Part shown: positions 1 through 64,000 of the stretch, in pieces | How positions within the stretch are numbered: position 1 is the first letter of the stretch | Layout of the letters: the number at the start of each line of letters is the position of its first letter | Assembly (NCBI GenBank): GCA_017443465.1 | Contig: JAFRXO010000073.1 | Location: 1-64,000 of the forward strand | Source: Bacteroidales bacterium | GTDB taxonomy: Bacteria; Bacteroidota; Bacteroidia; Bacteroidales; UBA932 | DNA length: 64,000 bases | Direction of reading: 5' to 3' | Program-made: the position numbers and the translations under genes | The notes under the pieces: generated by a model | What the model was told of the DNA's origin: nothing | Database searches by the model: none | Seen by the model: only the letters and a program-made list of their open reading frames with translations

Positions 1-29
1 CGGAAGGTGTGGCTGGAACACCTCCTTTT
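1..29 (+). rRNA. 16S rRNA, 3' end only
   Basis: The window opens with the last bases of a small-subunit rRNA. The segment GGCTGGAACACCTCCTTT carries the conserved helix-45 flank and the anti-Shine-Dalgarno core CACCTCC, in the form typical of Bacteroidota. The rest of the gene lies upstream of the window. The 3' boundary is approximate. Confidence 0.93.
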
Positions 30-105
30 TGGAGACCGTTCCGTCTGAAAGAGAGAAGGAGCTCTACTGTGCTTCTCTTGTATTTTTCTCCCGATTTTTA
101 TATAT

Positions 106-179
106 AGTCCTGTAGCTCAGTTGGTTAGAGCACCACACTGATAATGTGGGGGTCCGCAGTTCAAGTCTGCGCAGGACTA
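106..179 (+). tRNA. tRNA-Ile (GAT anticodon)
   Basis: A 74-nt cloverleaf with a 7-bp acceptor stem (106-112 with 172-178), D arm GCTCAGTTGGTTAGAGC, anticodon loop CTGATAA reading GAT, and T loop TTCAAGT. It sits in the usual 16S spacer position, before tRNA-Ala. CCA is not encoded. Confidence 0.96.
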
Positions 180-186
180 CTCCTAT

Positions 187-259
187 GGGGGTATAGCTCA
201 GTTGGTAGAGCACCTGCTTTGCAAGCAGGGGGTCAAGAGTTCGAATCTCTTTATCTCCA
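187..259 (+). tRNA. tRNA-Ala (TGC anticodon)
   Basis: A 73-nt cloverleaf with anticodon loop TTTGCAA reading TGC. The third acceptor pair is G189 with T256, the G3-U70 wobble that identifies alanine tRNAs. It is 7 nt downstream of tRNA-Ile, the normal order in bacterial 16S-23S spacers. No 23S sequence follows it. Confidence 0.96.
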
Positions 260-266
260 CTCTGAT

Positions 267-300
267 AATGAAGCACTTGCGGAAACGCAGGTGCTTCATT
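267..300 (+). terminator. Hairpin terminator after tRNA-Ala
   Basis: A 15-bp stem (267-281 with 286-300, one G-T wobble) closed by a GAAA tetraloop and followed by a short T run within ATTTTG. It ends the 16S-Ile-Ala transcript. The stop codon of the convergent M64 peptidase gene (296-298) is inside the stem, so it may act in both directions. Confidence 0.75.
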
Positions 301-1657
301 TTGTATAGAATGACACCGTGCGGCGGATTGCACGGGTACAGACTGGGCAGAAATCCTCGCATTCGTTGATTTTCATCCTGCATTCCTGTACAGGGCGGTA
401 AACACCTTTAGAAAGATATCCGCCCCCTTCATAGACGCCGAGCTTTCCGTTAAGCCTTTTCCGTGTCTCCTCCGGAAGTGTATTCCAGATTTTCCTGACA
501 TCCCGGGTTTTCTCTATGCTGTCCGGGGGAGTCGGGACCGGAGTGCCTTCCGGAAGCATGTCCGCCCATTTTGAGGCGAAGTCAGCCAGAGTTGTCAGGT
601 TGGGCTCCCAGGGCTCTTTTTCAGGGACATACATAGGATCATATCCGTCGTCGTAGTAATATTCGTCTCCCAGTCCGGCGAAGGAATGCCCGAATTCGTG
701 GACCAGCACCTTGGGGAAGGTGGGATGGTCGGCGGAGCATGTGAGGATGGAATTGTAAATCCCGCCTCCTCCATAGACAGCGGTATTGGACAGGACGAGG
801 ATATGCTCGAACGGGACCCCGGCCAGGGCATCATATACTGCCTTCATGCTGCCTGCAGTGAGGTATCTCGCCGAATAGAATGTGTCGAAATGGCATTTGA
901 GCAGGGTGTTTTTCCATATGCCTTCGTGCGGTATGCTCACCCCGGATTCTTTCGACACGGCTGCGACGGCCACAATGTTGAAATTCCCTTTCAATGTGGT
1001 GAAAGGCTCATGTGCGGTAAGGGCTTCCACCGCCCTTGCAGCGTCTGAGAAGAATTTGGCAGTGTCCTGGGCCGCATATCCATCGCCGACTATGGCAAGG
1101 TCGATGCATTCGGAAGGCTCTCCGTTCTTGAGGATATACCTATGGGTGAAGCCGTTATCCGGTACCGGACGGATGATGATATCCGCCGGGTCTATTGGGT
1201 GTGTAAGGGTGGTTGTGACATTGCCCCTGATGTCATATAAGGACACCCTGATATTTATTTTCCTTCGGGGAAAGGGGACCTGGAAGCATTCCTCGAAAGC
1301 CTTATCGGTGAGGGTGGCTTCCTCCTGAGAGAGCCATTCCTGGAAAAGTGTAGAGAAGGAGTTGACGTAGAGTACTTTCCCGGTTTCCGGGTCAAGGACT
1401 TCCAGTCTTCCGTTCCCGTCCAGGCACACAGTGTCGAGAGAGTGTCTCCTGCCTGCCCATATGCCTCCGGAAAGGGCTTCGCAGAAGTGTATCTGCTGCC
1501 TCTTGGCATTCCCCGCAAACACGTAGTCCAGCCTCAATGTCTTGTTTTCGAAGTCTTTGTCAAAGCCAATGACGCCTTTTTCGGAATCCTGGGCCGCGGC
1601 TCCTATGGCGGAGACGGCCAGTATGATAATCGGGAGGAGTGTTTTCCGGATGTCCAT
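296..1657 (-). CDS. Secreted M64 family (IgA peptidase-like) metallopeptidase
   Basis: A 453-residue exported zinc peptidase. Residues 1-22 form a signal peptide ending in AAAQ. A beta-rich N-terminal domain precedes the catalytic domain, which begins near IDLAIVGDGY (185-194). The zinc site is HEFGHSFAGLGDE at 320-332, with H320, E321 and H324 as the HExxH core and D331 as the likely third ligand, as in peptidase family M64. Four cysteines in the C-terminal 40 residues could form disulfides. The start ATG at 1657 is preceded by CAT. A weak TAnnTTTA box is at 687-694 relative to position 1000 onward (1687-1694, minus strand). The gene converges on the rRNA fragment and overlaps its terminator. 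The natural substrate is unknown; Bacteroidota carry many M64 paralogues. Confidence 0.88.
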   Translation of the reverse strand: MDIRKTLLPIIILAVSAIGAAAQDSEKGVIGFDKDFENKTLRLDYVFAGNAKRQQIHFCEALSGGIWAGRRHSLDTVCLDGNGRLEVLDPETGKVLYVNSFSTLFQEWLSQEEATLTDKAFEECFQVPFPRRKINIRVSLYDIRGNVTTTLTHPIDPADIIIRPVPDNGFTHRYILKNGEPSECIDLAIVGDGYAAQDTAKFFSDAARAVEALTAHEPFTTLKGNFNIVAVAAVSKESGVSIPHEGIWKNTLLKCHFDTFYSARYLTAGSMKAVYDALAGVPFEHILVLSNTAVYGGGGIYNSILTCSADHPTFPKVLVHEFGHSFAGLGDEYYYDDGYDPMYVPEKEPWEPNLTTLADFASKWADMLPEGTPVPTPPDSIEKTRDVRKIWNTLPEETRKRLNGKLGVYEGGGYLSKGVYRPVQECRMKINECEDFCPVCTRAIRRTVSFYTK

Positions 1658-1750
1658 ATGAATAGTCTTTAGTCTGAACCCATTCGTAAAGATAGGTATT
1701 TTCCCTGAAAGTTACTGTCGTGCAGAATGGGCCGCTCTGTCATAGATTAT

Positions 1751-1781
1751 TTTGAAAATAGGAACAATTCTAATACATTTG
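1751..1781 (+). promoter_or_regulatory. Promoter of the GH-A lipoprotein gene
   Basis: A -33 box TTTG at 1751-1754 and a -7 box TACATTTG at 1774-1781 are separated by exactly 19 bp, a full match to the Bacteroidota consensus. Transcription should start near 1787, giving a leader of roughly 57 nt. Confidence 0.8.
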
Positions 1782-1843
1782 GGAAGCGGCATCAGAACAG
1801 AAGTCCGCAATCAGCAGTTATCGATCTTTAAGGCATTATCTTT

Positions 1844-3277
1844 ATGTCACTCAAACAATTGATCCCATATGTGGCGGCTATGGCCGTGCTTGTTTCCTGC
1901 GGAAGGACGATTGAACCGAATCCTTCGGTCACCCAGGGCGAGACCGGGCTGGAATGCATAGGCGTGCTGGCCCCTAAAACCCTTGCGGAAGTCCACAATG
2001 ACCTCACTATCGGATGCGAGACCCTGGACAGGGACTATGCTGATTACCACAAGTACAAGGAATATCTCGCTGCGCTCGGCATAAGGAAGATACGCCTCCA
2101 GGCCGGCTGGGCGAAAACCGAGACTGTCAAAGGGGAGTACGACTTCGCCTGGCTTGACAGCATCATAGACGATGCCGTTTCCCGCGGGATGGAGCCCTGG
2201 GTGGAAACCTCATATGGCAATCCTATCTACGAGGGAGGCGGCACGAAATACCTCGCTGGCGGGTGGCCGACCTCTCCGGAGGCAATAGAGGCATGGGACA
2301 AATGGGTCGAGGCAATGGCTGTCCGCTACAAGGGAAAAGTGCATGAATGGGAAATCTGGAATGAGCCGGACATCAATAAGGAACAGTTCAAAGACACCCT
2401 GAGCCTGATCGACCTTCAGGTCCGTACGGCAGAGATCATAAAGAAAGTGGACCCCGAGGCGAAGATAGCTGCTTTTGCCTGGGCCGGGTTCCGCGGTCCG
2501 TACCTCGACCGCTGTCTGGAAATCATGAAAAGCCAGGGGAAACTGGACCTGTTCGAATGGATTTCCTACCATTTCTATTCTCTTCGCCCGGAGGGAATGT
2601 ACGGGAACGTAGGAAAAATGCAGGCCATCCTGGATAAGTACACTGACCGGATAATCCTCCGTCAGGGAGAGACCGGAGCTCCTTCGAAAGGACATCTTGG
2701 AGGGGCACTGAGCAATTATGACTGGACGGAGATTTCGCAGGGCAAGTGGGCGCTGCGGAGGATGCTTACCGACAAGGCGAAAGGCATCCCGACAACGATT
2801 TTCTGCATCAGCGACATGAACTATTTCAAAGACAAGGACCATATATCCACGAAGAACGTAAAGGGACTCCTGGAGACAGACGATGACAACAATGTAATCC
2901 GCCCGAAAGAAGCTTATTTCGCCGTTCAGAACCTGGTCTCTGTCTGGGACTGTATGGAAAGGCCTGTCCCTGCAGACAACATCCAGGTAGAGACGGACGG
3001 ATCACGCTCTGTATATGAATTCCAGAATGCCGGCAGCAAGAATGTCTCATTCATCATATGGGATGACTCCGCCGCACCGGGCGATAATGTGACGGCAAGC
3101 CTCGAGAAAGTCACGGTGAAAGGCGCCTCCTTCAAGAACCCCGTCTGCGTTGACATCCGTACCGGAAACGTCTATAAGACAGACTGCTCCAAAAGTGGCG
3201 GTGGCTGGGTCTTCAATGTCCCGGTCTATGATTCGCCGGTCCTTGTCATAGATAAAGGGCAGCTTAAGCTGAAATAA
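1844..3277 (+). CDS. Clan GH-A glycoside hydrolase, lipoprotein (GH39-like)
   Basis: A 477-residue predicted lipoprotein with lipobox LVSC (Cys19), so probably anchored to a membrane and facing the periplasm or cell surface. The TIM barrel spans about residues 60-360. The acid/base glutamate is E174 in WEIWNEPD and the nucleophile is probably E276 in RQGETGAP, the spacing seen in retaining clan GH-A enzymes such as GH39, GH51 and GH5. A small beta domain occupies the last 100 residues. The family cannot be fixed by eye, so the substrate is open; a beta-xylosidase or related activity is possible. It has its own strong promoter and a hairpin at 3279-3301 behind it, so it is probably monocistronic. 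Confidence 0.75.
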   Translation: MSLKQLIPYVAAMAVLVSCGRTIEPNPSVTQGETGLECIGVLAPKTLAEVHNDLTIGCETLDRDYADYHKYKEYLAALGIRKIRLQAGWAKTETVKGEYDFAWLDSIIDDAVSRGMEPWVETSYGNPIYEGGGTKYLAGGWPTSPEAIEAWDKWVEAMAVRYKGKVHEWEIWNEPDINKEQFKDTLSLIDLQVRTAEIIKKVDPEAKIAAFAWAGFRGPYLDRCLEIMKSQGKLDLFEWISYHFYSLRPEGMYGNVGKMQAILDKYTDRIILRQGETGAPSKGHLGGALSNYDWTEISQGKWALRRMLTDKAKGIPTTIFCISDMNYFKDKDHISTKNVKGLLETDDDNNVIRPKEAYFAVQNLVSVWDCMERPVPADNIQVETDGSRSVYEFQNAGSKNVSFIIWDDSAAPGDNVTASLEKVTVKGASFKNPVCVDIRTGNVYKTDCSKSGGGWVFNVPVYDSPVLVIDKGQLKLK

Positions 3278-3278
3278 C

Positions 3279-3315
3279 CTCCTGCTTGTCAATTCAGGAG
3301 GAATTGCTATTTTTG
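3279..3315 (+). promoter_or_regulatory. Hairpin overlapping the promoter of the M48 protease gene
   Basis: A 7-bp inverted repeat (CCTCCTG at 3279-3285, CAGGAGG at 3295-3301) directly follows the previous stop codon and may terminate that transcript. The next promoter starts inside its loop: -33 TTG at 3286-3288, a 19-bp spacer, and -7 box TATTTTTG at 3308-3315. The leader would be about 20 nt. Confidence 0.6.
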
Positions 3316-3340
3316 CTGCCAGACTATAACCTCTTTCAAG

Positions 3341-4153
3341 ATGAAAGCTATAAAATATGCACATGCAGTCGCTTTGGCGCTGACTATCGCTACCGGAATG
3401 CTTCTTTCCGGGTGTTCTACTGTAGCCCTTACCGGCAGGAGACAGCTCATGCTGGTCTCGGATGCCGATGTCCTTAGCCTGAGTTCTTCCAGCTATAAGG
3501 AATATATGGCTACTGCCAAACCGTCAACAAACAAGACCAATACTGCTATGGTCACCCGCTGTGGAAAGCGTCTCGCAGCCGCCGTGGAGACCTATCTAAG
3601 GAATAACGGCCTGGAGTCAGAGATCAAGAACCTTCAGTGGGAATTCAACCTGGTCCAGGACAAGAGCGCGAACGCATTCTGCATGCCCGGAGGCAAGATC
3701 GTGGTGTACGAAGGAATACTTCCCATCACCCAGGATGAGGCTTCCCTGGCCATAGTCCTCGGCCATGAGATCGCCCATGCAGTTGCGAAGCATTCCGCAG
3801 AAAGGATGAGCCAGCAGCTCCTCGCCCAATATGGCGCCCAGGCTGTCAGCATCGCCACTATGGGTAAAAGCGCAGCCACTCAGGAACTCGCCCAGACGGT
3901 ATTCGGACTGGGAGCCAATTACGGTGTCCTGATGCCCTTCTCCCGCAGGGACGAGAGTGAGGCCGATTACATGGGACTTATCTTCGCCGCAATGGCAGGG
4001 TATGACCCGTCAGTAGCCGTTACTTTCTGGCAGAGGATGGCTGCAGGAGGGGAGTCGGTCCCTGAATTCTTCAGCGACCACCCGTCCAACGCCAGGAGGA
4101 TCAGCGACATCAAGAAGCATCTCCCCGAGGCGATGCAGTACTACAAGAAGTAA
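3341..4153 (+). CDS. M48 family metalloprotease lipoprotein
   Basis: A 270-residue lipoprotein with lipobox LLSGC (Cys25). The zinc-binding HEIAH is at 142-146, and the third ligand is probably E205 in ESEADYMG. The compact size and absence of transmembrane helices match the LoiP/YcaL and BepA-type periplasmic M48 proteases involved in outer-membrane quality control. The conserved phrase NAFCMPGGKIVVYEG (110-124) precedes the catalytic helix. Its stop is one base from the stop of the convergent GH29 gene, so the two transcripts must overlap. Confidence 0.88.
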   Translation: MKAIKYAHAVALALTIATGMLLSGCSTVALTGRRQLMLVSDADVLSLSSSSYKEYMATAKPSTNKTNTAMVTRCGKRLAAAVETYLRNNGLESEIKNLQWEFNLVQDKSANAFCMPGGKIVVYEGILPITQDEASLAIVLGHEIAHAVAKHSAERMSQQLLAQYGAQAVSIATMGKSAATQELAQTVFGLGANYGVLMPFSRRDESEADYMGLIFAAMAGYDPSVAVTFWQRMAAGGESVPEFFSDHPSNARRISDIKKHLPEAMQYYKK

Positions 4154-4154
4154 T

Positions 4155-5501
4155 TTACTTCAACTCCAGAGTAACGACGTAGTCAGGAGTATCCAGACCC
4201 GTAGCCGGGACGTCTATCGTAACGAAGCCGTCTTTGGATGCCTTGTACGTAAGGGCCTTCCCGGATTTGAATTCGGTCACCGACGCAAGCTTCTCGCTGA
4301 AGGGGAGCATCAGCCGGCGGCCGTTTCCATTTGAGGGCAGGGCATCCGGATTGAGTATATGCAGGAATATCTTTCCGGCAGTGCGCGTCGTTACGCCCCA
4401 CGGCTGCACAGGAATGGAAGTCGAAGTCGTACCGTTTATGGTAGGAGCATATGTTTTCATCCACGCACCGAGGCCTTTGAGTCTCTCGAGTGCCTCTACG
4501 GGAAGTTTTCCGTCCGGGCGGGGGCCTATGTTCAGGAGGAGGTTGGAGCTCTTGGAAGCAGAACGCACCAGCAGGCGGATTATCTCATCCAGGCTCTTGT
4601 AGTTCTTGTCGCTGATGTTGTAACCCCATGCGCGGTTCATTGTGATACATGCCTCGAGCGGAAGCCTGCCGATGGCCTGCCCGGAGAGTCCGGCGGTGTT
4701 CTCGCCGGGAAGATCCTGCTCGAACATCTGGAAATCTTCGCCGGGAAGCGGGGAAATATGGTGGTTGTTCCCGATGAGGCAGTCAGGCTTTATAGAGTGG
4801 ATGTACTCGTAGAACTCGGGCATCCTCCAGTTGAAGGTCGGTTCCTTCTTGTCCCAGTAGCCGTCAAACCACAGGGCTCCTACGGGATAGTTGGTCAGGA
4901 GTTCCTTCACCTGGACCTTCATGAAATCGAAATAGGAATTGTAATCCTGCTTGTCAGTGGGCCTTCCGGTAGTCAGTCCGGTCCTGCCGAGGGGATAGTC
5001 AAGCCTGTGCCAGTCGAGTATTGAGTAGTAGGCATAGAAGCGGAGTCCTTCGTCCACGCAGGCATTCGAAAGCTCCCCGAGGATGTCCCTCTTGAATGGG
5101 GTTCCGTCCACTATGTTGTAGTCGGAGGTCGAAGTCTTGAACATTGAGAAACCGTCATGATGGCGGGAGGTCAGGGTGACATATGACGCTCCTGCTTCCT
5201 TGAATGCCTTGGCCCATTCCGAGGCGTCGAACTTGGAGGGATAGAATCCGGAAGCGGCGTTTACGTACTCCGAATCCAGAAGCTTTCCGTTATTCAGATA
5301 CCATTCGCCCTGGGCGAACATGCTGTAGATACCCCAGTGGAGGAAGATTCCCAGCCTGCCGTTCTCGAATTGGGCCCTGGCCTCGAGATTCTCCTTGGTC
5401 GGGGTGTAATTGGCAGGGGTGACGACCTGTGCCGTTGCGGAGATCCCGCCCAACATCAGGACAATACTGATTGCTAAGATTGAAATAGAATTCTTCATCA
5501 T
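4155..5501 (-). CDS. Alpha-L-fucosidase, GH29
   Basis: A 448-residue exported enzyme with a signal peptide (about 1-24, ending ISATAQ). Family GH29 signatures are GIFLHWGIYS (51-60), the histidine pair in TSRHHDGF (111-118), and WFDGYW, whose D213 is the expected nucleophile. A short beta-sandwich forms the C terminus. It would release alpha-linked fucose from glycans in the periplasm or outside. It is the last gene of a leftward cluster (galE, GH95, flippase), 32 nt after the flippase stop, and sits near a second fucosidase family, GH95. Confidence 0.92.
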   Translation of the reverse strand: MMKNSISILAISIVLMLGGISATAQVVTPANYTPTKENLEARAQFENGRLGIFLHWGIYSMFAQGEWYLNNGKLLDSEYVNAASGFYPSKFDASEWAKAFKEAGASYVTLTSRHHDGFSMFKTSTSDYNIVDGTPFKRDILGELSNACVDEGLRFYAYYSILDWHRLDYPLGRTGLTTGRPTDKQDYNSYFDFMKVQVKELLTNYPVGALWFDGYWDKKEPTFNWRMPEFYEYIHSIKPDCLIGNNHHISPLPGEDFQMFEQDLPGENTAGLSGQAIGRLPLEACITMNRAWGYNISDKNYKSLDEIIRLLVRSASKSSNLLLNIGPRPDGKLPVEALERLKGLGAWMKTYAPTINGTTSTSIPVQPWGVTTRTAGKIFLHILNPDALPSNGNGRRLMLPFSEKLASVTEFKSGKALTYKASKDGFVTIDVPATGLDTPDYVVTLELK

Positions 5502-5533
5502 GATTCGGTTATTGATATGTCATTAATTATCGG

Positions 5534-7027
5534 TTATTTCCGGAAATACTTCCCGACTACGGGCAGTTCCGAAAGCGGGAGGTCGCGGCGCACTATTAGG
5601 GCGCAGAACGCGAGGATCAGAAGGGTGTTGATGCATATGGCCGGGGCGACTCCGAGATGCGCGTTCGACCACAGGATCCCGGCGAACAACACCGCGGCGG
5701 CGAACACATATATGGCCATATCCTTAATAGGATAGTCGATCGGATAGTACTTCTGTCCCACGAAATAGGAGAGCAGCATGGAAATGCCATAGCCTGCGAA
5801 TCCGCCCCAGGCGCATGCCATGTAACCGTATTTCGGGACGAAGATTATGTTGATGACTACCAACGCCAGGCAGCCGATGCCCGAGAAAATGGCGCCCCAT
5901 ATTGTCCTGTCAGTCAGTTTGTACCAGAAACTGAGGTTGAAATACACCCCCATCATCATCTCCGCCGCCATCACTATCGGGACCACGCGGAGACCATCCC
6001 AGTAATCCTTGCTGATGATATAGCGGAGGACATTCATGTAACCCATCACGCATATGAACGCCAGCAGGGTGAAAATCACGAAATATTTCATCCCTTTCGC
6101 ATATGTCTCCTTGCTATCCTTTTCCCTCGAACTGCCGAAGACGAAAGGTTCATATGCATACCGGAAAGCCTGGGTGATCAGAGCCATGATCATGGCGATT
6201 TTCACGGCGGAGCCATATATGCCCAGCTGGATGTTGGTGTCCTCTCCTGTGTAGATTTTCGGGAACAGGATCTTGTCTGCAGTCTGGTTCAGGTTTCCCG
6301 CAATTCCAAGCACCAGGATGGGCCAGCTGTAGGAGAGCATCCGTTTGCACAGATCCCTGTCGAAACCATTTCCCAGGCCTTTTATCTCTTTAGTCAAGAA
6401 GAATGTTATGACAGCGGTGCAGAACAGGTTGATATAGAAGATGTAACCTACGCCGACTTCTGGATTGTAAATTTTTCCCCACAGCGCGGGATTGCCTTTG
6501 TACAGGGCAGGGAGAAGGACGAAGAAGACCAGGTTGAGGATTATGCTCATGAATATGAACAGGAGCTTCAGGGCCGCGAACTTTATAGGTCGCTTCTGGT
6601 ACCGGAGATAGGAGAACAGGATGGCCTGGAAGGCATCCAGGGCTACGACAACAGCCATCACCCAGATGTAGGACGGGTGGTCATTATAGCCCATCCCCGT
6701 TGAAACCGGGCCTATGAATGCAAGTACAAGGGCGACGAAAAGCAGGGATGTGGTGCCGACCATCCTGAGTACAGTCGAATAGACCAGTTTCGGGTCTTCT
6801 CCATCCTTGTTGGCAAACCTGAAAAATGTGGTCTCCATCCCGTAGGTCAAGATGACAAAAGCGAGACCTGTGTAGGCGTAGATATTGGTATTAATCCCCA
6901 AAGCTCCGCTGGAAGCGGGGAAAATATATGTGTAGGCGACACCGAGGAGGTAATTCAGGAACCTCCCGATAATACTGCTCAGCCCGTATATGGCCGTATC
7001 CTTGGCCAGCGACTTGAAATTGGCCAT
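5534..7027 (-). CDS. Polysaccharide/lipid-linked oligosaccharide flippase, MOP superfamily
   Basis: A 497-residue integral membrane protein with about 14 predicted helices and no signal peptide. The N terminus (KDTAIYGLSSIIGRFLNYLLG) is typical of Wzx-like polysaccharide transporters of the MOP superfamily, which move lipid-linked sugars across the inner membrane. Its start ATG lies 10 nt behind the GH95 stop, so the two are cotranscribed. It is not surrounded by glycosyltransferases, which leaves its cargo unknown; the upstream galE supplies UDP-galactose. Confidence 0.82.
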   Translation of the reverse strand: MANFKSLAKDTAIYGLSSIIGRFLNYLLGVAYTYIFPASSGALGINTNIYAYTGLAFVILTYGMETTFFRFANKDGEDPKLVYSTVLRMVGTTSLLFVALVLAFIGPVSTGMGYNDHPSYIWVMAVVVALDAFQAILFSYLRYQKRPIKFAALKLLFIFMSIILNLVFFVLLPALYKGNPALWGKIYNPEVGVGYIFYINLFCTAVITFFLTKEIKGLGNGFDRDLCKRMLSYSWPILVLGIAGNLNQTADKILFPKIYTGEDTNIQLGIYGSAVKIAMIMALITQAFRYAYEPFVFGSSREKDSKETYAKGMKYFVIFTLLAFICVMGYMNVLRYIISKDYWDGLRVVPIVMAAEMMMGVYFNLSFWYKLTDRTIWGAIFSGIGCLALVVINIIFVPKYGYMACAWGGFAGYGISMLLSYFVGQKYYPIDYPIKDMAIYVFAAAVLFAGILWSNAHLGVAPAICINTLLILAFCALIVRRDLPLSELPVVGKYFRK

Positions 7028-7037
7028 ATGATGTCTT

Positions 7038-9449
7038 TTAAATGACCCGGAGTGTCTGTCCGCTGCGGAGCTTAACCTTGGTTGAGGTGCCGTTGCATAT
7101 GAGTGCGGTCCTGGTCTTCCTCGGAGAGATGTTGGTCACACTCAGGGACGTTACCTTGCCGTCAGCCCAGTCCATGTCGAGGGAAAGGCCGCCGCGGGCG
7201 CGTATGCCCTTGATGCTGCCGCTCTTCCATTGCTGCGGGACTGCCGGGAGGAGTTCGACCCTGTCGCAGGAAGACTGGACGAGCATTTCCATCACACCGG
7301 CGCATCCGCCGAAGTTGCCGTCGATCTGGAAGGGCGGATGTGCATCGAGGAGATTGGCATATGTGCCGCCTCCGTTGCTCATGTTTGTTCCGGAAGATGT
7401 GACATATGACAGGAGGTTCCTGTAGATCCGGTAGGCCTTCTCTGCGTTCTTCAGCCTCGCCCAGAGGTTGATCCTCCATCCGGTGCTCCATCCGGTGGAC
7501 CTGTCTCCCTTGATCTCAAGGCTCCTGACAGAAGCGGCAGCCAGCTCCGGTGTAGCTTCCGGAGTGATCTGATGGCCGGGATAGAGTCCGATCATATGTG
7601 ACTGGTGACGGTGCTGCGGGTCTTTGTCCTTCCAGTCATGGAACCATTCCAGGAGCTGACCCTGGGCCCCTATCTTGTAGGGATGGAGTTTCTTCAGGGT
7701 CCTGCGGACTTCGCGGCGGAACCTGCAGTCCTTCCCGAGCGCTTTAGAGGCGAGGGCGGCATCAGTGAGGCATTCCCTGATGATGGCGAGGTCTGCCGTA
7801 CCGCCGTAGAGAGTCGCTCCGCTGTAACCGGTTTCGGTGACATATGCATTCTCGGGCGAAGAACTCGGGGCCGTGATCAGTTCCCCGTCTTTTTCTATGA
7901 GCCAGTCGATGCAGAACTCAGCTGCTCCTTTCAGGAGGGGCCAGTTCTTCTTCAGCTGCTCCTTGTCATTGGTGAAAAGGTAATTCTCCCATATGTGTGT
8001 GGAGAGCCAGGCGCCGCCCATGTTCCAGTTGGCCCAGCGCGGGTCCCCGCTTCCGGCCCCGACCGGATTGCTCATTGCCCAGACGTCTGTGTTGTGAGCC
8101 AGGCTCCAGCCCCTCTCAATCCCGTAAAAGTCCCTGGATGAAACCTTTCCGTTCTTGGAGACATTCTCCAGGAAGGAGAAGAGTGCCAGGTTTTCAAGGT
8201 CCGCCAGTCCGGCTGGTCCGGCAGGCCAGTAGTTCTCTTCGAGATTGATGTTTACGGTGTAGTTGGAGTTCCAGGGCGGTGCAACGCTTTCATTCCACAG
8301 TCCCTGGAGGTTGGCCGGGATGCCGCGGGTTCGCGAGCAGGAGATCAGCAGGTAGCGTCCGAACTGGAAGTAAAGGGTCTCGAGTTCGGGGTTGTAATCG
8401 CCGTTGGCGTTATAGCGGGCCAGCTGTTCATCCGTAGGAAGGGAAGCGATCTCTTCCGATGTGGTCCCGAGGTCCAGGCTGAGCCTGTCAAAATAGCTCT
8501 TGTAGTCAGCGACATGGGAGGCGAGCATCTGCTGGGCTGTCTTTGCCGCTGCAGCGTCGATCCGTGCCCGCACATCAGCTTTGTAATCACGTCCTTCCTT
8601 TACCGGATCCTTGTCGAAACCGTTGAAACTGGTCACGTCGGCAACGAGGATCGTCACATTGTGGCATCCGGAAAGGGAGAGGCTTCCGTCCGGGTTGGCG
8701 GAAACGGTACCGTCCGCAGCCTCCACGTGGGCTATGGTTCGGAAGTGGATGCCCCTTTCGGGATCGTATTTGATGTCCGGCTCTCCTGCCGGAACGTGGT
8801 TCGTCGGATAGGACAGGTAGGCTGTGTAGCCGTCAACGGTGACTTCTTTCCCGCTGGATGAGACTTTATGGGGCTGTTCGGAATCCATCCTGACCACTGC
8901 ATCGATCGGAGCCTCCGATTTCAGGCATATGACCAGTACCGAGTCCGGAGCTGACACGAAGCAGTCCGTAGTGAAGAGGCCGCCTTCAAGCATATAGGAA
9001 TCATGGGCCGTAGCGTCGCTGATATCCAGCCACCTTTTGTACGCGGAGACCTCTTCATGTCCTTTGTATTCGATGAACAGGTTCCCCAGCGGCTGGTAAC
9101 GCTGGCTGTAATGCCCCTGGATGTTGCGGCTCAGTTTGTCGGCCTTCTCATAGTCCTCGTTGAAAAGGGCTTCACGCAGCTCGGGGAGGTGTTTCCAGGC
9201 ATTGATCCCGGTCTGTTCCTTCTCAGGCTCACCTGTCCAGAGGGTGATGTCGTTGAGGGAGAAGCGGCTGATAACGTTTCCGCCATATACCGTGGCACCC
9301 ATGCTGCCGTTCCCTATTACCATGGCCTCCTGGAATGAGGTGGCCGGGGCATTGTAATGAAGGGTGAGGGGACCGAATTCCCTTGCTCCTGCGGCCATGG
9401 AAAGGATCAGCAGGCATATGGCCGCAAATGTCTTGTAGATGAATCTCAT
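7038..9449 (-). CDS. GH95 family alpha-L-fucosidase (or alpha-L-galactosidase)
   Basis: A protein of 803 residues beginning MRFIYKTFAAICLL, a clear signal peptide. A longer reading with 29 extra residues is possible but would run through the end of galE. Family landmarks are ATSFQEAMVIGNGSMGATVYGG near the N terminus (cited here only by its core EAMVIGNGSMG), QGLWNE, and HRHQSHMIGLYPG in the (alpha/alpha)6 barrel. GH95 enzymes are inverting and cut alpha-1,2-fucose in host glycans, with some acting on L-galactose. The start overlaps the galE stop in ATGA, pointing to translational coupling. Confidence 0.92.
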   Translation of the reverse strand: MRFIYKTFAAICLLILSMAAGAREFGPLTLHYNAPATSFQEAMVIGNGSMGATVYGGNVISRFSLNDITLWTGEPEKEQTGINAWKHLPELREALFNEDYEKADKLSRNIQGHYSQRYQPLGNLFIEYKGHEEVSAYKRWLDISDATAHDSYMLEGGLFTTDCFVSAPDSVLVICLKSEAPIDAVVRMDSEQPHKVSSSGKEVTVDGYTAYLSYPTNHVPAGEPDIKYDPERGIHFRTIAHVEAADGTVSANPDGSLSLSGCHNVTILVADVTSFNGFDKDPVKEGRDYKADVRARIDAAAAKTAQQMLASHVADYKSYFDRLSLDLGTTSEEIASLPTDEQLARYNANGDYNPELETLYFQFGRYLLISCSRTRGIPANLQGLWNESVAPPWNSNYTVNINLEENYWPAGPAGLADLENLALFSFLENVSKNGKVSSRDFYGIERGWSLAHNTDVWAMSNPVGAGSGDPRWANWNMGGAWLSTHIWENYLFTNDKEQLKKNWPLLKGAAEFCIDWLIEKDGELITAPSSSPENAYVTETGYSGATLYGGTADLAIIRECLTDAALASKALGKDCRFRREVRRTLKKLHPYKIGAQGQLLEWFHDWKDKDPQHRHQSHMIGLYPGHQITPEATPELAAASVRSLEIKGDRSTGWSTGWRINLWARLKNAEKAYRIYRNLLSYVTSSGTNMSNGGGTYANLLDAHPPFQIDGNFGGCAGVMEMLVQSSCDRVELLPAVPQQWKSGSIKGIRARGGLSLDMDWADGKVTSLSVTNISPRKTRTALICNGTSTKVKLRSGQTLRVI

Positions 9450-10474
9450 TGTTCTGCCAGGTGTTTTTCCCATGCCCATGCCGATGCCAGGGTCTCTTCC
9501 ACGGTGCGCTCCGCTTTCCAGTGGAGCTTCTCGCATGCGAGAGCCGGATCAGCCCATATGGCCGTAACGTCACCGGGGCGGCGGGCTGCGAATTTATAAT
9601 TGAGTTTCAGATTGTTGACTTTTTCGAAGGAGGTCACGAGCTCGAGGACCGAAACCGGGCGGCCGGTTCCGATGTTGTAGATTTCATATGGCTGTTCCAT
9701 CTGGCCGTCGAGCATCCTGCGCACAGCGCAGACGTGTGCCTTGGCCAGGTCCACTATGTCTATGTAATCCCTCAGGCAGGTCCCGTCTGGGGTGGGGTAG
9801 TCGTTTCCGAATATGCTCAGGCACTCCCTTTTCCCAATGGCGGTCTGGGTGATGAAAGGAACGAGGTTGTTGGGGACTCCGCGGGGCAGTTCGCCTATGA
9901 GGGCCGAAGGATGAGCTCCGATCGGGTTGAAATAGCGGAGGGCGATTCCCTTGATTTCCGGATAGGCCTTCACGCAGTCGCGCAGGATGTCTTCGCAGAT
10001 CTGCTTGGTGTTGCCGTATGGTGAGGTCGCGCTCTGTCTCGGGGTGCTTTCCGTGGCCGGGGATTTCTCCGGTTCACCATATACCGTGGCGCTGGAAGAG
10101 AAGAGGACATTGCATCCTCCGTGGGCGTGTGCCACCTGGATCAGGTTGACGAAAGAGCCGATGTTGTTGCTGTAGTATTTCAGGGGATCGCTTACCGATT
10201 CCCCGACGGCCTTGAATCCGGCAAAATGGATTACAGCGTCGATCTTGAAGGAATTGAACAGGTCCTGGGTGGCTGCCATGTCGCAGAAATCCATCTTCAC
10301 GAACGGGAGGTCGTTCTTTCCGGTAATCTTCTTGACCCCTTCGAAGCATGTGAGGTCGCAGTTGGAAAGATTGTCGGCAACGACAACGTCGTATCCGGCC
10401 TGGATCAGCTCGACGGTGACGTGGCTTCCGATGTAGCCCGCACCGCCAGATACAAGTACTGTTTTTCTGGACAT
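9446..10474 (-). CDS. galE: UDP-glucose 4-epimerase
   Basis: A 342-residue cytoplasmic short-chain dehydrogenase-type epimerase interconverting UDP-glucose and UDP-galactose. The NAD motif GGAGYIGSH follows the chosen start MSRKTVLVSG, and the catalytic Tyr-Lys pair is in SPYGNTK. GIALRYFNPIGAHPS and LRDYIDIVDLA are standard GalE segments. An upstream extension of 96 codons is rejected because it crosses the promoter and has no homologous content. Its stop overlaps the GH95 start by four bases. Confidence 0.95.
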   Translation of the reverse strand: MSRKTVLVSGGAGYIGSHVTVELIQAGYDVVVADNLSNCDLTCFEGVKKITGKNDLPFVKMDFCDMAATQDLFNSFKIDAVIHFAGFKAVGESVSDPLKYYSNNIGSFVNLIQVAHAHGGCNVLFSSSATVYGEPEKSPATESTPRQSATSPYGNTKQICEDILRDCVKAYPEIKGIALRYFNPIGAHPSALIGELPRGVPNNLVPFITQTAIGKRECLSIFGNDYPTPDGTCLRDYIDIVDLAKAHVCAVRRMLDGQMEQPYEIYNIGTGRPVSVLELVTSFEKVNNLKLNYKFAARRPGDVTAIWADPALACEKLHWKAERTVEETLASAWAWEKHLAEQ

Positions 10475-10499
10475 AGTGATGATGGTTTTATGCTTTCTA

Positions 10500-10507
10500 C
10501 AAAGATA
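10500..10507 (-). promoter_or_regulatory. -7 box for galE operon
   Basis: Reading leftward the sequence is TATCTTTG, a match to TAnnTTTG, 26 nt before the galE ATG. It lies 13 bp from the opposing -7 box of dacB, so the two genes share a very short divergent control region. Confidence 0.65.
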
Positions 10508-10519
10508 ACGATAAATGCT

Positions 10520-10527
10520 TACATTTG
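10520..10527 (+). promoter_or_regulatory. -7 box for dacB, almost touching the start codon
   Basis: TACATTTG ends 5 nt before the ATG at 10533. With the usual 6-7 nt from box to transcription start, the mRNA would begin at or next to the start codon. No good -33 box is visible. Confidence 0.55.
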
Positions 10528-10532
10528 TATTT

Positions 10533-12032
10533 ATGAAACGCTTATTGACTCTTTTATCTCTTTTTGCCGCATATGCAGTCGCTTCCGCCCAGGCGGATGT
10601 GCAGAAATACCTCGATTCCCTGGACAGGGTCGCGCCTCTTGACGAGTCGGTCTGGGGTGCCTGCGCGGTCAGGGCCGACGGCCGCAGGATCGCCTCGATC
10701 CATGAAATGCACAAGATGGTTCCGGCCTCTAACCTGAAACTGGTCACTACCGGGATCGCCATGAAAGCCCTCGGGGCAGGATTTGAGTTCGAGACCTCGC
10801 TGGCCTACAGCGGCGAGGTGACTGACGGGGTGCTTCAGGGAGATCTCTACATTGTCGGAGGGGGAGACCCGACTCTCGGCAGCGACGACTCTATCTCCAT
10901 TCCGAGGACTGCCTTGTTGCGGCAGTTCAGAAGTTTCCTTGAGAAGGAGGGGATTACCCGTATCACCGGGAGGATAATAGGCGACGGAAGGTTCTTCGAC
11001 GGGGAATCAGACCTCGGGTCATGGCAATACGAGGACATCGGAACCTATTATGGCACAGGAGGTGACGGCCTGAGCTACAACAAGAACGTCCAGGAAATCC
11101 GCGTCGAGGCCGGGAAGAAAGCCGGGGATTCCCTCTCTGTCAAGGTCTTGTACCCATATACTCCATGGATGCGCTTTTCACTCCGTTGTACAACCGGTAA
11201 GCCCGGTACGGGTGACCAGCTGTACCTCTACACCAACGACCTTGCCCCGGTGTCCGAGCTCCGCGGTACCTACGGTGCGGGCCGTCCGCCCAAGACCGTG
11301 AAGATTTCCAATAAATTCGGGGCCTATACCTTCGCCAACACCTTATGTGCCTACCTGCGTTCCAGCGGCATCGCCGTGGACGGAGGACCTGCGGACATAG
11401 AACATTCAGGTAATATCCGCACCGACCTGAGCCGGGACGCTTCATATGCCCCTGCGGCACGTGTCAAGGACCTCCGGATCATAGGCTCCGTGAAATCCCC
11501 TTCGCTCAAGCGCATTGCATATGTCACCAATCATGAGAGCGACAACTTCTACGCTGAGACCCTGCTCCGCATGACCGGACGTTCCCTTACCGGGTCGGCC
11601 TGCTATGATTCTTCGCTGGTGGCCGGGCACAGGGTAATGAAGAGCCTCAAGGTGAACGATTTCGCCGGGGCGTCCATAGTTGACGGCTCGGGCCTTTCCA
11701 GGAAGAACTACATTTCTCCGGATTTCATGTGCCGCTTCCTTTCCGGAATGATGTCCGACGGGTGTTTCGAGGATTACATAGCCACTTTCGGCCAGACCGC
11801 TGATTCCTATCCGGCCAGGCTCCGCAAGGCTTCCGCCGAGCAGCAGGCCAGGGTTTACATGAAGAGCGGGTCCATGGGAGGGGTGTTGTGTTTCAGCGGC
11901 TACATCGTTCCTGATGACGGAGGCAAGGCGGATGCAATCATATTCTCGATCATGACAAACAACTGCTCCGCCCCCACCTGGAAGACATATGCCTTGATAG
12001 ACGATTTCATCTACCGTCTACTGGCGCTGTGA
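10533..12032 (+). CDS. dacB: D-alanyl-D-alanine carboxypeptidase/endopeptidase, PBP4 type
   Basis: A 499-residue periplasmic peptidoglycan enzyme of the S13 family. Start MKRLLTLLSLFAAYAVASAQ gives a signal peptide; an ATG six codons upstream falls on the promoter box and is not used here. The three active-site motifs are present: SxxK as SNLK in MVPASNLKLVTTG, SxN-type near ESDNFYAE, and KSG in YMKSGSMGG close to the C terminus. The insert between the first two motifs is that of PBP4. It would trim or cut cross-bridges of the cell wall. It is followed by palindromic element A. Confidence 0.92.
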   Translation: MKRLLTLLSLFAAYAVASAQADVQKYLDSLDRVAPLDESVWGACAVRADGRRIASIHEMHKMVPASNLKLVTTGIAMKALGAGFEFETSLAYSGEVTDGVLQGDLYIVGGGDPTLGSDDSISIPRTALLRQFRSFLEKEGITRITGRIIGDGRFFDGESDLGSWQYEDIGTYYGTGGDGLSYNKNVQEIRVEAGKKAGDSLSVKVLYPYTPWMRFSLRCTTGKPGTGDQLYLYTNDLAPVSELRGTYGAGRPPKTVKISNKFGAYTFANTLCAYLRSSGIAVDGGPADIEHSGNIRTDLSRDASYAPAARVKDLRIIGSVKSPSLKRIAYVTNHESDNFYAETLLRMTGRSLTGSACYDSSLVAGHRVMKSLKVNDFAGASIVDGSGLSRKNYISPDFMCRFLSGMMSDGCFEDYIATFGQTADSYPARLRKASAEQQARVYMKSGSMGGVLCFSGYIVPDDGGKADAIIFSIMTNNCSAPTWKTYALIDDFIYRLLAL

Positions 12033-12044
12033 TTCGACTTTGTC

Positions 12045-12218
12045 CCTTTCCGGCAGGGCTCCTCTACGGCAGGCCCGTAGCCGCCCTCGGCTTCGTTGAG
12101 AGGGAGGGGCCCGCTGGATGGAGAGCGGAAGACAAACTTGTTTGTCTGACGTACCGACATCCAGTGGGAGGGATGAGCGAAGCGAAAGGCCTGCCGTAGA
12201 GGAGCCCTGCCGGAAAGG
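12045..12218. repeat. Palindromic element A
   Basis: A perfect 31-bp inverted repeat (12045-12075 and 12188-12218) encloses 112 bp. The interior folds further: CTGGATG at 12114-12120 pairs with CATCCAG at 12158-12164, and AGACAAA/TTTGTCT forms a tip hairpin near 12140. Next to the right arm lies GATGAGCGAAGCGAAAGG (from 12172), which is nearly the same as the corresponding part of element B at 39058-39183, although the arms are different. It follows the dacB stop by 12 nt and lies between convergent genes, so it may terminate transcription or be a small mobile palindromic repeat. Reading frames through it look like artefacts. Confidence 0.85.
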
Positions 12219-12248
12219 AGCATGGCCTGTCCCTGAGAGAAACCTTCA

Positions 12249-12357
12249 CGACCCCTTTGTACTGGCCATTTTACAGGGGTCGCGCAGCCTAAAACGCCTT
12301 TTTCTATCAAGAAACCATCACGACCCCCGTGAATCGACGAAAACACGGGGGTCGTGA
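12249..12357. repeat. Two related hairpins, tandemly arranged
   Basis: The first hairpin (12249-12282) pairs CGACCCC with GGGGTCG plus TGTA with TACA. The second (12318-12357) has perfect 14-bp arms, 12318-12331 and 12344-12357, and a 12-nt loop. Both begin with the same phrase GAAACC, one base, TCACGACCCC, so they look like diverged copies about 70 bp apart. They lie at the 3' side of the leftward BACON/LRR gene and could terminate it. Together with element A they fill the gap 12033-12365; no gene was found there. Confidence 0.75.
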
Positions 12358-12365
12358 ACTGAGTT

Positions 12366-13598
12366 TTAGTCCGGGATCGGGAAAATCCTTGAGCTGTACT
12401 GGGACCATTTCTCTTTGTAGAGAGACACGGATTCTTTCGGAACATAGATCGGTACATTGCTCGAATCATCAAATAATGGATAGGCTGCAGTATATGGAGG
12501 TGTTTCAGGAAGAACTGTTATGCTTTTCAGCCCGGTACAACCCACAAATACATATGAGCCAATGCTTGTGACATTTTCAGGTATAACGATATCCTTGAAA
12601 TTTGAACAACCCCAAAATGCAGAAGAGCCAATGCTTGTAACTTTCTCAGGTATTACGATATCATTGAGATTAGAACAACCCTGAAAAGCTGAGGATCCGA
12701 TTTTTGTAACTGATTCAGGGATAGTTATGTTTTGCAGATTCTTGAAAGTATTAAACAAGTTATTTACAATCTGGTTGAAAGGAGCGCCGGATTTAAGGAA
12801 AAGAAATCCATTCCCTTGGTTGTCCATTGAGGTCCTATAGTTCGAATGAATCTTATCCGGAAAGGGCAACGGCTTATTATTAGTTGTTCTATAGACCATT
12901 ACTCCGAGTGTTGAACATTGCAGGACCTTCATTTTGTCCAAATCAGAGGAATCGTCACGTTTAAACATCAAATAAGAAGATCGTTCTTTTGTGCCATTTT
13001 CATTGACTTCGAACGACAACAACTTAGTATAAGGATCTCCATCAAGTTTTTTTGTCCCGGTGAGCCGGATCCACTCTATTGGTTTTGGATCAGACTCTCT
13101 TGTATCCATGCAAGCTATAGAATACTCGACGTTTGTCTTGACTTGTACAATTACGTGCTGGCGATTGGGAGTAATATACATGCAAGAGGATTCGTAAATC
13201 TGCCCCTCTCCCGAAGTTGCTATCCCGTTATATGTAAAGTATTTTGTCGGTTGCTGGGAAATGTGGATATCCAGTTTCCTGTTGTCCGCCTGGGTTATGA
13301 AGATAGTGGCATTCCGTTCCTCATAGTCCAGATTCTCTTCAATCCAGATAATGCATTTCGTGTCGCCGCTGTAGGACACAGCATGATGTATCCAGTCGGG
13401 TGCTCCTTCAATCCTCCACTCCTGTTTACTTTTCACAGTGAATTCAAGGGACTGGTTTTTTTCGTCCAATGAGAACGAAGTTGGTGAGACAGAGAAATCG
13501 TCGGTGCTTTCTTTTTTATCGGTGCTTTCTTTTTTACATGAGCTGAACATCAAAACTGAAATCAGCAGGAGTGGAACGGTCAAAGAGGGGTAGTGCAT
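12366..13598 (-). CDS. BACON and leucine-rich-repeat (BspA-type) lipoprotein
   Basis: A 410-residue predicted surface lipoprotein: lipobox LMFSSC (Cys21), a linker with the exact repeat KKESTD-KKESTD, a BACON domain at about 33-120 (ending ADNRKLDIHISQQP), a beta-rich middle part, and BspA-type leucine-rich repeats at about 285-385 of the form IVIPEKVTSIGSSAFWGCSN. BACON domains commonly bind glycans or spacers in Bacteroidota surface proteins; BspA repeats mediate adhesion. The gene is clearly richer in A+T than its neighbours and has only one CATATG, so it may be acquired. Ligand unknown. Confidence 0.82.
   Translation of the reverse strand: MHYPSLTVPLLLISVLMFSSCKKESTDKKESTDDFSVSPTSFSLDEKNQSLEFTVKSKQEWRIEGAPDWIHHAVSYSGDTKCIIWIEENLDYEERNATIFITQADNRKLDIHISQQPTKYFTYNGIATSGEGQIYESSCMYITPNRQHVIVQVKTNVEYSIACMDTRESDPKPIEWIRLTGTKKLDGDPYTKLLSFEVNENGTKERSSYLMFKRDDSSDLDKMKVLQCSTLGVMVYRTTNNKPLPFPDKIHSNYRTSMDNQGNGFLFLKSGAPFNQIVNNLFNTFKNLQNITIPESVTKIGSSAFQGCSNLNDIVIPEKVTSIGSSAFWGCSNFKDIVIPENVTSIGSYVFVGCTGLKSITVLPETPPYTAAYPLFDDSSNVPIYVPKESVSLYKEKWSQYSSRIFPIPD
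13501..13536. repeat. Perfect 18-bp tandem duplication inside the BACON/LRR gene
   Basis: The 18-bp unit TCGGTGCTTTCTTTTTTA occurs twice without a gap (13501-13518, 13519-13536) and encodes KKESTD twice on the minus strand. Copy-number change would stay in frame and only lengthen the linker behind the lipidated cysteine. Confidence 0.95.
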
Positions 13599-13639
13599 GG
13601 CTCGCTGGATTCTGAATGGATTTCTAAAGTCAAGCTCTA

Positions 13640-14269
13640 CTATCGTTTGTCCACGATTTTCGCGGTGGGATAGTCGGCGGGATTGAAGGTGACGCGTTTC
13701 TCAGGTATCCCGAAGGTCAGGTCCCTCATCGTTAAAGTCACACCTTTGAGCTTGGCGCTCAGGCTCTTGGGATTGTAGGTCCCTTTCTCGACGACGATAT
13801 TCATTGTCTTCGGGTCGTCCTTCTCGGTGTTGCTCTTGGACTTATTGCATTTCAGGTACCAGAACTTGTCCGTTTCCTTTTCGATGGAGACATCATAGCC
13901 GTCATTGACACCTTTGAACATCTTTACATCTCCCTCGGTCTTGGGCTCCTTTTTCTGGTCCACGGTCTTGACCTCTATCTCGTTCTTGCTGACATCGTAA
14001 TCCCATTCCGTGTTACCGTCACGCCAGGTAATGTGGTGGACATCACCCTTCTGCATCTCCATGCGCATCTTGTCGCCGCGGCTCTCAGCCTTGGCGGACA
14101 GTGTCCCCAGGATCGGGAGCTTGATATCCATTATCATCCCCACACCGTCTTTCTCATCGAACTTTGACATCCTTTCGTCCATGCGGGCGATGATCTCCTG
14201 GGCTGTCTGGGCAAAGGCTGTCAGGGAGAGGGCGAGGAAAAGGACGGAAAAAAGAAACTTTCTCATCAT
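13640..14269 (-). CDS. LolA-like outer-membrane lipoprotein carrier protein
   Basis: A 209-residue periplasmic protein: signal peptide ending ALSLTAFAQ, then a single beta-rich domain starting QEIIARMDERMSKFD. This helix followed by GTLSAKAESRGDKMRME strands is the layout of LolA/LolB-fold carriers in Bacteroidota, which bind acyl chains of lipoproteins. The C-terminal residues PADYPTAKIVDKR also fit this family. It is the last gene of the leftward set behind two lipoprotein lyases, 21 nt after the first lyase stop, so it may help place them in the outer membrane. Function by similarity only. Confidence 0.75.
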   Translation of the reverse strand: MMRKFLFSVLFLALSLTAFAQTAQEIIARMDERMSKFDEKDGVGMIMDIKLPILGTLSAKAESRGDKMRMEMQKGDVHHITWRDGNTEWDYDVSKNEIEVKTVDQKKEPKTEGDVKMFKGVNDGYDVSIEKETDKFWYLKCNKSKSNTEKDDPKTMNIVVEKGTYNPKSLSAKLKGVTLTMRDLTFGIPEKRVTFNPADYPTAKIVDKR

Positions 14270-14290
14270 CTCAATCTATTTATCTATCCG

Positions 14291-16354
14291 TTATTTAGCA
14301 GGCTGTTTGACAGTCTGGGTCTCACCGGCGTGCTGCCATACGGGAAGAGGTGTGAGGGAGCGCTTTCCGTTAATGGTGATGAAAATCCTGTCGAGTTTGC
14401 GGGAAGGATCGCTGACATATGCCTTGTCCCCGTTGACCATGAGGGCGCAGGGCTGGCTGACTGCAACCTCGCCGCCGGACCACTTCGCGGTTCCGGGCTC
14501 GTAGAAATTGAACATCGCGATCTTTCCGTCCTTGCTCTCGACTGCCTGGAGGGCCTTGGTGTTGGAAAGGACAGTGAAGAGATCGGCTGCCTTGGTGGAG
14601 CCTGCATTCGGGATGATTGCATATGCATATGATTTGTCCTTGGGCTTCACACCGTGGTCTATCCAGAGCTTGAAGACCCTGGCGGTGTCCTTCCTGTGGT
14701 CATATGTGGTACCCTTTACGACGTTGGTGAATTCACCCATCAGTTCCTCGTCCATGAACTCCAGCTTGCTACCGTCGAGGGCCTCATAGCGGACGCCCTT
14801 GTTGAAGACACTGTTTCCTTCAGCCTTGACGTCACCGGCGGAGTTGCACTGCTCGAGGGTGGTCACAACGTCCTCCTTCTCGGAAGAATTGATTCCGGCA
14901 CCGAGGCAGACATATCCCTTGTCGAAGAAGAACCAGCTCTTGCGGGCGGTCAGGTTGTAGAAGCCGCTGATGAAGTCGAAGACTGCCGATCCGATCAGGC
15001 CGTCGGTAACGGCGCCGACGAAGTCGGACTTTCCGATGAGCTGGGGCCTTTCGGGGAATTCACTCACGCGCAGCGATGTGGTACCCGGGAACATGGTGAA
15101 GTCGAATACAGCCTGGAGGCCGGTGTACTCGTTGCCTTCAAGTGAGAGGTGTGAGGATCCGTCACCGTGGAAGTGGCTGTGGATGGCCTCTCCGTTGTAA
15201 GGATACTCGATGTTCATGGTGATCTTGTTGTGCATCCTGACGGAAGCCGCGTACTGCGGGTTCTGGAAGATGAAGTACTGTGAGCACCAGAAGAACTTGC
15301 ACCAGCTCTTGTCGAATTCCTTCTCACCTGACTGGATGGCGATTACGTCGTCCAGTTCGGCCTCACGGTAGCCGTCGCATATGGCCTTGAGTCCCTTTGC
15401 GTACCTCGGGGCCCATTTGCTTACGCCAGGGCGGGAGAGGTCCCTGTTCCAGGAACCGGGTTCATTGAAGATGTACTTGAAGGTGTGCTTGACGGAACCT
15501 TCGAGGAAGAAGTCTATGATGCACTGTACAGCCCTTGAGTCAAGCTCATATTGAGTCCCCTTGAGTTTGGCTCCCCAGTAGGAGAACTGGTCGACTACGG
15601 CTGCACCATATGAGTTGGTGTTGTCCACTCCGTCATTCCTGTGGTGAAGGCTCATGTCGGGCTGGATACCGCGGCCTGTAGTGGGATTGGTGTTCTTTGC
15701 ACCGGAGAATCCTCCGAGGTCACGGACAATCTCTTCCGGATTGGCTATATGGGCCTCATTCTCAAGGTTGCGGAACTGCTCGGCGGCTTCCTCCCAGTCC
15801 CTCATGTACATGGCAGCCCTGGCATTGTCGCCGATTACCTTCGCGCGGTCTCCTCCGGGGCGTCCCGGGCCGGCGTCGGAATCTATCTTCCTGAGAGCGT
15901 TGAAAACGTCCTCCTTGACTTCAGCGGGAAGGTCGTCGTCGAGAACCCAGCATATGTTGAGCATTGCCTGCGGCCAGCCGATGTCATTGTGCCACCAGTT
16001 GTCGCTGACAGGCTTGACAGCGTACCAGTACTGCAGGCCTTTGGTAATGCCTTCGTACATTGCGGGATCCTTCTTCTCTTTCTCATAGCTGGCCGCCATC
16101 ACGGCGATCCTGTTGAGGTGGGTGGTAGGAGCCCATGTAGCCCTTGACCTGTCCTTGTAGTTGATGTCGCTCCAGGAACCGTCAGCCTGCTGGCTGGCGA
16201 GGAGTTCAGCCGCTCCATCGGGTTTCGCCGGGGTCAGATACTCCTGGCGGACCTGCTGGCGGACCCTTTCCATCGGGTCTTTTTCGGTCTTGCAAGATGA
16301 CAGGGCCGCGAAGCATGCAGCCATTGCCGCGAGAATGAATACTTTGGTTTTCAT
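14291..16354 (-). CDS. PL8-type polysaccharide lyase lipoprotein, copy 1
   Basis: A 687-residue lipoprotein (lipobox ALSSC, Cys21) with the PL8 layout: alpha toroid at about 40-330, then beta sandwiches. The PL8 hallmark NWWHNDIGWP (119-128) supplies the aromatic patch that holds the sugar chain in chondroitin AC lyase. The catalytic region is at 231-250, DMSLHHRNDGVDNTNSYG, with candidate His237/238 and Tyr249, and the GDGSSHLSLEGNEYTG and MFPGTTS segments are typical. Such enzymes split chondroitin, hyaluronan or xanthan by beta-elimination. It is 13 nt behind the paralogue at 16368. It would feed unsaturated uronides to GH88/GH105 enzymes. Exact substrate not determined. Confidence 0.82.
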   Translation of the reverse strand: MKTKVFILAAMAACFAALSSCKTEKDPMERVRQQVRQEYLTPAKPDGAAELLASQQADGSWSDINYKDRSRATWAPTTHLNRIAVMAASYEKEKKDPAMYEGITKGLQYWYAVKPVSDNWWHNDIGWPQAMLNICWVLDDDLPAEVKEDVFNALRKIDSDAGPGRPGGDRAKVIGDNARAAMYMRDWEEAAEQFRNLENEAHIANPEEIVRDLGGFSGAKNTNPTTGRGIQPDMSLHHRNDGVDNTNSYGAAVVDQFSYWGAKLKGTQYELDSRAVQCIIDFFLEGSVKHTFKYIFNEPGSWNRDLSRPGVSKWAPRYAKGLKAICDGYREAELDDVIAIQSGEKEFDKSWCKFFWCSQYFIFQNPQYAASVRMHNKITMNIEYPYNGEAIHSHFHGDGSSHLSLEGNEYTGLQAVFDFTMFPGTTSLRVSEFPERPQLIGKSDFVGAVTDGLIGSAVFDFISGFYNLTARKSWFFFDKGYVCLGAGINSSEKEDVVTTLEQCNSAGDVKAEGNSVFNKGVRYEALDGSKLEFMDEELMGEFTNVVKGTTYDHRKDTARVFKLWIDHGVKPKDKSYAYAIIPNAGSTKAADLFTVLSNTKALQAVESKDGKIAMFNFYEPGTAKWSGGEVAVSQPCALMVNGDKAYVSDPSRKLDRIFITINGKRSLTPLPVWQHAGETQTVKQPAK

Positions 16355-16367
16355 GGTGTATTGTTGG

Positions 16368-18422
16368 TTAAAGTTTGATTTGCATGGTTTCTCCTGAGTG
16401 CTGCCAGACCGGCAGGGGAGTCAGGGTGCGTTTCCCGTTTATGGTTGTCGTAATCCTGTCAAGCGTCCTGGAAGGATCGCTGACATATGCCTTGCTGCCT
16501 GTGACCATGAGGACGCAAGGCTTGTCAACTTCTACGTCACCACCTGACCATGAAGCCTTTCCCGGCTCGTAGAAGATGAACATCCCGGTCTTTCCGTCCT
16601 TGCTTTCGACTGCCTGGAGCGACGTGGTATTGGAAAGGACCTTGAACAGGTCCGCCGCCTTCGTCGTTCCCGCAAACGGGATTACAGCATATGCATATGA
16701 TTGCTGCCTGGGCCTGACTCCGTGCTCGAACCAAAGCTTGAATATGCGTGCGGAGCCCTTCCTGCTATCGTGGATGGTGCCCTTGGTAACTTTGGAGTAA
16801 TCGCCGTGGAGTTCTTCGTCGATGAAGTTAAGCTTGCTGCCGTCCAGGGACTCGTAGAGGACGCCCTTATTGAAGACCCCGTTGCCTTCCGCCTTTACAT
16901 CTCCGGCGGAGCGGCACTGCTCCAGGGTGGTCACAACTTTTTCCTTCTCGGTGGAATTGATCCCGGCCCCGAGGCATACATATCCCTTGTCGAAGAAGAA
17001 CCAACCCTTGCGGGCTGTCAGGTCGTAGAAGCAGCTGATGAAATCGAATGCGGCAGCACCGATCCTGCCGTCAGTCACGGCTCCCGCAAAATGGGACTTT
17101 CCGATGTGCTGGGGATTCTCGGGGAATTCAGTCACATAAAGGGAGGTGGTCCCTGGTATCATCGAGAAATCGAATACGGCCTGTATGTTGGTGTACTCAT
17201 TCCCGTCCAGGGAAAGGTGGCAGGTTCCGTCCCCGCGGAAATGGCTCTGGATGGCCTCTCCATTGTAGGGGTATTCGATATTCTTCGTGATCTGGTTGTG
17301 CATCCTGACGGAAGCCGCGTACTGCGGGTTCTGGAAGATGAAATACTGGGAGCACCAGAAGAACTTGCACCAGCTCTTGTCGAAGGCCTTTTCTCCGGCC
17401 TGGATTGCGATCACGTCGTCAATCTCGGCTTCCCGGTAGCCCCCGCATATGTTTTTAAGCCCCTTCGCGACATCGTCGGGGAACCTCCGCTCAGGTGTCG
17501 GGACCCAGAGGTCACGGTTCCAGGAACCCGGTTCAATGAAGGTATCTTTCACCGTGTGCTTGATGGAACCGTCAAGGAAATAATCGATTACACACTGGAT
17601 TTCCCTGTCATCCAGCTCGTACTCCGTGCCTTTAAGCTTGGCTCCCCAGTAGGAAAACTGCCTCACAAGCGAAGCACCGTAGGAATTGGTATTGTCCACT
17701 CCCTCGTTCCTGTGGTGGAAGCTCATGTCCGGCTGGATACCGCGGCCCGTGGTGGGATTGACATTCTTGGCGCCGGAAAAGCCGTTGAGATCCATTACTA
17801 TTTCTTCAGGATTGGCTATGTGCGCTTCTTTCCCCAGGTTACGGAACTGATCGGCAGCGTCGTCCCAGTCCCTCATCAGGAGGGCTGCCTTGGCATTGTT
17901 CCCGATCACTGACGGCCGGTCTCCTCCGGGACGTCCCGGACCGGCATCGGAATCGATCTTCTTCAGGACGGCGAAAACCTTGTCCAGGCTCTCCTCGGGG
18001 ATGTCTTCATCGAGCATCCAGGCTATGGACAGGAGGCTGTCGGGAGCTGTGCATTGATTCCGGGCCCAGTTGTCGCTGACCGGATCCGCCTCGAACCAGT
18101 ATTTCAGACCGTTGGCGATTCCCTTGTACATCTCGGGATTCCGGCCTTCCTTCTCGTAGCTGGCCACCATGGAGTAAAGCCGCTTGAGGTGGAAGATCGG
18201 TATCCAGGTGGACCTGGAGCGGTCCTTGTAGTCTATGTCGCTCCAGGAACCGTCAGCCTGCTGGCTTGCCAGGAAGCCGGCCGCGCCTTCCGGACTGGCG
18301 GCGGCGAGGATGTCCTGCCGCACTTCGGCCCGGACTCTCTCCATCGGGTCTTTCTCCTTGCATGACGAGAGGGCAGCGAGCATAAGCACCGCTGCTGCAA
18401 TCATATGTGCGATTCTTGTCAT
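16368..18422 (-). CDS. PL8-type polysaccharide lyase lipoprotein, copy 2 (altered substrate motif)
   Basis: A 684-residue paralogue of the neighbouring lyase, with lipobox ALSSC (Cys21) and the same toroid plus sandwich plan. The catalytic segment is kept (DMSFHHRNEGVDNTNSYG), but the hallmark NWWHNDIGWP of copy 1 has become NWARNQCTAP, which removes the two-Trp patch and the IGxP turn. This suggests a different substrate or weaker binding. Long stretches of DNA near 17310-17390 remain almost the same as 15240-15320 in copy 1. It starts 4 nt after the queH stop. Confidence 0.8.
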   Translation of the reverse strand: MTRIAHMIAAAVLMLAALSSCKEKDPMERVRAEVRQDILAAASPEGAAGFLASQQADGSWSDIDYKDRSRSTWIPIFHLKRLYSMVASYEKEGRNPEMYKGIANGLKYWFEADPVSDNWARNQCTAPDSLLSIAWMLDEDIPEESLDKVFAVLKKIDSDAGPGRPGGDRPSVIGNNAKAALLMRDWDDAADQFRNLGKEAHIANPEEIVMDLNGFSGAKNVNPTTGRGIQPDMSFHHRNEGVDNTNSYGASLVRQFSYWGAKLKGTEYELDDREIQCVIDYFLDGSIKHTVKDTFIEPGSWNRDLWVPTPERRFPDDVAKGLKNICGGYREAEIDDVIAIQAGEKAFDKSWCKFFWCSQYFIFQNPQYAASVRMHNQITKNIEYPYNGEAIQSHFRGDGTCHLSLDGNEYTNIQAVFDFSMIPGTTSLYVTEFPENPQHIGKSHFAGAVTDGRIGAAAFDFISCFYDLTARKGWFFFDKGYVCLGAGINSTEKEKVVTTLEQCRSAGDVKAEGNGVFNKGVLYESLDGSKLNFIDEELHGDYSKVTKGTIHDSRKGSARIFKLWFEHGVRPRQQSYAYAVIPFAGTTKAADLFKVLSNTTSLQAVESKDGKTGMFIFYEPGKASWSGGDVEVDKPCVLMVTGSKAYVSDPSRTLDRITTTINGKRTLTPLPVWQHSGETMQIKL

Positions 18423-18426
18423 CTCG

Positions 18427-19011
18427 CTATCGGTTATTGTACGAAAATTCGCAGCCGCAGTAGAGCTGGTTGTAGAAACCTTTTTCCCGTATCAGTTCAT
18501 ATCTCCGTTCCTGAAGTCCTCCCTTGCGCCAGTTCTGTCCCCACCATTTGACATCAAGGTAACCCGCACAAGCCATTTCTCCCGCCTCGTCCACCTGGGA
18601 GAGCACCTTCCATCTCGAAGATGCGAGGGTTGTCGAAAGCACCTGGAAACCATGCTCATGGGCATATGCGGCCGATCTTTCAAGACGGAACCGGAAGCAT
18701 TCCAGGCATCTTTTACCTCGTTCAGGCTCCTTCTCCAGCCCTCTCACCGCATCCTGCCAGAGGCCGTGGTCATATGTATCATCTACGAATCCGAGCCCTA
18801 GGCTTTCCGTCCACCGGCGGCACTCGTCCCTGCGGAGGGCATATTCTTTCTCAGGCCATATGTTCGAGTCGGAAAAGAAGACAGTCGGTCTCAGCCCTTT
18901 TCCGACCATCCATTCGAGGATGGCTGAGGAACATGGTGCGCAGCATGCGTGAAGAAGGATCCGTCCCTGCGGAACGTCAATCTGCGGATCCGGCAGGCTG
19001 CACCCGTCCAT
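18427..19011 (-). CDS. queH: Epoxyqueuosine reductase QueH
   Basis: A 194-residue cytoplasmic enzyme of the QueH (DUF208) family, which reduces epoxyqueuosine to queuosine in tRNA. The cysteine set is visible: HACCAPC near the N terminus, CLECFR in the middle and YCGC close to the end, matching the iron-sulfur and metal ligands of QueH. The start MDGCSLPDPQ at 19011 is preferred; an upstream extension would overlap the preceding gene by 137 nt with non-homologous sequence. It sits between a secreted protein gene (4-nt gap) and two lyase genes (4-nt gap), an unexpected place for a tRNA-modification gene. Confidence 0.9.
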   Translation of the reverse strand: MDGCSLPDPQIDVPQGRILLHACCAPCSSAILEWMVGKGLRPTVFFSDSNIWPEKEYALRRDECRRWTESLGLGFVDDTYDHGLWQDAVRGLEKEPERGKRCLECFRFRLERSAAYAHEHGFQVLSTTLASSRWKVLSQVDEAGEMACAGYLDVKWWGQNWRKGGLQERRYELIREKGFYNQLYCGCEFSYNNR

Positions 19012-19015
19012 GGTA

Positions 19016-19648
19016 TCAGAACAGCTTGGAAGGATCGTCGGCGTGGTCGCTGGAAAGGAAGTCGAACTTCCCTTCATGATAAGTCCAGGTGGACATAACC
19101 CCGCTAGAGGCGTCCTTGAAGGAAACGGCCTGCCTGAAGACCCTGGCTTCATGGATTCCCTTACCCTGGGTGACCATTTCCCCTATGGAATACCATCCTG
19201 ATGTTCCGCCGTATTCCAGGATATAGACGGCCAGGGCATCGCTTGAGTCATCGCGTATTCCGACTACCAGTTCCGGGAAACCGTCATTGGTAAAGTCGTG
19301 GATTCCAATCGTATATGTCGCCTGGGATCCCGGGACGCCGACGTCCGGGCGGGCATATGGCAGGCAGGATTTGAGATTCAGTTTTCCGCCGAGTACTACC
19401 AGGGAGCGCCTTCCGTCTTTGATATCCTCTACGGAAACGACAGTGCCGTTCTGGTAGTAGAATGCCATGGCCTTGAAATCCCTGCCCTTGGTCTGGAAAT
19501 CGAGGACGCTCGCCCCGTCTTCCCCGTCTTTTGCGACGCTGAATTCAACACTCTGCTGGAGGCCGAGCACGAAGGACTTCGACTGTGCGCCGGCGAAAAG
19601 CCCACCTAACCACATAGTAGTAAGTATTATTAAAGCCTTGATTTTCAT
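19016..19648 (-). CDS. Secreted protein of unknown function
   Basis: Not recognised as a named family. It has 210 residues with a signal peptide (MKIKALIILTTMWLGGLFAGAQ). The remainder is predicted beta-rich, with a segment resembling integrin/FG-GAP-like repeats (IGIHDFTNDGFPELVVGIRD, about 115-134), where aspartates could bind calcium. It has a -7 box at 19654-19661 and lies 4 nt upstream of queH, so they are probably cotranscribed. No catalytic motif is visible. Confidence 0.7.
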   Translation of the reverse strand: MKIKALIILTTMWLGGLFAGAQSKSFVLGLQQSVEFSVAKDGEDGASVLDFQTKGRDFKAMAFYYQNGTVVSVEDIKDGRRSLVVLGGKLNLKSCLPYARPDVGVPGSQATYTIGIHDFTNDGFPELVVGIRDDSSDALAVYILEYGGTSGWYSIGEMVTQGKGIHEARVFRQAVSFKDASSGVMSTWTYHEGKFDFLSSDHADDPSKLF

Positions 19649-19653
19649 AATGG

Positions 19654-19661
19654 CAAATATA
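19654..19661 (-). promoter_or_regulatory. -7 box upstream of the secreted-protein/queH/lyase genes
   Basis: Leftward TATATTTG, a full TAnnTTTG match, 5 nt before the ATG at 19648. No clear -33 box. It would start the transcript at or near the start codon and drive the secreted protein, queH, both PL8 genes and possibly the LolA-like gene. Confidence 0.5.
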
Positions 19662-19676
19662 GCAAATTCCTATGAT

Positions 19677-20828
19677 TTACTCTTCTTCCAGCCTGTCTTT
19701 GATGTAGTTGCGTACCGGGATGGCTTTGTGAAGCACTTTGTAGCCGTATTCAGCCAGGGCGTCCATCTCTTTTTCTCCCGGATATATTTCAACCGGAGCT
19801 ATGAAAGAGACCTTCCGGGAGATCTTCCCGCATATCTGCGGGCTGAAGGCCGTGCCGCCTGTGAGCAGTATCACGTCCACCTTCCCTTCGACAGTGGCCG
19901 CCAGGGAGGCGATATATTTCGCCACGTTGAGGGCAAACGCTTCCACCCATGTAGCATAATCCTTCTGCCCCGCCTCGGCTTTCGCCACTATGGCGGCCAG
20001 GTCATTGGTGCCGAAGAATGCCACGGCACCGCCTTTCCCAAGGACGCGCTTCTTTACTTCCTCTTCGCTCATCCCTGAGTTGAAACACATGTCTATCAAC
20101 GGGAAAGCAGGGCATGAACCGGCTCTTTCCGGAGTGAAAGGGCCGTCTCCTCCCAGACCGTTGTTGGTGTCTATTACCTCCCCGTTACGGTGGAGGGTCA
20201 CTGTGACACCGCCTCCCATATGCGCTACGATCGCAGTCGCATCGTTGTTCTCATGTCCGTGCTCTCGGAGCCATGTCCTGACTGTCGCCCTGGAGTTGAG
20301 GGCATGGAAGAAGGCACGGCGCGGGAACTCGGGAAGTCCTCCGATCCGGCACTCCGGAAGCATTTCGTCTGCCATGGGAGGATCGGCGACATATGCGCAG
20401 CAGGGTCCGAATGGGGCCGGAATGTCGTATCTGGACCGTATGATGTTTATATGTTCCGCGATGTTGTCCGCGATGATGGCGCTGAGGTTGCATGCATGAC
20501 GTCCGTCGCGGCAGCTCATAAGCACGTCCCTCATGTCCCCGTTGACTCGGTAGACTCCGGTGCGGCAGGGCTGGAAGAGTCCGGACTGGGCCATCACTAT
20601 GTCTATGTCCTTTGAATGTATCCCGTTGTCCCTGAGGAATTTCCCGACGACTTCGCGTCGCAGGACGTCCTCTTCCATTATGTCATTGAATCTTGAAAGT
20701 TCTTCTGTGCTGTGCCGGAGAGTCTTAGTGAAAACGACCTCTCCGTCCCTGTAATAACCGACCTTTGTGCTGGTTGATCCGGTGTTGATCGCCAGTACCC
20801 GTCCTGTCAGATTTTTTGATTGCGTCAT
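19677..20828 (-). CDS. buk: Butyrate kinase
   Basis: A 383-residue cytoplasmic acetokinase-family enzyme converting butyryl phosphate and ADP to butyrate and ATP (some members use branched acids). The phosphate-1 motif is LAINTGSTSTKVG at 13-25; NNDATAIVAHMGGGVTV and NGLGGDGPFTPERAGS are butyrate-kinase segments, and the adenosine motif LLTGGTAFSP is near 320. The length is somewhat above the usual 355-360. No phosphotransbutyrylase lies beside it. It starts 10 nt after the GH105 stop, so it is probably cotranscribed with a carbohydrate gene. Confidence 0.88.
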   Translation of the reverse strand: MTQSKNLTGRVLAINTGSTSTKVGYYRDGEVVFTKTLRHSTEELSRFNDIMEEDVLRREVVGKFLRDNGIHSKDIDIVMAQSGLFQPCRTGVYRVNGDMRDVLMSCRDGRHACNLSAIIADNIAEHINIIRSRYDIPAPFGPCCAYVADPPMADEMLPECRIGGLPEFPRRAFFHALNSRATVRTWLREHGHENNDATAIVAHMGGGVTVTLHRNGEVIDTNNGLGGDGPFTPERAGSCPAFPLIDMCFNSGMSEEEVKKRVLGKGGAVAFFGTNDLAAIVAKAEAGQKDYATWVEAFALNVAKYIASLAATVEGKVDVILLTGGTAFSPQICGKISRKVSFIAPVEIYPGEKEMDALAEYGYKVLHKAIPVRNYIKDRLEEE

Positions 20829-20838
20829 ATTGATTATG

Positions 20839-22116
20839 TTATATCTTCCCTTCTTTCAGCAGGGCAGCCCATATGGCTCCTCCTACTGTCTCCTTGGCGT
20901 TTGTAATCTTGGGGATGACCAGGTAATCCAGGAAGCCGTCCTGGACTCCGACTCCGTCGCAGCCTCCCAGGATGTCCAGCAGACCGTTCCCGTTCACCTG
21001 GATGAAACTGGCCAGGCAGTCATATGCCTTTTTCGGAGAATCCTGGTATTTCTTCCTGGGCAGGAGGCCCAGGTCAAGGCCTTTCTGTATGCTGTAGAGG
21101 AACATGGCTGTCCCCGAGGGATCGATGAAGTTCAGGGGGAATTCGCCCCTGTCAACAACCATGAACCAGCCACCTGTGCGTCCGTCCTGTGTGGCGAGAA
21201 GGCCTCCGGCCAGTTTGCGGTAGATTTCCTCTACCTGAGCCCTTTGCGGGTGGTTTGACGGCAGGGCCTCAAGGAGTTCGACTATTATGAGGGCGTACCA
21301 TCCCAGCCCTTCGCTCCACACCTGGGAGGCGAGTCCGGTCTTCGGGTCGGCCCATGAGGGATAGGGATCCCTGGCACTCCAGGCATGGTACATGAGTCCG
21401 TCGGCGCGCTGAAGGTGATTGGCGGCTGCAATTATGTTCCTGCAGGCGATGTCAAGGCATTTCTCCTTGTCGCCGATGTACTGGGCGTACCTCAGCAGGA
21501 ACATCTGCCCCATGAAGACCCCGTCTATCCACATGTCGGCATATCTGGTGCTGTGCCAGAACTGTCCGTCGGATGCGGGATAGGAATCTACGGCTTCCAT
21601 TATGTGCCTGGCCGCCGAGGCATATTTCCCTTCCCGGGTGATTCCGTAGAGACGGCTGATTACCGACCCTGTCATTATGTTGTCCAGACTGTTGAGCCGT
21701 GCCCCGTGGTAGGTCCCGTCCGCATCGACGAAATGGTCGATGTAGGTTTTTACATAGTCCAGGTAAGATTTTTCTCCGCTGGAGAGATAGAGGCGAAGGA
21801 TGGCGTCCATCACATAGCCATGGACATATGAGTACTCTGCCCAGTAGGCCTTCCTCGGGTCGGGATACCTCGTCATGTAGCTGTGTACCAGGGGGATGGC
21901 CCAGTCCCCGGACATCACTTCCTGAGTGTAATCGAGGGTGGCTCCCGGGACTCCCTGGGAGGTGGTCCTGCGGGCCTTAGTCTGGATTTCCTGGGTGACC
22001 TTCCAGGCAGCCCCGTCGGGGTCGGTTATGATTCCCTGGGTAGTGGTCGGGCCCTGGGCGAGGGCAGAGGCCCCGAAAGAGAGCGCAATCAGCGCAGACA
22101 GAATCTTCTTGGACAT
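20839..22116 (-). CDS. GH105 unsaturated uronyl hydrolase
   Basis: A 425-residue exported enzyme; start MSKKILSALIALSFGASALAQ at 22116 gives a clean signal peptide, while the 27 codons upstream cross the promoter. The (alpha/alpha)6 barrel carries GH105 signatures MWIDGVFMGQMFLLRYAQ (Asp is the expected acid/base), HAWSARDP and WSEGLGWYAL. GH105 enzymes hydrate the 4,5-double bond of uronides left by lyases, releasing 5-keto-4-deoxyuronate. It fits with the PL8 and heparinase-type lyases in the window and with the divergent GH106. Confidence 0.87.
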   Translation of the reverse strand: MSKKILSALIALSFGASALAQGPTTTQGIITDPDGAAWKVTQEIQTKARRTTSQGVPGATLDYTQEVMSGDWAIPLVHSYMTRYPDPRKAYWAEYSYVHGYVMDAILRLYLSSGEKSYLDYVKTYIDHFVDADGTYHGARLNSLDNIMTGSVISRLYGITREGKYASAARHIMEAVDSYPASDGQFWHSTRYADMWIDGVFMGQMFLLRYAQYIGDKEKCLDIACRNIIAAANHLQRADGLMYHAWSARDPYPSWADPKTGLASQVWSEGLGWYALIIVELLEALPSNHPQRAQVEEIYRKLAGGLLATQDGRTGGWFMVVDRGEFPLNFIDPSGTAMFLYSIQKGLDLGLLPRKKYQDSPKKAYDCLASFIQVNGNGLLDILGGCDGVGVQDGFLDYLVIPKITNAKETVGGAIWAALLKEGKI

Positions 22117-22139
22117 ATGCTTTGTGCTGAAAGTGGAGA

Positions 22140-22177
22140 CAAACTTACTGAAAAAACCGGAATAATCAGTAAGTTTG
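22140..22177. promoter_or_regulatory. Mirror-image divergent promoters for GH105 and GH106
   Basis: Perfect 11-bp inverted arms (22140-22150 and 22167-22177) with a 16-bp spacer. Each arm contains TAAGTTTG, a TAnnTTTG -7 box, pointing outward: leftward to GH105 and rightward to GH106. Leaders would be about 15-20 nt. The symmetry could also be a regulator site covering both promoters. A CATATG precedes the GH106 start. Confidence 0.65.
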
Positions 22178-22197
22178 CCTAAATACTGATTACACAT

Positions 22198-25100
22198 ATG
22201 CGCACCAGAACTATCTTACCAGCCGTTTTCATCATTTTCGCGTCTATGCTTCAGGCATATGCACAAGTCGCCATATGCCCGTCCCCGGAGGAGGTCTATC
22301 GCAGCTTCTCGCAGCTGGATGCCGAGGCATTCCTGTCTCCGGAGAAACTGTACTATCCCGAAACCTGGTTCCACTGGGTCGGGGGTAATGTTTCGGAGGA
22401 GGGGATATTGGCAGACCTGGAGGCCATGGATGCCGCCGGGCTTTCGGGCCTGCAGTGGTTCCACGGGGATTTCGGGTGGCTGATGCCCGGGATCGACAAG
22501 CCCCTCAAGGCTTTTACCCCGGAGTGGAACCGCCTTCTGGGAGTCATGGGACGGAAGGCCAGGGAACTTGGTCTGAGACTCTCAGTGCAGACATGCCCGG
22601 GATGGGCGATGGCCGGCGGACCGTGGATAGAACCTAAGGATGCCATGAGGACTATAGTCTGGACGAGGACCGATGTAAAGGGAGGCAAAGTTGAGGCGGA
22701 CCTGCCTCTCGCAGGAGAGGCCGCCACTTCATGGAGGGACTATCAGGACATATGCGTGCTGGCTTTCCCCACTCCTGATGGCGACACTGGGAAATATCTG
22801 GAAGTCAGTGATGTACATGGCGACGGAGATTTCGACTGGGCTGCATGTCTGGGTGGCTCTCTGTCCAAGCCTCTGTCTCTTCCGGGAGGATCGGTCCACA
22901 CCATTTCTTTCAAGACGGACGGGATGGTCAGGACATTGGTGCTGCCCAATGTGGATTCCTACAGCCATTATTACGGATACAAGCCTGACATACATGTGAC
23001 TCTCACTGCCGTCCTTCCCGGAGGAAGCAAGGAAAGGATACTCGACCTGGATGTCCCTAAGGCCAACTGGCAGGACCGCGGCCGTCTCGAACTGGCCTGC
23101 GACGAGGCTCCGGGAGCCCTTTCATATGAATTGTCTGTCCGGAACGCACATAACATGGCCCTGGGATATGTCCGCTTCCTGTCCGCAGCGCGGAAGAATA
23201 ACTGGCAGGGGGAGGCAGGCTGGTCACTCATTTCGGTCGAGAGGAGCCAGGAGCACACCAGGCAGAGCCTTGCCGCGTTCGTGAAGAGGGGTGATGTGAT
23301 GGATATCAGTTCCATGATGGATGCCGGAGGACATCTGATCTGGTCTTCCCCCGGGCCGGGGGACTGGACAGTCCTCAGGGTAGGCCATGTGAACACCGGG
23401 AGGAAGAATTCTCCGGCACCGCCGGAAGCTACGGGCTGGGAATGCAACAAATTCGACCCGAGGGGAACCGACATCCAGTTCTCCAATTATGTTGGGAGGA
23501 TATGCAGCGGCCCGCTGGAGGGGCTTGCCAACGGAATGCTCATGGACAGTTGGGAGTGCATGACCCAGATGTGGACCGACGGGATCGAGGAGGAGTTCCT
23601 GCGCCGGAACGGATATGCCCTCAGGCCTTGGATTCCGGCCCTGCTGGGCTACACTGTCGCCGACCAGGAGACTACGAGCCGGTTCCTGGTCGACTGGAGG
23701 CGCTTCGTGGATGCCCTTTATTGTGAAAACTTCTTCAAGCGGATGACCGACCTGGCCCATTCCCAGGGACTCGACGTGCAGTTCGAGACTGCCCAGGGTG
23801 ACGTAATCCCCGGAGACATAATGGAGTACCACAAATATGCCGACATCCCTATGTGCGAATTCTGGCAGCCGCTGGGGGAGGGCACTGTGGCCGATGTGCA
23901 GTTCAAGCCTGTCAAGCCAACCGCTTCGGCGGCCCACGTATATGGGAAGACCCGTGTCGCAGCTGAGGCGCTCACCAGTTTCAACCTGACGTGGGATGAG
24001 CACTGGAGCGACCTGAAGGAGATAGTCAACTTCAACCTTTGCGAGGGAGCGACCCACGCGGTTTTCCACACATTTACTCATAATCCCTCGGTAGGCGGAA
24101 AGGCTCCGGGCATATGTTTCAATGAGATAGGCACTCCTTTCCTCAGGGAACAGACGTGGTGGAAGCATATGAAGAGCTTCACTTCGTTCATCGCGCGGTC
24201 GACATATATGCTCGAGAGGGGCAGGATGGTGTCGGACGTGCTGTGGTATCTCGGGGACGAAGTAGACCATGTGCCTGACCAGAGGGCTCCGTTCCCGGCG
24301 GGTTTCAGATATGATTACTGCAATCCGGACGTGCTCCTTCACAGGCTAAGCGTCCGGGACGGACTGCTTGTCACTCCCGAAGGACAGGAGTACAAGGTGC
24401 TATGGATTCCCGGGAACGAGAGGATGCTTCCCGAGACCGTGGAGAAACTCCGCGAGCTGGTGTCGCAGGGAGCTGTAGTGGTAGGGAATCCGCCGCTTGC
24501 TCCTGCTACCCTTAGGGCAGGGGCGGAAGGCCGGTTCAAGAAGGCTGTCAAGGCTCTCTGGAAAGGGAACGGCCGCGGTGTCAGGAAGATAGGCAAGGGG
24601 AAGCTGGCGGCAGGGATGAGCCTGGACGAAGCCTTGAAGACCTTCGGGATCGCACCGGATGTGGTTGCTCCGTCGGGACTGATGTGGCTCCACCGCAATG
24701 TCGATGGGGCTGACTGGTATATGGTAGCCCCGGAGCCGGGCAGGGATTTCCATGGAGACGTAAGTTTCCGGAGCACCGGGAATGCGGAGTTCTGGAATCC
24801 GACCGACGGCAGCCGGTACAGCGTTCCTTTCAGGACTGAGGGCGGAAGGTGCAGGATCCATCTGGATCTCTGCCGTTCGCAGAACGCTTTCATCGTTTTC
24901 CGTCGCGACGGCGGTTCTCCGGCACCGGAGATGCCTTCAACCACGTCCGTAAAAGCCTTGGACAGGCCCTGGACCCTTTCGTTCCCGGAAGGATGGGGCG
25001 CTCCAGGGCAGTTCCTGACATCCGAACTTAAGCCGTTGAAGGATATGGACTTCGGGGAAGAAGGCCGTGCCTTCTCCGGTACCGTAGCTTATTCAACTAC

Positions 25101-25419
25101 TTTCAATCTCAGCCAACTCTCCCAGGGAGCCAGTGTTATCCTGGACCTCGGACGTGTGGACATGCTTGCCGCAGTCAAGGTCAATGGAAAGTATGCCGGC
25201 ACAGTCTGGGCGGAACCATTCACCTTGTCTGTCGGTGAACTGGTGAAGCCTGGAGAGAACACCCTGGAGATAGAAGTTACCACTACCTGGTACAACCGTC
25301 TGGCCTACGATTCTTCCCGTCCTGAGGCGGAAAGGAAAACCCTGCTAAGGAAATGGCTTCCCGCAGGGTCTTCTCTTCGTGACACCGGCCTCCTCGGCCC
25401 GGTTGTCCTGAAATACTGA
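22198..25419 (+). CDS. GH106 family alpha-L-rhamnosidase
   Basis: A 1073-residue exported enzyme: signal peptide to about residue 23 (MLQAYAQ), then a catalytic module opened by the GH106 phrase TWFHWVGGNVSEEGILADLE (about 56-75). Family elements include QTCPGWAMAGGPW and VQFETAQGDVIPGDIMEYHK (cited as QFETAQGD). The last 150 residues form a galactose-binding-like beta domain (DLGRVDMLAAVKVNGKYAG). GH106 members cut alpha-L-rhamnose in rhamnogalacturonan and related chains. It is divergent from GH105, an enzyme that often acts on the same polymers, and converges on uxaC with 3 nt between stops. Confidence 0.88.
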   Translation: MRTRTILPAVFIIFASMLQAYAQVAICPSPEEVYRSFSQLDAEAFLSPEKLYYPETWFHWVGGNVSEEGILADLEAMDAAGLSGLQWFHGDFGWLMPGIDKPLKAFTPEWNRLLGVMGRKARELGLRLSVQTCPGWAMAGGPWIEPKDAMRTIVWTRTDVKGGKVEADLPLAGEAATSWRDYQDICVLAFPTPDGDTGKYLEVSDVHGDGDFDWAACLGGSLSKPLSLPGGSVHTISFKTDGMVRTLVLPNVDSYSHYYGYKPDIHVTLTAVLPGGSKERILDLDVPKANWQDRGRLELACDEAPGALSYELSVRNAHNMALGYVRFLSAARKNNWQGEAGWSLISVERSQEHTRQSLAAFVKRGDVMDISSMMDAGGHLIWSSPGPGDWTVLRVGHVNTGRKNSPAPPEATGWECNKFDPRGTDIQFSNYVGRICSGPLEGLANGMLMDSWECMTQMWTDGIEEEFLRRNGYALRPWIPALLGYTVADQETTSRFLVDWRRFVDALYCENFFKRMTDLAHSQGLDVQFETAQGDVIPGDIMEYHKYADIPMCEFWQPLGEGTVADVQFKPVKPTASAAHVYGKTRVAAEALTSFNLTWDEHWSDLKEIVNFNLCEGATHAVFHTFTHNPSVGGKAPGICFNEIGTPFLREQTWWKHMKSFTSFIARSTYMLERGRMVSDVLWYLGDEVDHVPDQRAPFPAGFRYDYCNPDVLLHRLSVRDGLLVTPEGQEYKVLWIPGNERMLPETVEKLRELVSQGAVVVGNPPLAPATLRAGAEGRFKKAVKALWKGNGRGVRKIGKGKLAAGMSLDEALKTFGIAPDVVAPSGLMWLHRNVDGADWYMVAPEPGRDFHGDVSFRSTGNAEFWNPTDGSRYSVPFRTEGGRCRIHLDLCRSQNAFIVFRRDGGSPAPEMPSTTSVKALDRPWTLSFPEGWGAPGQFLTSELKPLKDMDFGEEGRAFSGTVAYSTTFNLSQLSQGASVILDLGRVDMLAAVKVNGKYAGTVWAEPFTLSVGELVKPGENTLEIEVTTTWYNRLAYDSSRPEAERKTLLRKWLPAGSSLRDTGLLGPVVLKY

Positions 25420-25422
25420 TTA

Positions 25423-26838
25423 TCAGAAGTTGAAGTAGTTCTTGGCGTTGCGATAGCTGATGTCTCCGACCATCTTCTTCAGGAACGGCATTTCCTCTGA
25501 CGGGAGCTTGCCGTCTTCGATGTCGCGGCCGATCACGTCGCAGAGGATGCGGCGGAAATACTCGTGACGGGGATAGCTGAGGAATGAACGGGAGTCGGTA
25601 AGCATTCCCACGAAGCGGCTCAGGAGGCCGTTGGCGGAAAGGGCGTTGATCTGCTTGCGCATGCCGTCTTCCTGATCGAGGAACCACCAGCCGGAACCGA
25701 ACTGCATCTTTCCGGGGAAGGAGCCGTCGTTGAAGTTGTAAGCCATCGTGATGAGAACCTCCATGTCCTTGGGATTCAGGCAGTAGAGGATGGTCTTGGT
25801 GAGCTTGCCTTCACGGGCGAGGGAGTCGAGGAACCTGTTACCGTCCTTGGCAACCGGCATGTCGTGGATGGAGTCGTAACCGGTGTCCGGTCCGAGAGCC
25901 TTGAACATGCGGGTGTTGTTGTTGCGGATGGCACCGACATGGAACTGCTGTGCCCAGCCGGCCTCAGCGTCCATGACAGCGAAGTCGTGGAGGGTAGCGC
26001 TGCGGAATTTCTCGATTTCCTCTGCATCGGGCTGCTTGCCGGCGAGGACCTTCGCGAATATGCGCTCGATCTCTGATTCGGTGTAGGGAGCGGCGTGGAA
26101 AGCCTCCAGACCGTGGTCGGAGAGCTTCGAACCCATTGCCTCGAAGAACTCGTGACGGCGCTTCAGGGCGTCGAGAAGGGTAGCATATGACTTGATTTCG
26201 ATGCCTGCTGCCTCGGAGAGTTTCTTCAGGTACTCATTGTAGGCTGTCGGGTTCTCGATAGCCATGGCCTTGTCGGGACGCCAGGCGGGGAGGATCTTGA
26301 CGCCGAAGGGATTCTCGGCGATCATCTTGTGCCAGCGGAGGTCGTCTGCAGGGTCGTCGGTGGTGCAGACGGTCTCGACGTTGAAGCGCTTGATAAGGGC
26401 CTGTCCGCGGAACTCCTCGGTAGCGAGTTTCTCATTGCACTCATCGAAGATTTCACGTGCGGTGTCGGGATTCAGCTGCTTGTGGATTCCGAATACCCTT
26501 GCCAGCTCCAGGTGTGACCAGTGGTAGAGGGGATTACGCATGGTGTAAGGCATTGTCTCTGCCCATTTCTGGAAGATCTCCCAGGATGACCTGCGGCCTC
26601 CGGTTATGTATTCCTCGCTTACTCCGTTGCCCCTCATTGCGCGCCATTTGTAATGGTCGCCGGCCTTGCCGTCAGTCAGCCAGAGCTCGGTGATGTCCTT
26701 GAACTGGACGTTCTCGGCTATGAGCTGCGGAGAGAGGTGGCAGTGGTAGTCGATGATGGGCATCGCCTCGGCGGCGCCATGGTAGAGCTCCCTGGCAGCA
26801 TCGGTCGAGAGCATGAAATTTTCATTGATGAATGGCAT
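25423..26838 (-). CDS. uxaC: Glucuronate/galacturonate isomerase
   Basis: A 471-residue cytoplasmic enzyme converting D-glucuronate to D-fructuronate and D-galacturonate to D-tagaturonate. It has full family length and the UxaC landmarks IIDYHCHLSPQ (metal-binding histidines, near 29-39), TTDDPADDL, and GSGWWFLDQEDGMRKQI near the C terminus. Its ATG is preceded by CAT. It is divergent from exuT, with a LacI-type operator between them, so both respond to the same signal. UxaE (58892) handles tagaturonate. Confidence 0.95.
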   Translation of the reverse strand: MPFINENFMLSTDAARELYHGAAEAMPIIDYHCHLSPQLIAENVQFKDITELWLTDGKAGDHYKWRAMRGNGVSEEYITGGRRSSWEIFQKWAETMPYTMRNPLYHWSHLELARVFGIHKQLNPDTAREIFDECNEKLATEEFRGQALIKRFNVETVCTTDDPADDLRWHKMIAENPFGVKILPAWRPDKAMAIENPTAYNEYLKKLSEAAGIEIKSYATLLDALKRRHEFFEAMGSKLSDHGLEAFHAAPYTESEIERIFAKVLAGKQPDAEEIEKFRSATLHDFAVMDAEAGWAQQFHVGAIRNNNTRMFKALGPDTGYDSIHDMPVAKDGNRFLDSLAREGKLTKTILYCLNPKDMEVLITMAYNFNDGSFPGKMQFGSGWWFLDQEDGMRKQINALSANGLLSRFVGMLTDSRSFLSYPRHEYFRRILCDVIGRDIEDGKLPSEEMPFLKKMVGDISYRNAKNYFNF

Positions 26839-26857
26839 ATGTGTTAAAAATTATTGT

Positions 26858-26895
26858 TAAATTTGAGAAAATTTTTGCAATCGTTTGCAAAAGTA
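26858..26895. promoter_or_regulatory. Divergent uxaC/exuT promoters with LacI-type operator
   Basis: The operator TTTTGCAATCGTTTGCAAAA (26873-26892) has perfect 8-bp arms around TCGT, the form of LacI-family sites. The rightward -7 box TAAATTTG is at 26858-26865, placing the operator just after the exuT transcription start. The leftward -7 box TACTTTTG (26888-26895) overlaps the right arm and serves uxaC. A bound repressor would block both. A closely related palindrome is at 58859-58872 before uxaE. Confidence 0.82.
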
Positions 26896-26924
26896 AATAA
26901 AAATTAATTAATAACCATATCAAC

Positions 26925-28394
26925 ATGGCAGAAAAATCAACACAAAAGAAACTGATGACCAATTGGCGGTGGTGGTTGTGTTCACTGCTCTTTTTCGCAT
27001 TGACAGTCAATTACCTTGATAGGCAAGTCCTCTCGTTGACCTACGAGGGTTTCATCAAACCGGAGTTCGGCTGGACTGATGCCAACTACGGTACGATTAC
27101 ATCCGCATTCTCAATCCTTTATGCCATCTTCTGCCTCTTTGCTGGCAAGTTCGTCGACTGGATGGGCACGAAGAAAGGCTACCTGATCGCAATCGGCGTG
27201 TGGTCTCTCGGTGCTGTCCTGCATGCAGTCTGCGGATGGGCGACCGTCCACCTGGTTAGCGGTGTCGATTCAGTAGCCGCCCTCAAGGCAGGTTCGGTGG
27301 CGGGTGAGACCATGAGTATGGTAGTGACCGTTTCAGTCTGGCTCTTCCTTCTGTGCCGCGGCATCCTCGCACTTGGCGAAGCTGGCAACTTCCCTGCTTC
27401 CATCAAGGTCGTGGCAGAATATTTCCCGAAAAAAGACCGCGCATTCGCGACTTCGATATTCAACTCCGGAGCTTCTGTTGGCGCACTTGCCGCCCCGATC
27501 TGCATTCCTCCCCTCGCCAAGGCGTTCGGATGGGAATGGGCATTCATCATCATCGGTGGTGTCGGCTTCCTGTGGATGTTCTTCTGGGCATTCATGTATG
27601 ACAAGCCCGAAATCAGCAAGCACGTGAACGAGGCAGAACTCGAGTACATCCACCAGGATGACGCGGAAGAGGCCAGGGAGAAGGCCGAGGCTGCAAAACT
27701 TGCCGCCAGCGAGCCCAAGCTCAGCCTCCTGCAGTGCTTCAAGTACAAACAGACATGGTCTTTCGTCATAGGTAAGTTCTTCACCGACGGAGTGTGGTGG
27801 TTCTACCTGTTCTGGGCTCCCAGCTACTTCACGAACCAGTTCGGAATCAAGATGACCGAGCCCAAGGGGCAGGCACTCATATTCGTCCTCTATGCGATCG
27901 TGACCGTCCTGTCGATTTTCGGAGGTTACCTCCCGAAGGTCTTCGTCGAGAAGAAGGGTATGAATCCATATGCCGGAAGGATGCTTGCGATGTTCCTCTT
28001 CGCCTTCTTCCCGCTCTTCTCTCTCCTCGCCCAGCCGATGGGAACCATATCACCGTGGTGGCCCGCCATCCTTATCGGTCTCGCTGCCGCAGGTCACCAG
28101 GCCTGGAGCGCCAACATCTTCTCCACTGTCGGTGACATGTTCCCGAAGAGCACGGTAGCTACTGTCACCGGTATCGGCGCAATGGCCGGCGGTGTCGGCT
28201 CCATGATCATCCAGAAAGTCGCTGGTAACCTCTTCACATATGCGGAGAACGCAGGTGACGCATTCACCTTCCTCGGCTTCTCAGGCAAGCCTGCAGGTTA
28301 TTTCATCATATTCTGCTTCTGCGGAATAGCCTACCTCCTCGCCTGGACCATCATGAAGTCCCTCGTCCCGAAATACAAGCAAGTTGAAGTTTAA
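26925..28394 (+). CDS. exuT: Hexuronate transporter, MFS (ExuT-like)
   Basis: A 489-residue inner-membrane permease with about 12 helices and no signal peptide. NYLDRQVLSLTYEGF at about 26-40 is the ACS/ExuT-type N-terminal helix, and RGILALGEAGNFPASIKVV with YFPKKDRAFATSIFNSG are hexuronate-transporter signatures of the anion:cation symporter branch. A charged loop (about 235-265) links the two halves. It opens the rightward operon with kdgK and eda, consistent with galacturonate/glucuronate import. Substrate is inferred from family and neighbours. Confidence 0.88.
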   Translation: MAEKSTQKKLMTNWRWWLCSLLFFALTVNYLDRQVLSLTYEGFIKPEFGWTDANYGTITSAFSILYAIFCLFAGKFVDWMGTKKGYLIAIGVWSLGAVLHAVCGWATVHLVSGVDSVAALKAGSVAGETMSMVVTVSVWLFLLCRGILALGEAGNFPASIKVVAEYFPKKDRAFATSIFNSGASVGALAAPICIPPLAKAFGWEWAFIIIGGVGFLWMFFWAFMYDKPEISKHVNEAELEYIHQDDAEEAREKAEAAKLAASEPKLSLLQCFKYKQTWSFVIGKFFTDGVWWFYLFWAPSYFTNQFGIKMTEPKGQALIFVLYAIVTVLSIFGGYLPKVFVEKKGMNPYAGRMLAMFLFAFFPLFSLLAQPMGTISPWWPAILIGLAAAGHQAWSANIFSTVGDMFPKSTVATVTGIGAMAGGVGSMIIQKVAGNLFTYAENAGDAFTFLGFSGKPAGYFIIFCFCGIAYLLAWTIMKSLVPKYKQVEV

Positions 28395-28418
28395 TCTATA
28401 AGCCTAAAACACAGACAT

Positions 28419-29441
28419 ATGGCAAAAATCGTAACCATGGGCGAGATAATGCTCCGCCTCACTCCTCCGGGAAATTCCAGATTCGTACAGTGCGACTCCC
28501 TCTGCCTCGAGTTCGGCGGCGGTGAGGCGAACGTGGCCCTCAGCGTTGCCAACTACGGACATGACGCCTACTTCGTCACCAAACTGCCCAAGCACGAAAT
28601 CGGCCAGGCGACAGTCAATTTCCTTCGCCGCTACGGAGTCCATACTGATTATATAGCACGCGGTGGTGACCGCGTGGGAATCTATTTCCAGGAGACCGGA
28701 TCCGCTATGCGTGCGAGCAAGGTCATATATGACCGCGCCCACTCGGCGATTTCCGAGGCCGAGCCCTCAGACTTCGATTTCGACAAGATCTTCGAAGGCG
28801 CCGACTGGTTCCACTGGACCGGAATCACCCCGGCGGTTTCGGACAAGGCAGCTGAACTGGTGAAACTGGCCTGCGAGGCCGCCCACCGTCACGGGGTCAC
28901 CATCTCCTGCGACCTGAACTTCCGCAAGAAGCTCTGGACTTCGGAGAAGGCCCAGTCGGTAATGCGCCCGCTCATGGCATATGTCGACGTGTGCATCGGC
29001 AACGAAGAGGATGCCCAGAAATGTCTCGGCTTCGTCCCCGATGCCGACGTTCTCGCCGGAAAGACCGACGCAGCAGGCTACAAGGGGATCTTCAAACAGA
29101 TGAAAGAGCAGTTCGGGTTCAAGTACGTCGCCACCACCCTCAGGGAGTCCTTCTCAGCATCCCATAACGGATGGAAAGCCTTGATCTACGACGGAAAGGA
29201 ATTCTACGAGTCCAAGCGCTACGACATCCAGCCCATAGTTGACCGCGTAGGCGGAGGAGACTCCTTCTCAGGCGGTCTCATCCACGGTCTCCTTACCAAG
29301 GCTACCCAGGGAGAGGCACTCGAATTCGCAGTGGCGGCTTCCGCCCTCAAGCACACCATCCCCGGAGACGTAAACCTGGTTTCCGTCGATGAGGTTGAGG
29401 CCCTTGCAAAGGGTGACGGCTCAGGACGCGTACAGAGATAA
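28419..29441 (+). CDS. kdgK: 2-keto-3-deoxygluconate kinase
   Basis: A 340-residue PfkB-family sugar kinase that phosphorylates 2-keto-3-deoxygluconate to KDPG. The N-terminal signature is MGEIMLRLTPPG with EFGGGEANVA, and the C-terminal PfkB motif DRVGGGDSFSGGLIHG holds the catalytic Asp (about D281). Start ATG at 28419 is preceded by CAT and follows exuT by 24 nt. The product is the substrate of the next gene, eda. Confidence 0.93.
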   Translation: MAKIVTMGEIMLRLTPPGNSRFVQCDSLCLEFGGGEANVALSVANYGHDAYFVTKLPKHEIGQATVNFLRRYGVHTDYIARGGDRVGIYFQETGSAMRASKVIYDRAHSAISEAEPSDFDFDKIFEGADWFHWTGITPAVSDKAAELVKLACEAAHRHGVTISCDLNFRKKLWTSEKAQSVMRPLMAYVDVCIGNEEDAQKCLGFVPDADVLAGKTDAAGYKGIFKQMKEQFGFKYVATTLRESFSASHNGWKALIYDGKEFYESKRYDIQPIVDRVGGGDSFSGGLIHGLLTKATQGEALEFAVAASALKHTIPGDVNLVSVDEVEALAKGDGSGRVQR

Positions 29442-29463
29442 ACCTCTAATCCAGACAACAGAA

Positions 29464-30132
29464 ATGGCAAAATTCGACAAGATACAGGTGATGACCAAGA
29501 TCGGTTCCACCGGAATGGTCCCCGTTTTCTACAACAAGGATGTGGAAGTCTCCAAGAATGTCATCAAGGCTTGCTATGACGGCGGTGTCCGTGCATTCGA
29601 GTTTACCAACAGGGGAGACTTCGCACATGAGGTGTTCGCCGCGGTGATGAAGTTCGTCAGGGCAGAGTGCCCCGACATGGCACTCGGTGCCGGGACGATA
29701 TTGGATGCTCCTACCGCTGTAATGTATATGCAGTGCGGCGCCGACTTCATCGTATCCCCCAATTTCAATCCCGATGTGGCAAAGGTCTGCAACCGCAGGG
29801 GAGTGTCCTATTCCCCGGGCTGCGGCTCGGTCTCTGAAATCGGTTTCGCCCAGGAGGCGGGTGCCGACCTGGTGAAGATATTCCCGGGCGATGTCCTCGG
29901 CCCGAGATTCATCAAGGACGTCCTCGGTCCGCTCCCATGGTCCAAGCTAATGGTTACCGGCGGCGTGGCTCCGGAGAAGGAGAATCTGGAGGGATGGTTC
30001 AAGGCCGGTGTATTCAGTGTCGGAATGGGATCGAAACTGTTCCCGAAAGACAAGGTGGCTTCCGGTGACTGGGGTTATGTGACGGAGAAATGCCGCGAAG
30101 CCCTGTCGTTCATCGCAGACGCCAAAAAATAA
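29464..30132 (+). CDS. eda: 2-keto-3-deoxy-6-phosphogluconate aldolase
   Basis: A 222-residue cytoplasmic class I aldolase splitting KDPG into pyruvate and glyceraldehyde 3-phosphate. The Schiff-base lysine is in DLVKIFPGD and the catalytic Glu in AFEFTNRGD; LGAGTILD and the phosphate site VTGGVAPE are also present. Start MAKFDKIQVM at 29464 follows kdgK by 22 nt; an earlier in-frame start would overlap kdgK. It closes the lower uronate pathway in this operon. Confidence 0.93.
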   Translation: MAKFDKIQVMTKIGSTGMVPVFYNKDVEVSKNVIKACYDGGVRAFEFTNRGDFAHEVFAAVMKFVRAECPDMALGAGTILDAPTAVMYMQCGADFIVSPNFNPDVAKVCNRRGVSYSPGCGSVSEIGFAQEAGADLVKIFPGDVLGPRFIKDVLGPLPWSKLMVTGGVAPEKENLEGWFKAGVFSVGMGSKLFPKDKVASGDWGYVTEKCREALSFIADAKK

Positions 30133-30137
30133 GAGAT

Positions 30138-32528
30138 ATGTTAAAGAAATATTTCCTTTCAATATGCGCCATCTTCTTCATGGCGCATATCGCCTTTTTA
30201 TCTGTTGCCTCCGCAGCGCAGGCCGACAGAAAGACCCTCCCCGACGGGACATATGTAGAGGCCCTCACTCCCTGTGACCTCTCCCTCAACGTTGTTGACG
30301 GTGTCCTCAAGGAAATCACCGTGAAGGTGCCGGATGAATCCACCAAAGTAGTGGAACTTCTGAGCAACAAGGCCCTTCACACCCCTGTGGATTTCGTGAC
30401 CACAATCTGGGACGACGCCAAGCAGCAGGAGAAACTGATAGTCCGTATAGTCAATCCCGGCGGAATGGCTTACACTACCCGCACCTTTGCCATAATGGAC
30501 GGTCCCATCACAAGCGACAAGGAATTCTACGAGAAGGTCCTGAACCTTTTCTACCCGGGACTCGAAGAAGTCCGCCGCGCCGTGAATTCAAAGGACTACG
30601 CCGCCGCGCAGAAAGCATATGTAAAGTATCTCAAGACGCGAAAGACCCCCGTCTGGTCATTCGACTGGAGGGACTTCGACAAGGCTTCTTCGCGCGATGC
30701 CGGTTATGACACCTCCGCGGCCGACAAGATAGCGGGCAACCTGCTTTCCAGCTGCAGCGTACCCTACCAGTTCGGGAACCACATCGACTGGGCGATCAAC
30801 CCGACCAAGCCCTATTACATGGAATGGACCTGGCAGCTGAGCCGCCATCCTTTCTGGAACACCCTCGGGCAGGCCTACTGGGCTACCGGTGATGAGAAAT
30901 ACGCCAAGGCTTTCGTCAGGCAGTTGCGTGGCTGGATCATCGACAACCCGCTCCCCGACAATTCCGCCAACATAGACTATTCGCGTTGGAGAACCATAGA
31001 GACCGGAATCCGTTCGGCCGGAGTATGGCCCATTTCGTTCTTCCGCTTCCTGGGTTCCCCCTCTTTCGACGACGAGTCTATCGTAATGATGGTCAAGTCC
31101 TTCTATGAGCATGGAGTTCATCTGGAGAAATTCCCGTCAGGCGGCGGAAACTGGCTGACGATGGAGATGAACGGACTGTATCACATCGCTGTCATCTTCC
31201 CCGAGTTCATTGCCTCCCAGAGATGGGAGAAACTTGCCGGCGACAAGCTCTATGCCGAGCAGAAGATCCAGTTCCTTCCTGACGGAGCACAGGTAGAGCT
31301 CGCTCCGGGTTATCACGGAGTCAGCGTCAGCAACATGTTCTCCGTGGTACCTTTTGCCAGGATGAACGACAGGAAACTTCCCGGCGGCTACATCGACAAC
31401 TTCGAGCTGATGTACGAGTACTATATGAAGATCGCATTCCCCGACGGAAAGACCCCGGCGGTGAATGATTCCGGCTGGGGCGACTGCCGTTCATGGCTGG
31501 ACAGGGGCCTCGAGAGCTTCCCCGGCAGGAAGGACTTCCAATATGTGGCCACCGAAGGGAAGGAGGGCACCGAGCCCGCCTACAAGTCCCTGTGGATGCC
31601 CTGGGCCGGCTGGTACATCATGCGTTCCGGCTGGGACAGCAAGGCTCTGCACGCCCATTTCGACGTGGGGCCGTTCTCCGGCTGGCACTCTCATGAAGAC
31701 GCGCTTTCTCTCCTTCTGAGCGCATATGGCGACAGGATCCTCTCCGAGTGCGGGACATATGCATATGACACATCCGAGTGGAGGGCATATGCCATCTCCG
31801 CGCGCGGTCACAATGTAGTCCGCGTTGACGGGAAGGACCAGGAGTGGAGGAAAGCCGGAAGCGGCAAATCCTTCGAGAACGAGGAACCCATGGGCAACCG
31901 CTGGATCACAAATGACAAATTCGATTTCGGAGTGGGCTGGTACCGTACCGGATATGGTCCCGAGATCGATCAGACGGTGTCACAGTACCGTGCCCTTCTC
32001 TACCTGAAAGACCGCTGCTGGCTGATGTTCGACATGTTCCTTCCGAAGGACAAGGCAAAGCACACATATGAGACATCATTCCATCTGAACGAGGCCGAGG
32101 CCGAGGTCAAGTCCGGGCTCCAGGCGGTAGTCGGGACCCATGAGGGAGTCGCCAACCTGGCGATAGTTCCGCTCAATTCCAAGGGATTGGATGTGAACGT
32201 AGTATGCGGACAGGAGACTCCTGAGGTCCTGGGATGGATCCATGACGAGAGGTGCGGGGCATATGGCTGTCGTCCGGTGGCTACCCCGATCTACAAGCGT
32301 GAAGTCGCCGGCCAGTGGGTCGAGCCATATCTTCTCTATCCGGTGAAGGCTGGGGAGGAGTTCCCGGTCGCATCGGTGAAGGCCAAGGGCGCCGGTCGCT
32401 ACTTAGTCACCTTCAAGGACGGAACCCGTATCACCGTTAACCTGACTGCAGGAGCCGAATCCCTCGGGACCCTGTCCTATACGATAAAGGGCGGCAAGGG
32501 CGCTCCCGTTTCAGCCAAGGTCCTGTAA
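30138..32528 (+). CDS. Heparinase II/III-like polysaccharide lyase, copy 1
   Basis: A 796-residue exported protein (signal peptide ending SVASAAQA) starting 5 nt after eda. A small N-terminal beta domain (to about 125) precedes an (alpha/alpha) toroid (about 130-400) and a heparinase II/III-type beta domain. Candidate catalytic residues are Asn in GNWLTMEMNG, Tyr-His in APGYHGVS, and the His pair in GWHSHEDALSL. The related families PL12, PL15, PL17 and PL21 attack uronate-containing chains, so the place beside exuT-kdgK-eda is fitting. Family and polymer cannot be set by eye. It shares the C-terminal phrase IKGGKGAPVSAKVL with copies 2 and 3. Confidence 0.8.
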   Translation: MLKKYFLSICAIFFMAHIAFLSVASAAQADRKTLPDGTYVEALTPCDLSLNVVDGVLKEITVKVPDESTKVVELLSNKALHTPVDFVTTIWDDAKQQEKLIVRIVNPGGMAYTTRTFAIMDGPITSDKEFYEKVLNLFYPGLEEVRRAVNSKDYAAAQKAYVKYLKTRKTPVWSFDWRDFDKASSRDAGYDTSAADKIAGNLLSSCSVPYQFGNHIDWAINPTKPYYMEWTWQLSRHPFWNTLGQAYWATGDEKYAKAFVRQLRGWIIDNPLPDNSANIDYSRWRTIETGIRSAGVWPISFFRFLGSPSFDDESIVMMVKSFYEHGVHLEKFPSGGGNWLTMEMNGLYHIAVIFPEFIASQRWEKLAGDKLYAEQKIQFLPDGAQVELAPGYHGVSVSNMFSVVPFARMNDRKLPGGYIDNFELMYEYYMKIAFPDGKTPAVNDSGWGDCRSWLDRGLESFPGRKDFQYVATEGKEGTEPAYKSLWMPWAGWYIMRSGWDSKALHAHFDVGPFSGWHSHEDALSLLLSAYGDRILSECGTYAYDTSEWRAYAISARGHNVVRVDGKDQEWRKAGSGKSFENEEPMGNRWITNDKFDFGVGWYRTGYGPEIDQTVSQYRALLYLKDRCWLMFDMFLPKDKAKHTYETSFHLNEAEAEVKSGLQAVVGTHEGVANLAIVPLNSKGLDVNVVCGQETPEVLGWIHDERCGAYGCRPVATPIYKREVAGQWVEPYLLYPVKAGEEFPVASVKAKGAGRYLVTFKDGTRITVNLTAGAESLGTLSYTIKGGKGAPVSAKVL

Positions 32529-32564
32529 ACAGCCTCAGGGCGGCATTTTAACCGCATATCCGTG

Positions 32565-34193
32565 ATGAGAAAGTTATTGACATTAGCTTTGATCCTTTCC
32601 CTTGGAGCCGGTTGCGTCCGGGAGAGCAAGACGTTGACATCGACTGTAAACGTGCCAAATGTCCCGGTACTTGCCCTCAAGGACATGAACAGGATCGCCA
32701 CGGTCGGAATAGCCGCTCCTGAAGGGTTTCAATATTCCTTGAAAGCCGTCGAGGTGGATCTCTCTGCCTCCGCAGGTATGGGAGATGTACGCAAGGTGGC
32801 AGTCCTGAGCGGTGATGGAACTGTCGCTGAGGCAGACCTTATGACTGATGCCCGCGTGAAGGTTGCCAGGCTCCAGTTTGAAGCCCCGCTTGAAGGGCCG
32901 GTGACAGACCTTGCCATCGGCCTGGTGACTGCGGATGAGGTGGATCTCGACAACAAGATCACCCTCAAGGGGATCAAACTGCTGACTTCGGACGGGAAGG
33001 TGACTGTGGATTGCTCCGGAGCACCTGTCTTGAGGACCGCGATAGCCCTCCGGCAGAACGGGCAGGACGGGGTCGACAACTGCAGGATCCCCGGACTTGC
33101 CATCACTCCAAAAGGGACGATCATAGCGATATATGATGCCCGCCGGGACCGTAACCGCGACCTTCAGGGAGACATAGACATATGCTACAACCGAAGCACT
33201 GACGGCGGGAGGACATGGTCCGAAATGAAGGTTGCCATGGACATGGGAGAGTGGGGAGGACTGCCTCAGAAATACAACGGAGTAAGCGATCCCTGCATCC
33301 TCGTGGATGAGAATACGGGCGACATCTACATTTCCGCGTGTTGGATGCACGGAGTAATAGATGAAAAGACCGGGAAATGGATCGAGGGTCTGACAGCAGA
33401 GTCTACAGCATGGAACCACCAGTGGCGTACTAACGGGACCCATCCGGGCTACGATGTCAAGCAGAGTTCCCAGTGGATGGTAGTGAAAAGTACGGACGAC
33501 GGCCTGACCTGGAGCGCTCCTGTGAATTGTACACGTCAGGTCAAGCCTGAGGAGTATTGCCTTACGATCAACGCTCCCGGTGCGGGTATTACCCTCAATG
33601 ACGGCACATTGGTCTTCCCAGGCCAGGGAAGGCGCGAAGACGCCAGCAGTTTCTCTACGCTCATTTACAGCAAGGACGGCGGAAAGACCTGGCAGTCAGG
33701 TAAACCGGTTTTCGATGACCATTCAATCCATTGCAACGAATGCATGTGCGTCCAGCTTGCTGACGGGTCTATAATGCTCAATATGCGCTCGGGTAAGAAC
33801 CGCGGGAACCACGAAGAGAACGGCCGTTTGGTCGCTGTAACGAAAGACCTCGGCCAGACATGGGAGATCCATCCGACTTCGGGCCATGTCCTGACCGAAC
33901 CCACATGCCAGGGTTCGATCCTCAAGCATATGTACAGGCAGGCGGACGGCAGCGAGAAGGAACTGCTGTTATTCTTCAATCCGAATGATCCTGACAAGAG
34001 GGTCCATCATTCGATCCGCTGCAGTTTTGACGAGGGAATGACCTGGCCTGCGGTCCTGGAGGTGGACGAAGGCCAGGGGGCGGGCTATTCCTGCATGATT
34101 TCCGTGGACAACGAAACCATCGGGGTCATTTACGAAGGCAGCGGCGCCAATCTCGTGTACCAGCAGATAAAGATTTCAGACATAATTAATTAA
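32565..34193 (+). CDS. Sialidase-like exo-glycosidase, GH33
   Basis: A 542-residue lipoprotein (LGAGC, Cys17 region) with an N-terminal jelly-roll of the sialidase-associated type (about 25-155) and a six-bladed propeller. The arginine of RIPGLAI, the acid YDARRD, and four Asp boxes (STDGGRTW, STDDGLTW, SKDGGKTW, SFDEGMTW) fit family GH33. NECMCVQ and GYSCMIS probably carry the Glu and Tyr of the active site. It would remove terminal sialic or a related 2-keto acid. It is enclosed by the lyase copies, so the true sugar could be a different keto-acid. Start ATG at 32565 chosen over the adjacent GTG. Confidence 0.8.
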   Translation: MRKLLTLALILSLGAGCVRESKTLTSTVNVPNVPVLALKDMNRIATVGIAAPEGFQYSLKAVEVDLSASAGMGDVRKVAVLSGDGTVAEADLMTDARVKVARLQFEAPLEGPVTDLAIGLVTADEVDLDNKITLKGIKLLTSDGKVTVDCSGAPVLRTAIALRQNGQDGVDNCRIPGLAITPKGTIIAIYDARRDRNRDLQGDIDICYNRSTDGGRTWSEMKVAMDMGEWGGLPQKYNGVSDPCILVDENTGDIYISACWMHGVIDEKTGKWIEGLTAESTAWNHQWRTNGTHPGYDVKQSSQWMVVKSTDDGLTWSAPVNCTRQVKPEEYCLTINAPGAGITLNDGTLVFPGQGRREDASSFSTLIYSKDGGKTWQSGKPVFDDHSIHCNECMCVQLADGSIMLNMRSGKNRGNHEENGRLVAVTKDLGQTWEIHPTSGHVLTEPTCQGSILKHMYRQADGSEKELLLFFNPNDPDKRVHHSIRCSFDEGMTWPAVLEVDEGQGAGYSCMISVDNETIGVIYEGSGANLVYQQIKISDIIN

Positions 34194-34199
34194 CCACAT

Positions 34200-36602
34200 A
34201 TGAAAAGATTCCTAGTTATCCTGGCGGCAGCCACGATGTCACTGTTCCCACTCACCGTGGCAGGGCAGAACATGCTTTCCCTGTCTTTCGGGAAGGGAGG
34301 CAAGTTCAACATTCCGGGAAACACCTGGATTGAATCCAAGACTCCCTGCCTTCTCGAGATAACCATGGAGGGAGACAGGATTAGCGAGATCGCCGTCTAT
34401 CCCAAGGATGCCTCGACGAAGGAAGTTGAGCTGATAACCAACAAACCGCTCCATATGGCCGACAACCGTGTCACTACCATATGGGATGACGAGACTGGCC
34501 AGGAAAGGCTGATAGTCCGTCTCCCGGGCGGGGAGAATCCGGTGGAGAGGTTCAAGATCCAGGACGGCCCGATTACCAGCGACGAGAAGTTTTTCAGCGA
34601 GGTCCTGAACCTGGACTATCCAGGCCTGGAAGACGTCAAGAAGGCCGTTGCGGCGAAGGACTGGGCCGCGGCCAGGACTGCATATGTGAAATATCTCAAG
34701 ACCCGCAAGACCCCGATCTGGTTCTTTGACTGGAGAGACTTTGACAAGGCTTCTTCAAGGGATGCATCGTACGACAGGACAGCGGCAGACAAAATCGCAT
34801 CCAACCTTCTGGAAAGCTGCCTGGTGCCCTACCAGTACAAGAACCATGTCAACTGGTCCATCAACCCGACCGAACCCTATTACGTGGAGTGGACCTGGCA
34901 GCTGAGCCGCCACGGCTTCTGGGGCACCCTCGGGAAGGCCTACTGGGCCACCGGTGACGAGAAGTACGCCAAGGCATTCGTCAGGCAGCTTCGCGGCTGG
35001 ATCATCGACAATCCTCTTCCCGATTATGCCGCGAACGACCAGTACTCCCGCTGGAGGACCATAGAAACCGGCATCAGGACACTTGGCAGCTGGCCGAACG
35101 CCTTCTTCCGTTTCCTGGGTTCCCCGTCCTTCGACGACGAATCTATCGTCATGATGGTCAAGTCTTTCTACGAGCATGGCGTCCATCTGGAGACTTTCCC
35201 GTCACGTACCGGCAACTGGCTTACCCATGAGATGAACGGTCTCTACCACACGGCCGTGATCTTCCCCGAATTCAAAGATTCTCCCAGGTGGGAGGCTTTT
35301 TCCGCGAACAAACTCTATGATGAGGAAAAGATCCAGATCTATCCTGACGGAGCCCAGATCGAGCTGACTCCCCATTATCATGGAGTCACCCTCTGGAACC
35401 TTCTTGGAATCTATCCCGTAGCCAAGATGAACGGGAAGGAACTTCCGGCCGAGTACATCCCCAATCTGGAGAGGGCATATGAGTACTATGTCAAGATCCG
35501 TTTCCCGAACGGCCGCTGCCCGGCCCTGAACGATGCCGACTGGGATGAGAATGCCGATGCGAAACTGAAAGACGGCCTTTCCTACTTCCCTGACCGCAAG
35601 GATTTCCTGTATGCCATGACCGGCGGGACCGAAGGCACCAAGCCTGCTTTCACCTCGGTCTGGATGCCATGGGCCGGATGGTACAACATGCGTTCCGGCT
35701 TCGATCCCCAGGCTCTCCATGCCCATTTCGAGGTCGGCCCCTTCTCTGCCGGCCACTCCCATGAAGACAAGCTGTCTTTGACACTTATGGCATATGGGGA
35801 CATGCTGATGTCCGAGGGAGGGAACTATCCTTATGACGTGTCCCAGTGGCGCAGATATGTGCTTTCCCCGCGTGCCCACAATATTTCCAAGGTTGACGGA
35901 AAGGAGCAGAACCGCGGTGCACTGCGCAGCAACGACCTGATCCGCTACTCCCGCAAACCCATGACCAACAGGTGGATCAGCAATGACAAGTTCGATTTCG
36001 GCGAAGGCTGGTACGACGAAGGTTTCGGCCCGAAGAACGACTCGACAGTTACTCAGTACCGTGCACTGGTCTTCCTGAAAGACAAGTGCTGGCTGCTCTT
36101 CGACATATTCACTCCCAAGGACAAGGCCGTCCACAAATACGAATCCACCTTCCATCTGGATTCCCCGGACGGCGGCAGGATAGCCGGACTCGGTCCCGCG
36201 GTAATGGGCAAGAATCCCGGGCACGCCACCCTGGCCATGGTACCTCTCCATCAGGATGGCCTCGATGTGACCATTGTGAAAGGACAGGATGAGCCTCAAG
36301 AGGTTCAGGGATGGGTACATCGGGTAACCCACAGCTATTCAGTCGATGCGGTGGCCACTCCGGTCTTCATGCGTGAGGCTGCAGGACAGGTAGTGGAGCC
36401 CTACCTTCTCTGGCCCGTGAAGGCCGGGGAGGAGTGCCCGGTCGCTTCAGTCTCATCGGCAGGCGGAGGGACTTACACCGTCAACTTCAAGGACGGTTCC
36501 GTGATGACCGTCAAACTCAAGGTCTCCGGAAACAGCCTTGGTAAGCTTTCCTATTCGATAAAGGGAGGAAAGGACGGTTCCGTTTCAGCAAAAGTACTTT
36601 AA
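34200..36602 (+). CDS. Heparinase II/III-like polysaccharide lyase, copy 2
   Basis: An 800-residue exported paralogue; signal peptide MKRFLVILAAATMSLFPLTVAGQ. Domain order as in copy 1. Candidate active-site segments are GNWLTHEMNGLYH, TPHYHGVT and AGHSHEDKLSL. It differs from copy 1 at APGY (here TPHY) and FSGW (here FSAG), residues near the presumed cleft, which suggests a different preference. It starts 6 nt after the sialidase stop with CATATG at the start, and is cotranscribed with copy 3. Confidence 0.8.
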   Translation: MKRFLVILAAATMSLFPLTVAGQNMLSLSFGKGGKFNIPGNTWIESKTPCLLEITMEGDRISEIAVYPKDASTKEVELITNKPLHMADNRVTTIWDDETGQERLIVRLPGGENPVERFKIQDGPITSDEKFFSEVLNLDYPGLEDVKKAVAAKDWAAARTAYVKYLKTRKTPIWFFDWRDFDKASSRDASYDRTAADKIASNLLESCLVPYQYKNHVNWSINPTEPYYVEWTWQLSRHGFWGTLGKAYWATGDEKYAKAFVRQLRGWIIDNPLPDYAANDQYSRWRTIETGIRTLGSWPNAFFRFLGSPSFDDESIVMMVKSFYEHGVHLETFPSRTGNWLTHEMNGLYHTAVIFPEFKDSPRWEAFSANKLYDEEKIQIYPDGAQIELTPHYHGVTLWNLLGIYPVAKMNGKELPAEYIPNLERAYEYYVKIRFPNGRCPALNDADWDENADAKLKDGLSYFPDRKDFLYAMTGGTEGTKPAFTSVWMPWAGWYNMRSGFDPQALHAHFEVGPFSAGHSHEDKLSLTLMAYGDMLMSEGGNYPYDVSQWRRYVLSPRAHNISKVDGKEQNRGALRSNDLIRYSRKPMTNRWISNDKFDFGEGWYDEGFGPKNDSTVTQYRALVFLKDKCWLLFDIFTPKDKAVHKYESTFHLDSPDGGRIAGLGPAVMGKNPGHATLAMVPLHQDGLDVTIVKGQDEPQEVQGWVHRVTHSYSVDAVATPVFMREAAGQVVEPYLLWPVKAGEECPVASVSSAGGGTYTVNFKDGSVMTVKLKVSGNSLGKLSYSIKGGKDGSVSAKVL

Positions 36603-36615
36603 TCAAGAACAGCAT

Positions 36616-39039
36616 ATGAAAAGATTCTTAGTCATTCTCTCTGTCGCCGCGATGTCTGCATTCACGCTGACCGCGGCCGGGCAGGACACTCTTTCACTAT
36701 CTTTCTGCTCCGGCGGAAAGGCAAACCTCAGGGGGGGAACCTGGATTGAGGCGAAAACCCCGTTCGACCTCAAGGTGGTCATGGACGGTGACCAGGTCAG
36801 TGAACTTACAGTGTTCCCGAAGGGAGCATCGAACCAGGTCGAATTCGTTACCAACAGGCCATGGCATATGGCAAACAACCATGTGACGACGATCTGGGAC
36901 GACCAGACCGGGACGGAGCGTATCATAGTCCGCGTGCCCAAGGGAAAGATCGTCTCCAAGGACAGTTTCAAGATCCAGGACGGTCCGATAACCAGTGACG
37001 AGAAGTTCTTCAGCGAGGTGCTGAACCTGGACTATCCAGGCCTGGAGGACGTAAAGAAGGCCGTTGCCGCCAAGGATTGGCTTGGAGCAAGGACCGCATA
37101 TGTCAAATACATCAAGACCCGTGAAACCCCAAGGTGGTTCTTCGACTGGAAGGATTTCGGGAAAGGAAAGGAGCAGGCGGAGAGCAGGACCGACCAGGAC
37201 GGCAGGGTCTATCCGGCCAACATCGAGGTGGCCGACAGGACGGCTGGCAACTATCTGACCAGCTGCAGCGTACCCTATCAGTTCGGCAGCCATGTCAACT
37301 GGTCGATCAATCCGACCCCGCTGGTGTACAACGAGTGGACCTGGCAGCTCAGCCGGCATGCATGGTGGGAGACACTAGGCTCTACCTACTGGGCTACCAA
37401 GGATGAGAAATATGCCAAGGCATTCGTTAGCCAGATGCGCGGTTGGGTCATTGACAATCCGCTCCCGGACTATGCCGCCAATGACGCTTTCTCCCGCTGG
37501 AGGACCATCGAGACCGGGATCAGGACCCTCGGACACTGGCCGGAGGCCTTCTTCCGCTTCCTGCCTTCCCCGTCCTTTGACGACGAGTCCATCCTCATGA
37601 TGGTCAAGTCCTTCTACGAGCATGGAGTGCACCTTTCGGCCTTCCCGTCGAAGAGAGGCAACTGGCTTACGATGGAGATGAACGGTCTCTACCATGTCGC
37701 CGTGCTGTTCCCGGAATTCAAGGATTCTCCTGAGTGGGAGAAACAATCCTCCGAGACCCTTTACAAAGAGGAGAACGTCCAGGTCTATCCCGACGGCGCC
37801 CAGTTCGAGCTTGCCCCGGGTTACCATGGTGTCAGCCTCAACAGCATACTCGGTCCGTGGAGGCTGGCAAGACTTAACGGCAAGACCCTCCCGGGGGACT
37901 ATGTGAAGAACATAGAGAAGATGTATTCATATTTTATGAATATCCGCATGCCTGATGGGATGATGCCGTCGCTGAATGATTCGGGCTGGGGTCGTGCCGA
38001 CTCGAAACTGCGTGAGGGGGCAGGCTTTTTCCCTGAGAGGACGGACCTGCTCTATGTCGCGTCTGACGGAAGTGAAGGCACGAAGCCTTCGTTCACTTCC
38101 GTATGGATGCCCTGGGCCGGCTGGTATGTGATGCGTTCCGGATGGGAGCGCGATGCGAAGTACGCCCATTTCGAGGTCGGACCCTATTCCGCCGGACATT
38201 CCCACGAGGACAAGCTGTCGCTTATCCTTTCAGCATATGGCGACAGGATCCTGACCGAAGGCGGAACATATGCATATGATGTGTCCCAGTGGCGTACATA
38301 TGCCCTTTCCGCCCGCGCCCATAACCTTACCCGCGTTGACGGGATGGACCAGAACAGGCGCAGTATCGCGAATAAGGACGGGGTCCGCATAGTAAGCGAG
38401 CCGCTGGCGAACCGCTGGAAGACAAACCCGAAGTTCGATTTCGGCGAGGGCTGGTACAATGAGGGATTCGGCCCGAAGAATGATTCCACCGTGACCCAGT
38501 ACCGTGCCCTGGTCTTCCTGAAGGACCGCTGCTGGCTGCTCTTCGATGTGTTCTCTCCTGCCGACGATGCTACCCACACCTATGAGACATCCTTCCACCT
38601 GAATGCTCCGGAGGCCGCCATGGACGAGAAGCTCCAGGCAGTGACCGGCGTCAAAGACGGGTCTGCAGTGCTTTCCATCGTACCGCTGAGAAAGGGAACA
38701 AGTGTGCAGGTCATTACTGGCCAGGAGGTTCCTGAAGTTCAGGGCTGGGTGCATGACGAATCTTGCGAGACATATGAGGACCGCCCGGTCGCGACCCCGA
38801 TATTCAGACGGGAAGCAAAGGGCCAGTGGGTTGAGCCTTACCTGCTCTATCCGCTCAAGGCCGGTGAGGAGAGCCCCGTTGCCTCGGTCGCTTCTGCGGG
38901 CGAGGGAACTTACGCCGTCAGCTTCAAGGATGGTTCCGTGATGACCGTGAAGTTGAAAGTCTCCGGAGGCAGCCTGCAGAAACTCTCCTACTCCATCAAG
39001 GGCGGGAAAGACGGTTCAGTTTCCGCAAAGGTCCTGTAG
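36616..39039 (+). CDS. Heparinase II/III-like polysaccharide lyase, copy 3
   Basis: An 807-residue exported paralogue, closest to copy 2: signal peptide MKRFLVILSVAAMSAFTLTAAGQ and near-identical segments around DGPITSDEKFFSEVLNLDYP. It has a 12-residue insertion after FDWKDFGKGKEQ (about 180-200) that the others lack, at the edge of the toroid. Active-site segments are GNWLTMEMNG, APGYHGVS and AGHSHEDKLSL. It ends the 12-kb exuT operon; palindromic element B follows 19 nt later. Confidence 0.8.
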   Translation: MKRFLVILSVAAMSAFTLTAAGQDTLSLSFCSGGKANLRGGTWIEAKTPFDLKVVMDGDQVSELTVFPKGASNQVEFVTNRPWHMANNHVTTIWDDQTGTERIIVRVPKGKIVSKDSFKIQDGPITSDEKFFSEVLNLDYPGLEDVKKAVAAKDWLGARTAYVKYIKTRETPRWFFDWKDFGKGKEQAESRTDQDGRVYPANIEVADRTAGNYLTSCSVPYQFGSHVNWSINPTPLVYNEWTWQLSRHAWWETLGSTYWATKDEKYAKAFVSQMRGWVIDNPLPDYAANDAFSRWRTIETGIRTLGHWPEAFFRFLPSPSFDDESILMMVKSFYEHGVHLSAFPSKRGNWLTMEMNGLYHVAVLFPEFKDSPEWEKQSSETLYKEENVQVYPDGAQFELAPGYHGVSLNSILGPWRLARLNGKTLPGDYVKNIEKMYSYFMNIRMPDGMMPSLNDSGWGRADSKLREGAGFFPERTDLLYVASDGSEGTKPSFTSVWMPWAGWYVMRSGWERDAKYAHFEVGPYSAGHSHEDKLSLILSAYGDRILTEGGTYAYDVSQWRTYALSARAHNLTRVDGMDQNRRSIANKDGVRIVSEPLANRWKTNPKFDFGEGWYNEGFGPKNDSTVTQYRALVFLKDRCWLLFDVFSPADDATHTYETSFHLNAPEAAMDEKLQAVTGVKDGSAVLSIVPLRKGTSVQVITGQEVPEVQGWVHDESCETYEDRPVATPIFRREAKGQWVEPYLLYPLKAGEESPVASVASAGEGTYAVSFKDGSVMTVKLKVSGGSLQKLSYSIKGGKDGSVSAKVL

Positions 39040-39057
39040 CTTATATGTAGCTTGTCG

Positions 39058-39183
39058 CGCTTTGGGGGCAGTTAGCCCTGCAAACCCGTGGTCGCCCGTG
39101 ACCTCGTGAACGGGGGAACCGCCGCTAGCGGCGGTGGGATGGAGCGAAGCGGAAGGTTTGCAGGGCTAACTGCCCCCAAAGCG
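39058..39183. repeat. Palindromic element B
   Basis: A perfect 28-bp inverted repeat (39058-39085 and 39156-39183) encloses 70 bp with two inner hairpins: CCCGT/ACGGG near 39095-39114 and the 16-bp perfect palindrome CCGCCGCTAGCGGCGG at 39119-39134. Next to the right arm is GATGGAGCGAAGCGGAAGG (from 39138), shared with element A. The arms of A and B are unrelated. It lies between convergent genes and could terminate both transcripts; this fills the gap 39040-39191. Confidence 0.85.
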
Positions 39184-39191
39184 TAATTGAA

Positions 39192-40610
39192 TTATGCTCC
39201 GTGGAAGCGGTAGGTCTTTTCGATGTCGGCGGTGAGCCTTGTGAACAGTTCCTCCTGCAGGGAATCGGCGACCTCCAGGGATTTGGCCATCATCCTGTCT
39301 GAGAACCTCTGGAGCATTTCCCTCGCTGCGATAGGCCTTGAGATGTACATAGCAAGGTACTCTTCCTCCATCTCCTTCTGCCTCTGGTCGTTCTCGGCCT
39401 CGAGGTCTGCGAACGCCTTCTTGACTACCGGAGCATATGCATTGTAGTCGGTCATTGCGAGCACGCTGACCTTGCGGAACTTCCAGTACGCCGAATTCGC
39501 GGACGACTCTTTCCCTCCAACCAGCCATGGCTTTGCATATGAACTGACTCCCTGGTACAGGGGCAGGAAGACGCTCAGGTCCGCCATTCCCTCAGACATA
39601 TAGTTTACACACCCGATCTCTTTCGGGAGCCACGGGCGTATCTGGAGGATATGGGTGTTAATCGTGCGGAAAATCGACACCGGACGATAAGGCTCCTTTG
39701 GATTGGAGTGGAGATAGGGGTCGTGTGAAGTCCCGTCATAATGGAAACGGAAGACATCCCTTACGTCGCTCAGGGTTATGGGCCTGTCGGCTTTCTGGAA
39801 GACGGGGAAGTCATTGACTTTCACATTGGTCTTGACAGAGGGGGTAAGGAGTTTCTGGATTCCCCAGACCCGCGGGTAGTTGTAGGTCTTGTCGTTCTCG
39901 CTTTCCAGGCTGTAGGCCTCATGGAAGTCGAAATCTCCCTTGGCCGGGTCGTAGAGCCCGTTCTGTACTGCGAATTCAATCAGGTCCTTGGATGCCAGAT
40001 AGTTCCGCTTGTCTTTCGGATTGTATTCACGGTAGCGGCTCTGGTTGCCGGATACGAAATAGACATCCTCGGGAAGCCTGCGGGCCAGCCACCTGTGTCC
40101 GCCGGCATTCTCCAGGTACCAGAGTTCATCCGCATCCATGAAAGCTATCCCGAAGCCTTCGGCGCTGCCGTGCTTTTCGATGAGCGAGCCGAGCCTCTTC
40201 ACGCCCTCGCGGGCGGATGTTACATATGGCAGGACTATATCATATACGCAGTTCTCTCCAAGGCCAGCGGGTACATATGGATCTGTCGCGAGCACCTTTT
40301 CGCTGGAGAATATGGTCTCCGTGGCGCTCATTCCAACACCTGCGGAGTTGAAGCCGGCTTCGCCCCAGTGTCCCGGGAGTCCGGTGCGTCCGACAGCCGA
40401 ATATCCCAGCCTCTTGGAGGGGAGGTCGCACCTGAAGGGACTGTCAATGGCCTTGAACTCTTTCGGACCGTTGTCGCTGTCCTTGTAGATGGCCAGGTTC
40501 ACTGCGTTCTTCGACGTGGAGTCATCGCTCCTGGCGTAGATCCTCGATCCGTCCGCGGTCATCGCGGTCCCTACGGCGAGGGTCGTGCAGGCTTCGTTGT
40601 TATGCTTCAT
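39192..40610 (-). CDS. C69 family dipeptidase
   Basis: A 472-residue N-terminal-nucleophile hydrolase of peptidase family C69 (PepD). The nucleophile is Cys8 in NNEACTTLAVG, which would be exposed after removal of the first seven residues. YARSDDSTSKNAVN and SPFRCDLPSKR are family segments. No typical signal peptide is present, so it should be cytoplasmic or released after self-cleavage. It follows the serine palmitoyltransferase gene by 20 nt and is probably cotranscribed with it. Confidence 0.87.
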   Translation of the reverse strand: MKHNNEACTTLAVGTAMTADGSRIYARSDDSTSKNAVNLAIYKDSDNGPKEFKAIDSPFRCDLPSKRLGYSAVGRTGLPGHWGEAGFNSAGVGMSATETIFSSEKVLATDPYVPAGLGENCVYDIVLPYVTSAREGVKRLGSLIEKHGSAEGFGIAFMDADELWYLENAGGHRWLARRLPEDVYFVSGNQSRYREYNPKDKRNYLASKDLIEFAVQNGLYDPAKGDFDFHEAYSLESENDKTYNYPRVWGIQKLLTPSVKTNVKVNDFPVFQKADRPITLSDVRDVFRFHYDGTSHDPYLHSNPKEPYRPVSIFRTINTHILQIRPWLPKEIGCVNYMSEGMADLSVFLPLYQGVSSYAKPWLVGGKESSANSAYWKFRKVSVLAMTDYNAYAPVVKKAFADLEAENDQRQKEMEEEYLAMYISRPIAAREMLQRFSDRMMAKSLEVADSLQEELFTRLTADIEKTYRFHGA

Positions 40611-40630
40611 ATGATGTGGTTATCAGTTGG

Positions 40631-41818
40631 TTACCAGATGATTCCCTGGTTAATGAAAATGTCCTTGAGGATCTGGACTCCTTTCTCGACCTGCTCTTTG
40701 GTATGGGTGGCCATCAGGGCGAAGCGCACCAGGGTGTCCTGTGGAGCACATGCGGGCGGGATTACGGGATTGATGAAAACCCCGTTGTCGAAAGCCAGCT
40801 TAGTGACCCGGAAAGTCTTCTCGATGTCACGTACGTACAGGGGGATGATGGGACTTTCAGTAGCACCGATTTCGAAGCCCTCTTCGCGGAAGCGGCTCAG
40901 GGCATATGAAGTGATCTCCCAGAGCTTGCGCTGGCGCTCGGGCTCCTTTTGGATGATATGCAGGGCCTCCAGTGCGGCGGCAGTTGCCGCAGGAGTGTTG
41001 GATGCACTGAAAATATATGACCTGCAGTTGTGGCGCAGGAAGTTTATGGTGTCCTTGTCTCCCGCTATGAATCCGCCGATGGATGCCATGCTCTTGGAGA
41101 AGGTTCCCATTATCAGGTCTACGTCGTCAGTAACCCCGAAATGGTCGCAGACCCCCCGGCCCTGTTTGCCGAAGACTCCGAGGCCATGGGCCTCATCAAC
41201 CATCAGGGAGCAGTTGTACCTGTTCTTCAACTCTATGATTTCCGGGAGGTTGGCCAGGTCGCCTTCCATTGAGAAGACCCCGTCGACCACTATGAGCTTT
41301 ACTGCATTCTTGGGCAGTTTCCTCAGGACTCTCCTCAGGTCGTCCATGTCGTTGTGCTTGTAGTGGTACTGCGTGGCGAAGGAAAGCCTGCGGCCGTCTA
41401 CTATGCTGGCGTGGTCGCGGTCATCGCATATGATGTAGTCTCCCCGTCCGGCGACTACGGCAAGGACTCCCTGGTTAACGGAGAAACCTGTGCTGAAGCT
41501 TATGCAGTCATCCTTGTGGATGTATTCGGCGAGCTCTTTCTCCAACTGTACGTGGAGGTCGAGGGTGCCGTTGAGGAAGCGGCTGCCGGCGCATCCGGTG
41601 CCGTATTTGTCAAGTGCGGCCTTCGCCGCGTCGATAATCCTCTGGTCGCCTACGAGACCTGTGTAGGCGTTTGACCCGAACATCAGGACTCTGTGTCCTT
41701 CCATGTCCACCTCGGTTCCCTGCTTGCCCTTGATGGCGCGGAAATAGGGATAGACACCCTTCGCCATGTAGCCCTGGGGAACCCGGTAGGATTTGTATCT
41801 TTCTTGTAGTTGTCCCAT
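40631..41818 (-). CDS. spt: Serine palmitoyltransferase
   Basis: A 395-residue PLP enzyme of the alpha-oxoamine synthase family. The PLP lysine lies in GTFSKSMASIGGF, and VDEAHGLGVFG and FSTGFSVNQG are family motifs. Among the family (KBL, BioF, SPT), the opening MGQLQERYKSYRVPQGYMAKG and length fit the SPT that starts sphingolipid synthesis in Bacteroidota by joining serine to a fatty acyl thioester. BioF or KBL remain possible but there are no biotin or threonine genes near. It is followed by the C69 gene and preceded by lolD at 35 nt. Confidence 0.85.
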   Translation of the reverse strand: MGQLQERYKSYRVPQGYMAKGVYPYFRAIKGKQGTEVDMEGHRVLMFGSNAYTGLVGDQRIIDAAKAALDKYGTGCAGSRFLNGTLDLHVQLEKELAEYIHKDDCISFSTGFSVNQGVLAVVAGRGDYIICDDRDHASIVDGRRLSFATQYHYKHNDMDDLRRVLRKLPKNAVKLIVVDGVFSMEGDLANLPEIIELKNRYNCSLMVDEAHGLGVFGKQGRGVCDHFGVTDDVDLIMGTFSKSMASIGGFIAGDKDTINFLRHNCRSYIFSASNTPAATAAALEALHIIQKEPERQRKLWEITSYALSRFREEGFEIGATESPIIPLYVRDIEKTFRVTKLAFDNGVFINPVIPPACAPQDTLVRFALMATHTKEQVEKGVQILKDIFINQGIIW

Positions 41819-41853
41819 AGTAAGTGTTTTAACATACGTTTACCAGTCACCGG

Positions 41854-42510
41854 TCAGCCTTCGATCAGGCCGTCGCGGATCAGGAGGGTCCTGTCGCACA
41901 TACGTGCCAGCCCGTCGTCGTGGGTGACTATGATGATTGTCTGTCCAAGGTCTTCCCTCAACTGGAAAAAGAGTTCGTGAAGGCTGGCCTTGGTCACGCT
42001 GTCTAGGTTCCCGGAAGGTTCATCCGCAAAGAGGACAGCAGGATCGTTCACAAGGGCCCTGGCAATCGCGACCCTCTGCTGCTCTCCGCCTGAGAGCTGG
42101 GACGGCTTGTGCTCGGTCCTTTCCGACAGCCCCAGCTTGTCCAGGAGTCCCAGGGCCTTTTTCCTGGCGTCCCTTGCGGAGGTGCCACCTATCAGGGCCG
42201 GAATCATAACGTTCTCGACTGCAGTGAATTCGGGAAGGAGATGATGGAACTGGAAGACGAATCCAATCCTGCGGTTGCGGAAGGCTGACAGGGACTTGCT
42301 GTCCAGTTTCAGGACGTCTGTCCCGTCGATGGAAAGGCTCCCTGTGTCAGGTGTCGAAAGGGTGCCCAGGATCTGCAGCAGGGTGGATTTGCCGGCTCCG
42401 GAGGCTCCCATTATGGACACTACTTCCCGCTCGGCCACGCTAAGGTCAATGCCCTTCAGAACCTTCAGGCTGCCAAAGCTTTTGCAGATATTTTGCGCTT
42501 GAACGATCAT
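41854..42510 (-). CDS. LolD-like ABC transporter ATPase
   Basis: A 218-residue cytoplasmic ATPase. Walker [10 protein letters not shown], signature LSGGEQQR and Walker [14 protein letters not shown] place it in the LolD/MacB-type group that drives lipoprotein release or peptide export. No membrane subunit is adjacent. The ATG at 42510 ([13 protein letters not shown]) is preferred to a TTG three codons earlier, which lies on the promoter box. Cotranscribed with spt and the C69 gene. Confidence 0.87.
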
Positions 42511-42516
42511 ACCTGA

Positions 42517-42524
42517 CAAATATA
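42517..42524 (-). promoter_or_regulatory. -7 box for lolD, close to the start codon
   Basis: Leftward TATATTTG is separated by 6 nt (TCAGGT) from the ATG at 42510. Transcription should start at the A of the start codon or a base away, giving a leaderless or nearly leaderless mRNA. Confidence 0.6.
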
Positions 42525-42530
42525 CTATTT

Positions 42531-42561
42531 TTTGCGGATTGACGAAAACCGTGTATATTTG
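42531..42561 (+). promoter_or_regulatory. Promoter of tRNA-Pro
   Basis: A -33 box TTTG at 42531-42534 and -7 box TATATTTG at 42554-42561 with an exact 19-bp spacer. The mature tRNA begins 10 nt after the -7 box, so the 5' leader is only a few nucleotides. Confidence 0.85.
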
Positions 42562-42571
42562 CAGTCCTTTT

Positions 42572-42645
42572 CGGGGTGTGGCGCAGTTGGCTAGCGCACC
42601 TGCTTTGGGAGCAGGGGGTCCCGCGTTCGAGTCGCGGTACCCCGA
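42572..42645 (+). tRNA. tRNA-Pro (TGG anticodon)
   Basis: A 74-nt cloverleaf: acceptor CGGGGTG with TACCCCG, anticodon loop TTTGGGA reading TGG, and T loop TTCGAGT. The C1-G72 start pair and A discriminator fit proline tRNAs. It has its own promoter and a terminator at 42650-42688. Confidence 0.96.
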
Positions 42646-42649
42646 CAGA

Positions 42650-42688
42650 ACGAAGGCAGCTGATCTTTTCAGGATCGGCTGCCTTCGT
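42650..42688 (+). terminator. Terminator hairpin after tRNA-Pro
   Basis: 16-bp arms 42650-42665 and 42673-42688, with one G-T pair, and a 7-nt loop. It begins 4 nt after the tRNA. A long T run is missing. Confidence 0.8.
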
Positions 42689-42743
42689 TGTATGTGCAGC
42701 CCATATTACAATTGCTCCTGAGCGGAAATTGACATGAAAATAG

Positions 42744-42751
42744 TACATTTG
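42744..42751 (+). promoter_or_regulatory. -7 box for the GH-A/hydrolase fusion gene
   Basis: TACATTTG, 27 nt before the ATG at 42779. The -33 region is weak. Leader about 20 nt. Confidence 0.55.
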
Positions 42752-42778
42752 CAACAACAGATATTGTAACACTGGACT

Positions 42779-44578
42779 ATGAGGAGAATACTGATTGTCG
42801 TTTTGCTGGGCTCTTTGCTCGCAGTTCCATCTGGGGCCAGAAGGACTGGCCCATGGCCTAAGGAGAAAGCGTGGGAATGGTATGACAGCCAGCCTTGGAT
42901 ACGTGGCTGCAACTATATGAGTGCAGATTGTGCCAACAGGGTTGACCAGTGGCAGGAACTTGGATTCGAAGAAAGGTGGAAAACCCAGGAGGAAGAGTTG
43001 TCGCTCGCAGAATCGATAGGATTCAATACCCTGAGGCTTATTTTTGCGGAGGAAGGATTCGGAGTCTGGTATGCAGACCATGACGGCTTCATGGAGAGGG
43101 TGGAGCGTACTCTCGCCCTTTGTGCGAGCCATGGGATGAGAGCCATAATAGTCCTGGGCAATGATTGCTCAAGGCCGCGTGAACTATGGTCGTTCCCGAC
43201 TCCGGGACCGCAGAAATATGATTGGGGGTATCATGGCGGCAGGAAGCAGTCCCAGCATGGTTCTTTCCCGAATGCGGTGGGATATACCGTCCTTGACGAT
43301 CCTGCCCTGGCCCCGCTCTTCTACCAGATGTGCCGTGAGGTGATTACGAAGTACAAGGATGATGACAGGATCCTTTTCTGGGACCTGTGGAATGAGCCCG
43401 GGAACAATAACCGGGGGAAATTGACCGCCGTCAATCTGCCGAAGCTTTTCGAAATAGCCTGGGAAATCGATCCGAAGCAACCTCTTGCGGCTGATCTGTG
43501 GCACAATTGGTTCAAGGACAACCAGGCGGGAGACCTCTCGGATATTATCAGCTACCACAGTTACAGCCCTCTTGAGACGAACAAGAAAATCGTCGCGGAT
43601 CTCAGGGAAAGATATGGCCGGCCGATTATCAATACTGAGTGGATGGCCAGGATACTGGACTGCAATATAGAAGACATGTACCCCTGGTTTGAACAGCAGC
43701 GTATCGGTTGTACGATGTGGGGTTTTGTCGCCGGGAAATATCAGACTTACGAACCATGGGAAGGTACATGGAAGCAAATCGAGAACGGAAAGGGAAAGAA
43801 CTACAAGATCACGAAATGGTTCCATGACCTGTTCCGTCCGTCCCTTCGCCCATATGATCCTGCAGAGATCGAGATCATAAAGCATGTGAATCATCAGGCC
43901 GACATGGAGTCCGGAATCGTGGAAGGGAAAAGCCTGCGCCAGAAAGTCGGTGTGTCCCGCAAGATCCTTTCAGAGGACATATGGAACTGCGTCCGCAGGA
44001 CATCGTTCGATTTCGAAGGATACACTGCTTGCATAGTGGAACCCAGCATCGACGCTCCGGAAGGCTCTCCCTGGGCTTTGACAGTGTCCGACCCGGAACT
44101 TTTCCCGGACCGGACCGGAGTGCTGGAACTTGTCCGGAACGGATGGCATTATGCCTCGATCCAGGCACCTGAAGACGTAACAGCCAGGTTTATGCGGTTT
44201 GTGTCATCTGACCTCGGACTTGGGGGGAAGGCATTTGTCATAGGGACGGGAGAAGAAGGAAAGAAAGCGGCGGATCTGGCATATGCTAACAGGGAATCGG
44301 TTGCCGCTCTTTATCTGGACGGCCCTGTCTTAAAGAAGAAAGAGTCGTCAAAGCTGGCCGGGGAACTGTCTAAGGCCGGAATCCCCGTCCTGCTGATGTT
44401 CGGAACGATGGATAAAGTTGCAAGCCCTGAGGCCTGTGCCCTATTCGAGGAGGAATTCTCAAAAGGCGGAGGCAATATCACTACCGTCCGGAGGGAGCTG
44501 TTCGGGCATTATCCCCTTGGACTCGAAGCGGCACGTGTGGGAATAATTACCTCTTTTGTCCAGGCAGCGCTGAAATAA
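42779..44578 (+). CDS. GH-A glycoside hydrolase fused to an alpha/beta-hydrolase-like domain
   Basis: A 599-residue exported protein with a signal peptide to about residue 20. Residues 30-360 form a GH5/GH2-like TIM barrel with acid/base E206 in DLWNEPG and nucleophile E287 in INTEWMA. Residues about 415-599 resemble an alpha/beta hydrolase: the elbow reads IGTGEEG at 488-494 where GxSxG is expected, so the Ser is lost, while candidate Asp545 (GTMDKV) and His577 (GHYPLG) remain. The second domain is thus probably a binding or structural remnant. Substrate unknown. It has its own promoter; ybaK follows 3 nt after the stop. Confidence 0.72.
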   Translation: MRRILIVVLLGSLLAVPSGARRTGPWPKEKAWEWYDSQPWIRGCNYMSADCANRVDQWQELGFEERWKTQEEELSLAESIGFNTLRLIFAEEGFGVWYADHDGFMERVERTLALCASHGMRAIIVLGNDCSRPRELWSFPTPGPQKYDWGYHGGRKQSQHGSFPNAVGYTVLDDPALAPLFYQMCREVITKYKDDDRILFWDLWNEPGNNNRGKLTAVNLPKLFEIAWEIDPKQPLAADLWHNWFKDNQAGDLSDIISYHSYSPLETNKKIVADLRERYGRPIINTEWMARILDCNIEDMYPWFEQQRIGCTMWGFVAGKYQTYEPWEGTWKQIENGKGKNYKITKWFHDLFRPSLRPYDPAEIEIIKHVNHQADMESGIVEGKSLRQKVGVSRKILSEDIWNCVRRTSFDFEGYTACIVEPSIDAPEGSPWALTVSDPELFPDRTGVLELVRNGWHYASIQAPEDVTARFMRFVSSDLGLGGKAFVIGTGEEGKKAADLAYANRESVAALYLDGPVLKKKESSKLAGELSKAGIPVLLMFGTMDKVASPEACALFEEEFSKGGGNITTVRRELFGHYPLGLEAARVGIITSFVQAALK

Positions 44579-44581
44579 TCC

Positions 44582-45070
44582 ATGAAACAGGACAACGTGA
44601 ATAAAGCCCAGAAAACGAATGCCGCACGTCTGCTTGACGCGGCAGGCATCGCATATGAGCTTATTCCTTATGAGGTGGATGAGAATGACCTTGCCGCAGG
44701 CCATGTCGCGGCATCGCTTGGAGAACCGATCGAGCAGGTGTTCAAGACCCTGGTGCTCCGCGGTGACCGCAACGGGCTTTTCGTCTGCGTCATGCCAGGG
44801 GACATGGAGGTTGACCTCAAGGTCGCGGCGAGGATTTCCGGAAACAAGAGCGCGGATATGATCAGGATGAAAGAACTCCTGCCCGAGACCGGGTACATCA
44901 GGGGTGGCTGTTCCCCTATAGGGATGAAAAAGCCTCTTCCGACATTCATATATGAAAGCGCCCTCCTCTACGATTACATTTACGTCAGCGCAGGCGTGCG
45001 CGGACTCCAGCTGCGTATCTCCCCTCAGGACCTGATCGGCTTCACAGGCGCCGGTATTTACCCGTTGTAG
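44582..45070 (+). CDS. ybaK: Cys-tRNA(Pro)/Cys-tRNA(Cys) deacylase
   Basis: A 162-residue cytoplasmic editing enzyme of the YbaK/EbsC family, which hydrolyses Cys mis-attached to tRNA-Pro. The family segments AAGIAYELIPYEVDEND, QVFKTLVLRGD (active Lys) and GGCSPIGMKKPLPTFI are present and the length is normal. It follows the fusion hydrolase directly and lies 2 kb from the tRNA-Pro gene, probably by chance. trmN6 follows in the same direction. Confidence 0.92.
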   Translation: MKQDNVNKAQKTNAARLLDAAGIAYELIPYEVDENDLAAGHVAASLGEPIEQVFKTLVLRGDRNGLFVCVMPGDMEVDLKVAARISGNKSADMIRMKELLPETGYIRGGCSPIGMKKPLPTFIYESALLYDYIYVSAGVRGLQLRISPQDLIGFTGAGIYPL

Positions 45071-45089
45071 TCATAACCTGGGAGTGCAT

Positions 45090-45797
45090 ATGGGAGTTTT
45101 CCGTTTCAAAAGATTCTCGGTAGCCAATGAGGCTTCGGCGCAGAAGGTCGGCACGGATGCCGTACTTCTCGGTGCGGCCGCTCCTCTGCCTGACGGGTCC
45201 CCGTCCGTGCTGGATGTCGGGACTGGCACCGGGGTGGTGGCCCTGATGCTGGCTCAGAGACTTTCAGACGCCGGGAAAGAATTCAGGATCATAGGGATAG
45301 ACTCGGACGCCCCCTCGGCCGCAGAGGCCTCATCGAATTTCGCCGCTTCCGAGTGGGCGGAAAGGATGGAAGCCAGGCATATGTCTTTTTCGCAGTGTGG
45401 TGATGCAGGCACGTGGGACCTGATCGTCTCGAATCCGCCTTATTACGACATGTCTCTCGAAGCACCGGACCCCCGACGCAGCGCAGCCCGCCATACGGAC
45501 ACCCTGTCATTCCGTGAACTCTGTGCATATGCATATGACCATCTTTCGGCTGACGGTTTCCTTTCGATGATCCTTCCCTCTGACCAGGAAAAAGCCCTTA
45601 TGCGCTATGCGGCTTCTTTTTCACTGTATCCGTTTTCCATCCTCAGGGTCAGGACCACGGAAAGGAAGCCCCCTTCGCGGATCGTGGTGTCTTTTTCCAG
45701 GCATTCAAGCCCTGTAGAAGAGTCGTCTTTAGTACTGATGGAAAAAGGGAAGCGTACTGCTGAGTACACCTCCCTTGCAAGCGGGTTCTATCTGTAA
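45090..45797 (+). CDS. trmN6: tRNA1(Val) adenine-37 N6-methyltransferase
   Basis: A 235-residue SAM-dependent methyltransferase. Motif I is VLDVGTGTGVVALMLA and the N6-adenine motif is NPPYYDM. The N-terminal RFKRFSVANEASAQKVGTD (cited as KVGTDAVLLG) is that of TrmN6 (YfiC). The ATG at 45090, in a CATATG, is preferred to the GTG two codons before. It lies 19 nt after ybaK. Confidence 0.88.
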   Translation: MGVFRFKRFSVANEASAQKVGTDAVLLGAAAPLPDGSPSVLDVGTGTGVVALMLAQRLSDAGKEFRIIGIDSDAPSAAEASSNFAASEWAERMEARHMSFSQCGDAGTWDLIVSNPPYYDMSLEAPDPRRSAARHTDTLSFRELCAYAYDHLSADGFLSMILPSDQEKALMRYAASFSLYPFSILRVRTTERKPPSRIVVSFSRHSSPVEESSLVLMEKGKRTAEYTSLASGFYL

Positions 45798-45804
45798 ATC
45801 CTGT

Positions 45805-46302
45805 TTACTGCTGGGGTTTCCCTTCCGGTTTCCTGCCCAGGCGGTTGATCTGGCTACGGCGGAATTCTTCCTCTCCGACGTAGAGCTTGGCCACCTTTTC
45901 GGCAGGCAGGATTTCAAGGTATTTCTTTATGTTGGCCTCTTCCCGTGAAGCCGACTCATCCTTGGCTTTGGCATATGCCATGAGGAGCCTCTCTACTTCA
46001 GCCTTGCCTGCATTGTTCTGAATGGCCTTCTCCAGTTCTTTGTAAGAATTCAGAAGCTTCAGGAAAATCTCGTGGCCTTCCTGGTCCACCTGGTTGTAAA
46101 CCGGCCAGAACTTTTCCGCTTCCCTGGGGGTAAGGTCCATCCTGGTTGTCAGGAAAGCGACTTTTTCGGCTTTGAGTTTATCTCTCCAGTCCCTTTTTCC
46201 GCCCTGGTTCTGGGGAGGCGTCGCGAATGCTGTGATGGAAAGGATGAGGGCTGCAAGGATAGCAGCGGATCGGATTATGTTGTGTTTCATTTTTGTGGTC
46301 AT
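45805..46302 (-). CDS. Spy/CpxP-like periplasmic protein
   Basis: A 165-residue exported, highly charged helical protein. Signal peptide to about residue 28 (ITAFATP). The segment FLTTRMDLTPREAEKFWPVYNQV is the LTxxQ-like pattern of Bacteroidota proteins called sensors of ECF sigma factors or Spy-type chaperones. It overlaps the anti-sigma gene by four bases (ATGA), making it the third gene of the sigma module, and could report envelope stress. A second in-frame ATG exists four codons later. Confidence 0.78.
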   Translation of the reverse strand: MTTKMKHNIIRSAAILAALILSITAFATPPQNQGGKRDWRDKLKAEKVAFLTTRMDLTPREAEKFWPVYNQVDQEGHEIFLKLLNSYKELEKAIQNNAGKAEVERLLMAYAKAKDESASREEANIKKYLEILPAEKVAKLYVGEEEFRRSQINRLGRKPEGKPQQ

Positions 46303-46709
46303 TGATTTTGTGCCAATACCCAGCTCAAGCCTTCGGAGCTGCAGTCTGAAGCGATGAGATAATTGACGATATCCTCGTCAGTGATACTTTCTTGGCTGTC
46401 GTAGCCGAGGCTGTTCTCATATGCCATGTTATAGATGCTGGCGGGAGATGTCAGGGCTACATATTGCTCGTAGGTATAGTCCTCGGCCGGTTTTCCGGCG
46501 GTGGACTTCAGGATGGCGTTCCCGATGATGAACGCGGCTACAAAGCTCGCTGCCAGAGCCAGGTACGGGCGGAGCCTCAGGTGTTTGGCAGGCTGAGGTC
46601 CGCTGACTGTCTCCCCGGCAAGCTGCTGGGAGGGAATCCGCATGAGTCTTTCCTGCAGATTCCCGAAGTAGCCTTCAGGTACGGAGTACATTTGTTTTTT
46701 CTTGTCCAT
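46299..46709 (-). CDS. Probable anti-sigma factor, membrane-bound
   Basis: A 136-residue protein with a short cytoplasmic part (MDKKKQMYSVPEGYFGNLQERLM), one transmembrane helix at about 65-82 (LALAASFVAAFIIGNAIL) and a periplasmic tail. Position after an ECF sigma factor suggests it holds the sigma at the membrane. It has no recognised zinc or RskA domain. Start at ATG 46709; a GTG at 46736 would add nine residues and leave 5 nt to the sigma stop. Confidence 0.65.
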   Translation of the reverse strand: MDKKKQMYSVPEGYFGNLQERLMRIPSQQLAGETVSGPQPAKHLRLRPYLALAASFVAAFIIGNAILKSTAGKPAEDYTYEQYVALTSPASIYNMAYENSLGYDSQESITDEDIVNYLIASDCSSEGLSWVLAQNQ

Positions 46710-46741
46710 CGAATCTTTTGACGTGAAAAGTGTCACGGGGT

Positions 46742-47248
46742 TTAAATATCTTCTCCTATGTTGCTCTTAAGTTTCTCGCATGCAATGTGGTACGAGGCCT
46801 TGAGGGCACCGACGGATGTCCCTGTAATCTGGGCGATGTCTTCGTATTTCATATCCCCGAAATATTTCATGTTGAATACGAGGCGTTGTTTCGTCGGGAG
46901 CGCGGCGACGGCTTTGGCCAGCTTTCTCTGAAGGGCTGTGCCGTCGAACCACGGGTCTTCGTCAATCTGGCGGGAAGTCTCTTCATCCAGGCTCTGGAAC
47001 ATAAGGGCGGCGCGGACCTTACGCCTGCGGAGGAAATTCAGGGCTTCGTTAGTGGCAATCCTGTAAATCCATGTATAAAGATTCGCCTCCCCCCTGAAGG
47101 AGGGAAGCGATTTCCATATCTTTACGAAAATCTCCTGGACGAGGTCGTCGGCATCCTCATGGGAGTACACAAAACGGCGGACATGCCAGTAGATTTTCTC
47201 TGAATAGTCCTTAACTATCTGGTTGAAGAGCTGTTCCTGCTGACTCAC
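46742..47248 (-). CDS. ECF-type RNA polymerase sigma factor
   Basis: A 168-residue sigma-70 family protein with region 2 (IYWHVRRFVYSHEDADDLVQEIFVKIWK, DADDLVQEIF core) and region 4 (PTKQRLVFNMKYFGDMKYEDIAQITG). It probably directs its own operon with the anti-sigma and Spy-like genes. It starts 7 nt after the transketolase C-half stop, so read-through is likely. Target promoters are not visible. Confidence 0.9.
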   Translation of the reverse strand: MSQQEQLFNQIVKDYSEKIYWHVRRFVYSHEDADDLVQEIFVKIWKSLPSFRGEANLYTWIYRIATNEALNFLRRRKVRAALMFQSLDEETSRQIDEDPWFDGTALQRKLAKAVAALPTKQRLVFNMKYFGDMKYEDIAQITGTSVGALKASYHIACEKLKSNIGEDI

Positions 47249-47255
47249 CGGGTGG

Positions 47256-48212
47256 TCAGTTTTTTCTGTCCAGGACTTTCTTGGCGGCCTCTACGATATG
47301 TGCGGAGTCCAGGCCATAGGCTGCAAGCAGCTCTGACGGGGTTCCGGACTGGCCGAAGCGGTCGCCGCCATTGATGAACTCCAGGGGAGTGGGGCAGCGG
47401 GTTGCCAGGACGCCTGCGATGAGTTCTCCGAGTCCGCCGCAGACATTGTGCTCTTCGGCTACAACGGCGCAGCGGGTTTTCCTGATGGAGTTGATGACAG
47501 TCATGGTGTCGAGAGGCTTGATGGTGGCGATGTCGATGACTTCCGCGCATATGCCTTCAGCCTCGAGGGCCTGTGCTGCACCGAGAGCCTCCCACACAAG
47601 ATGTCCGGTAGCAAAGATTGTGACGTCCTTACCCTCGTTCATCACATATGCCTTGCCGATCTCAAAGGGCTCGTCAGGGTCGGTGAAGTTGGGCCACTTG
47701 GGACGGCCGAACCTCAGGTAAACGGCTCCGTTGTATTTAGCCGCCGCTATGGTAGCGTTCTTGGTCTGGTTGAAATCGCAGGGATTGATTACCACCATTC
47801 CGGGAAGGGCGCGCATGAGGGCGATGTCTTCCATTGTCTGGTGCGTGGCGCCGTCCTCTCCAAGGGTTACACCTGCGTGGGAGGATGCCAGCTTGACATT
47901 GGTGTTGCCATAGGAAACTTCCTGGCGGATCTGGTCATAGACGCGTCCGGTGATGAATTCGGCGAATGAGCCGGCGAATGGGATCTTTCCGGCGAGGGCC
48001 ATACCGGCAGCTACTCCCACCATGTTGGCTTCACCGATGCCGCACTCGAAGTACCTGTCAGGGAATGCCGCTGCAAAGTCACCCATCTTTACCGAACCCT
48101 GGAGGTCGGCGGTGAGGGCTACTACGCGCGAGTCCTGCTTACCCGCTTCAAGGAGTCCGGCTCCAAAGCCGCTGCGGGTGTCGATTTTTCCTGAGTCTGT
48201 GTATTTTTTCAT
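47256..48212 (-). CDS. Transketolase, C-terminal subunit
   Basis: A 318-residue protein holding the pyrimidine-binding and C-terminal domains of transketolase. GIGEANMVGVAAGMAL and GEDGATHQTMEDIALMR are TPP-pyrimidine domain motifs. The ATG at 48212 is chosen; the TTG three codons earlier is less likely. It is 12 nt behind the N-terminal subunit. The pair acts in the pentose phosphate pathway; a two-gene form is common in Bacteroidota and Archaea-like transketolases. Confidence 0.92.
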   Translation of the reverse strand: MKKYTDSGKIDTRSGFGAGLLEAGKQDSRVVALTADLQGSVKMGDFAAAFPDRYFECGIGEANMVGVAAGMALAGKIPFAGSFAEFITGRVYDQIRQEVSYGNTNVKLASSHAGVTLGEDGATHQTMEDIALMRALPGMVVINPCDFNQTKNATIAAAKYNGAVYLRFGRPKWPNFTDPDEPFEIGKAYVMNEGKDVTIFATGHLVWEALGAAQALEAEGICAEVIDIATIKPLDTMTVINSIRKTRCAVVAEEHNVCGGLGELIAGVLATRCPTPLEFINGGDRFGQSGTPSELLAAYGLDSAHIVEAAKKVLDRKN

Positions 48213-48224
48213 GATAGTCAATCT

Positions 48225-49064
48225 TTAAAAGTCACCCATCGTCTCGTCAAGCTGCTTCATAGCCTCTTCGACCTGCTCCTGGTTGGGAGCCTTTCCGTGC
48301 CACTTGTGAGTGCCGGCCATGAAGTCGACTCCGTGACCCATCTCGCTGCGGAAGAGGATCATGACCGGCTTGCCTTCGCTCTTTCCTGCCTCTTCAAAAG
48401 CAGCGAGGATGGCATCGAAATCATGTCCGTCCGTAACGATGGTCTTCCATCCGAAAGCTTCCCATTTTGCCTGAAGGTCTCCGAGTCCTCCAACGTCTTC
48501 AACTTTGCCGTCGATCTGTTGGCCGTTCCAGTCGGTGAAGGCGATAAGGTTGTCGAGTTTGTGGTGGGCGGCGAAAATACCTGCCTCCCAGATCTGTCCT
48601 TCTTCGCTTTCTCCGTCTCCGCAGAGGACGTAAACCTTCTTGTCGTCCTTGTCAAGTTTCTTGGCGAGGGCGACTCCTGCGGCGCATGAGAGTCCCTGTC
48701 CGAGGGATCCGGCTGCCTGGTGCACGCCGGGAAGGTTCTTCTGGACCGAGGGATGTCCCTGGAGCCTGGAGCCGTATTTCCTCAGGGAGCCGAGTTCGGC
48801 TGCGGGGAAGTAGCCCCTGCGTGCGAGGACTGCGTAGAGCACCGGTGCAAGGTGTCCTGCAGAGAGGATGAAGACATCCTGTCCTTTTCCGTCGCGGGTC
48901 CAGGTTTCAGGAGTCTGGTCCATGACGTTGAAATAGAGCGCAGTCATGAAATCCGTGCTGCTCATTGAACCGCCCGGGTGTCCGGATCCGGCCATCGAGA
49001 CCATCCGGATGATGTCCCTGCGCACTTGCGATGCGATTCCTTTAAGTTCTTCTTTTGAAGCCAT
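48225..49064 (-). CDS. Transketolase, N-terminal subunit
   Basis: A 279-residue TPP-binding half of transketolase. SMAGSGHPGGSMS gives the substrate His, and the metal/TPP motif is CGDGESEEGQIWEAG. It works with the gene immediately downstream. A -7 box lies at 49115-49122. No CATATG occurs in this gene. Confidence 0.92.
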   Translation of the reverse strand: MASKEELKGIASQVRRDIIRMVSMAGSGHPGGSMSSTDFMTALYFNVMDQTPETWTRDGKGQDVFILSAGHLAPVLYAVLARRGYFPAAELGSLRKYGSRLQGHPSVQKNLPGVHQAAGSLGQGLSCAAGVALAKKLDKDDKKVYVLCGDGESEEGQIWEAGIFAAHHKLDNLIAFTDWNGQQIDGKVEDVGGLGDLQAKWEAFGWKTIVTDGHDFDAILAAFEEAGKSEGKPVMILFRSEMGHGVDFMAGTHKWHGKAPNQEQVEEAMKQLDETMGDF

Positions 49065-49114
49065 ATCAGTAGTATTAGATGATTTTCCAGCTGTTTTGTC
49101 AATTCAGCATCTGA

Positions 49115-49122
49115 CAAAAGTA
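49115..49122 (-). promoter_or_regulatory. -7 box for the transketolase genes
   Basis: Leftward TACTTTTG, about 50 nt before the ATG at 49064. No matching -33 at the normal spacing. Confidence 0.5.
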
Positions 49123-49150
49123 GCAATAATAATGCAAAAAGGAAATAACC

Positions 49151-49870
49151 TTATTTGTCGCCGGTGTAGAGGCGGCATATCCCCAGCGACAGCGCCCGCT
49201 GCGAGACATTCCGGAAGCCGCAGGACTCCATGAAGGTAACCCATTGCTGCGGTTTCGGGAAGCGGACTACAGACTCGTGAAGGTATCTGTACGAGGCTTT
49301 GTTACCGGAGATAATCCCTCCTATTTTTGCCACGGTGAAGAAATATCTGTCGTACAGCCATCTGAGAACCGGACCAGTCGGGAACGAGAGTTCCAGCATA
49401 ACGAACCTCCCTCCAGGACGCAGCACCCGCAGGACTTCCCGCAGGGCAGTCTCCCTCTTTTCGAAATTCCTCACCCCGAAAGCTACCGTGACGCGGTCAA
49501 AGGAACCGTCGGCATATGAAAGGTCTTCGCAGTCTCCTTTCTCCGCCGAGACCATGTCTTCCAGGGCGAGGCGGTTTACTTTCCCGATCATCACGTTCAG
49601 CATGCCATCGGATATGTCAGCGCCGGTAACATGCCCGCGGATGCCCTTTTTCTTCATGGCCTTTGCAGCGGCTATAGCGAAATCACCGGTCCCGCATGCG
49701 ATGTCCAGGACCTGCCACGGAGAATCATGTCCCTCAGGGACGTCGATGACCTGGCGGAGGGCACGTTTGCGCCACCCTTTGTCAATGTTGAATGACATCA
49801 GGTGGTTCAGGGAGTCATAATCGCCCGAGATGTTGTCGAACATCTTCCGGATATTCTCTTTTACTGGCAT
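49151..49870 (-). CDS. menG: Demethylmenaquinone methyltransferase
   Basis: A 239-residue SAM methyltransferase of the UbiE/MenG family, last step of menaquinone synthesis. YDSLNHLMSFNIDKGWR, VLDIACGTGDFAIAAAK, DRVTVAFGVRNFEKRE and the C-terminal segment FFTVAKIGGIISGNKASYRYL (cited as GNKASYRYL) are diagnostic. It follows the GT2-like gene by 23 nt in a leftward cluster with lepA. Confidence 0.94.
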   Translation of the reverse strand: MPVKENIRKMFDNISGDYDSLNHLMSFNIDKGWRKRALRQVIDVPEGHDSPWQVLDIACGTGDFAIAAAKAMKKKGIRGHVTGADISDGMLNVMIGKVNRLALEDMVSAEKGDCEDLSYADGSFDRVTVAFGVRNFEKRETALREVLRVLRPGGRFVMLELSFPTGPVLRWLYDRYFFTVAKIGGIISGNKASYRYLHESVVRFPKPQQWVTFMESCGFRNVSQRALSLGICRLYTGDK

Positions 49871-49893
49871 GGGAAACGCTTTTGAAATGATTC

Positions 49894-50472
49894 CTATTCG
49901 TTAAGGAAATCTACGATGCGACGCAGAAGGGATATCTTCCTCCAGAAGGGGACCTTTTCCGGAAGAGGCATCGCGTCCTCCCCGCATGTCGCAAGGATCC
50001 CCGGGGCCATAACCAGGCTCAGGCGCTGAGGATGCTGTGAAGGAGCCTGCCGTGGGACCAGATAGAACATTTCGTCGTAGATCCGGCAGGGTACGGGGAT
50101 TACGGGGTCAGGCTGGATCAGCTTCCCGTTCTTGGAGCGGCCTCCATATACCACTTTCCCGTCCGGGCCGGCAACGGAGGCTACCATTATGGCCTTGTCA
50201 TTGACGAAGGCGGAGTTTTCCAGCATGATTGAGAAAGCCTTGTCGGCAAGCTGCAGGCGGCTGTCCACGTGGATAATGAAATCATATGTACCCGAGGCGG
50301 CCTTTTCTTTGTCCTGTGGATTGTCAGAGCGGAGTATTTCCACCTCGAAATCATCGTCAGCGGCAAGGAGGTCCGCCTGATGCCTGCAGGCAGTGAAGAA
50401 ATCCCCGCCCTGAAGGGCGGCAGGACCGCCCGGGGAGGGGACGACTGTTACATATATCGCCAGGCTCTTCAT
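49894..50472 (-). CDS. Small GT2-like protein, function unknown
   Basis: A 192-residue protein without signal peptide or membrane helix. The central part (about 60-125) with YDFIIHVDSRLQLADKAF, then MVASVAGPDGKVVYGGR, resembles the DxD and acceptor segments of GT2 glycosyltransferases (DSR in place of DxD), but the N-terminal half of a normal GT2 is only partly visible and the C-terminal half is missing. It may be a shortened or divergent GT-A protein. One base separates it from lepA, so it is translated in the lepA operon. Confidence 0.5.
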   Translation of the reverse strand: MKSLAIYVTVVPSPGGPAALQGGDFFTACRHQADLLAADDDFEVEILRSDNPQDKEKAASGTYDFIIHVDSRLQLADKAFSIMLENSAFVNDKAIMVASVAGPDGKVVYGGRSKNGKLIQPDPVIPVPCRIYDEMFYLVPRQAPSQHPQRLSLVMAPGILATCGEDAMPLPEKVPFWRKISLLRRIVDFLNE

Positions 50473-50473
50473 C

Positions 50474-52264
50474 TCAGGAGTCCAGTTTGAGCACGGCCAT
50501 GAATGCGCTCTGGGGCACCTGTACGGTACCGATCTGACGCATCCTCTTCTTTCCTTCCTTCTGCTTTTCGAGCAGTTTCCTCTTTCTTGTCACATCTCCG
50601 CCGTAGCATTTTGCAGTGACGTCCTTACGTACCTGACGGACCGTCTCCCTGGCGATGATCTTGGCTCCGATGGCGGCCTGGACAGCGATGTCGAACTGCT
50701 GCCTTGGTATGAGTTCCTTCAGTTTGAGGCACATCTTCCTTCCCAGGTCATATGCATGGTCTTCGTGGACCAGGGAGGACAGGGCGTCCGCGGGCTCGCC
50801 GTTAAGAAGGATGTCCAGCTTGACCAGCCTCGCCTGGCGGAACCCTATGAGGTGATAATCGAATGAGGCGTAGCCGCGGGATATGCTCTTGAGCTTGTCG
50901 TAGAAGTCAAAAACTATCTCCGAGAGGGGCATGTCATATGTGAGCTCGACCCTGTCTGCGGTGATGTAGTGCTGCGAAACGAGGGTCCCCCTGCGGTCGA
51001 GGCAGAGCTTCATTATGGGGCCGAAGAATTCCGACTTGGAGATGACCTGGGCCCGGATGTAGGGCTCCTCTATGTGGTCGATTACCGTCGGAGCAGGCAG
51101 GCCGGAAGGATTGTGGACATCCATGCATTCTCCCTGAGTAGTCCAGACCTTGTAGGACACGTTGGGGACAGTAGTGATGACGTCCATGTTGAATTCGCGG
51201 AAGAGCCTTTCCTGGACTATCTCCAGATGCAGCAGCCCGAGGAAACCGCATCGGAACCCGAATCCTAGCGCAAGCGACGACTCCGGTTCATATGAGAAAG
51301 AAGCGTCGTTGAGCTGGAATTTCTCGAGGGTTGCGCGGAGCTCCTCGTATTTGTCGGCCTGAACGGGATACATTCCCGCGAAGACCATCGGCTTTACCTC
51401 TTCGAATCCTGCTACGGCCTGGGCGCATGGCCTGTCCACATGGGTGATTGTGTCACCGACCTTGACTTCCACCGCACTCTTGACTCCGGAAATGATGTAG
51501 CCTACGTCTCCGCATCCGACTTTGCCGGTGGGGACCAGTTTCATCCGGAGAAGTCCCACCTCTTCGGCATCGTATTCCTTCCCGGTACTGACGAATTTGA
51601 CTTTCTCGCCACTGTGGAGCTCTCCATTAAGGACTTTGAAATAGGCTATGATTCCCCTGAAGGGGTTGAATACGGAGTCGAAGATGAGGGCCTGGAGGGG
51701 CGCTTGCGGGTCGCCCTTGGGGGCGGGGATCTTCTCTACTATCGCATCCAGGAGCGGGGCGACCCCTTCTCCTGTCCTTGCAGAAACCCTGTAAACATCT
51801 TCCGGGGAGCAGCCGAGCAGGTCGCAGACCTCGTCGGTGACCACGTCCGGCTGTGCGGAATCCATGTCTATCTTGTTGAGGACTGGGATTATCTCCAGGG
51901 AATGGTCGATGGCCTGGTACAGGTTGGAGATCGTCTGGGCCTGCACTCCCTGGGAGGCATCAACCACCAGCAGGGCGCCTTCGCACGATGCTATCGAGCG
52001 GGACACTTCATATGAGAAGTCCACATGGCCCGGTGTGTCGATCAGATTCAGGGTGTACTGTTCGCCTTCATGCATATAATGCATCTGGATGGCGTGGCTC
52101 TTGATCGTGATGCCTTTTTCCTTCTCAAGTGCCATGTCGTCCAGGACCTGGTTCTCCATCTCCCGCTGCGCCAGGGTTCCGGTCAACTCCAGCAGACGGT
52201 CTGCCAGAGTGCTTTTGCCGTGGTCGATGTGGGCGATGATGCAGAAATTCCTGATATGGCGCAT
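50474..52264 (-). CDS. lepA: Elongation factor 4 (LepA)
   Basis: A 596-residue ribosome-associated GTPase. P loop [14 protein letters not shown], switch [12 protein letters not shown] and NKIDMDSA are present, and the C-terminal LepA domain is complete ([19 protein letters not shown], cited as [12 protein letters not shown]). The start [17 protein letters not shown] at 52264 matches the conserved family start; an ATG four codons upstream lies in the probable leader. Operon with the GT2-like and menG genes. Confidence 0.95.
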
Positions 52265-52282
52265 GTCCGTTTCCATAGGATA

Positions 52283-52290
52283 CAAAGATA
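52283..52290 (-). promoter_or_regulatory. -7 box for lepA
   Basis: Leftward TATCTTTG, 18 nt before the conserved LepA start and 6 nt before an upstream in-frame ATG. The leader would be about 12 nt from the likely transcription start. Confidence 0.6.
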
Positions 52291-52315
52291 GCTATTTTTG
52301 GCGTTCTTCCTGCAT

Positions 52316-52558
52316 TCAGGGTACCGGATCGTAGCCGCTGCCTCCGCCGGGGCGGCATCGGATTATACGTTTGAAACTGAGTATGAAGCCTTTCAGCGGA
52401 CCGTACTTGCGGAATGCTTCCAGGGCATATTGGGAGCAGGTCGGTGTAAAACGGCAGCTCGACATGGTGAAAGGAGAGATGCAGACCTGGTAGAAGCGGA
52501 TGAGGATGATGAACGGGATGTTCACCACCTTCTTGAGAAGTTCTTTAACGCTGCTCAT
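52316..52558 (-). CDS. yidD: Membrane protein insertion efficiency factor YidD
   Basis: An 80-residue protein with family motifs [11 protein letters not shown] and [15 protein letters not shown], an amphipathic N terminus, and the end [13 protein letters not shown]. It assists YidC-dependent membrane insertion. It overlaps rnpA by 14 nt, the usual gene order rnpA-yidD. Confidence 0.94.
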
Positions 52559-52904
52559 CGGCGGTCCTCCTGAGGATCTCAGCTACAAGCGAGCATATGG
52601 TCTGGAAATCAGTTGCTTCCTTTGAATTGTAGATGAACAGGATGTCTGTTCCGGGGCTGGCGGGAAGCAGGTCTTTCTGTGTGCGATAGGCCTCGCGGAC
52701 ACGCCTTTTGTACAGATTGCGCATCACCGCCCTCTTGAAGAGTTTCTTGGGGACCGAGACCATTATGCGGTTGAAGTCCGTTCCGTTCGGTGATAGTGTG
52801 CAGTAACGTATCGCGCCGGCATTTCCCCAGCGTCCTTCCGACATCAGTTTCGAGATGGCGGAAGTGCCTGAGAGTCTTTCAGCTTTCCTTAAAGTGGCGC
52901 CCAT
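52545..52904 (-). CDS. rnpA: Ribonuclease P protein component
   Basis: A 119-residue basic protein, with [11 protein letters not shown] at the N terminus and the RNR motif in [17 protein letters not shown]. It aids tRNA 5' processing with RNase P RNA. The start overlaps the hemD-like stop (TGATG). Confidence 0.94.
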
Positions 52905-53650
52905 CAGGATTTGTCATTCGACAGGAAGGCGGCCAGGGCCAGGGCCACGGACGGCATCTGGGGCGTGGGAGCCTTGACGTCGGGGTGAAGTCCTGCATTT
53001 TCCATCGCGCTTACGATGGATTTTCCGTAAGCCACGAACTTGATGTCTCCCTGGGTGAATGACGGGAAATTCACGAAAAGGGACTTGACGTCGTTCGGGT
53101 TGTAGAGTACGATGATGTCGTATTTGTCCAGTTCCAGGGATTTCAGGTCCCGGGGTACTGCCTTGATGACGCTGGCTGCAGTGTACTTGAGCTTGGCGCC
53201 GTCAAAGAGTCTGGTAATGGAGTCGGAGTTGGCTCCATCGGTCATGGTGATGAGGAAGTTCTCGCCGCTGTGCTTAGTGCCTATGAGATTCAGCACGGAC
53301 TGCGGAGTCCCGTTTCCGAAGAATATCTTGCGCTTGCGGTAAACGATATGCTTCTGCAGGTACATGGCCACGGCCTCTGTAGTGCAGAAATACTTCATCG
53401 TGTCGGGGACCTTAACCCTGAGTTCCTCAGTCAGGCGGAAGTAGGCGTCAATGGCGTGCCTGGAAGAAAAGACGATCGCCGTAAAATCGGCGAGGTTGAC
53501 TTTCTGCTCACGGAACTCCCTGGAAGTCAGGGGCTCAACCATGAAGAACCTTTTGAATTCGATCTCTACGTCAAACTTTTCCTTGAGTTCGGCGTAAGGT
53601 GCTAAGTTGAGGGGGGTGTTCTGAGCTATAAGTATTCTTTTTTCTGCCAT
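52904..53650 (-). CDS. hemD: Uroporphyrinogen-III synthase-like protein
   Basis: A 248-residue cytoplasmic protein of the HemD fold: FTAIVFSSRHAIDAYFRL and YDIIVLYNPNDVKSLF are the paired domain segments. It would close hydroxymethylbilane to uroporphyrinogen III. In Bacteroidota this gene often stands before rnpA and yidD, as here, beside the DUF4271 gene. The sequence family is divergent, so activity is by similarity. Confidence 0.85.
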   Translation of the reverse strand: MAEKRILIAQNTPLNLAPYAELKEKFDVEIEFKRFFMVEPLTSREFREQKVNLADFTAIVFSSRHAIDAYFRLTEELRVKVPDTMKYFCTTEAVAMYLQKHIVYRKRKIFFGNGTPQSVLNLIGTKHSGENFLITMTDGANSDSITRLFDGAKLKYTAASVIKAVPRDLKSLELDKYDIIVLYNPNDVKSLFVNFPSFTQGDIKFVAYGKSIVSAMENAGLHPDVKAPTPQMPSVALALAAFLSNDKS

Positions 53651-53702
53651 GCCTTTTCGTCGGTTTTCTCTGCGAAATCCAACCTAACAGTCTAATAATG
53701 AG

Positions 53703-54323
53703 CTACAAAAGGATGGCCGCGGCCACCAGCGCTCCCGTTGGAAGGAATTCAAGCGCGCAAAGATACAAAAAAGCCGTGAAAGGATTGCAAAATGTTGATA
53801 GAATTTGGGTTTTGCGGATCAGGTAGAAGAAGTAGAAAACCGCGAGGAAGAGAAGGAAGATCCTTTGGATTGTCAGGACGGGAAGGTCTGTCAGGCTGAA
53901 TATGCCCGCACCGAACAGGAGGATCGAGGTGCATATGATGAAATAATTCCTGGAACTGCGGCATGCTATCCCGTAGCGGTCGGCAGGGGAGCGCCTCGGG
54001 GCGCATCTCCATTGCATGAAGGCTCGGATCAGTATGTATATGAGAAATGCCCCCAGGACGGCGAGGAAGTGCCAGAAATCATCCAGGTTGGCTGTCAGCT
54101 TCGGGTCCCATAAGCGGAAATGACTGGCTATCAGGGTGAATGGCAGGATGCATATTCTCGCTACGCTGTTACGGTCACGAGTGAGCGGAACGCTCTCTTC
54201 CAGATTGGCACTGCCTTTGGCACGGAAAACGCATTCTGTCAGGGAGGGAATCAGCCTCAGCCAGTTGCGCATGCACAGCAGGCAAAGAAGCAGGGTGATT
54301 ATAACAGTCAGGGAATACTCCAT
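53703..54323 (-). CDS. DUF4271 membrane protein
   Basis: A 206-residue inner-membrane protein with about five to six helices and no signal peptide. It fits the Bacteroidota-specific DUF4271 family, whose genes lie upstream of hemD-like, rnpA and yidD, as here. The phrase NYFIICTSILLFGAG and YFFYLIRKTQI are typical. The function is unknown; the synteny suggests a membrane-biogenesis link. Confidence 0.75.
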   Translation of the reverse strand: MEYSLTVIITLLLCLLCMRNWLRLIPSLTECVFRAKGSANLEESVPLTRDRNSVARICILPFTLIASHFRLWDPKLTANLDDFWHFLAVLGAFLIYILIRAFMQWRCAPRRSPADRYGIACRSSRNYFIICTSILLFGAGIFSLTDLPVLTIQRIFLLFLAVFYFFYLIRKTQILSTFCNPFTAFLYLCALEFLPTGALVAAAILL

Positions 54324-54331
54324 GGTCCGCC

Positions 54332-54676
54332 TCAGTTGCTTCTTTTGGAGTTATAGCCCATGGCGGTCAGGATGGCGACCGCTTTGTCGCGCAGGTCCCC
54401 CTGGAGTAGGATCTCCCCGTCTTTTGCGGAGCCTCCGCATCCGCATTTGGTTTTCATGGTCTTGCACAGGGCGGAAAGATCATCGGGGGAGCCTTTGAAA
54501 CCGCTGATCAGGGTAACGGTCTTGCCGGAGCGGTTCCTGCGGTCGATTCCGACCAGAAGCCGCTGTTTCCCAGGGGGAAGGGTCTGGACTTCCTCCTGGG
54601 GCTGATACTCGTATTCGTAGTCCTTGTTGGTGGAATAGACTACTCCCAGACGTTTTTTCCAGTCGTTTTCAGCCAT
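54332..54676 (-). CDS. SUI1/eIF1-like translation factor (YciH type)
   Basis: A 114-residue protein. The C-terminal SUI1 domain (about 40-110) has RSGKTVTLISGFKG, KTKCGCGGSAKDGEILLQGD and KAVAILTAMGY, the pattern of YciH/eIF1, which monitors start-codon choice. A charged N-terminal tail precedes it. It is 8 nt ahead of the DUF4271 gene and has a promoter shared with the divergent DUF2723 gene. Confidence 0.92.
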   Translation of the reverse strand: MAENDWKKRLGVVYSTNKDYEYEYQPQEEVQTLPPGKQRLLVGIDRRNRSGKTVTLISGFKGSPDDLSALCKTMKTKCGCGGSAKDGEILLQGDLRDKAVAILTAMGYNSKRSN

Positions 54677-54692
54677 GTTTCATGTGATTGGG

Positions 54693-54726
54693 TTTTGCAA
54701 ATATAACGAATCTATTCGTATCTTTG
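54693..54726. promoter_or_regulatory. Divergent promoters for SUI1 and DUF2723 genes
   Basis: Rightward: TTTTG at 54693-54697, a 21-bp spacer and TATCTTTG at 54719-54726, 24 nt before the ATG at 54751. Leftward: TATATTTG at 54698-54705, 21 nt before the SUI1 ATG. A small inverted repeat CGAAT/ATTCG lies between them. Confidence 0.7.
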
Positions 54727-54750
54727 TAAGATATTGTCAAAGCGCACAAC

Positions 54751-57700
54751 ATGCAAACGAAGAAATTCAACTTCTGGAACAGGATAGTGGCAGGCGCAGT
54801 CTTCTTGATTTCCGCCGTGACTTACCTGTCAACGATAGAGCCGACCGCATCATTCTGGGACTGCGGCGAATTCATAGCCTCATCCTACAAGCTGGAGGTC
54901 GGTCACCCGCCCGGAAACCCGACATTCCAGCTCATAGCCAGGGTGTTCACCATGTTCGGCGACAACATGCACGCTGCCGTGGCAGTGAATGCCATGAGCG
55001 CGCTATGTTCCGCGCTTACGATATTCTTCCTTTACCTGACCATCGTTTTCTTCCTCAAGAGGATGATCAGGCCGCGGGAAGACGGCACCTGGTCTACCGG
55101 AGACAGCATCGCGATTTTCGGGAGTGCGGCCGTAGGGTCCCTGGTATATTGTTTCTCCGACACTTTCTGGTTCTCGGCCGTCGAAGCCGAGGTGTACGCC
55201 ATGTCATCCCTCTTCACCGCCGTGGTGTTCTGGGCCATGACGAAGTGGTACGAACAGGCTGACACCCCATATGCCAACAGGTGGATAGTATTCATATGCT
55301 TCATGATGGGCCTTTCCATCGGAGTGCACCTGCTTAACCTCCTGACCATCCCCGCCCTGGTCTTCATGTTCTATTTCAAGAAGAGGGAGGAGGGGACTTA
55401 TTCCTTCGGCGAGTACATCAAGATTCTCCTCGTTTCGGGAGTGATCCTCGGCATACTCAATTTCATCCTGGTGCCATGGCTGCCCAAGGTCGCCGCCTGG
55501 TCTGACCTGTTCTTCGTGAATGTACTCGGTCTTCCGTACAATTCCGGAGCCGCATTCTTCATGATAGCCCTCCTGGTCCTGTGCTTCGTGGCCATCTTCC
55601 AGTCCCTGAAGAAGAACAGGGTGGTCCTGAACACAGTCATGCTGTGCTTCACGTCCATAGTGATCGGTTTCTCCATTTTCTCGATAGACATCATCCGTTC
55701 CTGCGTCAAGACCCCGACCAACGAGTACCAGCCGGACAATGCCTTTACCCTCGTGAGGTACCTTTCCCGCGAGCAGTACGGCAAGACCCCTCTTCTCTAC
55801 GGCCAGTATTTCGACGCTCCATATGATATCAAGACCGGAAAGTACTGGGCGCCCCTCAACGGGAAGTACCAGCATGTGAGCGCTCCCTCCGAGGCGGTTT
55901 ACAAGGCATCCGGAAAGATGCTCTTCCCGCGTATGTGGAGCGATGACCCGACCGGACGCTACGAGGAGTTCTACGAAGGGTATATGAAGGGCAAGGGACA
56001 GGCAGTGGAAGGCGCAAAGCACAAGAAGCCGTCATTCTTCACGAACATATACTATTTCCTGGATTACCAGTTGAACTGGATGTACTGGAGGTATTTCATG
56101 TGGAACTTCGTGGGACGGCAGAACGACATCGCGAGTCCGACTCCCGGTGAACTCTTCTACGGAAACTGGGAGAGCGGAATCAAGTTCATAGACAATGCCC
56201 GTCTCGGGGACCAGGAACTGGCTCCCGCACCGCTGAAGGACAACACGGGAAAGAACCATTATTTCTTCCTTCCGCTGCTCCTGGGTCTCATCGGTCTGTT
56301 CTTCCAGTTCGACAGGGACCGCCGCGGATGCTGGGTTGTTTTCCTGCTGTTCCTCTTGACCGGAATCGCCATAGTGATCTACCTGAACCAGCCTCCGTAT
56401 CAGGTGAGGGAGAGGGACTATGCATATGCAGGCTCATTCTATGCCTTCTCCATATGGGTTGGATTCGCCGTTGCGGCGCTTTACAGCCTCATCGGGAATG
56501 CACTCAAAGGGAAATACGGCGCCGTCAGCGCCGCAGCGGTGACTGTCATATGCCTGCTCGTTCCCGCACGAATGGCTGCCGAGAACTGGGATGACCACGA
56601 CCGCAGCAACCGCAGCACCGCCGTGGAAATGGCCAGGAACTACCTGAATTCAGTAGGGGAGAACGGCATACTCATCACCCACGGAGACAACGATACTTTC
56701 CCGCTCTGGTACGCCCAGGAGGTGGAGAATGTCAGGACTGACGTCCGCATCGTAAACACATCCCTCCTCGGGACGGACTGGCACATCGACCAGATGAAAT
56801 ATGCGGTAAACGAGTCCGCACCGCTCGACCTTAAAGTCGGTCCAGAGCAGTATCTCTACGGTACAAATGAATATGTTTACATCAACGACACCAGGAACCA
56901 GGCCTTCCTGCTTTCTGATGTGATGAAGGTCTTCAGGCATCCTGATGCAAAGGTCGTCCTTGCAAGCGGGGAGAAGGTGGACTACATAATGTCCCGCCGT
57001 CTCCTGATACCTGTGAACAAGGAGAATGTACTCAAATGCGGACTAGTGCCCGAGTCCATGATGGACCAGGTCCCGGATACTATAGAGATTGCCATACCGA
57101 AGGACAAGAACCTGGTTACCAAGCCGGAACTGTTCCTCCTGGATCTGCTTTCAAACTATAATTGGGACAGGCCGCTGCATGTCCTGAATTTCGGCGGCGA
57201 CCTAAATGTCGGAATCAAGGATTATCTCTTCTTCAACGGATATTCCGAAGTCTTCGTCCCGATCAGGAACAGGCCGAGCACCACCGATCCCGGCAAGGTT
57301 GACACGGAGAAACTCTACCATCTGATGAAGGATGTCTATTCATGGGACGCCCTCAGCCGGGAAGACTATAATGTGGACTATCAGAACTACTACACCCATC
57401 TGGGAGTGCTGTCCCAGCGCGGCATGTTCGTGAACAGCGCCATCGCTTTCATGGCGGCCGGCCAGAATGACAGGGCCCTGGAGATGCTGGACATGTGCCA
57501 GGAGAAGATCCATCCGAAGAGGTATCCACTGGAGAGCGTATGCATAGGTTTCAGCGGCAATGATTACATGGTCACCCAGATGATATCCCTGTACTACAAA
57601 CTCGGGCAGGATGACAAGGCCCGCAAGCTGGCCGCCGAGTTCAAGGATGACCTCCTGGTTACCTGCAGGTTCTACAAGGATTTCTATCCTTATTCCCAGT

Positions 57701-57831
57701 ATGACCTTGAGACCTGCACCCAGTACTACTATTACCTTTGCGACATGATGGATGTGGCCGGTGACGAGGAACTCGCCAAGAAGTACAAGGCGGAGTTCTC
57801 CGACATCATGGGGCTGGGACCGGAAGAATGA
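54751..57831 (+). CDS. DUF2723 membrane protein, protein O-mannosyltransferase-like
   Basis: A 1026-residue inner-membrane protein with about 12 or more helices in the first 600 residues and a large soluble C-terminal part with TPR-like helices. The loop motif EPTASFWDCGEFIASSYKLE (about 30-49) and GHPPGNP correspond to the GT-C catalytic Asp/Glu of TMEM260-related proteins, which transfer mannose. In Bacteroidota this family may take part in general O-glycosylation; this is inference. Its stop overlaps the next start in ATGA. Confidence 0.82.
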   Translation: MQTKKFNFWNRIVAGAVFLISAVTYLSTIEPTASFWDCGEFIASSYKLEVGHPPGNPTFQLIARVFTMFGDNMHAAVAVNAMSALCSALTIFFLYLTIVFFLKRMIRPREDGTWSTGDSIAIFGSAAVGSLVYCFSDTFWFSAVEAEVYAMSSLFTAVVFWAMTKWYEQADTPYANRWIVFICFMMGLSIGVHLLNLLTIPALVFMFYFKKREEGTYSFGEYIKILLVSGVILGILNFILVPWLPKVAAWSDLFFVNVLGLPYNSGAAFFMIALLVLCFVAIFQSLKKNRVVLNTVMLCFTSIVIGFSIFSIDIIRSCVKTPTNEYQPDNAFTLVRYLSREQYGKTPLLYGQYFDAPYDIKTGKYWAPLNGKYQHVSAPSEAVYKASGKMLFPRMWSDDPTGRYEEFYEGYMKGKGQAVEGAKHKKPSFFTNIYYFLDYQLNWMYWRYFMWNFVGRQNDIASPTPGELFYGNWESGIKFIDNARLGDQELAPAPLKDNTGKNHYFFLPLLLGLIGLFFQFDRDRRGCWVVFLLFLLTGIAIVIYLNQPPYQVRERDYAYAGSFYAFSIWVGFAVAALYSLIGNALKGKYGAVSAAAVTVICLLVPARMAAENWDDHDRSNRSTAVEMARNYLNSVGENGILITHGDNDTFPLWYAQEVENVRTDVRIVNTSLLGTDWHIDQMKYAVNESAPLDLKVGPEQYLYGTNEYVYINDTRNQAFLLSDVMKVFRHPDAKVVLASGEKVDYIMSRRLLIPVNKENVLKCGLVPESMMDQVPDTIEIAIPKDKNLVTKPELFLLDLLSNYNWDRPLHVLNFGGDLNVGIKDYLFFNGYSEVFVPIRNRPSTTDPGKVDTEKLYHLMKDVYSWDALSREDYNVDYQNYYTHLGVLSQRGMFVNSAIAFMAAGQNDRALEMLDMCQEKIHPKRYPLESVCIGFSGNDYMVTQMISLYYKLGQDDKARKLAAEFKDDLLVTCRFYKDFYPYSQYDLETCTQYYYYLCDMMDVAGDEELAKKYKAEFSDIMGLGPEE

Positions 57832-58790
57832 CGTCTATGGCTGAATTCCCTTCAAACACCTGGCAGGATTACGAGCTGGTCGATTCCGGTGACGGCGAGA
57901 AGCTGGAACGCTTCGGGAAGTACACATTGATACGTCCTGAGCCGAAAGCCTTATGGACCAAGTCCATGCCCTATGCCAAATGGCGCTCTTTCGCCAATGT
58001 AAGGTTTTCTCCCGGGGCCGGATTCGGCAAGGCCGGAAAAGAGGACAGCGGCACATGGGACAAGGCCGGGGCGATGGATGACCAGTGGTACATCCGTTAC
58101 AAAGGCTGTTCAACTGAGACTTCCTCATTGGAAATGAATCTGCGCCTGGGACTTACGGCTTTCAAACACGTAGGCGTTTTCCCGGAGCAGGCCCCCAACT
58201 GGGAGTGGATATATGCCAGGACATCCGAACTTGTGGCGAAGGCTAAAGCCCGCTCGGAGGCCCCCCCGAAGGTGCTGAACCTGTTCGCATATACCGGTGC
58301 GGCGTCCCTTGCCGCCAAGGCCGCGGGAGCCGAGGTGACACATCTCGATTCAGTCCGCCAGGTCGTGACCTGGGCGCGGGGAAACATGGAGCGCAGCGGT
58401 ATGGACGGCATACGCTGGGTCGTGGAGGATGCGATGAAGTTCGTCTCGCGCGAAGTGCGCAGGGGAAATCTCTACCAGGGAATAATCCTTGACCCGCCTG
58501 CATATGGACACGGTCCCGACGGGGAGAAGTGGAAGCTGGATGAACTCCTTTTCAAGATGATGCAGGGAGTCTCTTCCATCCTGGCTCCCAGGGATTCTTT
58601 CATGGTTCTCAACCTCTACTCGAACGGCTATTCTTCACTTCTGGGGGAGACTGTAGTCCGGCAGGCGTTCGGTCTGAAGGATTCCGGGGCGGGGGAGCCT
58701 TCCTATGTCCTGACTTCCGGGGAGCTCGCCCTCCAGGACCGTTTCGGGAAGGCCCTGCCGTTGAGCATTTACGTACGCCTGACACTTTAG
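57828..58790 (+). CDS. SAM-dependent rRNA methyltransferase (RlmI/RlmK-like)
   Basis: A 320-residue cytoplasmic methyltransferase. VLNLFAYTGAASLAAKAAGAE (cited as NLFAYTGAASLAA) is motif I, VEDAMKFV motif III, and IILDPPAYGHGPDGEKW the DPPxxG motif of the RlmI/PF10672 group that methylates 23S rRNA. It lacks an evident N-terminal PUA domain. It overlaps the DUF2723 stop by four bases. The exact target base is unknown. Confidence 0.8.
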   Translation: MTSMAEFPSNTWQDYELVDSGDGEKLERFGKYTLIRPEPKALWTKSMPYAKWRSFANVRFSPGAGFGKAGKEDSGTWDKAGAMDDQWYIRYKGCSTETSSLEMNLRLGLTAFKHVGVFPEQAPNWEWIYARTSELVAKAKARSEAPPKVLNLFAYTGAASLAAKAAGAEVTHLDSVRQVVTWARGNMERSGMDGIRWVVEDAMKFVSREVRRGNLYQGIILDPPAYGHGPDGEKWKLDELLFKMMQGVSSILAPRDSFMVLNLYSNGYSSLLGETVVRQAFGLKDSGAGEPSYVLTSGELALQDRFGKALPLSIYVRLTL

Positions 58791-58825
58791 GACCCATGGG
58801 TAATGCTTCCCGTTCAAAAAAATAG

Positions 58826-58872
58826 TTGTAATTTGAAAATCATTCGTATATTTGCGCCTGCAAACGTTTGCA
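58826..58872 (+). promoter_or_regulatory. uxaE promoter with LacI-type operator
   Basis: A -33 box TTG at 58826-58828, an 18-bp spacer and -7 box TATATTTG at 58847-58854. The perfect 14-bp palindrome TGCAAACGTTTGCA (58859-58872) covers the predicted transcription start. Its core TTGCAA-like arms around ACGT match the operator at 26873-26892. Confidence 0.85.
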
Positions 58873-58891
58873 AAAAACCAATAATAACCAT

Positions 58892-60154
58892 ATGACAATG
58901 AAAATCGCCAAGTATTCTTTTGGAGTGGGTGACCGCTTCGCACATGAAGGGGTAGCACAGCTCAAAGCCCTCCTGAAGGCGGAAAAAGAGTTCGGAGTAA
59001 GTTTCGTCCCGGTGTGGAACAAATCCAACAGGGAGCATGAGATCGTAGGCACTGAGCCTTCTGCCGTAAGGGTAGAGGCTGATGCTGCCGTAAAGGCTCT
59101 CGGGTACACCGGACAGTACTTCGTCGACGCCGACCACATCAATCTCAAGAACGTCGACAGGTTCATCGATTCTTCCGATTTCTTCACCATCGATGTTGCC
59201 GACAACATCGGGAAAGAGGCTGATCCCGCTTCGATGGAGGCTTTCGTAAAGAAGGCCATGGCATATGCAGGGGACCTTGTGATTCCGGGAATCGAGAAGC
59301 CTTTCAAGGTAGATGAGGCCCTTCTCCGCACCCTCGCGTCAAGGTACCTCTCCGCAGCCCAGGAAGCCGGCCGCATATATGCTCACATCGCTGCCGCCAA
59401 GGGCGCCGACAACTTTGTCACAGAGGTTTCCATGGATGAGGTCGAGGAGCCCCAGACTCCCGTCGAACTTTTCTTCATCCTGATGGCCCTCTCATATGAG
59501 GGAGTCCCGATGCAGACCATCGCTCCGAAGTTCACGGGAAGATTCAACAAGGGAGTGGACTACCGTGGCGACCTCGCCCAGTTCACCCGTGAATTCGAGG
59601 AAGACCTCCTGGTAATCGATTTCGCTGTCAAGGAGTTCGGGCTTCAGGACAACCTCAAGCTCAGCATCCATTCCGGATCAGACAAGTTTTCCATCTATCC
59701 CATTATGGGAGACTTGCTCCGCAAGCATGGAAAAGGAATCCACATCAAGACCGCAGGCACCACATGGCTCGAAGAGAACATCGGCCTCGCACTCGCCGAC
59801 CCGAAGGCCCTCGTCCTTGCCAAGAGGATATACAAAGAGGCCCTTTCCCGCATGGACGAGCTCACGATTCCATATGCAGCGGTAATCGATGTCGACAGGA
59901 ATGCGCTTCCTTCCCCCGAAGAGGTAGACAAGTGGGACGCTGAGACATATGCCCGCACCATGCGTCACAATCCTTCCGATCCGCTCTTCAACTCTTCGTT
60001 CCGCCAGCTCATCCATGTCAGCTACAAGATCGCTGCAGAGCTCGGAGATGAGTTCCTCGGATCGCTGGAGCGTCATGCCGACGTAATCGCTGAGCAGATT
60101 TCGGCGAACCTCTGCGACCGTCACATAGCCAGGCTCTTCCCTGTCAGGAAATAG
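58892..60154 (+). CDS. uxaE: Tagaturonate epimerase
   Basis: A 420-residue cytoplasmic protein of the UxaE family, which interconverts D-tagaturonate and D-fructuronate. AKYSFGVGDRFAHEGVAQL, YFVDADHINLKNVDRFI, LKLSIHSGSDKFSIYP and HIKTAGTTWLEE are family-like segments, with His and Asp/Glu residues suited to a metal site. The start MTMKIAKYSF follows CAT. The LacI-type operator links it to uxaC/exuT although it is 32 kb away. It allows galacturonate to enter the glucuronate branch without tagaturonate reductase and altronate dehydratase. Confidence 0.86.
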   Translation: MTMKIAKYSFGVGDRFAHEGVAQLKALLKAEKEFGVSFVPVWNKSNREHEIVGTEPSAVRVEADAAVKALGYTGQYFVDADHINLKNVDRFIDSSDFFTIDVADNIGKEADPASMEAFVKKAMAYAGDLVIPGIEKPFKVDEALLRTLASRYLSAAQEAGRIYAHIAAAKGADNFVTEVSMDEVEEPQTPVELFFILMALSYEGVPMQTIAPKFTGRFNKGVDYRGDLAQFTREFEEDLLVIDFAVKEFGLQDNLKLSIHSGSDKFSIYPIMGDLLRKHGKGIHIKTAGTTWLEENIGLALADPKALVLAKRIYKEALSRMDELTIPYAAVIDVDRNALPSPEEVDKWDAETYARTMRHNPSDPLFNSSFRQLIHVSYKIAAELGDEFLGSLERHADVIAEQISANLCDRHIARLFPVRK

Positions 60155-60163
60155 CTCCCGGCA

Positions 60164-62413
60164 TCAGTTTTTCACAGGTTCCTGTCCCATCGTCAGCACC
60201 AGCCGTCCACCGGCGAGGATGTCCGAATGGGACAGGATGCTTTTATCATATGGTTTCCCGTTGAGGGTCGCGTCCTGGATGTAGATGTTCTCATCCGAGA
60301 GGCCTTCCGCTTCGATAGTGAAGGTCTTTCCGCCGGGAAGGTTGATGGTCAGTTTGGGGAATGAAGGGCTTCCGAGAGCATATTCCGGTTTTCCGGGGCA
60401 GACGGGGTAGAAGCCCATCATGCTGAAGACCAGCCAGGCCGACATCTGACCGCAGTCATCGTTCCCTGACAGGCCGTCCGGACGCGGCTTGTATTCCCTC
60501 CCGATGATTTCATGCACCAGGCGCTGGGTCTTCCAGGCTTGGCCCGCATATGCGTACATGTAGGGGATATGGTGCCCCGGCTCATTGCCGTGCCAGTACT
60601 TTTTCTCTGCGAAAAACGTGTCCAGGAGGTCGGTGAAGCGGTCTTTCCCGCCCATATGTTCCATCAGTCCGGTCACGTCGTGAGGCACGGACCATGTGTA
60701 GTGATAGGGAGTTCCCTCGCATATGTACGGTGCCTTGGAATTGGGGTCGAAGGGTTCGTCGAAACTGCCGTCTTCATGGCGGCCCCGGGCATATCCGGTT
60801 CCGGGGTCGATCACGTTCTTCCAGAACGAGGCCCGGCGGATCAGGCTGTCCCTGTCGGCCTCATGCCCCAGCTTGTCTGCGACCTGCGCCAGGACGAAAT
60901 CGTCATATGCATATTCCAGGGTCCTGGAGGTCTGTTCTCTCTGGTGGAAGGCCTCGCGGACGGGATCCTCTAAGGGGATGTAGCCGTACCTGAGGTAGGA
61001 TTCGAGGGCGCGGCGTCCTTTTCCGTCCTTGTAGGAAGGATAGTCCCGGTTGACCTCGAAGGCGTTCTTCCGCATAAGGGCATATGCCCTTTCATAGTCA
61101 AATCCTTCAATCCCTTTCATGATCGCATCCCCGATGAGGGAGATCCCATGGTCTCCGATCATCTCGGAAGTATATGATCCCCAGCATGGGAAGATAGGCA
61201 GCCAGCCTCCGATCTCGCCCATTTCGAGGAAGGAGCCGATCATCCTGGAGGACAGGTCCGGGTCAATCAGGGTCAGGAGCGGATGAAGGGCGCGGAAGGT
61301 GTCCCAGAGGGAGAAGTCCCCGTACTGTACGTTGTCCGAATGCCTGGTCCCGCTGTAGTCGAATCCCGGCCATGAGCCGTCCACGTCACTGTAGGTCCTG
61401 GGCAGGATCATGGCGTCGTAAAGGGCCGAGTAGAACATTTCGCGTTTGTCCGAGGAACCACCTTCTGCCACTATGCACCCAAGGGTCTTTTCCCACGCTT
61501 TTTCGGACTGCCCTGCTACCTTGTCGAAGTTCCATCCAGGAATCTCGGCTTCAAGGTTCTTCCTGGCGTTATCGGTGGAGGTGAAAGAGGTGCCTACCTT
61601 TACCAGGACGGTCCCGGGCTTGTCCAGATGGATGCGAACCCAGGCTCCGACCTTGTTGCCGGATGCCTTGTACTCAAGTCCTTCCAGAGGCTCTCCGTCA
61701 TTCTCCCAAAGTCCGAAGTCCAGGGGCTTGACATTGGTCCGGATTACGAAATGACCGCTGAAACCGGCGGGTTTTCCGTTGCCCTGGTAGATCCGGTGGA
61801 CCGGGTTCGAGCCGGAAACCTCCCCGGTTGAGGGATCGATCTTCAGGCTTGCCTGGCGCTCATCGCTGTTTGGCTCTATGACCAGATAATGGTCTCCGGC
61901 CTTGTCGAATGTAAAGCGCATGATCCCGGCACGTGACAGTCCGGTAATCTCCCCCAGGATGCCGTAATCTTCCAGGACAGCGCTGTAGAGGTAGGGCCTG
62001 GAATCTTCCGTTTCATGTGAGAATGCTGAAGACCGGTCCTTGGGGTCTGTGGACAGGACATCGTTCATTGGCATGACCGTTACGCTGCCGTAATCCTGGG
62101 TGCAGCTTCCGTTCATCCAGTGGCTGGCTCGGAAACCCTGGATCCTCCCAGTGGCGTAGTAATAGGGTGGAATACACTTCCTCTCAGTCGCCTCCGTCTG
62201 GGGAACCCAGGAAGTCATTCCGTGCGGAACCCCGACTACGGGGGCAATCTTGCCGTAATCCGCGGAAAGGTCTCCGATTGCGTTTACCGTCCTGCTGGCG
62301 TCTGTCCCGACAAGGGGGTTGACGAATGAAGTAAGAGAGGTTTTTTGGCTGCAGGAGACGGCGCAGAAAGCTAAAGCCGCGGCTAAGAAGGAAAACAAAC
62401 GGTCCGATGTCAT
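60164..62413 (-). CDS. GH92 family alpha-mannosidase, lipoprotein
   Basis: A 749-residue lipoprotein (lipobox AVSC, Cys21). The N-terminal beta domain begins FVNPLVGTDASRTVNAIGD, and the (alpha/alpha)6 domain has QYGDFSLWDTFRALHPLL, IGGWLPIFPCWGSYTSEMIGDH and GNDDCGQMSAWLVFSMMGFYP. These are GH92 hallmarks; enzymes of this family are calcium-dependent exo-alpha-mannosidases on N-glycans or fungal mannan. It ends 9 nt from the convergent uxaE. Confidence 0.94.
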   Translation of the reverse strand: MTSDRLFSFLAAALAFCAVSCSQKTSLTSFVNPLVGTDASRTVNAIGDLSADYGKIAPVVGVPHGMTSWVPQTEATERKCIPPYYYATGRIQGFRASHWMNGSCTQDYGSVTVMPMNDVLSTDPKDRSSAFSHETEDSRPYLYSAVLEDYGILGEITGLSRAGIMRFTFDKAGDHYLVIEPNSDERQASLKIDPSTGEVSGSNPVHRIYQGNGKPAGFSGHFVIRTNVKPLDFGLWENDGEPLEGLEYKASGNKVGAWVRIHLDKPGTVLVKVGTSFTSTDNARKNLEAEIPGWNFDKVAGQSEKAWEKTLGCIVAEGGSSDKREMFYSALYDAMILPRTYSDVDGSWPGFDYSGTRHSDNVQYGDFSLWDTFRALHPLLTLIDPDLSSRMIGSFLEMGEIGGWLPIFPCWGSYTSEMIGDHGISLIGDAIMKGIEGFDYERAYALMRKNAFEVNRDYPSYKDGKGRRALESYLRYGYIPLEDPVREAFHQREQTSRTLEYAYDDFVLAQVADKLGHEADRDSLIRRASFWKNVIDPGTGYARGRHEDGSFDEPFDPNSKAPYICEGTPYHYTWSVPHDVTGLMEHMGGKDRFTDLLDTFFAEKKYWHGNEPGHHIPYMYAYAGQAWKTQRLVHEIIGREYKPRPDGLSGNDDCGQMSAWLVFSMMGFYPVCPGKPEYALGSPSFPKLTINLPGGKTFTIEAEGLSDENIYIQDATLNGKPYDKSILSHSDILAGGRLVLTMGQEPVKN

Positions 62414-62474
62414 GGGATATAATTTTTGGACTATAAAAATATGAAAAGATTGCGCAAATGCGGTTAAAAATTGT

Positions 62475-62482
62475 TATTTTTG
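62475..62482 (+). promoter_or_regulatory. -7 box for the histidine phosphatase gene
   Basis: TATTTTTG, 22 nt before the ATG at 62505, in an A+T-rich divergent region shared with GH92. The -33 box is doubtful. Confidence 0.55.
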
Positions 62483-62504
62483 GTGTTAATCACATTTTTA
62501 TCAT

Positions 62505-63806
62505 ATGAAGAAACCGATAACCCTTATCATCCTTGCGCTGCTCTGCGCCGTGGCTTGTGCGGCTCCCAAAACCGACAAGGTGACTTACACTGAAGAGCAA
62601 GTCAAGGCCCTTCTCAAGGAGATGCCAGAGCGTGCATCCAACCTGCATCATTTCTACGAAGTTCCGGCAATCAAGGACACCAAGGCTCCTGCAGGTTATG
62701 AGCCTTTCTATGTCAGCCATTTCGGACGTCACGGATGTCGTTACCACACCAGCTCCAGCCCATATGAGACAGCCCTTGGATATCTGAAGAAACTGGATTC
62801 CCTGGACCAGCTGACCGCTTACGGGAAAGGACTGCTCGAGGCAGTGGAATCCCTGAAATATACCCAGAGGGGAATGGACGGCATGCTTACCCAGAAGGGT
62901 GCGCAGACCCACAGGGGCATAGCCACCAGGCTTGCGGGGCGCTATCCCCAGATATTCAGCCAGAGCGAAAGGAATGACGTCAGGGCATTCTCCTCGACAG
63001 TCCAGCGATGCATAATGAGCATGTCAAACTTCATCCTTGGTCTTGACAAGGCCGCTCCCGGACTGGATATCAGCATGGATACAGGCGCGAGGTACATGGA
63101 TTACATCGCCCACTCGTCCAGCGGCGCTCCAGCCAACAGGGGAGGGCAGATACGCGATTCCATGTTCAAGGCCCTTTTTGATCCGGGCCGTATAAGCAAG
63201 CTTCTCTTCAAGGATCCCAAAGCTCCCGCGAAGATTTTCAAGGACAAGGAGTACAGCTTCTATTATTCAGTTATCAATGCCGGAGACATCGCCCAGTGCC
63301 TCGACACCGAGGTCCCCAATTTCTATTCAGAAATGACCCTGGACGAGATTTACGCCTTCTGGGCCGCAAACGACATAGGGACAGTCAACAATATGGGCCG
63401 CACCAAGGAGAATGGCGGTTACCGTGAAAGGGTTGTCGGTGGTCCCATCCTTAACGACTTCCTGAACAAGGCACAGGACGCTATCGACGGCGGAAAGGTC
63501 TGCGCCGACCTCCGTTTCGGCCACGACTCCGGTATCATGCCTTTCCTCTTCCTAATCAAGCTGAACGGGTTCGAAGAGACCTATTCGTGCGCAGAAGCCC
63601 CGTCGAAGTGGCTCTGCTTCAAGGAGGTCCCGATGGCCGCGAACATCCAGTTCGTGTTCTTCAAGAACAAACAGGGTTCTATCCTGGTCAAGGTACTCCT
63701 CAATGAGTGCGAGCGCACCTTCCCGGCCCTTGAGGCTGTGAATGGCGTCTATTACAAATGGCCTGTGCTGAGAGACTACCTGCAGGCGATAGCTGACGGG
63801 AAATAA
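62505..63806 (+). CDS. Histidine-type phosphatase, MINPP/phytase-like
   Basis: A 433-residue exported protein (MKKPITLIILALLCAVAC, possible lipidated Cys18). The catalytic RHG motif is FGRHGCRYHTSS (about 71-82), and the proton-donor HD is in FGHDSGIMPF (about 345-354). This layout matches histidine acid phosphatases related to MINPP of gut Bacteroidota, which dephosphorylate inositol phosphates. The downstream sugar transporter starts 11 nt later. Confidence 0.86.
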   Translation: MKKPITLIILALLCAVACAAPKTDKVTYTEEQVKALLKEMPERASNLHHFYEVPAIKDTKAPAGYEPFYVSHFGRHGCRYHTSSSPYETALGYLKKLDSLDQLTAYGKGLLEAVESLKYTQRGMDGMLTQKGAQTHRGIATRLAGRYPQIFSQSERNDVRAFSSTVQRCIMSMSNFILGLDKAAPGLDISMDTGARYMDYIAHSSSGAPANRGGQIRDSMFKALFDPGRISKLLFKDPKAPAKIFKDKEYSFYYSVINAGDIAQCLDTEVPNFYSEMTLDEIYAFWAANDIGTVNNMGRTKENGGYRERVVGGPILNDFLNKAQDAIDGGKVCADLRFGHDSGIMPFLFLIKLNGFEETYSCAEAPSKWLCFKEVPMAANIQFVFFKNKQGSILVKVLLNECERTFPALEAVNGVYYKWPVLRDYLQAIADGK

Positions 63807-63817
63807 AACTGGCTGCC

Positions 63818-64000
63818 ATGGACGGAAAGAAAAGGTTCTATATCTCGATGGCCATCCTCGCCGGGATGTTCTTCATCTTCGGCTTCGTGTCCTGGATGAA
63901 TTCCATCCTCATCCCGTATTTCAGGATTGCCTGTGAACTTACCCATTTCCAGTCATATTTCGTGACCCTCGCATTCTACATCGCCTATCTGGTGATGTCG
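63818..64000 (+). CDS. Sugar MFS transporter (FucP/GlcP-like), 5' part
   Basis: The start of an open frame running off the window: 61 residues are visible. MAILAGMFFIFGFVSWMNSI and CELTHFQSYFVTLAFYIAYLVM are the first two helices of the FucP/glucose-galactose symporter group of the MFS. Substrate (fucose, glucose, galactose or mannose) cannot be fixed from this fragment. It begins 11 nt after the phosphatase stop and is probably cotranscribed. Confidence 0.85.
   Translation, partial: MDGKKRFYISMAILAGMFFIFGFVSWMNSILIPYFRIACELTHFQSYFVTLAFYIAYLVMS

Follow-up and report, generated by a model that had tools for sequence, protein, structure and literature searches.

The window analysed here, the whole 64 kb stretch of DNA, contains exactly 134 copies of the palindrome CATATG, which is its commonest hexamer, with the first copy at 915 and the last ending at 62766. 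All 134 sites fall within some open reading frame (ORF) of at least 300 nt, where ORFs are mechanical calls in all analyses; the sites at 9555, 9685 and 39536 are inside ORFs and not intergenic. The sites and the features associated with them are as follows.

915–62766, no strand: 134 CATATG palindromes, starting at 915, 1458, 1655, 1866, 2211, 3055, 4448, 5180, 5634, 6051, 6100, 6151, 7025, 7096, 7358, 7403, 7593, 7841, 7990, 8926, 9415, 9555, 9685, 10570, 11443, 11518, 11986, 12551, 14416, 14620, 14626, 14701, 15378, 15607, 15951, 16484, 16688, 16694, 17446, 18402, 18663, 18771, 18857, 19354, 20217, 20390, 20870, 21021, 21825, 22114, 22195, 22256, 22272, 22749, 23123, 24111, 24166, 26184, 26836, 27967, 28237, 28416, 28978, 30250, 30616, 31723, 31756, 31762, 31786, 32065, 32260, 33179, 33927, 34197, 34452, 34478, 34681, 35476, 35791, 36613, 36865, 37097, 38234, 38267, 38273, 38297, 38771, 39434, 39536, 40223, 40274, 40608, 40903, 41427, 43851, 43978, 44280, 44652, 45087, 45378, 45526, 45532, 45972, 46418, 47548, 47645, 49513, 50283, 50749, 50935, 51289, 52009, 52594, 53932, 55268, 55293, 55820, 56423, 56451, 56547, 58501, 58889, 59262, 59493, 59871, 59946, 60247, 60547, 60653, 60720, 60904, 61081, 62502, 62761
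1655–1660, minus strand: CATATG at the start codon of ORF 296–1657
7025–7030, minus strand: CATATG at the start codon of ORF 5534–7027
22195–22200, no strand: one CATATG giving ATG to two divergent called ORFs (20839–22197, minus; 22198–25419, plus)
26836–26841, minus strand: CATATG at the start codon of ORF 25423–26838 (glucuronate isomerase)
28416–28421, plus strand: CATATG at the start codon of ORF 28419–29441
31756–31767, plus strand: tandem CATATGCATATG within the 812-aa heparinase-like ORF 30090–32528
34197–34202, plus strand: CATATG at the start codon of ORF 34200–36602
36613–36618, plus strand: CATATG at the start codon of ORF 36616–39039
38267–38278, plus strand: tandem CATATGCATATG within the 807-aa ORF 36616–39039
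40608–40613, minus strand: CATATG at the start codon of ORF 39192–40610, if that ORF is a real gene (an opposite-strand ORF competes)
56451–56456, plus strand: example of the phase C-ATA-TG in ORF 54751–57831 (phase by arithmetic)
62502–62507, plus strand: CATATG at the start codon of ORF 62505–63806

The four sites from 38234 have spacings of 33, 6 and 24, as do the four sites from 31723. The original prediction had illustrated the word with example coordinates, several of which are off by one and one of which, 30606, should read 30616.

Markov models predict 29.3 (order 2), 59.7 (order 3) or 111.7 (maximal order) CATATG in the window, and the ratio of observed to order-3-expected copies is 2.2 for the window only. 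We set the higher-order nulls aside as self-contaminated, since their 4- and 5-mers are themselves products of CATATG and inflate the expectation. Shuffling of synonymous codons in 40 hand-picked window ORFs (1000 shuffles) gives 19.3 ± 3.7 CATATG, with a maximum of 36, against 114 observed, and the excess is present in all three codon phases (12/76/26 observed versus 6.0/7.7/5.6 expected). The excess first noted is real and stronger than had been claimed. CATATG is the most extreme hexamer in the shuffle (z 21.6), followed among palindromes by TCCGGA (z 5.1). A longer motif was rejected, as GCATATGC occurs 15 times in the window versus about 20 expected from flank frequencies and is not preferred beyond what the flanks give. 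ATA, described beforehand as otherwise rare, is not rare in the window (303 ATA, 628 ATC and 152 ATT codons), whereas its predicted use between C and TG is evident in a genome sample, in which ATA after C encodes 401 of 662 Ile residues before TGG, TGC or TGT versus 1925 of 17034 elsewhere.

The genome to which the window belongs (G000, 2.65 Mb) carries 4230 CATATG, a density of 1600 per million, and 79 GTATAC. In coding contexts where two or three residues allow CATATG synonymously, G000 has the word in 1540 of 2066 cases (pooled odds ratio (OR) 16.6) and the sister genome G439 in 392 of 539 (pooled OR 14), while the median pooled OR in 93 other samples is 0.67. The odds ratios for phases 1, 2 and 0 are 22.6, 11.4 and 22.4 in G000 (621 kb, mechanical ORFs) versus 0.6, 0.7 and 0.9 in 80 named relatives pooled (Bacteroidales or Bacteroidia records). 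The G after CATAT is required, as NCA-TAT without it is found in only 135 of 978 contexts in G000, and the alternatives in phase 1 are depleted broadly evenly, to 0.15–0.29, with CGTAT at 0.62 (arithmetic on counts). CATATG also shifts protein sequence in G000: the observed/expected ratio is 1.50 for His-Met and 1.61 for Ile-Cys, versus 0.49 and 1.11 in relatives, with no rise for His-Leu, His-Val or Ile-Phe.

The comparison of related genomes that had been suggested shows that, among 790 genomes counted, only G000 and G439, which share about 88% DNA identity, have more than one CATATG per kb. The trait is absent in 398 of 400 counted species of the same genus and, among the genomes sampled, is specific to two gut bacteria that are close relatives, so that comparison should be able to trace how the gene behind it was gained. 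Other palindromic hexamers reach a best z of 4.9 in the 80 named loci and 4.1 in the same-genus samples (17 readable of 20, 3 being all N; several only 5–10 kb), far below CATATG here. The third-ranked genome, G227 (2028 sites), was rejected as a second case because it has NCA-TAT just as often where no CATATG results (pooled OR 1.08), indicating codon bias. Another sample, G131 (20 kb only), has a pooled OR of 3.4 on 15 of 32 contexts. In G022, His-Met is written with CAT in 13 of 13 cases and CATG words are depleted; we read the exclusive use of CAT before Met there as CATG avoidance, because CACATG contains CATG. Among the papers listed in literature searches, we saw none on an excess of CATATG in Bacteroidales.

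The sites are conserved between the two genomes. The same codons are conserved at 0.97/0.95/0.96 within the CATATG context versus 0.40/0.51/0.76 outside it, and CATATG ranks top of 946 hexamers for conservation between G000 and G439. Nine sites are discordant, and these same nine give both a loss-like ratio of 0.071 (0.032–0.135) and a gain-like ratio of 1.8 (0.8–3.4). The values expected under selection and under restoration are both close to the interval limits.

CAT directly precedes the start codon in 62 of 322 cases in G000 and 19 of 120 in G439, versus 9 of 745 in relatives. In noncoding DNA left by greedy ORF picking there are 33 CATATG versus 6.4 expected, part of this DNA actually being coding because greedy picking may drop real overlapping genes; we therefore take spacer figures from ORF-masked counts, with spacers defined as DNA outside every ORF of at least 300 nt and expectations of order 1. 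Spacers so defined contain 21 CATATG versus 5.9 expected in G000, 7 versus 1.4 in G439 and 13 versus 15.3 in relatives, an enrichment of about 4-fold (3.6- to 5-fold) versus 0.85 in relatives, and versus 11–23-fold for permissive coding contexts. A second count, in which ORFs open at contig ends are unmasked, gives 36 versus 8.9, 30 versus 3.7 and 31 versus 23.6, respectively. The strictest mask (ORFs of at least 150 nt), which itself strips ATG-bearing stretches, leaves 0 versus 2.1 expected in G000 and 4 versus 0.7 in G439. Spacers are not short of one-off words, for which the ratio is 1.06 in G000 and 1.09 in relatives. The weaker spacer effect and the undepleted one-off words may reflect spacer constraint or a coding- or mRNA-linked cause. 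Maintenance at the DNA level, as originally claimed, is likely, though made less secure by these two observations.

The distribution of sites is near random. Gaps of at least 12 bp between CATATG fit an exponential (KS p 0.44), and counts per 1 kb have a variance/mean of 1.13. Permissive contexts are used at 73–84% with the nearest other site anywhere from within 12 bp to 800 bp. Beyond 800 bp, use drops to about half (30/62 and 8/15), which we would guess reflects imports. This neighbour-distance count leaves aside contigs L034, L161 and L036, which are kept in the codon-context and odds-ratio counts. Sites are sparse in the small contigs L034, L161, L265 and L268 and in a few long gaps, including gaps with SusC/SusD-type genes in L148 (GC 0.46) and L261 (GC 0.54), with thioredoxin-family genes in L151 (GC 0.43), and with GH106 and LVIVD-repeat genes in L257 (GC 0.50); our guess is that such stretches are imports or bin contamination. 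A simple repeat scan of the available genome sequence for CRISPR arrays, which could point to host-matched phages, found none. The near-random gaps and the absence of falling returns near other sites disfavour a segregation or repair signal of the spacing type, one of the roles first proposed, and sit less naturally with a signal for DNA architecture or segregation.

We favour, with a probability of roughly 0.55, the reading that CATATG here is a highly iterated palindrome (HIP) separate from those of cyanobacteria, produced by a locally acting, HIP-like process that reads the exact hexamer. Such a reader would keep existing CATATG, and new sites would stay at most of the positions that protein coding permits. 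We infer that the reader would bind duplex DNA symmetrically, as a dimeric protein, acting on each site separately, and this local, per-site character is likely. It may be a nucleoid protein or a repair factor, two of the candidates suggested at first. The sites could be held by either of two routes: mutated sites may be restored by biased repair, or each bound site may bring a small additive benefit, with scaled selection of about 2.4–3.1. We lean slightly towards restoration over selection. A specific form of restoration, a methylation-independent process in which a dimeric CATATG reader acts with mismatch or recombination repair and arose within one genus, is put forward tentatively.

Additive selection on sites bound by a nucleoid protein, or by some other protein with sequence specificity, each site bringing a similar tiny benefit, is possible but rather unlikely. 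Similar odds ratios in the three frames and the broadly even depletion of phase-1 alternatives fit one scaled coefficient, the sites are conserved across species, and the window's count of GCATATGC implies no extra flank requirement; against this, there is no candidate protein, the spacer effect is weaker, and two-state selection at the observed odds predicts about 17 discordant sites (arithmetic) where 9 are seen. We consider less probable an orphan or restriction-modification (R-M)-linked CATATG methyltransferase, with methyl-directed repair biasing fixation to the site as in the HIP model of Elhai, although alternate HIPs of cyanobacteria accompany a cognate methyltransferase in the available part of PMC4390886. 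A methyltransferase as the reader, as originally suggested, is not borne out by the searches: PF01555 has no match in G000 (profile search of 61 genomes, G439 not among them), PF02384, PF02086 and PF00145 have none in G000 or G439, and the two sub-threshold PF07669 (Eco57I) hits of G000 are a TrmN-like protein and PrmC, G439 also having a sub-threshold hit. Six ORFs of <900 aa among 661 ORFs (36% of the genome) carry the motif [DNS]PP[YFW], and none of the five scanned is a DNA methyltransferase, the sixth (L262:17650-18351) lying outside the scan. In favour of this explanation, the PF05063 (MT-A70) search matched nowhere, controls included, and the assemblies are 96% and 79% complete. The GmeC ratchet of Elhai, in the part of PMC4390886 available, leads one to expect a dominant GC-flanked form, but GCATATGC makes up 534 of 4230 sites in G000, which is not the picture of a GmeC-capable core. 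The same source, as far as available, has the model saturate at about one site per kb (PMC4390886); this predicts falling returns near other sites, and the lack of any argues against one-site-per-kilobase explanations, including that saturation step.

A coding- or mRNA-linked cause, in which the palindrome would be a by-product and CAUAUG in transcripts is favoured through an RNA-binding protein, an RNase, an effect on translation or a process coupled to transcription, appears more doubtful still. It would fit the spacer excess below that of coding contexts, the undepleted one-off spacer words and the strong start-codon effect, which adjoins translation signals. However, three reading frames are affected alike, spacers are nonetheless enriched, the 60 nt of spacer that lead up to long-ORF starts show no special excess (7 sites, 0.67 per kb, versus 29, 0.84 per kb, elsewhere), and a perfect palindrome is the prediction of a duplex-DNA reader. 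Molecular drive by biased transformation, with CATATG as a DNA uptake sequence, is very unlikely: thousands of copies limited to a species pair would suit it, but a palindromic 6-mer is unlike known uptake sequences, and use does not slacken where sites lie close together. The spacing of uptake sequences is reported as significantly even (citing Karlin), yet is found by the author to be less even than compaction needs, in the available part of PMC1939737, whereas gaps here are exponential and no more even than random. A preference for certain codons or codon pairs, or the amino-acid composition, accounts for G227 but is refuted for G000, where a single hexamer is favoured in three frames and at start codons and the shuffle yields 19 copies versus 114; the initial view that codon use explains the excess poorly is strongly supported, with protein-level shifts and cross-species conservation pointing the same way.

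Since HIP1 it has been an open question why some genomes become filled with a single palindrome. The 75% use of permissive coding contexts, with measurable effects on the proteome, shows that a word of six bases can take precedence over codon choice and over amino acids under weak constraint. If a site-restoring process is at work, it would overwrite or protect permissible sites strongly enough to alter proteins and start codons.

Several known systems resemble this one in part. Vsr very-short-patch repair is a known case of repair that raises one word at the expense of its neighbours, and it acts on deaminated 5-methylcytosine; the Vsr endonuclease (PF03852) has no match in G000 or G439, in a search of 8 genomes that did find it in 3. 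NdeI/FauNDI restriction-modification recognises the same word, but R-M sites are usually avoided, whereas CATATG is enriched here and the searches of the tested families revealed no methyltransferase. DNA uptake sequences are non-palindromic and tied to competence. Those of Pasteurellaceae and Neisseriaceae are, like CATATG, short words found genome-wide, and are put down to molecular drive in the part of PMC1939737 available, but the spacing of CATATG is near random. Alternate HIPs, for example GGCGCC of Calothrix PCC 7103, are likewise sporadic, lineage-limited, hyper-abundant short palindromes, at around 500–2500 per million, but they contain GC and have a cognate methyltransferase (Elhai 2015, PMC4390886, available part), whereas CATATG is without GC and no methyltransferase of the searched families was found. 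HIP1 proper is GCGATCGC of cyanobacteria; the word here is CATATG, an AT-rich 6-mer in another phylum, with relatives among Bacteroidales/Bacteroidia, confined to two of the species sampled, with no recognised methyltransferase and no extended consensus. The density of HIP1 is 300–2700 per million in the available part of PMC4390886. CATATG in G000 shows the extreme over-representation of a HIP (hundreds to thousands per Mb), a palindrome in thousands whose 1600 per million falls in the HIP1 range, though with six rather than eight bases, and the parallel drawn with HIP1 at the outset holds as an analogy.

CATATG occurs 134 times in the window (64 kb, 55% GC), as the original prediction had estimated by hand, and ranks first among all hexamers. 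Markov models of order 2, order 3 and maximal order give expectations of 29, 60 and 112, respectively, the latter two being inflated by counts borrowed from CATATG itself. Despite this inflation, the order-3 ratio in the window is 2.2, not the value near 1 that the original prediction took, for the whole genome, as counting against it. Furthermore, in 1000 synonymous-codon shuffles of 40 window ORFs, which preserve amino acids and codon usage, CATATG is expected 19.3 ± 3.7 times and at most 36 times, compared with 114 seen.

The source genome (2,645,555 bases, 81 contigs, 96% complete) contains 4230 CATATG, compared with 79 of the reversed control GTATAC. Among 400 same-genus genomes, itself included, the sole similar genome is that of a sister species (3353 CATATG in ~2.1 Mb; 88% identity to the window across 9 kb), followed by G227 (2028 in ~2.8 Mb), and no further genome is conspicuous among 393 sampled from the order. 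All surveys combined cover 790 distinct genomes, and the proposed comparison with related genomes confines the excess to the source and sister species. Genomes G003 and G022, whose best identity to the window is ~75%, contain 173 and 376 sites. In G022, CATG and GATC words are strongly avoided (L109–L113; for example CATGCC, 5 versus 52 expected), which suggests restriction pressure in that relative. A window protein retrieved 80 named relatives, MAGs of Bacteroidales or Bacteroidia mainly from herbivore guts, with Candidatus Cryptobacteroides faecipullorum among them at 65% protein identity; the genus name is therefore putative.

Three contexts allow CATATG synonymously: [ASTP]-Tyr-GNN (phase 1), Ile between a C-ending codon and Cys or Trp, and His-Met. 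Across 621 kb of the source genome, the word is used in 601/767, 249/419 and 146/153 of these contexts, respectively, compared with 135/978, 1259/11067 and 1739/3609 for the corresponding codons where the hexamer cannot complete. CATATG fills 1540 of 2066 contexts in a larger sample and 392 of 539 in the sister species, while the median pooled odds ratio (OR) is 0.67 among 93 other samples of ≥10 contexts (maximum 5.1, on 3/15). Pooled, the 80 relatives (L163–L242) slightly under-use the contexts (OR 0.6–0.9). Genome G131 shows a mild effect in 20 kb (L119; 15/32 contexts, pooled OR 3.4) and has 1368 CATATG and 69 GTATAC genome-wide, making it a possible weak or early case. The phase-1 alternatives, which differ from CATATG by one or two changes, show broadly comparable depletion. 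This extends to CCTAC and CCTAT, for which a transversion is needed, and is weaker for CGTAT (7 cases). Deamination, or any other mutation type acting alone, therefore cannot account for the excess.

In a 43-kb alignment of the two species, CATATG is the most conserved of 946 adequately counted hexamers (0.90 versus a mean of 0.57), with 73 sites common to both, from 86 and 77; in 15 alignments totalling 78 kb at 87.7% identity, the two species have 151 and 139 sites, with 128 in common. Identical codons in the three phases agree at 0.97, 0.95 and 0.96 in context and at 0.40, 0.51 and 0.76 outside it. The nine in-context discordances, compared with 127 expected by the outside loss rate and 5 by the outside gain rate, indicate that losses are suppressed ~14-fold and gains perhaps raised 1.8-fold (0.8–3.4); since both ratios derive from the same nine events, they favour neither selection nor restoration.

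CAT lies immediately 5′ of the ATG start of ORFs of at least 450 bases in 62/322 cases in the source genome, 19/120 in the sister species and 9/745 in the 80 named loci. Greedy-ORF spacers, which are contaminated by coding DNA, hold 33 CATATG versus 6.4 expected. Outside all ORFs of at least 300 nt, the source genome, sister species and relatives have 21, 7 and 13 sites versus 5.9, 1.4 and 15.3 expected at order 1 (8.3, 1.6 and 19.1 at order 2). With a 240-nt mask, the counts are 17, 5 and 9 versus 4.7, 1.1 and 10.5, and with a 150-nt mask, which strips out most ATG-bearing stretches, 0, 4 and 3 versus 2.1, 0.7 and 4.7. Spacer depletion of one-off words is not seen in the three sets (ratios 1.06, 0.93 and 1.09), and these results together indicate that CATATG is enriched in spacers, more weakly than in permissive coding contexts. 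Because of this weaker effect, a coding- or RNA-linked cause, the word being self-complementary, stays viable, though we consider it improbable. Protein sequences are shifted as well: His-Met occurs 153 times in the source genome, 1.50 times expectation, and at half expectation (0.49) in relatives. Observed/expected ratios in the source genome and relatives are 1.61 and 1.11 for Ile-Cys, 0.92 and 0.72 for Ile-Trp, and 1.18 and 1.03 for [ASTP]Y[AVDEG], with His-Leu in the opposite direction (0.99 and 1.22).

The 1060 inter-site gaps include 13 of exactly 6 bp (CATATGCATATG); from 12 bp upwards, gap lengths fit an exponential (KS p 0.44), and 1-kb counts have a variance/mean of 1.13. Context use stays at 0.73–0.84 over distances to the nearest other site from <12 bp to 800 bp; a once-per-kilobase signal would be expected to relax close to existing sites. 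Use is about half where that distance exceeds 800 bp (77 contexts). Some long CATATG-free gaps carry SusC/SusD, thioredoxin-family or GH106 genes (GC 0.43–0.54), and a few small contigs are almost devoid of the word; our guess is recent import or bin contamination. The first three features below are possibly imports that have yet to acquire CATATG.

Sites and site-free stretches in individual sequences
L148, 7747–12070: CATATG-free gap, SusC/SusD genes, GC 0.46
L151, 1548–6213: CATATG-free gap, thioredoxin-family genes, GC 0.43
L261, 11384–15481: CATATG-free gap, SusC/SusD genes, GC 0.54
Window, 22195–22200: one CATATG contributing both ATG starts of a divergent ORF pair, GH88-like (−) and GH106-like (+), mechanical ORF calls
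Window, 14291–18422: adjoining ORFs of 687 and 684 aa, first PL8-like, similar CATATG patterns including CATATGCATATG doublets
Window, 30090–39039: adjoining ORFs of 812, 800 and 807 aa, first heparinase-like, similar CATATG patterns including CATATGCATATG doublets

As mechanically called, the divergent ORFs have no spacer between them. Within each of the two groups of adjoining ORFs, where the first ORF was scanned, the members look like gene copies.

CATATG is thus an exact, frame-blind, locally saturating word conserved in two species. A symmetric reader would recognise it in duplex DNA, working site by site. Were selection responsible, the odds ratios would correspond to scaled coefficients of ~2.4–3.1 per site, additive and neighbour-insensitive; were repair responsible, mutated sites would be restored or new sites favoured. 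The orphan methyltransferase suggested originally did not emerge from the profiles searched: PF01555 has no match in the source genome, and PF02384, PF02086 and PF00145 have none in either species. Several relatives do match these profiles, and G227 has members of the latter three. PF07669 matches in the source genome are sub-threshold (a TrmN-like protein, window 45084–45797, and PrmC), Vsr has no match in either species, and the PF05063 profile is uninformative, matching nowhere, its controls included. With 36% of the source genome covered, five of six [DNS]PP[YFW]-motif ORFs were scanned, none of the five a DNA methyltransferase.

Iteration of the highly iterated palindrome (HIP) type is a known but unexplained kind of phenomenon, and the literature searched, with partial coverage, yielded no previous account of such iteration of CATATG within Bacteroidales. 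For cyanobacterial HIPs, repair that raises palindromes has been proposed in general form (PMC4390886). Unlike in that GmeC-based model, GmeC is not applicable here: CATATG contains no GC, and only 534 of the 4230 sites in the source genome are G/C-flanked. The original parallel with HIP1 holds as an analogy; the CATATG system is real, striking, lineage-limited and HIP-like, outside cyanobacteria.
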